This document shows, piece after piece, positions 1 through 20,269 of a DNA stretch of 20,269 nt. The notes beneath the pieces are model-generated. The model saw nothing but the letters and a program-made list of their open reading frames with translations. It was not told the DNA's origin and did not search any database. The first letter of the stretch is position 1; each line of letters starts with the position of its first letter. Position numbers and translations under genes: made by a program. The stretch comes from a virus: positions 1 through 20,269 of IMG/VR virus record IMGVR_UViG_3300035196_000009; one strand, 5' to 3'.

Positions 1-126
1 GCATACATTGAACACTATGTGAATCAAAGATTAATTGATGAGTTGGAAACATTTATTGACCATTCAGGTAAGTATTATGGTGTGGATTATGCTATAAAAG
101 AAAGAATTAAAGAACTAAAACAATAG
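1..126 (+). CDS. C-terminal fragment of an unrecognised protein
   Basis: Frame 1 is open from the left edge for 41 codons and stops at TAG 124-126. The visible residues are hydrophilic and probably helical, ending in a Lys/Glu-rich tail. The start lies outside the window, so no family or function can be assigned. It runs in the same direction as everything downstream and ends 25 nt before the next ORF, so it is probably the last codons of an early or replication-region phage gene. Confidence 0.5.
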   Translation, partial: AYIEHYVNQRLIDELETFIDHSGKYYGVDYAIKERIKELKQ

Positions 127-151
127 ATATGAACAAAAACATAATAGTAAT

Positions 152-328
152 ATGGCCTTAGAAAGAACATACAAAACAATTAAATGGGTGTTGAAAGGAC
201 ACATCAAAAATAATGTCAAATCTTTATGGACTTGGGAGGAAGATAATTTTACTTGTATCTTTGATACTTATGCAGGTGATAATAGAATTTATACAAGCAA
301 TCAACTTTTAAAACTTTTAACACAATGA
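152..328 (+). CDS. Small hypothetical phage protein (58 aa)
   Basis: ATG at 152, stop TGA at 326-328. The 58-residue product is rich in Lys, Trp and aromatic residues (Trp at positions 12, 26 and 28) and has no signal peptide or membrane segment. The stop overlaps the next start in an ATGA arrangement (325-328), a coupling pattern that recurs through the window and supports this as a real gene. I do not recognise the family. Its position among small early genes upstream of a methyltransferase suggests an accessory role, which is an inference from context only. Confidence 0.5.
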   Translation: MALERTYKTIKWVLKGHIKNNVKSLWTWEEDNFTCIFDTYAGDNRIYTSNQLLKLLTQ

Positions 329-504
329 TAATATTTTCAATACTTGGGATATGCACAGCACTATTTTTTTTTATAGTTATACTTATGAGCATAATTGAAA
401 CAAGAATAAAAAACAGAACTAAAGAAAAGTTATTTTATAAAATGGACAAAGTAGTTACACGAACAGGAGGACTTGAAAACGATAGGCTAAATGAAAAACA
501 ATAG
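325..504 (+). CDS. Small single-pass membrane protein (59 aa)
   Basis: The start ATG overlaps the previous stop (ATGA, 325-328). The N-terminal 24 residues or so are almost entirely hydrophobic (Ile, Phe, Leu, Val, with a Phe triplet at 14-16). A basic Lys/Arg-rich segment follows, so the N-terminus is probably membrane-embedded with a cytoplasmic C-terminal tail. It overlaps the next gene by 14 nt. The family is not recognised. It lies far from the lysis cassette at 19.4-20.2 kb, so I do not call it a holin. An inner-membrane protein expressed early is the most that can be said. Confidence 0.5.
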   Translation: MIIFSILGICTALFFFIVILMSIIETRIKNRTKEKLFYKMDKVVTRTGGLENDRLNEKQ

Positions 505-700
505 AATACCTAGTTACTACATTGGAAAGCGTTACAAGATTGAAGCTCGAAAAGTCATTGAAGACTTTGACTTATCTTATAACGTTGGTACAGCTTGTTC
601 ATATTTAATGAGAGCAAACAGAAAACACGCAAGTCCGATTGAATGCATACAAAAAGCAATCAATCACTTAGAATTTGAACTTGATAAACTAAAGAAGTGA
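491..700 (+). CDS. DUF3310-like small phage protein
   Basis: A 69-residue protein. From residue 14 it follows the layout of the DUF3310 (SaV-like) family: an opening segment leading into 'VIEDFDLSYNVGTACSYLMR', then an Arg/Lys motif (RANRKH, 42-47), then a Lys-Ala helix (ECIQKAINHLEFEL) that is acidic and amphipathic. DUF3310 proteins are short, common in phage early regions and of unproven biochemistry. The N-terminal aromatic motif is weaker than usual, so the assignment rests on the pattern and not on an unmistakable signature. The stop TGA (698-700) overlaps the GTG start of the methyltransferase, so the two are probably translated together. Confidence 0.55.
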   Translation: MKNNRIPSYYIGKRYKIEARKVIEDFDLSYNVGTACSYLMRANRKHASPIECIQKAINHLEFELDKLKK

Positions 701-1425
701 TAGACTTACGACTTGGCGATTGCTTAGAGGTTATGAAGTCAATTCCTCCAGGAAGTATTGACGCTATTATTACAGATCCACCTTATGGCACTACTGCCTG
801 TAAGTGGGATAGCGTTATTGACTTTGAATTGATGTGGGAACAACTAAACAGAATAATTAAACCTAATGGCGCAATCGTTTTATTTGGAAGTGAGCCGTTT
901 AGTAGTGCTTTGAGAATGAGTAATATTAAGAAATACAAGTACGATTGGATTTGGGAGAAGGAGAGAGGGAGTAATTTTGCGACACTAAAATATCAACCGT
1001 TCAAAAAGCATGAGATAATCAGCGTATTTAGTTGTAATCCACATATATATATTCCGCAAATGAGAGAGGGAACGCCCTATACTTGCAAACAAGGGGGAAA
1101 GGGTTCTATCCTTAATAAAGGAACATCAAAAAAGGAGATAATAACAGTCAATAAAGGAAACAGACATCCACATAGTATTTTAGAATTCAAAAGGGATAGA
1201 GGTAAACACCCAACACAAAAACCTGTTGCTTTAATGGAGTATTTAATAAAAACCTACACAAACGAAAACGAAACGGTTTTAGACTTTACAATGGGAAGTG
1301 GAAGCACAGGAGTAGCAGCAAAGAATCTAGATAGAAGCTTCATAGGCATTGAAATGGATGACAATTATTTTAAGATTGCTAATGATAGAATCCAAAAGGA
1401 AGAAAAACAATTAAAAATATTATGA
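697..1425 (+). CDS. Orphan beta-class DNA methyltransferase (probably N6-adenine)
   Basis: A 242-residue SAM-dependent DNA methyltransferase. Motif IV is DPPY at residues 27-30, the catalytic tetrapeptide typical of N6-adenine enzymes and also found in some N4-cytosine ones. A variable middle (about 85-165) is the likely target-recognition region. HPTQKP at 171-176 is motif X, LDFTMGSGSTG at 195-205 is the SAM-binding motif I, and FIGIEMD at 215-221 is motif II. The order IV, recognition region, X, I defines the beta class. The start is GTG at 697, overlapping the previous stop (GTGA), because the first internal ATG (residue 13) would remove part of the N-terminal fold. No restriction endonuclease is adjacent, so it is an orphan that probably protects phage DNA from host restriction or marks it; specificity cannot be read by eye. 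It overlaps the next gene by 4 nt. Confidence 0.93.
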   Translation: MIDLRLGDCLEVMKSIPPGSIDAIITDPPYGTTACKWDSVIDFELMWEQLNRIIKPNGAIVLFGSEPFSSALRMSNIKKYKYDWIWEKERGSNFATLKYQPFKKHEIISVFSCNPHIYIPQMREGTPYTCKQGGKGSILNKGTSKKEIITVNKGNRHPHSILEFKRDRGKHPTQKPVALMEYLIKTYTNENETVLDFTMGSGSTGVAAKNLDRSFIGIEMDDNYFKIANDRIQKEEKQLKIL

Positions 1426-1673
1426 CAATATACACTTGCGAATGTGGAAAGACTAGAGAAATTGCAATAGCTACAATAGTGCATAGAGATGGAAAATGGA
1501 TAACTAAGCAAGCTGAATGCGAGTGCGGTCTTTATATGGATAGCGAACCAACAGAAGGAATACCAACACTTCAAAGGACAGAGCCAAGTCTGAGTAAGAA
1601 CAGAGATAAGCTATGGGCAGGAGCAAAAGAAAAGCTAATAGGCGAAAGAGGAATCAATGAATCCTTTGACTAA
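1422..1673 (+). CDS. Small protein with paired CxC motifs (possible zinc binder)
   Basis: The start overlaps the methyltransferase stop as ATGA (1422-1425). The 83-residue product has CECG at residues 6-9 and again at 33-36, giving four cysteines in two CxC pairs 25 residues apart. This is compatible with a small zinc-ribbon fold, though CxC spacing differs from the usual CxxC. The C-terminal 30 residues are charged and helical. I cannot name a family. It is placed between a methyltransferase and a NinB-like protein and overlaps the next start (TAATG at 1671-1675), so it belongs to the same early DNA-metabolism operon. A nucleic-acid-binding role is an inference. Confidence 0.65.
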   Translation: MTIYTCECGKTREIAIATIVHRDGKWITKQAECECGLYMDSEPTEGIPTLQRTEPSLSKNRDKLWAGAKEKLIGERGINESFD

Positions 1674-2056
1674 TGAAGTTCGTGATAAAGGACAATAGAG
1701 ATAAGCAAAGTCTTTTCAGTTACCTAAAGGAATTAGATAACGATTACATAGTTAGTGTAAAGAAACAAAGAAACACAAGAAGTAATATGCAGAACAGTTA
1801 CTATTGGAAATGTATAGTACAAGGACTAGCAGAAGAACTAGGATATTTTCCTGATGAAATGCACGATGTACTAAGAGCTAAGTTCTTATCTGAATATGAA
1901 ATGATAAGCATCAATGATAACCAGATAGCATTAAATAAAATAGGAAGTACAACAGCTTTAAATACTAAAGCCTTTGAAGTATATACAGAACAAATAAGAG
2001 TATGGGCAATAACTGACTTAGGCATAAGACTAATGTTACCAAATGAATACCAATAA
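1673..2056 (+). CDS. NinB/Orf-like phage recombination protein
   Basis: A 127-residue protein starting at ATG 1673, overlapping the preceding TAA. Residues 33-49 (from RNTRSNMQN to the YYWKCIV segment) match the pattern Arg-Ser-x-x-Gln-Asn-x-x-Tyr-Trp found near the N-terminus of NinB-type proteins. Residues 60-72 (PDEMHDVLRAKFL) and the C-terminal stretch around 97-125 ('LNTKAFEVYTEQIRVWA', then LPNEY) are also typical of small phage proteins in this group. NinB (Orf) of lambda binds single-stranded DNA and assists RecA- or Red-type recombination in place of RecFOR. The similarity is by pattern only, so function is moderately supported. It is the last gene before the first late-type promoter motif. 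Confidence 0.6.
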   Translation: MKFVIKDNRDKQSLFSYLKELDNDYIVSVKKQRNTRSNMQNSYYWKCIVQGLAEELGYFPDEMHDVLRAKFLSEYEMISINDNQIALNKIGSTTALNTKAFEVYTEQIRVWAITDLGIRLMLPNEYQ

Positions 2057-2069
2057 TTTCTATTATATA
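2039..2069 (+). promoter_or_regulatory. Putative phage late promoter P1 (upstream of terminase genes)
   Basis: Copy 1 of a two-part motif found five times in the window: CCAAAT at 2039-2044, 15 nt, then CTATTATATA at 2060-2069. If TATTAT (2061-2066) acts as a -10 box, the spacer to the upstream hexamer is 16 nt. Transcription would begin about 7 nt after it, at or within a base of the small terminase ATG (2072). The upstream half overlaps the end of the NinB-like gene. Confidence 0.65.
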
Positions 2070-2071
2070 AT

Positions 2072-2431
2072 ATGGAAACAGAACAAAAGAGGACACAAAT
2101 AGCAAAGAAGCAAATGTTAAAAGCACTAGAAGGAAGTCTAGGTATAGTAACAACAGCTTTAAAGTCTTGCGACCTATCAAGAACTAACTACTACAAATGG
2201 TTAAAAGAAGATGAAGTATTTGCTCAAGCAGTAAATGATGTTGAGTTAATAGCTAAAGACTTTGTGATGTCTAAATTCTATGAATGTATAAAAGACAAAG
2301 TACCTTCAGTTGTAATACACGGAGCAAAGAATATTTGTGGTATGAATGAAACCAATAGAGTAGATTTAACTTCAGGAGATAAAGCTCTTAACCTTCCTTT
2401 AATTACATTCATTGACACTGATACTGAGTAA
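2072..2431 (+). CDS. terS: Terminase small subunit
   Basis: A 119-residue protein that recognises phage DNA and delivers it to the large subunit for packaging. Residues 22-45 (from LGIVTTALKSC to NYYKWLKED) form a helix-turn-helix of the type in which each round of the protein 'learns' a Tyr-Tyr-x-Trp recognition helix, as in many terminase small subunits. A helical oligomerisation segment covers about 50-90, with an acidic C-terminal tail. It lies directly upstream of the large subunit, which begins 20 nt before its end. ATG 2072 follows a promoter-like motif by only 2 nt, so the mRNA may be leaderless here. There is no Shine-Dalgarno sequence. Confidence 0.88.
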   Translation: METEQKRTQIAKKQMLKALEGSLGIVTTALKSCDLSRTNYYKWLKEDEVFAQAVNDVELIAKDFVMSKFYECIKDKVPSVVIHGAKNICGMNETNRVDLTSGDKALNLPLITFIDTDTE

Positions 2432-3620
2432 AAAATACAATCCTTTATTTGACTCTAAGGCTAGATACTTTATTGTAACAGGCGGTAGAGGATCTGGAAA
2501 GTCTTTTGCTGTTACAGTCTTTCTAACGCTCTTAACTATGTCAAAAGGAATAAGAGTTTTATTTACAAGATTTACAATGACATCAGCTCACCTTTCAATA
2601 ATTCCTGAGTTCTTAGAAAAGATAGGATTACTAGGATTTGATGAAACCTTTAATATCAATAAGTCAGAAGTAGTTAATGCAAAAAACAAATCAGATATTC
2701 TATTTAGAGGTATTAAGACATCAGCAGGAAACCAAACTGCAAGTCTAAAATCATTACAAGGAATAAGCACTTGGGTATTAGATGAAGCAGAGGAACTTGT
2801 AGATGAAAACATCTTTGATACTATTGATTTAAGTATAAGAGAAAAAAATATACAGAATAGGGTAATCTTAATATTGAATCCTGTAACTAAGGAACATTGG
2901 ATATATAAGAGGTTCTTTGAAGACAAAGGTATTGAAGGCGGATTTAATGGCGTTAAAGACAATATATGTTACATACATAGTACATACCTAGACAATGAAA
3001 CAAATCTATCTACGAGCTTCCTAGAGCGTATTAAGAGTATAAAGCATAACAACTTTAAAAAGTATCAGCACAAGATTCTTGGAGGGTGGCTAGCAAAGGC
3101 TGAAGGAGTAGTATTTGAAAACTGGAGTATAGGAGAATTTAATCCTGATAATTTACAAACATCATGTGGGATGGATTTTGGATTCTCAATAGATCCTGAT
3201 TCACTTACTGAAGTGGCTATCGATAAGAAGCATAAAAAAATTTATTTAAAAGAGCATATTTATAGGAATGGTTTGAAGTCTCATGAGCTATCTAAAATTG
3301 TCCTTGATAAAGTAGGGCAAAGTCTGATAATCGCTGATAGTGCTGAACCAAGACTTATAGAAGATTTAAGACATCAAGGCGTAAATATAAAAGCAGTAAA
3401 AAAAGGAACGATTGAAAGCGGTATCACTAGAATGCAAGACTATCATTTAGTGGTAACGCCTGAATCTACTAATATAGCTAAAGAGTTGAATAATTATGTC
3501 TATGCAGATAAAGGCTCTAAGCTTTATGTAGATAACTATAACCACGCGATAGACGGAATCCGTTATAATGTAATCTATCACCTAGACAATCCAAACGCAG
3601 GAAGGTATTATGTTCAGTAA
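2412..3620 (+). CDS. terL: Terminase large subunit (ATPase plus nuclease)
   Basis: A 402-residue DNA-packaging motor protein. The ATPase half has Walker A GGRGSGKS at 24-31, Walker B WVLDEAEE at 121-128 with catalytic Asp124/Glu125, and a coupling motif LILNP at 153-157. The C-terminal RNase H-like nuclease has acidic residues at Asp255 (GMDFGF), Asp309 (IADSAEPR) and Asp381 (AIDGIRY). This is the Terminase_3/PBSX type, at the short end of the usual length but complete. The start is TTG at 2412: no ATG lies between the end of the small subunit and Walker A, and the first internal ATG would delete the ATP-binding loop. It overlaps the small subunit by 20 nt, so translation is probably coupled. 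Confidence 0.96.
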   Translation: MTLILSKKYNPLFDSKARYFIVTGGRGSGKSFAVTVFLTLLTMSKGIRVLFTRFTMTSAHLSIIPEFLEKIGLLGFDETFNINKSEVVNAKNKSDILFRGIKTSAGNQTASLKSLQGISTWVLDEAEELVDENIFDTIDLSIREKNIQNRVILILNPVTKEHWIYKRFFEDKGIEGGFNGVKDNICYIHSTYLDNETNLSTSFLERIKSIKHNNFKKYQHKILGGWLAKAEGVVFENWSIGEFNPDNLQTSCGMDFGFSIDPDSLTEVAIDKKHKKIYLKEHIYRNGLKSHELSKIVLDKVGQSLIIADSAEPRLIEDLRHQGVNIKAVKKGTIESGITRMQDYHLVVTPESTNIAKELNNYVYADKGSKLYVDNYNHAIDGIRYNVIYHLDNPNAGRYYVQ

Positions 3621-3629
3621 ACAAGCTGT

Positions 3630-3660
3630 TAAACTAAAATCAACTAATTTCTATTATATA
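3630..3660 (+). promoter_or_regulatory. Putative phage late promoter P2 (upstream of tail genes)
   Basis: Copy 2 of the motif. CTATTATATA is exact at 3651-3660. The upstream half at the same 21-nt offset is TAAACT (3630-3635), the most divergent of the five. The predicted transcription start lies at about 3664, next to the ATG at 3665. The motif occupies most of the 44-nt gap after the large terminase gene and would drive the 9-kb tail block. Confidence 0.6.
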
Positions 3661-3664
3661 TTGT

Positions 3665-4306
3665 ATGAAAGTCAAAATTAAAAAACAAGGCAAAACAGAA
3701 TCGTTTAATCTTATCAATAGTTGGGAAGATGTGACTTTGGAAACTTGGTTAAAACTTATTGACTTTGAAAATGGAACAAAGACTGAGCAAGCCTCAGAAA
3801 CTATACAGGCTCTTTCCGACATACCTAAACAGTTAGTGAATGAATTAGCTTTATCAGACGTTGCTGTTATAATGGCTAAAGTTGCTGAGCTACAAGCAAA
3901 GCAAGATACTAATCTTAAAAGGATAATAGAGATTAATGAAGTTGAGTACGGATTTATGCCAGACCTTAACGCTATAACTTTAGGAGAATACGCTGACATA
4001 GAACAGTTTATAAAAAACGGAATACATAAGCAACTTCCTGAATTAATGGCTGTATTGCATAGACCTATAAAAGAAAAGAAGAATGATATATATATTATAG
4101 ACGCTTATGATGGTGATATTACAATGAGGACGGAAGAAATGAAACAGATGTCAGCCTCGCAAGTGCAAAATGCACTGGTTTTTTTTTATCATTTCGGGAC
4201 AGCGTTATCCGAGACTTTGCTATCATTTTCAATGGAGAGGCTGAAGGAAATGAAACCGCAATCGCAACCGAAAGTTTCGCTAGTAAGTGGGGATGGTTTG
4301 GCGTGA
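3665..4306 (+). CDS. Tail assembly chaperone, zero-frame product (gpG-like)
   Basis: A 213-residue, mainly helical and charged protein. The N-terminus has the pattern 'INSWEDVTLETWLKLIDFE' (residues 17-35), which I associate with a family of Bacteroidota phage proteins encoded just before tail genes. Residues about 120-150 (LPELMAVLHRPI, then an acidic Asp/Tyr stretch) are also typical. I call it a chaperone because of its place ahead of the tail block and because a run of nine T (4179-4187), in frame as GTT TTT TTT TAT at codons 172-175, is followed by an open -1 frame, as in lambda G/GT. Chaperones of this kind coat the tape measure during tail assembly. The unshifted product ends with about 39 residues encoded past the slip site. 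An alternative is that it is an unrelated structural protein with a fortuitous T-run. Confidence 0.7.
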   Translation: MKVKIKKQGKTESFNLINSWEDVTLETWLKLIDFENGTKTEQASETIQALSDIPKQLVNELALSDVAVIMAKVAELQAKQDTNLKRIIEINEVEYGFMPDLNAITLGEYADIEQFIKNGIHKQLPELMAVLHRPIKEKKNDIYIIDAYDGDITMRTEEMKQMSASQVQNALVFFYHFGTALSETLLSFSMERLKEMKPQSQPKVSLVSGDGLA

Positions 4307-4437
4307 TGCACAGATTATGCGGAGAAGATATCAGCAAGCTAGAAGCAATAACAAAGCTTAGTCTATTAGAATGTTTAACTTGGCTAAGTTATGAAACAGA
4401 TTTAAATTCACAAAATAAAGTAAGAAGAAATGGTTAA
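3665..4437 (+). CDS. Predicted -1 frameshift fusion of the tail assembly chaperone (gpGT-like, 257 aa)
   Basis: The predicted product shares residues 1-174 with the 213-residue form. It then continues in the -1 frame from codon TTA at 4186 to TAA at 4435-4437, adding 83 residues. That frame has no stop between 4117 and 4434. The added segment reads like a genuine protein, with 'FASKWGWFGVMHRLCGEDIS' followed by EAITKLSLLECLTWLSYE. Its two Trp codons and the whole KWGWFG stretch lie upstream of the only nearby ATG (4306), so the domain is larger than a stand-alone ORF from that ATG would encode. In the lambda GT system the T extension recruits the tail tube protein to the chaperone-coated tape measure. 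The fusion overlaps the next gene by 8 nt. Frameshift efficiency cannot be read from the sequence. Confidence 0.65.
4180..4186 (+). promoter_or_regulatory. Candidate -1 ribosomal frameshift slippery site
   Basis: T TTT TTT in the zero frame of the chaperone ORF (codon boundaries at 4181 and 4184) lies inside a 9-T run at 4179-4187. This is a canonical X XXY YYZ heptamer: both tRNAs can re-pair perfectly after slipping back one base, giving TTT TTT TTA in the -1 frame. A candidate stimulatory hairpin begins 5 nt downstream. Confidence 0.7.
4192..4214 (+). other. Candidate frameshift-stimulating hairpin
   Basis: Bases 4192-4198 can pair with 4208-4214. The 7-bp stem consists of three G-C pairs, two A-U pairs and two G-U wobbles, with a 9-nt loop. 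The spacer from the end of the slippery heptamer is 5 nt (4187-4191), within the 5-9 nt range normal for -1 frameshift stimulators. The stem is modest; I did not find a pseudoknot partner by eye. Confidence 0.45.
4306..4437 (+). CDS. Alternative stand-alone ORF (43 aa) in the -1 frame of the chaperone
   Basis: An ATG at 4306 overlaps the zero-frame stop as TGATG and opens 43 codons to TAA 4435-4437. It could be made by translational coupling instead of, or as well as, the frameshift fusion. The visible domain begins upstream of this ATG, so I prefer the fusion. The product is a short helical segment with Cys, Trp and acidic residues and nothing catalytic. It overlaps the next gene by 8 nt. 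Confidence 0.35.
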   Translation: MHRLCGEDISKLEAITKLSLLECLTWLSYETDLNSQNKVRRNG

Positions 4438-4978
4438 AAATAAGACGTATAATAATTTAGTAAACACTTTATTAAGATTAGGAGAAAATCATAATCAAAT
4501 ACACTCAACTTCTGTTGGTGACATTTGGAATGTTGATTTGGAAAAGAATACAAAGTTTCCTTTGCTACACATAAACCCTACAAGTGTAGCTACAGGCGAT
4601 AGTCAGTTAACCTATAATTTTCAGGTGTTTATTATGGACATGGTTACAGAAAGAGCTGACTGGACAAAGAACAATGCTGACGCAAATTTTACTAAGTTAG
4701 TAAAGACGCTAGATAACGAACAAGATGTATTTAATGAAACTTTGCAAATAGTAACAGACTTTATAGGAATGTTAAGGCACAGTTCAAGGCAATCTTTAGA
4801 AGGAGTAAATGATATTAATTTTCCTTTATACTTTACGCAAGACCAATTTACAATAGATCCGTTTTCAGAAAGATTTGACAATCTTTGTTGTGGATGGGTG
4901 TTTAATATTGGAGTGCTAGTACAGAATGACTTTCAAACGTGTGAAATTCCTGTTAGTACAAAAGGAGCAGGATATTAA
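4430..4978 (+). CDS. Tail terminator-like / minor tail protein
   Basis: A 182-residue soluble protein with mixed alpha-beta character. The N-terminus is a helix (NNLVNTLLRLGENH), followed by 'PLLHINPTSVATGDSQLTYN' leading into a beta-strand pair, a central helix, and 'CCGWVFNIGVLVQNDFQTCE' near the C-terminus. That layout (helix, strands carrying a Phe/Gly-Trp core, C-terminal Cys-x-Ile-Pro) is one I associate with Bacteroidota phage proteins placed where the tail terminator or head-tail joining protein normally sits. Three cysteines lie in the C-terminal third. It starts 8 nt inside the chaperone extension and ends at TAA overlapping the next ATG. The functional assignment comes mostly from position. 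A minor tail or neck protein is the alternative. Confidence 0.5.
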   Translation: MVKNKTYNNLVNTLLRLGENHNQIHSTSVGDIWNVDLEKNTKFPLLHINPTSVATGDSQLTYNFQVFIMDMVTERADWTKNNADANFTKLVKTLDNEQDVFNETLQIVTDFIGMLRHSSRQSLEGVNDINFPLYFTQDQFTIDPFSERFDNLCCGWVFNIGVLVQNDFQTCEIPVSTKGAGY

Positions 4979-5052
4979 TGCTGAAGTTTAAACTATGGAT
5001 AATGACAATAGAATTAGGATGGAAAAAATTTAAAATAACAATTAATTTATAA
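4978..5052 (+). CDS. Possible micro-ORF (24 aa)
   Basis: ATG 4978 overlaps the previous stop as TAATG, the same coupling used by most genes here, and reads 24 codons to TAA 5050-5052. The product is amphipathic and basic with three Trp/Tyr-class aromatics and ends 4 nt before the next ATG. Its only support is the coupled start and the fact that it fills the 78-nt gap exactly. It could equally be a translated leader that keeps ribosomes on the message. Confidence 0.3.
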   Translation: MLKFKLWIMTIELGWKKFKITINL

Positions 5053-5056
5053 AAAT

Positions 5057-5506
5057 ATGGCAGATTTAGTAACAACAATTTCAGAAACGGTCACTTTAAA
5101 TTCGAGTTTAAGGGGTTCAGTTAATTCATTAACAACAACAGGAATCAATGATGTATTTGAAAGGATAGTAACGTGTACAGCAGGAACAGCTGTAACTACA
5201 ATTGCAGTCTTTGATACATTACCATCAACATCAGCAGGAGCGATAGACGTTGATAGAACAAAATATGTTAGAGTGACTAACTTAGAAAAAGCAGTTGACA
5301 TTGAACTAGCGGTTCAAACAACTACTTCAAGTTATACAGTAACAGTAAGGGCAGGAGGTTCTCACGTTCTATATTCTGGTGATGTAATTGCTTTAGGTGA
5401 AGTTGGTGCGCCTTCTTTTGGGACTATGTTAAACTTAGCTTCTTTAAAGGTACGACCAACAACAGCAGTTACAGCTAGAGTTGAGGTATTTGTCGGAGTT
5501 GAATAG
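5057..5506 (+). CDS. Small beta-rich virion structural protein
   Basis: A 149-residue protein made almost entirely of Thr/Val/Ser-rich beta strands with no helix of note. The stretch from TKYVRVTNLEKAVDIELAV (residues 75-93) on to VRAGGSHVLYSGDVIAL is a pattern found in small phage virion proteins: a 'tyrosine-x-arginine-x-threonine-asparagine' strand followed by a 'Gly-Gly-Ser' turn. It sits between the tail terminator-like gene and the neck-like gene, so it should be part of the virion, possibly a decoration or tail-tube-associated protein. The leader AAAAAT before the ATG is A-rich and has no Shine-Dalgarno sequence. Exact function is not known to me. Confidence 0.6.
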   Translation: MADLVTTISETVTLNSSLRGSVNSLTTTGINDVFERIVTCTAGTAVTTIAVFDTLPSTSAGAIDVDRTKYVRVTNLEKAVDIELAVQTTTSSYTVTVRAGGSHVLYSGDVIALGEVGAPSFGTMLNLASLKVRPTTAVTARVEVFVGVE

Positions 5507-6057
5507 TGAATACTGATAATATAGAAAGGTATTTGAACAGTTTTGGAAAACAAGTAGTCAATAGAGCAAAAGGCGTCCTACAAAGAAAAAAAGGTGGTGG
5601 TACAAAATTAGAAGAATCCATCAGGTTTGAAGTAGTGCCATCTGGAGACGCTTTTGTATTACAATTCTATATGTCAGTTTATGGGCTTTATGTAGATAAA
5701 GGAGTATCAGGCACAGAACAAAAAAGGACGTTTAAAAACTATAAAAAGAAAGTAGTTCCGAGTCCGTACAGCTATAAAAACAGCAAAGGACATTCACAGC
5801 CTCCAAGCAGTGCTTTAGATAAATGGGTTGTAAGAAAAGGAATTGCACCAAGAGATGCAAGCGGTAAATTTATGAAGCGTAAGTCTATAACATTTTTAAT
5901 TGCTAGAAGTATAGGAAAAAAAGGAATACAAGGAATAGCGTTTTTTCAAAAACCTTTAGGACTTGCATTAGATGAATTTGGAAAAGACTTACTAGGAATT
6001 GTAAAAGAGGATATTTTAAATACATTAAATAAAGAAACAATAACACAGGTTAAATAA
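5506..6057 (+). CDS. HK97-gp10-like neck protein
   Basis: A 183-residue basic protein. Residues 5-50 form an N-terminal helix and strand (SFGKQVVNRAKGVL, then EESIRFEVV). 'YGLYVDKGVSGTEQ' at about 59-72 is the usual signature of gp10-type neck proteins, in which a Tyr-x-x-x-x-Asp-x-Gly turn leads to a loop. Pro-Pro-Ser-x-x-Leu-Asp-x-Trp (99-107), a GKFMKRKS segment, and FFQKPL near 150 complete a conserved order seen in Bacteroidota phage relatives. This family connects the head to the tail. The start is GTG 5506, overlapping the previous stop (TAGTG); the first internal ATG would remove most of the protein. It overlaps the next gene as TAATG. Confidence 0.68.
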   Translation: MNTDNIERYLNSFGKQVVNRAKGVLQRKKGGGTKLEESIRFEVVPSGDAFVLQFYMSVYGLYVDKGVSGTEQKRTFKNYKKKVVPSPYSYKNSKGHSQPPSSALDKWVVRKGIAPRDASGKFMKRKSITFLIARSIGKKGIQGIAFFQKPLGLALDEFGKDLLGIVKEDILNTLNKETITQVK

Positions 6058-7445
6058 TGGCAACAATAATAGAACAGCATCCTGAATATGATACACTTCC
6101 AACAGGACAAGACGTAATTTTTTCAGTATCAAATACGCCTATAGTTGCGGGCTTTTCAGGCGTAAAGATTATAGCTGAAGTTCATATAAGCTCAGATTTA
6201 CCGCCTAATTTATCTACTGTAGATGATTTAGTAGGTACTTTCAAAACAACGCCAAACAATGCAGGAGTAGGAATGTTTGACTTCAGACCTATTATTGAAA
6301 GCTTTGTTAGTACTGATAATTTAGCAAGGGAAGGAAGTGCTTATAAAACAGTACCAAATACTTCACAAACAAATGTTCCTATACACTTGATAGATATGTA
6401 TTCACTAAGCTTAAATACTATATGTTACTTAGCAATCGTTTTTACGACTGAATATATTGATTCATCTGGTGATTTAGTTGTTGATAGCACGCAAGATAAT
6501 TCAGAAACTTATAAAGTTTTTAATGGTTACTTAAAATACACAGACGTTTTAGATTTAGTCGGTGTTAATTTTGGTTACAACCTTTCAGACTTTAGTTTAT
6601 CCGCTAATACAGATAGTTTTTTAAGTAATGCGCCTACGATTCAATATGCAAACCTAGATGACTATGGTGTTATTTCTATTTTAGCTCTTAATAAAGACCT
6701 TCACTATATTAAACTAAATTACTTAGACAGTACGGGTACGCAAATAGATACAGAAAATGTATTTAAAACGACTTTAAATGGAGCGTATGATTTTTATGAT
6801 GCTTCTATAACAAAAAAAATATTATACTTTGGATGTTTTCCTGCTAACTTACAGGGAAGAAGTTCAAAATTTAGAGCTTTAATATCAGCAGGAACGATAC
6901 AAGGGGGTTCAATAGAAGTACAAGCATTTAATAACCAAGTAGGTGGTCAAATATCTAAAAAATATACAATAAATTTGAACTGCCCTACTCTTAAAGGCTT
7001 TAAACCTATCAGACTTACATGGTTGAATCAATGGGGAACATGGGATTACTATACTTTTACTATGAAGTCCGCTAAAATGATTTCAACTAAAGGGAGTACA
7101 TACCAACAACTTTCAGGCTCTTGGAATGAAAGTTCTTACAGAATAGATAGTTTCAAAGGTGGTAAAAAAGCCTTTAGAGTAAACGCTACTGAAAAAATAA
7201 CTATGAACACAGACTTTGTAAATGAAGCTGAATCTGAATGGTTTGAAGAGCTGATAAACAGCCCTGAAGTTTATATTTTAGAAAGTTATAGATTAGAAAC
7301 AACTTTCACAGCTTTGAATCAATACGTTACCCCTGCAAGGCTTACAACCTCTAGTTATACAAAAAAGACTATAGCGAATGACAAACTTATGCAATACACT
7401 TTTGAAATTGAAAAAAGTAAAACGCTTAGAACACAATCTATATAA
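6057..7445 (+). CDS. Tail-tip / baseplate structural protein (462 aa)
   Basis: A 462-residue, beta-rich protein without signal peptide or membrane segment. The N-terminal half consists of immunoglobulin-like strands. The C-terminal half has 'RLTWLNQWGTWDYYTFTMKS' at about 322-341, then a Ser-Trp-x-x-x-x-Tyr region, then acidic 'NEAESEWFEELINSPEVYIL' at about 391-410. I associate this Trp-Gly-x-Trp-Asp signature followed by a Trp-x-x-x-Leu-x-x-Ser-Pro element with a structural protein encoded next to the hub protein in Bacteroidota siphoviruses. Its place between neck and hub-like genes fits a distal tail or baseplate role. TAATG overlaps at both ends couple it to its neighbours. No enzymatic motif is visible. 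Confidence 0.6.
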   Translation: MATIIEQHPEYDTLPTGQDVIFSVSNTPIVAGFSGVKIIAEVHISSDLPPNLSTVDDLVGTFKTTPNNAGVGMFDFRPIIESFVSTDNLAREGSAYKTVPNTSQTNVPIHLIDMYSLSLNTICYLAIVFTTEYIDSSGDLVVDSTQDNSETYKVFNGYLKYTDVLDLVGVNFGYNLSDFSLSANTDSFLSNAPTIQYANLDDYGVISILALNKDLHYIKLNYLDSTGTQIDTENVFKTTLNGAYDFYDASITKKILYFGCFPANLQGRSSKFRALISAGTIQGGSIEVQAFNNQVGGQISKKYTINLNCPTLKGFKPIRLTWLNQWGTWDYYTFTMKSAKMISTKGSTYQQLSGSWNESSYRIDSFKGGKKAFRVNATEKITMNTDFVNEAESEWFEELINSPEVYILESYRLETTFTALNQYVTPARLTTSSYTKKTIANDKLMQYTFEIEKSKTLRTQSI

Positions 7446-10186
7446 TGAGCATTCAATTAATCGTTTACCCACAAAGTTTTCAAGGATTAACAAATTCTAG
7501 CAATACATCAAATCAATTTTTTGTTGATGGTACTAATTTTAATACTGTTAATACTTCTCCGAATACTCAAGTCACAACAAATTTAGCGCAAGGAGCTATT
7601 GACTATTACAATCCTATAATGTCAGTCAATACATGGTATAGATATTATGATGTCGATAGCACGAATGTATATAAAATTTCAACATTTTTAAGAATAATTG
7701 TAGGAGCAGGAGAACAAAACGGAATAATTCAGAAACTTTCAAATCTTACTATTGGCGCTGTTTATAATATTACTATTAACACAGCTTTACAAGTAGGAAC
7801 AGCAAGACTCTTAATATTTTCAGGAACTGTTTTACAAAGCACCCACGCAATAACAACAGGAGTTCAAACTTATCAATTTACAGCAAATTCAGCATCAGAC
7901 ACTTTATTAATAGACTCAAAATATAGCACACTAAGTGGATTAATTCAAATTGAATCAATAGGAATTACAGCAGCTCCAGTCACATCATCAGGAGCAATTC
8001 AATTACCTGAAGATGGGCAAGTTATTTGTGACCTTTATGAAGATGAAGATTTGCCCTTGACTTTATCTGTAGATAATTTTAAAAATGTAGCTGAAAAGGT
8101 GCAGTCATATTCAAAGGCTTTTAATCTTCCTGCAACAAAAAGAAACAACAAAATATTTGACCACATATTTGAAATAACAAGAGATGTTCAAAGTTCAGGC
8201 GGTTTATTATTTAATCCTTATAAAAAAACTGTTTGCGTTTTAAAGCAAGACGGATTTATTTTATTTCAAGGATATTTGAGAATGCTTGACATTACAGATA
8301 AGAATGGAGAAATTAGTTATAATGTCAATCTTTATTCTGAAGTTGTTGCACTAGCAGACACGTTAAAAGACAGAACGTTTAGAAATTTAGATTTTGACGA
8401 GCTTGCACACGATTATAATAAAACACAAATTCAGTATAGTTGGAATCCTTCAGGCACTGGAATAACTTACTTAAATGCAAATACTTCAGGATTTAGAAAC
8501 GCTAACAGTACAGTAAAATATCCTTTTGTGGATTGGGATCATCAGATTCTAATAGGTCCTGGAACAACTGGATTATCAGCAAACGCAAACAATCCAAGAT
8601 ACACATCTTTAGAACAAATTTTTAGACCTTTTATTAATATTAAATATATAATAGATAGGATATTTCAAGAATCAGAATTTACTTACGAATCAGATTTTTT
8701 TAATACTGACGACTTCAAAAAACTTTATATGGATTTTAATTGGGGTTCTGATAATACACCAACAGAAGCAGGTGTAACAGAATTTCTTGGAACTTGGCGA
8801 GCAATATGGCCTTTTGTTGGGACTACTTTTAGTAATTATGCGAACACTACATTTAGTGATTTAAATATTGTGCCTTTTACATTGCTTGGCGTTATTCATT
8901 CAGAAGTTCCTCCTAACTATAATACCACAACTAATATAATTACATCTACAGTAGATAACGAAACTTATAATGTGGTTTATAATTATACTATAGAAAATAT
9001 TGATACTGTTGATAGGACAATAGAATGTCAATGGCTGTATAATTCAATTCCTGTAAACTATTCAGGAGTGCAGACAATTATAGCAGGAAATACTTTTACT
9101 TTTGCAGGAAATTTCAATCAAACTATGATAAATATTGGCGATACTTTAGTAGCTCAATTTAAATCGGATGATGCAACAGGAACAAAAGTAAGACAATATG
9201 AATCAGGCACTACAGAAACAGCTACAGTAGTATTTTCTCAAAGTATAGCAGCAGTTACGTCAAATACTTTTCTTCAGACGCTTAGGGGAGATCTTAATCA
9301 ATGGGAATTTTTAAAAGGATTGATTACTATGTTTAACTTAGTAACCTTGCCTGATGAAGATAATCCAAACAATATAAAGATAGAGCCTTATGCAGATGTA
9401 TTTATTACTCCATCATTAACAACAAAACCGTTAAATTGGACAGATAAAATAGATGTTTCAGAAATGAAATTAACACCTTTAACAGACCTTAATAAAAAAA
9501 CTATGTTTAAGTTTGTTGAGGATGATGATGATTTTCCTTTCAATAATTACAAAAATTTAGTCGGTGGTCATCTTTACGGAAGCCTGAATTTTAATGCAGG
9601 TAATCAATTTAATATTTTAGATGGTGAAGATGAAATAATTGCAGAGCCTTTTGCGGCTACTGTTATTAAACCTTTGATGAGTCAATTCCATCAATTTATA
9701 ACGCCTGCAATTTATGCAATGAATGAAGGAAATTCAGAAGCTTTTGAAAATTCACCTAGAATTATGTATGACAACGGAATTAAACCTACAGGAGCGTCCT
9801 ATTATATACCTGAGCAAAACGGATTAGCTAGTGATAATTTAACAGACTTTTTACAGTTTAGTCATTTGTCAGATATACCGACAATAACTGCAAATCCGCC
9901 TGCATTAACAGATACTAGAGATTTTCATTTTGGAGCATGCCAACTCTTAACATCAGACGCACCAACAGTAAACAATCTTTTCAATATGTATTGGTTGCCT
10001 TATTATGCAGAGCTATATAATCCAAATACTAGGACTATGACTATTAAGGTTAATTTGAGTCCTGCTGATATTAATACATTCAAATTCAATTCAACCGTAT
10101 TCATTAAGAACAGAGTTTTTAGAGTCAATAAAATTAATTACAAACCAAACGATTTAGCTACAGTCGAATTTATACTAATTGCATAA
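7445..10186 (+). CDS. Large tail hub-like protein with N-terminal jelly-roll-like domain (913 aa)
   Basis: The largest gene in the window. Residues 1-180 are Thr/Asn-rich beta strands with a layout like a carbohydrate-binding jelly roll: 'IGAVYNITINTALQVGTARL', a GTVLQSTHAITTGVQTYQF strand pair, and an I-x-S-I-G-I end strand. Residues about 195-310 form a conserved core: 'LPLTLSVDNFKNVAEKVQSY', then SKAFNLPATKRNNKIFDHIFE, a segment on 'FNPYKKTVCVLKQDGFILFQ', and a Leu-rich end (TLKDRTFRNLDFDELAHDY). This Ser-x-x-Phe-x-Leu-Pro-Ala-Thr-x-x-Asn-Asn core is typical of Bacteroidota tail hub-type proteins. The remainder is strand-rich with Asp/Asn turns. Probable role: tail-tip hub with receptor or glycan binding at the N-terminus. 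No peptidase motif is visible. It is coupled by TAATG overlaps on both sides. Confidence 0.65.
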   Translation: MSIQLIVYPQSFQGLTNSSNTSNQFFVDGTNFNTVNTSPNTQVTTNLAQGAIDYYNPIMSVNTWYRYYDVDSTNVYKISTFLRIIVGAGEQNGIIQKLSNLTIGAVYNITINTALQVGTARLLIFSGTVLQSTHAITTGVQTYQFTANSASDTLLIDSKYSTLSGLIQIESIGITAAPVTSSGAIQLPEDGQVICDLYEDEDLPLTLSVDNFKNVAEKVQSYSKAFNLPATKRNNKIFDHIFEITRDVQSSGGLLFNPYKKTVCVLKQDGFILFQGYLRMLDITDKNGEISYNVNLYSEVVALADTLKDRTFRNLDFDELAHDYNKTQIQYSWNPSGTGITYLNANTSGFRNANSTVKYPFVDWDHQILIGPGTTGLSANANNPRYTSLEQIFRPFINIKYIIDRIFQESEFTYESDFFNTDDFKKLYMDFNWGSDNTPTEAGVTEFLGTWRAIWPFVGTTFSNYANTTFSDLNIVPFTLLGVIHSEVPPNYNTTTNIITSTVDNETYNVVYNYTIENIDTVDRTIECQWLYNSIPVNYSGVQTIIAGNTFTFAGNFNQTMINIGDTLVAQFKSDDATGTKVRQYESGTTETATVVFSQSIAAVTSNTFLQTLRGDLNQWEFLKGLITMFNLVTLPDEDNPNNIKIEPYADVFITPSLTTKPLNWTDKIDVSEMKLTPLTDLNKKTMFKFVEDDDDFPFNNYKNLVGGHLYGSLNFNAGNQFNILDGEDEIIAEPFAATVIKPLMSQFHQFITPAIYAMNEGNSEAFENSPRIMYDNGIKPTGASYYIPEQNGLASDNLTDFLQFSHLSDIPTITANPPALTDTRDFHFGACQLLTSDAPTVNNLFNMYWLPYYAELYNPNTRTMTIKVNLSPADINTFKFNSTVFIKNRVFRVNKINYKPNDLATVEFILIA

Positions 10187-11040
10187 TGTCAGTAAAAAAC
10201 TTAACGCCCTACTTACCAGGTTTTACAGTAAAACCATCAGCAATTTCAGGGATAGGAACTGTAACATTTACAGATGGACAAACTGAAGTAATTCCAAATC
10301 AATTACAGTGCGAGTCATACGGATATACTTACAACCAAGTAACTGGAACTTGTTCAGCCTTTAGATTTAATACAAATGTGAATAGATTAGTTGCAAATGA
10401 GAATAATAGAACTTATGGAGCAGGAAATTCAACACAAACAGGAACAAACAATACTATAGTAATGGGAGAAAATAATACTGTTAATGGCATGTCTAGAAAT
10501 AGTATTATTACAGGAAATCAAAATGAAATTGCAAACGGAGTAAATAATGCTAACGTATCAGGAACTTTAGGAGAGGCAACTTCAGATAATTCTATTGTAT
10601 TAGGTGGTAATAATTTAGTTGATTCTTTAGGTGAAAGACAAAACATTACTGTTATGTATGGAACGCAAACAGATGATAATAGTACAGTTGATAGCTACTT
10701 AAATAATGTAACTGGAAGTTATTTTCAAATACCTTTAAATTCTATAGTAGTATTTCAAACTGAAACGATAGGAGTTAGAATAGGCGGTTCAGGCGGAGGA
10801 AGTACAGGAGATTTCAAAGCAATGATTGAAGTGGGAGCAGCAGTTAATAAGTCGGGCGTATTAAGCATAGACAGCTCAAGGACTGTGATTGCAAATGTTG
10901 GTACGACTTCAGGATGGATTTCAACAGTTGGTGTTTCAGGTACTAACTTTTTACAGCAAGTTAAGGGAGCTAACAACAGAGATATAATGTGGGCGACAAC
11001 GATTAGATTTACACAAATTAAAACGGGGGTAACTTTATAA
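10186..11040 (+). CDS. Putative tail fibre with YadA-like Asn/Gly repeats (284 aa)
   Basis: A 284-residue fibre-like protein. Residues about 86-148 are short repeats of the type 'NNTIVMGENNTVNGMSRNSI', with Asn-x-x-(Ile/Val)-x-Gly recurring at 14-18-residue intervals. This is the pattern of trimeric beta-roll heads such as YadA, which fold as left-handed parallel rolls. The N-terminal 60 residues, with two cysteines in CESYGYTYNQVTGTC (41-55), may attach it to the tail tip. The C-terminal 110 residues are a Gly/Ser-rich beta domain ('NSIVVFQTETIGVRIGGSGG', then GWISTVGVSG). Placement after the hub-like protein supports a receptor-binding role. The start overlaps the hub gene stop (TAATG). It is short for a fibre, so it may be one of several. 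Confidence 0.62.
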   Translation: MSVKNLTPYLPGFTVKPSAISGIGTVTFTDGQTEVIPNQLQCESYGYTYNQVTGTCSAFRFNTNVNRLVANENNRTYGAGNSTQTGTNNTIVMGENNTVNGMSRNSIITGNQNEIANGVNNANVSGTLGEATSDNSIVLGGNNLVDSLGERQNITVMYGTQTDDNSTVDSYLNNVTGSYFQIPLNSIVVFQTETIGVRIGGSGGGSTGDFKAMIEVGAAVNKSGVLSIDSSRTVIANVGTTSGWISTVGVSGTNFLQQVKGANNRDIMWATTIRFTQIKTGVTL

Positions 11041-11049
11041 AATAAAACT

Positions 11050-12696
11050 ATGGCAAAGGAAGTGTTAGAAATGGAGATAAATTCCAATATAGGTGAAGTA
11101 TCTAAAGGAATTGACAAGGCAGCAAAATCTACTGGGAAACTAGCGGATGAAACTTCTCAAATAAGTGGTGCAACTAAGACAGCAGCAAAAGGGTTTAAAG
11201 GATTGGGTACAGCAGTGAAAGGAGTTGGAATGGCTTTAAAAGCAGCAGGAATTGGTTTATTAATAGCAATATTTGCAGCTCTTAAAGAAGCTATTGAAAG
11301 GAATCAGACTGCTATGGACGCAATCAATACTATAATGAGTACAATTTCAACTACGTTTAATCAAGTAGTTTCAGTGATTGTTGACATGGTAAATTGGGTA
11401 ACTGAAAGCTCAGACCGTTTTGACGGATTAACAAAAGTTTTAAGTGGTGTTATGACGCTTGCATTGACTCCTTTGAAGTTAGCATTCTATGGACTTAAAT
11501 TAGGCGTTCAGCAAGTCATGTTAGCATGGGAAGATAGCTTCCTAGGTGGCGGAGATGAAGGGACTATCGCAAAACTTAGGGAAGATGTGCAAGGAACAAA
11601 AGACGATATTTTGGAAGTTGGTGAGGCAGCTATTCAAGCAGGAAAAGATGTTTATAATAATATTGGTGATGCAGTCAATGAATTAGGAGCTATATATGAA
11701 CAAGTTGCAACCGGATTAAGCGACATTTCTATAAAAGGAAATTACGAACAAGCAAAGGCAACAACTGCCGCAACGAAAGCAGCTATGTTTGCACAAGCAG
11801 AATTTGCAAAGTTAAACGCACAATTTTTAAGGGATGCAGAACTTCAAAGACAAATAAGGGATGATGAGACAAAATCTTTTGCAGAAAGAATAGAAGCAAA
11901 TAACACGCTGAATGATGTATTAGAAGAACAAGCAACACTACAAAGAGAACAAGTACAAATTGGAATAAATGCAGCAGCTTTATTAGTACAGCAAAACGCA
12001 AATGATGAGAATAGGTTAGCATTAATGGAGGCTCAAAATGCTATGTTAGAGCTTGAAGAAACTATCACTGGACAGTTATCTGAGCAAAAGACAAATCAAG
12101 TATCTTTGGAAAAGGAATTAGCACAAACGCAAAAAGAAGTAAGAGCTGAAGGACTAACAGGCTTACAAAGAGAATTGCAAGAGTTGGAAGATGCTTATGA
12201 CTTAAAGATTGAAATGGCTGAAAAAGCAGGAGAAAAAACGACAGCTATAACAAAGCAATTTGAAAAACAAAAGACAGAAATAGTACAAGCAAATTTAAAT
12301 GAACAACTAAGTGCATATTCAGGACTAGCAGGAGCATTAAGTTCTTTAGCAGGAGATAACAAAGCTTTAGCAGTAGCGTCAGCAGTCATAGATACTTATG
12401 TAGGGGCGAATAAAGCCTTTGCACAAGGAGGATTTGCAGGATTTGCTACAGGAGCAGCAGTTATAGCAGCAGGCTTAAATAATGTTAGAACTATTTTATC
12501 TACAGATGTTCCAGGTTCAGAAGGGGGAGGTGGTTCAGCGCCTGCACCTCAAACACCTGCACCTCAAATGATGTCAGGGGCTTTTGATATATCAGGTGGA
12601 GTCGAACCTGAACCAGTAGAGGCTTTTGTTGTAACCGACTCAATGACAAATAGTCAAAACCAATTAGCAAACATTAGACGTAGAGCTACAATCTAA
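11050..12696 (+). CDS. Tail tape measure protein
   Basis: A 548-residue, nearly all-helical protein. Ala/Lys-rich helices open it (residues 1-58), with a strongly hydrophobic segment at 60-77 (around AAGIGLLIAIFAAL) and a second at about 128-150. A long coiled-coil, Gln/Glu-rich stretch covers about 225-420. Near the C-terminus, 'NKALAVASAVIDTYVGANKA' is followed by Gly/Ala-rich helices, then a Gly/Ser/Pro-Ala linker (PAPQTPAPQ) and a short tail ending in NIRRRATI. This order is typical of Bacteroidota tape measures. At 0.15 nm per residue the tail would be about 82 nm. No lytic or peptidase domain is visible. It is the last gene of the tail block; the chaperone for it would be the 3665 gene, 7 kb upstream. 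The leader AAAATAAAACT is A-rich. Confidence 0.88.
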   Translation: MAKEVLEMEINSNIGEVSKGIDKAAKSTGKLADETSQISGATKTAAKGFKGLGTAVKGVGMALKAAGIGLLIAIFAALKEAIERNQTAMDAINTIMSTISTTFNQVVSVIVDMVNWVTESSDRFDGLTKVLSGVMTLALTPLKLAFYGLKLGVQQVMLAWEDSFLGGGDEGTIAKLREDVQGTKDDILEVGEAAIQAGKDVYNNIGDAVNELGAIYEQVATGLSDISIKGNYEQAKATTAATKAAMFAQAEFAKLNAQFLRDAELQRQIRDDETKSFAERIEANNTLNDVLEEQATLQREQVQIGINAAALLVQQNANDENRLALMEAQNAMLELEETITGQLSEQKTNQVSLEKELAQTQKEVRAEGLTGLQRELQELEDAYDLKIEMAEKAGEKTTAITKQFEKQKTEIVQANLNEQLSAYSGLAGALSSLAGDNKALAVASAVIDTYVGANKAFAQGGFAGFATGAAVIAAGLNNVRTILSTDVPGSEGGGGSAPAPQTPAPQMMSGAFDISGGVEPEPVEAFVVTDSMTNSQNQLANIRRRATI

Positions 12697-12698
12697 AA

Positions 12699-12729
12699 TC
12701 AAATAAACTAACTTAAAATCTATTATATA
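12699..12729 (+). promoter_or_regulatory. Putative phage late promoter P3 (upstream of protease gene)
   Basis: Copy 3 of the motif: TCAAAT at 12699-12704, 15 nt, then CTATTATATA at 12720-12729. ATG is at 12732, so the predicted transcription start falls on the start codon within about a base. It fills the 35-nt gap after the tape measure stop; no terminator hairpin precedes it. Confidence 0.65.
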
Positions 12730-12731
12730 CT

Positions 12732-13919
12732 ATGCCTTGCGAAGAATGTGAAAACGGAAAATATAAATGGGGAAAGACTGGCTCTTGTAAATACGATACA
12801 AAAGCTGAATGTGAAGAAGATAACAAAGACTATTATGAAGATATGAAGGAAACTAAAATAGTAGAATTAGTAATTGCAGACGATAGTCAAGAGTTGGCAA
12901 TTGACGCTATCAGCCTAGTAACAAGTCCTGCAATAGAGCAAGACTTTGTATTCTTTGGTAAAGAGAAGAACAACTTGACATTTGCTAAAGTAGATGAGGA
13001 AAAAAGAATGTTAGTAAGTCCTGCTTTGATTCCTAACAAGCAAATATTTAGACACGACCCAAACACAGACTCAGATTACTATGTATATTTTAGTCCTGAT
13101 ACAGTAAGAAAGGCTTCTGAATTGTATTTAAAGCATAACAACCACCACAAAGCTACTTACCAACATCAAGACAGAGTTTCAGGAATCCTTACAGTTGAGT
13201 CTTGGATAATTGAAGACACTAAGTTAGATAAGTCTACACTTTACGGATATTCACTTCCTGTTGGAACTTGGATGGTTAAGCTATCTATTTCAAATGACGA
13301 AATTTGGAGCAAGATAAAAAACGGAGAACTTAAAGGTCTTTCTATTGAAGGATATTTTACTAATAAATTTGAACAAATGAACAAAACAAAACCGACAACA
13401 GAAGAAATACTAAGTGCTTTTAATGAATTAGTAAGGGAAGGAAAAATTACTACAATGAGTAAGGCTAAAAGAATTGAATTAGGATTAGCTGATGATGTAG
13501 AAAAACTTACCCAACAAGCTAAAGCTTTAATCCCTGATATAACTAAAGATAATGGATTTATTAAAGATAGTGAAAAAGATTTAATAACAGAAGGGAAGCG
13601 TTTAACTAAGAGAAAATCTATATTAGATAAAGCAGATACTAAAGAAAGAGAACTTTTTAGAGCTTTAGATTCAGCACAAGATAACTTAGCTACAGCAGAA
13701 AGGGAATTTAAGGAAACTGAACGCTCAATACAAGGTAGTAAAGATTCAATAGTTTTTATCAATAAAAGACTAGATAAAACAAAAGGAAAAGCTTCAAAAT
13801 TAAGAGGTAGTTTAGAAAAGAAATTAGACACTTTAGAAAAAGCAGCTAAAGACTTAGGTGTTAAAATACCAACAGGAGAAGCTTCAAAAGTATTGAAGAA
13901 ATTAATCTCACTTCTTTAA
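12732..13919 (+). CDS. XkdF-type prohead protease with coiled-coil extension
   Basis: A 395-residue protein in three parts. Residues 1-30 are Cys-rich (C3, C6, C19, C27; CEECENGKYKWGKTG then CKYDTKAEC), a small module that may bind metal. Residues about 55-210 match the XkdF-like phage serine protease layout: 'VTSPAIEQDFVFFGKEK', then RMLVSPALIPNKQIFR, TYQHQDRV with candidate catalytic His145, WIIED, and KGLSIEGYF with candidate Ser204. Such enzymes cut scaffold and capsid precursors during prohead maturation. Residues about 255-375 are a charged coiled coil that may act as an internal scaffold. It lies two genes upstream of the major capsid protein. The Cys-rich module makes it longer than XkdF alone. 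A non-proteolytic scaffold is the alternative if the His/Ser pair is not catalytic. Confidence 0.75.
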   Translation: MPCEECENGKYKWGKTGSCKYDTKAECEEDNKDYYEDMKETKIVELVIADDSQELAIDAISLVTSPAIEQDFVFFGKEKNNLTFAKVDEEKRMLVSPALIPNKQIFRHDPNTDSDYYVYFSPDTVRKASELYLKHNNHHKATYQHQDRVSGILTVESWIIEDTKLDKSTLYGYSLPVGTWMVKLSISNDEIWSKIKNGELKGLSIEGYFTNKFEQMNKTKPTTEEILSAFNELVREGKITTMSKAKRIELGLADDVEKLTQQAKALIPDITKDNGFIKDSEKDLITEGKRLTKRKSILDKADTKERELFRALDSAQDNLATAEREFKETERSIQGSKDSIVFINKRLDKTKGKASKLRGSLEKKLDTLEKAAKDLGVKIPTGEASKVLKKLISLL

Positions 13920-13922
13920 AAA

Positions 13923-13953
13923 TCAAACAGAACAATAACTATTCTATTATATA
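13923..13953 (+). promoter_or_regulatory. Putative phage late promoter P4 (upstream of scaffold and capsid genes)
   Basis: Copy 4: TCAAAC at 13923-13928, 15 nt, then CTATTATATA at 13944-13953. Unlike the other copies, the ATG (13974) is 20 nt after the motif. The predicted transcript starts near 13957 with an A-rich leader of about 17 nt. This copy shows the motif is not just part of a start-codon context, which supports a promoter role. Confidence 0.65.
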
Positions 13954-13973
13954 ACAGAACTTAAAACAAAACT

Positions 13974-14636
13974 ATGGATTTAAAAAATCAAATATTGGTA
14001 GCACTTGGTCTTGATAAAGGCGAAGAAGTTTCTCTTGCTTGGCAAGCGAAAAGTGAAGACGGAACTATTTTCGTTTCAACAGCTGAAGAATTAGCTAACG
14101 GTGTGGATATCAGCGTTTTAACTGAAGATGGCACGACAATTTTATTGCCAATCGGCACGTATAAAACTGATACAGGTGTAACTTTTAGAGTTTCTGAAGA
14201 GGGTATCGTTGCTGAAGTTATGGAAACTGAAACTGAGGAAGTAGTTGAGGAAGAAATGGCTGAAGAAGAAGAAGAAAAAAAATACGCAGACGTTGAGGAC
14301 TGGGAAGGAATGGAAAAAAGAATCCAGAACCTAGAGGACGCTGTCGCTGACCTTAAAAAAGCTAAAGAAGGCGGAGATGATGAGGTAGAGGAAATGGCAG
14401 AAGAAGTAACAGAGCCTTCAAAGAACCCAAAATCTATTAAGACTACAGAAGTGGTTGAATTTTCAGTTGATGATTTGAAAGAACAAAATGAATTATTAAA
14501 AGCAGAATTAGCAGCACAGCCTGCGTCAGCACCTTTAGACACAAATAAATTTAGTTCAGAAAGAAAGCCTGTATCTAAATTAGACTTTTCAAAAATGAGT
14601 AAGAACGAGAAGTTTTTACATAACTTATATAATTAA
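13974..14636 (+). CDS. Acidic scaffold-like protein upstream of the capsid gene
   Basis: A 220-residue protein immediately before the major capsid gene. Residues 1-82 form a small beta domain with 'GLDKGEEVSLAWQAKSEDGT' near its start and a Gly-Val-Thr-Phe strand. Residues 84-102 are almost pure Glu. Two short coiled-coil helices follow at about 111-130 and 165-180, then a Pro/Ala linker and a basic C-terminus (KPVSKLDFSKMSKNEKFLHN). Acidic, helical proteins with a basic C-terminal hook at this location are usually scaffolding proteins; the hook would bind the capsid protein. The N-terminal pattern (a Leu-Gly-Leu-x-Lys start, then Trp-Gln-Ala) recurs at this position in Bacteroidota phages. 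Scaffold is an inference from composition and position. It ends 21 nt before the capsid ATG. Confidence 0.62.
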   Translation: MDLKNQILVALGLDKGEEVSLAWQAKSEDGTIFVSTAEELANGVDISVLTEDGTTILLPIGTYKTDTGVTFRVSEEGIVAEVMETETEEVVEEEMAEEEEEKKYADVEDWEGMEKRIQNLEDAVADLKKAKEGGDDEVEEMAEEVTEPSKNPKSIKTTEVVEFSVDDLKEQNELLKAELAAQPASAPLDTNKFSSERKPVSKLDFSKMSKNEKFLHNLYN

Positions 14637-14639
14637 TAA

Positions 14640-14657
14640 CTAAAAAAAACAAACAAA
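14640..14657 (+). promoter_or_regulatory. A-rich translation leader of the major capsid gene
   Basis: An uninterrupted A8 tract, then CAAACAAA, lies directly before ATG 14658, with no Shine-Dalgarno sequence. The 21 nt ending in this ATG are identical at 18 positions to the 21 nt ending in the ATG of the probable tail tube gene (15652-15672). These are the two proteins needed in highest copy. Unstructured A-rich leaders favour strong initiation in Bacteroidota. Confidence 0.5.
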
Positions 14658-15602
14658 ATGGCGTTTACTACGACAAGCAATTTCGCAGGGAAGGCGGCTG
14701 GATTTTATATTTCAGCAGCGTTAAAATCAGCAGTATCACTTGACTATCTTACAATGATAGAAAATATCAAATTCAAATCTAACATCCAAAAAATGGATGC
14801 AACAGTTACCCCTATTGCAGCAGCAACGTGTGACTTTACAGGAGCAGGAACTCTTGCTTTAACTGAGAAGGTGTTAGAACCGGCTAATCTACAAATTAAC
14901 CTAGATTTATGCAAGGCAACGCTTTTGGATTCTTGGGAAGCGTTACAAATGAGAGCAGGAGCAGGAGCACCTCCGCCTGCATCTTTTGATGACTATGTAA
15001 TTTCTTATATGGGAGATATTATCGGACAAGCAACTGAAAACTCTATTTGGGCAGGAGTAGCAAATGCAGGTGGAGACTTTATCGGATTCACAGGAGCAGG
15101 AGCAGCAGGATGGTTAAGAAATGGAAATGATGCAACAGTTGTGCAAGCAGTTTTAACAGGAGGTGCAGGAGTTGCACCAGTAGTAGGAACAATTATTGCT
15201 GACATCCAAGCAGGATTAGATGCAGTACCGGCAGCAGTTATTGGAAAAGAAGATTTACATATCTACTTAAACCAAAAGAATTATCAATTATACATCCAAG
15301 CAATTTCAGCTTTAGGTTACTTAAATGCTTACAATATGCAAGGGGATTACGTTCCAATGTTCAACGGAATTAAAATAGCTGTTGTTAATGGCTTACAAAA
15401 TGCTGCAATCGTTATAGCTGAGAAGTCAAATTTATTCTTTGGGACTGATTTGCTAAGCGATATTGGAACAGCAGGAACAGGTCCTTCAATCAAGCTTTTG
15501 GATATGTCTCAATTAGACGGAAGTGACAATATGCGAATGGTAGCTCGTTATAGTGCAGGAACTCAGACAGGTATCGGAGCTGATTGCGTACTTGTATCTT
15601 AA
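14658..15602 (+). CDS. Major capsid protein
   Basis: A 314-residue protein with the composition of an HK97-fold capsid protein: Ala/Gly-rich, few charges, and a low-complexity central loop (MRAGAGAPPPASFDDY at 98-113). 'LTEKVLEPANLQINLDLCKA' (68-87) and TLLDSWEALQM (88-98) form the segment I recognise from Bacteroidota phage capsid proteins. Strands at 230-256 (VPMFNGIKIAVVNGL, then IVIAEKSNLFFG) look like the P-domain. It is preceded by a protease and a scaffold-like gene and followed by a probable tail tube gene, the standard capsid context. The N-terminus shows no obvious cleavable Delta domain; the preceding scaffold gene would supply it. Cysteines are at 58, 85 and 310. Confidence 0.85.
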   Translation: MAFTTTSNFAGKAAGFYISAALKSAVSLDYLTMIENIKFKSNIQKMDATVTPIAAATCDFTGAGTLALTEKVLEPANLQINLDLCKATLLDSWEALQMRAGAGAPPPASFDDYVISYMGDIIGQATENSIWAGVANAGGDFIGFTGAGAAGWLRNGNDATVVQAVLTGGAGVAPVVGTIIADIQAGLDAVPAAVIGKEDLHIYLNQKNYQLYIQAISALGYLNAYNMQGDYVPMFNGIKIAVVNGLQNAAIVIAEKSNLFFGTDLLSDIGTAGTGPSIKLLDMSQLDGSDNMRMVARYSAGTQTGIGADCVLVS

Positions 15603-15616
15603 TAAATAAATAATAC

Positions 15617-15646
15617 GGAAGTGAGGGTGTAAAAGCTCTCACTCCC
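15617..15646 (+). terminator. Hairpin between capsid and tail tube genes (attenuator-like)
   Basis: GGAAGTGAG (15617-15625) pairs with CTCACTCCC (15638-15646) with one A-C mismatch, and the stem can extend inward by three pairs (two of them G-U) to a 6-nt loop. No T-run follows; the next bases are TTAACC then an A tract. It is therefore more likely a partial attenuator or a 3'-end stabiliser for the capsid mRNA than a full Rho-independent terminator. Confidence 0.5.
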
Positions 15647-15651
15647 TTAAC

Positions 15652-15669
15652 CTAAAAAAAAACAATAAA
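15652..15669 (+). promoter_or_regulatory. A-rich translation leader of the probable tail tube gene
   Basis: CCTA9 then CAATAAA runs straight into ATG 15670, with no Shine-Dalgarno sequence. With its ATG it differs from the capsid leader at only 3 of 21 positions, which suggests selection for the same strong initiation context. Confidence 0.5.
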
Positions 15670-16257
15670 ATGGCTTGTACAGCACTTACAAAAGGTAGGG
15701 GACTCGACTGTAATAGAATCAGTGGTGGAATTAAATTCGTTTATTTCGGAGTTTACGACCAATTTACAGCACCAATTGAAACAACAGGACTTCCAGTTAC
15801 AGCAGGAGAAGTTACAGACCTTGAAATGGGTTCAAATGACTTATACAGATATACTATGCCTTTAGGCGTAGCTAGTCTTACAGATACAATTGTAGGTAGT
15901 CGCGAGAACGGGACTATTTACTATACGCCAAGTTTGAGCGTTATTCTTAACAGACTTACAAAGGAAGACCAAAATCAAATCAAATTATTAGGAGCGACGA
16001 AACTAGTTTGTTTCGCTCAACTTAATGCAACTTTACCATCAGGAACAGACGTGATAGTTGCTTTAGGAGTTACTAATGGAATGGAACTTAATGCAGGAAC
16101 TATGGACTCAGGAGCAGCTTGGGGAGATAGAGGGGGTTATACTCTTACTTTTGACGGAATGGAGGCTTCTCCATTTCCAATGGTAGCAGACTATCCAATA
16201 GCAACAGGACCATTCACAAATGCAGGGTTTAATTTTGGAACAATAGTTACATCTTAA
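15670..16257 (+). CDS. Probable major tail (tube) protein
   Basis: A 195-residue, beta-rich protein immediately after the major capsid gene and read from a near-identical leader, implying high copy number. 'GGIKFVYFGVYDQFTAPIET' (19-38), then YRYTMPLG, 'ENGTIYYTPSLSVILNRLTK' (79-98), an ATKLVCFAQL strand, and 'DRGGYTLTFDGMEASPFPMV' (152-171) follow the order I associate with tail tube proteins of Bacteroidota phages: a Tyr-rich start, a Leu-x-Val-x-Leu-x-x-Leu strand, an Asn-Gly-x-x-Leu turn, then Gly-Tyr-x-Leu-x-Phe-x-Gly-x-Glu. Cys3 and Cys14 are near the N-terminus. It is separated from the other tail genes by the head block, which is unusual. A capsid decoration protein is the main alternative. 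The Rho-independent terminator at 16285 follows it. Confidence 0.68.
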   Translation: MACTALTKGRGLDCNRISGGIKFVYFGVYDQFTAPIETTGLPVTAGEVTDLEMGSNDLYRYTMPLGVASLTDTIVGSRENGTIYYTPSLSVILNRLTKEDQNQIKLLGATKLVCFAQLNATLPSGTDVIVALGVTNGMELNAGTMDSGAAWGDRGGYTLTFDGMEASPFPMVADYPIATGPFTNAGFNFGTIVTS

Positions 16258-16284
16258 TTTTCTTATCTGTTTTCTTATAATATT

Positions 16285-16317
16285 AAAAGGGTAGCTTAAT
16301 TGCTGCCTTTTTTTTTT
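16285..16317 (+). terminator. Rho-independent terminator after the capsid/tail tube unit
   Basis: AAAAGGGTAGC (16285-16295) pairs with GCTGCCTTTT (from 16302) through an 11-bp stem with two G-U wobbles and the 6-nt loop TTAATT. The stem runs into a 10-T tract (16308-16317). It is the strongest terminator in the window and lies between the tail tube stop (16257) and promoter motif P5 (16332). Confidence 0.9.
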
Positions 16318-16331
16318 AAAACACTACAGAA

Positions 16332-16362
16332 CCAAATAAAAACAATACTTTTCTATTATATA
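16332..16362 (+). promoter_or_regulatory. Putative phage late promoter P5 (portal and lysis unit)
   Basis: Copy 5: CCAAAT at 16332-16337, 15 nt, then CTATTATATA at 16353-16362. ATG is at 16365, so the predicted start of transcription is at about 16366 and the mRNA would be leaderless. It begins 15 nt after the strong terminator, the best single argument that this motif is a promoter: genes from 16365 onward need a new transcript. Confidence 0.72.
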
Positions 16363-16364
16363 GT

Positions 16365-16838
16365 ATGATACAAGCAATTACAGCAACTAACATCATAGCG
16401 GAAATATCAACTGAAGATAATAGAATAGATACGACAGTAGCCTCTACACAGATTAGATTCTTAGTTAAGTTTATTAATGACCTTGACGGTTCTATTGAAT
16501 ATTGTTATCCGACAAGCTTAATACATGAAAGATATACAAAAATTTCATTTTCTTATTTAGCAATTCCCACTGTTTTTACAGGGATTAATCTTTTACCTGC
16601 TGGTCACTGGAAATATGAAGTATATGAAGTCAGTTGGATAGGAACAATTGTTGTGGCTTTGAATACAGCTCCAGTTAATGAAACAGATGTTTTGCCTGTA
16701 GCTAATACCAACGGAATTGTTCAAGGAATAGTTACAAAAGGGATTCTAAATTTAACAGAAAAAGCAGGCACAGAGCAGGTACAATATAATCAACACGAAT
16801 CACCAGAAGGAACGAATACTATTTACTACGGACAATAA
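16365..16838 (+). CDS. Conserved virion-associated protein (157 aa)
   Basis: A 157-residue beta-rich protein. 'TQIRFLVKFINDLDGSIEYC' (28-47) leads into a YPTSLIHERYTKISF strand pair, then 'LLPAGHWKYEVYEVSWIGTI' (76-95) and a C-terminal segment of GIVTKGILNLTEK followed by a Tyr-x-Gln tail. The Arg-Tyr-x-x-(Ile/Phe)-x-Phe and Gly-x-Trp-x-Tyr-x-Val-Tyr elements form a recurrent pattern in small structural proteins of Bacteroidota phages, where these genes sit close to the portal. I cannot give a role. Position next to the portal suggests a head vertex or head-tail part. It begins 2 nt after promoter motif P5 and ends 9 nt before the portal ATG, so the two are co-transcribed. Confidence 0.55.
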   Translation: MIQAITATNIIAEISTEDNRIDTTVASTQIRFLVKFINDLDGSIEYCYPTSLIHERYTKISFSYLAIPTVFTGINLLPAGHWKYEVYEVSWIGTIVVALNTAPVNETDVLPVANTNGIVQGIVTKGILNLTEKAGTEQVQYNQHESPEGTNTIYYGQ

Positions 16839-16847
16839 AAATTAAAA

Positions 16848-18836
16848 ATGGATAAAATACTTTCAATAAACTTAAGCACATCAACAGCTCCAATAGTACA
16901 GGAAGTAAGAGGAAGAGATTATATAGAATATGGAACAGACGATTGGAAAAACCTCTATCCACAATTTTTAATTGACCTTTACTATAACAGCTCGACACAT
17001 TCAGCTATTATTAACGGTACTGCTGAAATGATTGCAGGGGAAGATATTATCGTTGATGAAGATGACACTAATTTAGAATCTTATGTTAAACTTAAAAAGT
17101 TTTTAAGACACGCAAATAGTCATGAATCTTTACATCAAGTAATTAAAAAAATTGCTTTTGATTTTAAACTTCAGGGAGCTTACGCAATTCATGTTGTATG
17201 GAATAGAGAAAGAACAGAAATAGCTGAAATATATCACGTTCCAGTAGAACGAGTAAGAGCAGGAAGACCGAATGAATTTGGAAAGGTTGATACATATTAT
17301 ATCAGTTCAGATTGGGGTAATGTAAGAGCAAACAAGCCTTATCCTGTAGCTGCTTTTAATGTAAACGACAGAACTGCAGGAAGTCAATTAATATATACTG
17401 GTTCATACTCTCCTAATATGGACGTCTATCATACTCCTGATTATATTGCAGCAAATAATTGGGCATTAGTAGATCAAAAGGTTGCTGAATTCCATCTTAA
17501 TAATATAGAGAATGGATTTTCGGGGAGTTATTTTGTAAGTTTTGCGAACGGAATCCCGACACAAGAGGAAAGACATCAGATAGAACAAAGCCTTACAGAA
17601 AAATTCACTGGCGCTTCTAATAGCGGTAAATTTGTTTTGACCTTCTCAGACGATAGAAGTCGAGTACCTGAAATAACACCTATTAGCGTATCAGACGCAG
17701 ACAAGCAGTATTTAGCGCTTCAAGAGCTATTGGTACAAAATATCCTTACAGGGCATAGGGTAACGTCTAAGACGCTTTTAGGTATAGATTCAGCTAATGG
17801 ATTTTCTAGTTCCGCAGATGAACTTTTAAACGCTGCTAATTTTTATCAAAATACGGTGATTCGACCGTTCCAGTTAAACATCTTAGGAACATTACAAACA
17901 ATATTTTCAGTTAATAATATGGATTTGCCGATTAGCTTTGTTCAGTTGAAACCTATTACAATTCAATTCGATTCTGAAACAATCAGAGATGTTATGACAA
18001 CTTCAGAAATAAGAGAATCGTTAGGTTTACCACCATTAGATTTAGTTAAAGAAGAAACTTTAGACTTTGCAAAAGTTGGTATGATAGACGGCAAGCCTGT
18101 TTTTGATACTATAGAAGAAGCCTTAGCGAGTGCAAAGACTTTAGGGTGTGAAGGGTATCATACGCACGATTATGAAGGGAAAACGGTTTATATGGCTTGT
18201 GAAGGTCATACAGAAGCTACAGAGCTTTCAAAGTTCATTGAAGAATTTGGAGAAGATATGTCAGATGATTGGGAATTAATAGAGGATGAAGTTGTTGACG
18301 GAGAACACCAAGAATTTGACTATGAAGAAGTATTAAACGAATTAGTAAATGAAAAGATTGAGTTAGCATCAACAGGAAGAGCTATTCCAAGTCGTAAGTC
18401 TGAGCAAGACGGACAATCAAAAAAAACTGCTGATTATTTTAGGGTGCGTTATGTATATTCTCAGGATAATTTCTTAACTAATAAGTCAGGCACAAAAAGA
18501 GAATTTTGCAGACAAATGACAGGTCAAAATAAACTTTATAGAAAAGAGGATATTTTAAATATGAGTACAAAAGCTGTGAATCCTGGATTCGGACCTAAAG
18601 GCACTAATAAATATTCAATATGGCTTTACAAAGGAGGACCTCAATGTTTTCACTTTTGGAGTAGAAGAATCTTCAAGACTGTAATAGGAGAATCTAAGAC
18701 AACTAAGATAGAAGATGCTGATATGATAGGTTACACAAAAGCAAGGTCAGAAGGCTTTACAGCTAAGAAGAACGACAAGCTAGTAGCAACACCACCAAGA
18801 AAAATGAAAAATAACGGATATATAAACGCAAGATAA
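16848..18836 (+). CDS. Portal protein with long C-terminal extension (662 aa)
   Basis: The portal ring forms the DNA channel at one vertex of the head. Residues 1-400 are portal-like: YGTDDWKNLYPQFLIDLYY (28-46), 'SSTHSAIINGTAEMIAGEDI' (48-67), FKLQGAYAIHVVW (106-118), 'GSYFVSFANGIPTQEERHQI' (226-245), QYLALQELLVQNILTGHRVTS (287-307) and a C-terminal LPPLDLV. Residues about 411-460 hold a Cys/His cluster, C434, H438, H440, C451 and H454, in GCEGYHTH...ACEGH, which could bind a metal. Residues about 525-655 are a further domain with REFCRQM, NPGFGPKG (578-585) and 'IWLYKGGPQCFHFWSRR' (591-607). Typical portals of this kind end near 400-500 residues, so at least 160 residues are extra. It lies 13 kb from the terminase, which is unusual. 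The next gene starts 2 nt after its stop. Confidence 0.82.
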   Translation: MDKILSINLSTSTAPIVQEVRGRDYIEYGTDDWKNLYPQFLIDLYYNSSTHSAIINGTAEMIAGEDIIVDEDDTNLESYVKLKKFLRHANSHESLHQVIKKIAFDFKLQGAYAIHVVWNRERTEIAEIYHVPVERVRAGRPNEFGKVDTYYISSDWGNVRANKPYPVAAFNVNDRTAGSQLIYTGSYSPNMDVYHTPDYIAANNWALVDQKVAEFHLNNIENGFSGSYFVSFANGIPTQEERHQIEQSLTEKFTGASNSGKFVLTFSDDRSRVPEITPISVSDADKQYLALQELLVQNILTGHRVTSKTLLGIDSANGFSSSADELLNAANFYQNTVIRPFQLNILGTLQTIFSVNNMDLPISFVQLKPITIQFDSETIRDVMTTSEIRESLGLPPLDLVKEETLDFAKVGMIDGKPVFDTIEEALASAKTLGCEGYHTHDYEGKTVYMACEGHTEATELSKFIEEFGEDMSDDWELIEDEVVDGEHQEFDYEEVLNELVNEKIELASTGRAIPSRKSEQDGQSKKTADYFRVRYVYSQDNFLTNKSGTKREFCRQMTGQNKLYRKEDILNMSTKAVNPGFGPKGTNKYSIWLYKGGPQCFHFWSRRIFKTVIGESKTTKIEDADMIGYTKARSEGFTAKKNDKLVATPPRKMKNNGYINAR

Positions 18837-18838
18837 TT

Positions 18839-19411
18839 ATGAGCTATGTACTATTTATATCAGAGGCTAAATTAAAAGACTCTACAGCAATTAACTTAAA
18901 TGTAGATGTGGAAATATTGCTCCCGTTTGTACGTGAAGCGCAAAAAATCTATGTGGAAACAGCGCTAGGGACTGACCTAAACAATAAATTGAAAAACTTA
19001 ATTATTGCCGGAACTGTGGGAAATGTTGGCAATGAAGCTTATAAGACTTTGCTAGATGATTACATAGGGGATATGTTACCGTCGTATAGTCTTTATCATG
19101 CTTTTAATTATCTTAGGCACAAAGTAGAGAACGGAAATATTTTTTCCAAAACTTCTGAAACTGGTAACGCCTTAAGTACGGAAGAGGCGCAAAGCTTTAG
19201 AGAAGAAATTTTAAATACTGGAAGTTACTATCGTGAAAGACTAATCCTTTACATTATTAACAATTCCGCTAGTTTCCCTGAATATACGACTAATACTGGA
19301 GCTGACGTAAACCCTTCAAGAGATAACTATTATAACAACATGAACCTAGAAAGAACAAACAATCAAGGTACACGACTTACATTAAGAAACTTTTTAAACG
19401 CTTCTGATTAA
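18839..19411 (+). CDS. DUF6712-like head-tail connector protein
   Basis: A 190-residue protein with the order of the DUF6712 family: an opening strand with ISEAKLKDSTAINLNVDVE (8-26), then LLPFVREAQKIYVETALGTDL (28-48), a central helix ending 'GNEAYKTLLDDYIGDMLPSY' (64-83), and YHAFNYLRHKVENGNIF near 86-102. The C-terminal half is hydrophilic and Asn-rich. The group is all-helical and is found next to portal genes in Bacteroidota phages, where the equivalent of lambda gpFI/HK97 gp6 adaptors sits. Head completion is therefore the likely role. It follows the portal by 2 nt and its stop overlaps the next ATG as TAATG. Confidence 0.75.
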   Translation: MSYVLFISEAKLKDSTAINLNVDVEILLPFVREAQKIYVETALGTDLNNKLKNLIIAGTVGNVGNEAYKTLLDDYIGDMLPSYSLYHAFNYLRHKVENGNIFSKTSETGNALSTEEAQSFREEILNTGSYYRERLILYIINNSASFPEYTTNTGADVNPSRDNYYNNMNLERTNNQGTRLTLRNFLNASD

Positions 19412-19527
19412 TGAAGAAACACTACAAGCCAAAACAAATTAATATAACTAAGCTTAAATTCTACTTGGATAAAAAGCCTAAAAATAAAACAAATGCAAGA
19501 CAGCCTACAAGTAGGACTAGCAAATAG
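19411..19527 (+). CDS. Small basic hypothetical protein (38 aa)
   Basis: The start overlaps the previous stop as TAATG (19409-19413). The 38-residue product has about 14 Lys/Arg and one acidic residue, with no membrane segment. It overlaps the next gene by 35 nt in another frame. Coupled start and genome position support expression, but such a short Lys-rich ORF in AT-rich DNA could be fortuitous. No family recognised. Confidence 0.4.
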   Translation: MKKHYKPKQINITKLKFYLDKKPKNKTNARQPTSRTSK

Positions 19528-19642
19528 CGCCGCAATAGGATTAAGTCTAGGTCAAGCAAATGAAGCTTTGACGTTAATTTCCTTAATTCTAGCAATCACC
19601 TTTACGGTATATAAATTTGTAAAGTATGATAAAAAAAAATGA
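19493..19642 (+). CDS. Holin-like small membrane protein
   Basis: A 49-residue protein: a mildly hydrophobic N-terminal half ('VGLANSAAIGLSLGQANEAL', 7-26), one strong membrane span at about 26-43 (LTLISLILAITFTVYKFV), and a charged Lys/Asp tail ending in KKK. The layout of one span and a positively charged tail is that of small phage holins, which make the lesions that release endolysin. Its stop TGA (19640-19642) overlaps the ATG of the DUF5675 gene, forming the usual lysis pair. It overlaps the preceding ORF by 35 nt. Membrane protein: clear. Holin function: inferred from context. Confidence 0.7.
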   Translation: MQDSLQVGLANSAAIGLSLGQANEALTLISLILAITFTVYKFVKYDKKK

Positions 19643-20043
19643 TAAACCTTTTATTGATTAGAGATACTTTCTCTAACATAAGTACAATCGGAGAATTATT
19701 TTTGAACGGTGAAAGGATGTGTGACACCTTAGAGAATCCCTGGATAAATAATAAGAAGAATGTCAGTTGCATTCCAAAAGGAGAATATAAAGTAAGACTA
19801 AGACTAGCTAGAGAATCAGCAACAAGGGATTATTTACATTTGCTAGTTGAGGATGTTGAAAACAGAAGTTATATACTTTTCCACAGAGGCAATACAGCAA
19901 AGGACACTAGCGGATGTATCTTGGTCGGTTTAGGAAGTCAACAGGACTTTGTTAGCAATTCAGTCTTAGCAATGGACTTATTAATCAAAGAAATAGTTAA
20001 TTTAGGCGGCGAAAACATTAATTTAATAATCAAAAATAAATAA
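19639..20043 (+). CDS. DUF5675 family lysis-associated protein
   Basis: A 134-residue cytoplasmic-type protein with the DUF5675 layout. 'STIGELFLNGERMCDTLENP' (15-34), with an Asn-Gly turn and Thr-Leu-Glu, is followed by SCIPKGEYKV (43-52), then the core 'FHRGNTAKDTSGCILVG' at 81-97 with His82, Asp89 and Cys93. The His-x-Gly-Asn-x-x-x-Asp-x-x-Gly-Cys arrangement recalls the L,D-transpeptidase (YkuD) active site, so a cell-wall enzyme is plausible; the biochemistry of this family is unproven. It lies between two membrane proteins that resemble holins, the position of an endolysin. No signal peptide is visible. It is probably the endolysin or part of the lysis system. Confidence 0.82.
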   Translation: MINLLLIRDTFSNISTIGELFLNGERMCDTLENPWINNKKNVSCIPKGEYKVRLRLARESATRDYLHLLVEDVENRSYILFHRGNTAKDTSGCILVGLGSQQDFVSNSVLAMDLLIKEIVNLGGENINLIIKNK

Positions 20044-20044
20044 T

Positions 20045-20239
20045 ATGAAAAAGTTTTTTCAAAAGTATCTAATCGGTCAAATGCTAAAGAGTAAGAAATT
20101 CTGGTATGCTATTTCAGCAGTTGTCGTTCCTGCAATAGTAACATATTTAGGAGTCGATACTGAAACAGCAAAAGAATTATATCACGCAATCTTAGTTCTA
20201 ATCGTAGGACAAGGAATCGCCGACGTTGCTAAAAAATAA
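20045..20239 (+). CDS. Small two-span membrane protein, possible second holin
   Basis: A 64-residue protein. A basic, aromatic N-terminus (MKKFFQKYLIG) is followed by KSKKFWYAISAVVVPAIVTYLG (15-36) with one span, a short acidic link, and 'AILVLIVGQGIADVAKK' with a second. The Lys-Ser-Lys-Lys-Phe-Trp start and Gly-Gln-Gly-x-Ala-Asp motif are typical of small phage holin-like proteins. It begins 2 nt after the DUF5675 stop. With the 19493 gene it makes a second candidate holin; one may act as an antiholin or as a spanin-like helper. The 30 bases after it hold no recognisable feature. Confidence 0.68.
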   Translation: MKKFFQKYLIGQMLKSKKFWYAISAVVVPAIVTYLGVDTETAKELYHAILVLIVGQGIADVAKK

Positions 20240-20269
20240 CCGATACAGATTAAAGCCTAACGAGATAGC

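Follow-up and report, generated by a model that had tools for sequence, protein, structure and literature searches.

Five two-part elements in a marine Bacteroidota virus are very probably late-gene start signals read by the sigma factor of its own phage family

Phages of Bacteroidota abound in the sea, and little is known about how they control their genes. Here we ask which signals start the late genes of one such virus and what reads them, using a DNA fragment of 20,269 nt (the window) in which the original prediction had noticed a recurring motif with a hexamer at fixed distance upstream and had proposed a phage-specific late promoter. A literature search, whose reach did not extend to most subscription papers, found no paper describing these promoters.

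Results

The sequence CTATTATATA occurs on the plus strand at 2060, 3651, 12720, 13944 and 16353, preceded 21 nt upstream by CCAAAT, TAAACT, TCAAAT, TCAAAC and CCAAAT, respectively, and both positions and hexamers are as originally described. In total, the window holds seven exact copies compared to 0.20 expected, and none of 100 shuffles contained seven. Of the two further copies, the one at 9799 is coding sequence (TCC TAT TAT ATA CCT, encoding SYYIP; relative L174 has CTATTATATACCT in the same context) and lacks the upstream half, as had been stated; the other, on the minus strand within a gene (8645–8654) and likewise without the upstream half, had been missed. The full two-part element reads [YC]AAA[YT]AAA–N11–TCTATTATATA, and its matches in the window (at least 16 of 20 positions) are exactly the five sites, compared to 0 to 2 matches in each of 20 Markov shuffles; the many in-gene copies with an upstream half that would speak against a promoter did not appear. 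The original observation is confirmed. The names −35 and −10 given to the halves are approximate: conservation is highest in the blocks YCAAAYAAA and TCTATTATATA, with the −10-like half conserved better than the upstream half.

All five sites lie before genes (Table 1). They had all been placed in intergenic gaps or at their edges, which does not hold for the upstream half of site 1: it overlaps the 3′ end of the preceding, NinB-like gene (1673–2056), whose final codons and stop (PNEYQ*) are CCAAATGAATACCAATAA. The distance between motif end and ATG, not remarked on before, is 2, 4, 2, 20 and 2 nt from site 1 to site 5; the 20 nt at site 4 form a leader region. The TAnnTTTG element of Bacteroidota σABfr at −7 is absent from all five sites, where the gap between motif and ATG is too short to hold one, in agreement with the earlier view that the element is unlike the usual Bacteroidota promoter. 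A σ70 scan gave matches not in excess of shuffles, and no RNA structure was found at the two late sites folded.

Table 1. Window coordinates of the putative late promoters, the terminator and the proposed units
Feature	Position	Strand	Description
Putative late promoter 1	2039..2069	+	CCAAATGAA-N11-TCTATTATATA; 5′ of small terminase gene (ATG 2072)
Unit 1	2072..3620	+	small and large terminase genes; phrog_4044, phrog_3717, phrog_2
Putative late promoter 2	3630..3660	+	TAAACTAAA-N11-TCTATTATATA; 5′ of gene 3665 and tail gene unit
Unit 2 (tail)	3665..12696	+	gene 3665 to tape-measure-like gene; phrog_32199, phrog_29822, phrog_21537, phrog_3336
Putative late promoter 3	12699..12729	+	TCAAATAAA-N11-TCTATTATATA; 5′ of head-maturation-protease-like gene (ATG 12732)
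Unit 3	12732..13919	+	head-maturation-protease-like gene; phrog_24921, phrog_15223, phrog_3017
Putative late promoter 4	13923..13953	+	TCAAACAGA-N11-TCTATTATATA; 5′ of scaffold-like gene 13974 and putative major capsid gene 14658
Unit 4	13974..16257	+	scaffold-like gene, putative major capsid gene, gene 15670; phrog_11320, phrog_19091
Intrinsic terminator	16285..16321	+	directly 5′ of late promoter 5; 11-bp stem, then T run
Putative late promoter 5	16332..16362	+	CCAAATAAA-N11-TCTATTATATA; 5′ of gene 16365 and portal gene
Unit 5	16365..20239	+	gene 16365, portal, following genes; phrog_33693

No motif precedes any internal gene of unit 4. Its capsid and scaffold genes were named from their place in the gene order; their phrog families carry no assigned function. 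The terminator (−14.4 kcal/mol, z −3.7) recurs among distinct relatives, with a stable fold in 67/69 and the T run in 69/69.

The phage family of the window comprises at least 470 contigs in IMG/VR. Among homology-selected relatives, 87/94 distinct sites before the five late genes have the element, compared to 0/408 before 19 other genes, the putative major capsid gene being one of them; loci known only from an IMG/VR pattern scan, in which many contigs with one match are probably chance, are left out of these counts. The family that supplied the consensus score is also the one on which it was tested, so that the control is this per-gene contrast and not the score; the contrast was repeated in a second set of relatives. 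By site, the element is kept before ATG-started TerS homologues in 4/4 cases (site 1), in 4/4 cases at site 2, where the upstream half also keeps its TAAACT variant, and in 21/24, 27/30 and 31/32 distinct relatives at sites 3, 4 and 5 (second set, 17/19, 25/25 and 29/31). Near-complete relatives (27–31 kb) carry four or five copies each, all 5′ of packaging or structural genes, which bears out the expectation that copies lie upstream of late genes only.

Further, the halves keep their distance: in 84/89 matches, the C of CAAAYA lies 19 nt upstream of TCTATTATATA, and the spacer is free in sequence and fixed in length. Among relatives, anything between 2 and 33 nt separates motif and ATG (the downstream half lies 2–5 nt before the ATG at 72/144 distinct sites) while the inner spacing stays constant, and we therefore regard the element as a DNA-level, promoter-like signal. 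Within single genomes, the −10 half drifts coherently, being CTATA[AT].. at all sites of relative G008 (site type CTATAATATA), CTCTTATAT at three sites of G003 and CTATATATTA at three sites of L328; A replaces its first C in L322, L335 and L354. Such joint shifts across the sites of one genome are what a trans-acting reader predicts; the permutation result (0/2000) is inflated by the relatedness of contigs.

A search for a sigma-like or late-activator gene had been suggested, and a candidate was found in the early region of the relatives: an ECF-like σ factor of ∼188 amino acids, encoded in the early operon, with 27 homologues and one in each near-complete relative examined. Its assignment comes from alignment, NCBIfam, AlphaFold and Foldseek. 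All 27 proteins match TIGR02937 (best 3.7e-11; member 1 scores 27.7 bits, with a cut-off of 42.9), 20/27 match Pfam σ region 4, and 24/27 match phrog_36, "transcriptional regulator." Pfam region 2 and region 4 scores of individual candidates are under the curated cut-offs, as are Sigma70_r2 and r4 searches of single genomes; because of these scores, we file the protein as ECF-like only, outside any named ECF group. Its best-conserved part is the region-4-like helix-turn-helix. In the AlphaFold model, a linker of low confidence connects two helical domains, and the model's best PDB matches are nearly all σ factors (among them the Mycobacterium tuberculosis SigL complex 6dv9, probability 1.00), with both σ2 and σ4 aligned and matches to ECF σ factors spanning both domains, although no match reached E 0.001 (best, 1.3e-3). 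Judged by this model, the protein has the ECF build of σ2 and σ4 without σ1.1 or σ3. A profile search of PDB sequences returned nothing useful, and tblastn against 50,697 phage records gave no match. Two MAG contigs from a genome-contig scan, titled Pseudooceanicola and Euryarchaeota, are probably mis-binned phage and so point to no host.

Bacteroidota housekeeping (σABfr) promoters have the form TTTG/TAnnTTTG (PMC6847099, PMC9723704). Strict TTTG-N17..21-TAnnTTTG gave only scattered matches over whole genomes; the informative test is the relaxed form TTG-N16..22-TAnnTTTG in the early-operon leader, where it occurs in 18/26 distinct relatives compared to 1/26 in the backward control. These phages thus apparently use for their early operon the promoter type that is absent from the five late sites. 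The sigma gene lies downstream of this host-type promoter in the same co-directional gene run. The window itself holds no sigma gene, yet at four loci its left-end gene fragment recurs at 100% amino acid identity ∼690–720 bp downstream of one. In the nearest relatives, the sigma gene lies ∼690 bp past the left end of the window, which suggests that the phage of the window has its own copy there.

Discussion

We consider it highly likely that the five elements are late promoters used by host core polymerase with the phage ECF-like σ factor, while the early operon is served by a host-type promoter. In this scheme, the host housekeeping σ factor would transcribe the early operon, sigma gene included, from the TTG/TAnnTTTG promoter; the small phage σ factor, with σ2 and σ4 only, would join the host RNA polymerase core, its region 4 reading [YC]AAA[YT]AAA and its region 2 reading TCTATTATATA, and would fire five collinear packaging, head and tail units, with initiation at most sites falling on the start codon or a few bases from it. 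The conserved upstream half argues for the region 4 contact. That the phage σ factor reads this element is suggested by co-occurrence, position and coherent drift; the start points and timing of late transcription are likewise predicted from sequence. The original reading as a phage-specific late promoter is, to that extent, supported.

A host ECF-type σ factor exploited late by the phage could also be the reader: Flavobacteria have several, with seven in F. psychrophilum, whose ECF-type promoter motif has a CGT −10 box (PMC9723704) such as is present in the motif of phage P12024S. Yet the ECF-style −35 AAC and −10 CGT do not occur in the window family, which has CAAA[YT]/CTATT, the −10 half drifts coherently within phage genomes, and every near-complete phage genome examined has kept a sigma-like gene of its own, so that we think this unlikely. 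We give about as little credence to the idea that the elements bind a phage activator recruiting the host housekeeping σ factor, as T4 MotA does, the sigma-like protein being this activator and not a true σ factor. Its conserved helix-turn-helix and phrog_36 matches would fit; the five sites, however, have neither a TAnnTTTG nor room for one before the ATG, the −10-like half is the better conserved, and Foldseek aligns σ2 as well as σ4.

A role in RNA, as a translation-initiation or mRNA-processing signal, would account for the closeness of half of the sites to start codons, and A at −3 aids initiation in F. johnsoniae (PMC6847099); but the constant inner spacing at variable ATG distance, the missing element before the putative major capsid gene and 18 others, and the lack of RNA structure at the two folded sites make this very improbable. 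Least credible are linkers that favor gene-cassette exchange and have no transcriptional role. Two different terminase types do lie between the same two sites among relatives, but linkers would be conserved over their full length, and here the spacer is free in sequence while the halves drift together.

The phage σ factor reading places the family among known phage systems. In T4, gp55, gp33 and gp45 direct late transcription from TATAAATA late promoters; there, too, a phage σ factor brings the host core to late promoters whose AT-rich −10 is strict, but T4 lacks a −35 contact and ties late transcription to replication via the clamp, whereas the window family has a conserved upstream half. Phages phiEco32 and 7-11 have their own σ factor, host-type early promoters and a few well-conserved phage-specific promoters 5′ of structural genes, which came to light when intergenic regions were compared (PMC4331800), and share this plan with the window family. 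They differ in their enterobacterial hosts, the consensus tAATGTAtA, middle and late classes and an anti-σ gene (PMC4331800), compared to Bacteroidota-type host promoters, a two-part element, a start codon abutting the −10 and no identified anti-σ factor in the window family. The cultured flavophages P12024S and P12024L of Nonlabens (Persicivirga) (NC_018271, NC_018272) have a TerL 62% identical to that of the window; P12024S is distantly related to the window phage. It too has a sigma-like gene (gp33, Sigma70_r2, 25.2 bits with a cut-off of 24) and a parallel two-part motif, with six to seven AAAACAAA-N13/14-CGTTAATATA sites that end 1–3 nt before ATGs and are conserved in its relatives. Unlike the window family's, its motif AAAACAAA-N14-CGTTAATATA is of classic ECF style (AAC/CGTT), and the two σ factors are weakly similar (hhalign probability 47%, E 1.9e-4, first 50 residues).

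Host promoter, phage σ factor and five late promoters would make up a complete, testable early-to-late switch, for which P12024S offers a cultured phage of parallel arrangement. Orthogonal expression tools for Bacteroidota could naturally draw on the ECF-like σ/promoter pairs too, whose two partners have apparently drifted in step.

At four of the five window sites, 2–4 nt separate the end of the motif from the ATG. Leaderless late mRNAs are therefore predicted, and at most sites they are probably leaderless or nearly so. We rate the chances as even that, in two distantly related Bacteroidota phage lineages, an ECF-like σ factor starts transcription on or beside the start codon and leaves most late mRNAs leaderless. 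Bacteroidota hosts, which are free of Shine-Dalgarno sequences, initiate only about 5% of their mRNAs in leaderless form; if the claim is true, these phages use that route. With −10 and start codon predicted to overlap, leaderless translation in such hosts can be tested directly.

A two-part element before the late genes

The five two-part elements of the original prediction, each combining an upstream half with a 10-mer −10 half, were confirmed on the sequence at the positions proposed, and a search with the two-part consensus returned exactly these five sites and no others in the window. The 10-mer itself occurs 7 times against 0.20 expected; the two remaining copies lie inside a gene and lack the upstream half, as had been stated for the plus-strand copy, which is coding sequence for SYYIP. 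The placement of every copy in an intergenic gap or at its edge needs qualification at site 1, where the upstream half also encodes the C terminus of the preceding gene product (PNEYQ*), an overlap that may explain why this site has GAA instead of AAA.

Candidate late-promoter sites and other features in the window and in loci of related viruses
Feature	Sequence	Coordinates	Strand	Remark
Site 1	window	2039..2069	+	small terminase
Site 2	window	3630..3660	+	gene 3665
Site 3	window	12699..12729	+	head-maturation-protease-like
Site 4	window	13923..13953	+	scaffold-like (13974)
Site 5	window	16332..16362	+	gene 16365
10-mer alone	window	9799	+	in-gene
10-mer alone	window	8645	−	in-gene
Terminase interval	window	2072-3620		between two late promoters
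Terminase interval	L208	3009-4340		between same two promoters
Terminase interval	L222	11711-13042		between same two promoters
Hairpin	window	15617-15647		between gene taken as major capsid and 15670
Sigma gene of G008	L220	6708-7277

Copies had been expected solely upstream of late genes, and this held in relatives chosen for their homology to the presumed major capsid gene and the sigma-like protein, not for the motif: within the 110 nt 5′ of the homologue start, scored for each window gene, the motif was present at 87 of 94 distinct sites before the five late genes and at 0 of 408 before 19 other genes. In a second set, of relatives picked by capsid homology, the motif was present in 17/19, 25/25, and 29/31 cases at the three sites with the best sampling and in 0 cases elsewhere, and near-complete genomes of 27 to 31 kb carry four or five copies each, exclusively before late genes, their occasional weak additional matches not exceeding the backward control level. 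The inner spacing is constant and the distance to the ATG varies from 2 to 33 nt among relatives; this speaks for a signal in the DNA and against one for translation. A conserved intrinsic terminator closes the unit that precedes site 5.

Motifs end 2 to 4 nt before the ATG at four of the five window sites and ≤5 nt from it in 72 of 144 cases among distinct relatives; given usual distances from −10 element to start point, initiation would fall at or beside the ATG, and leaderless late mRNAs are predicted. These start codons are credible, since similarity among the proteins begins at residue 1. Leaders are tolerated, as nearly all relatives keep 12 to 33 nt at the scaffold-gene site. The hosts are mostly leadered, with 5.5% leaderless mRNAs in F. 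psychrophilum (PMC9723704) and 87% of leaders longer than 10 nt in F. johnsoniae (PMC6847099).

A sigma-like protein as candidate reader

The proposed search for a sigma-like gene found one in the early region of the relatives, all near-complete members encoding a 181- to 190-aa protein; the window itself probably just misses it, since in four loci the gene ends ∼690 to 720 bp left of the window's left-end gene fragment (100% amino acid identity). All 27 sequences of our alignment match TIGR02937 (sigma70-ECF; best, 3.7e-11), and 20 of the 27 match Pfam sigma region 4, with a score under the curated cutoff for the member shown. The C-terminal helix-turn-helix, NTLDSLAKKTGISRNSLFTTIDKVR, is best conserved, and RYGAVALRRALTS was aligned by eye with YATWWIRQAIT, the signature of sigma70 region 2.3-2.4. 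In an AlphaFold model, a disordered linker joins two helical domains, and the PDB matches to the model, headed by M. tuberculosis SigL, are sigma factors in the great majority. The only sigma relatives in species genomes, L311 and L312, come from MAGs labeled Pseudooceanicola and Euryarchaeota and look like mis-binned phage contigs.

Joint change of the sites within one genome is what a shared trans-acting reader predicts, and several separate cases fit. In the relative G008, the −10 halves are CTATAATATA, CTATATATAA, CTATAATATT, and CTATATTATA, and the upstream half is unaltered. Three sites carry CTCTTATAT[AT] in G003, and three carry CTATATATTA in L328; a further variant is common to L322, L335, and L354. 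Within-contig site differences were 0.81, compared to 1.21 for shuffled sites, with 0 of 2,000 shuffles as alike, a figure inflated by relatedness. The G008 sigma is the sole aligned one with N for R at position 69 and T for A at 65, in the segment aligning with region 2.3-2.4; beside the shifted −10 half, these substitutions are a candidate specificity change.

Among cultured phages, Nonlabens phage P12024S has the closest TerL (62%); it encodes a Sigma70_r2 protein (gp33) and has six clear sites and one weaker site of the form AAAACAAA-N13/14-CGTTAATATA, ending 1 to 3 nt before ATGs; motif and sigma also occur in its uncultured relatives. AAC and CGT are textbook ECF boxes. An ECF-type motif with CGT is described in F. 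psychrophilum (PMC9723704). Although the motif differs from that of the window family, the geometry is the same, and this second lineage supports the reading of a phage sigma with late promoters.

Early and late control

The spacer opening the early operon contains TTG-N16..22-TAnnTTTG in 18 of 26 distinct relatives, compared to 1 of 26 read backwards; this is the form of the Bacteroidota housekeeping promoter (PMC6847099), and no host-type promoter was found at the late sites. This distribution suggests an order in which host sigma would transcribe the early operon carrying the phage sigma, which in turn would serve the five late promoters. In the early-operon leader, for example that of L277 or L302 downstream of a metallophosphoesterase-like gene, repeated TTGTTAATAACTTTGTAAATAA-like stretches lie ahead of the host-type promoter; these may be operators or additional promoters.

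Late promoters served by a phage sigma factor are already known from phiEco32 and 7-11 (PMC4331800). The features that seem to be new are an ECF-like pair in phages of Bacteroidota, the two-part element, and the overlap of element and start codon; a literature search covering few subscription papers found no earlier description of this pair or element.

Other features of the window and relatives

The window hairpin is stable, lacks a U run, and is followed by TTAACC; the fold has an energy of −8 kcal/mol or lower in 94 of 94 distinct relatives (median, −17), stem sequences varying with pairing retained, and it is possibly an mRNA-stability or attenuation element. Two terminase types occupy the same interval between two conserved late promoters (402 aa and PBSX-like in the window, 443 aa in G002 and G009), as if the terminase were an exchangeable cassette bounded by promoters. 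In G002 and G001, genes at one end of the contig recur at the other in somewhat diverged form: G002 has two versions of a methyltransferase, and G001 has two copies of the sigma. This suggests that the genomes are circularly permuted and that their assemblies combine strain variants.
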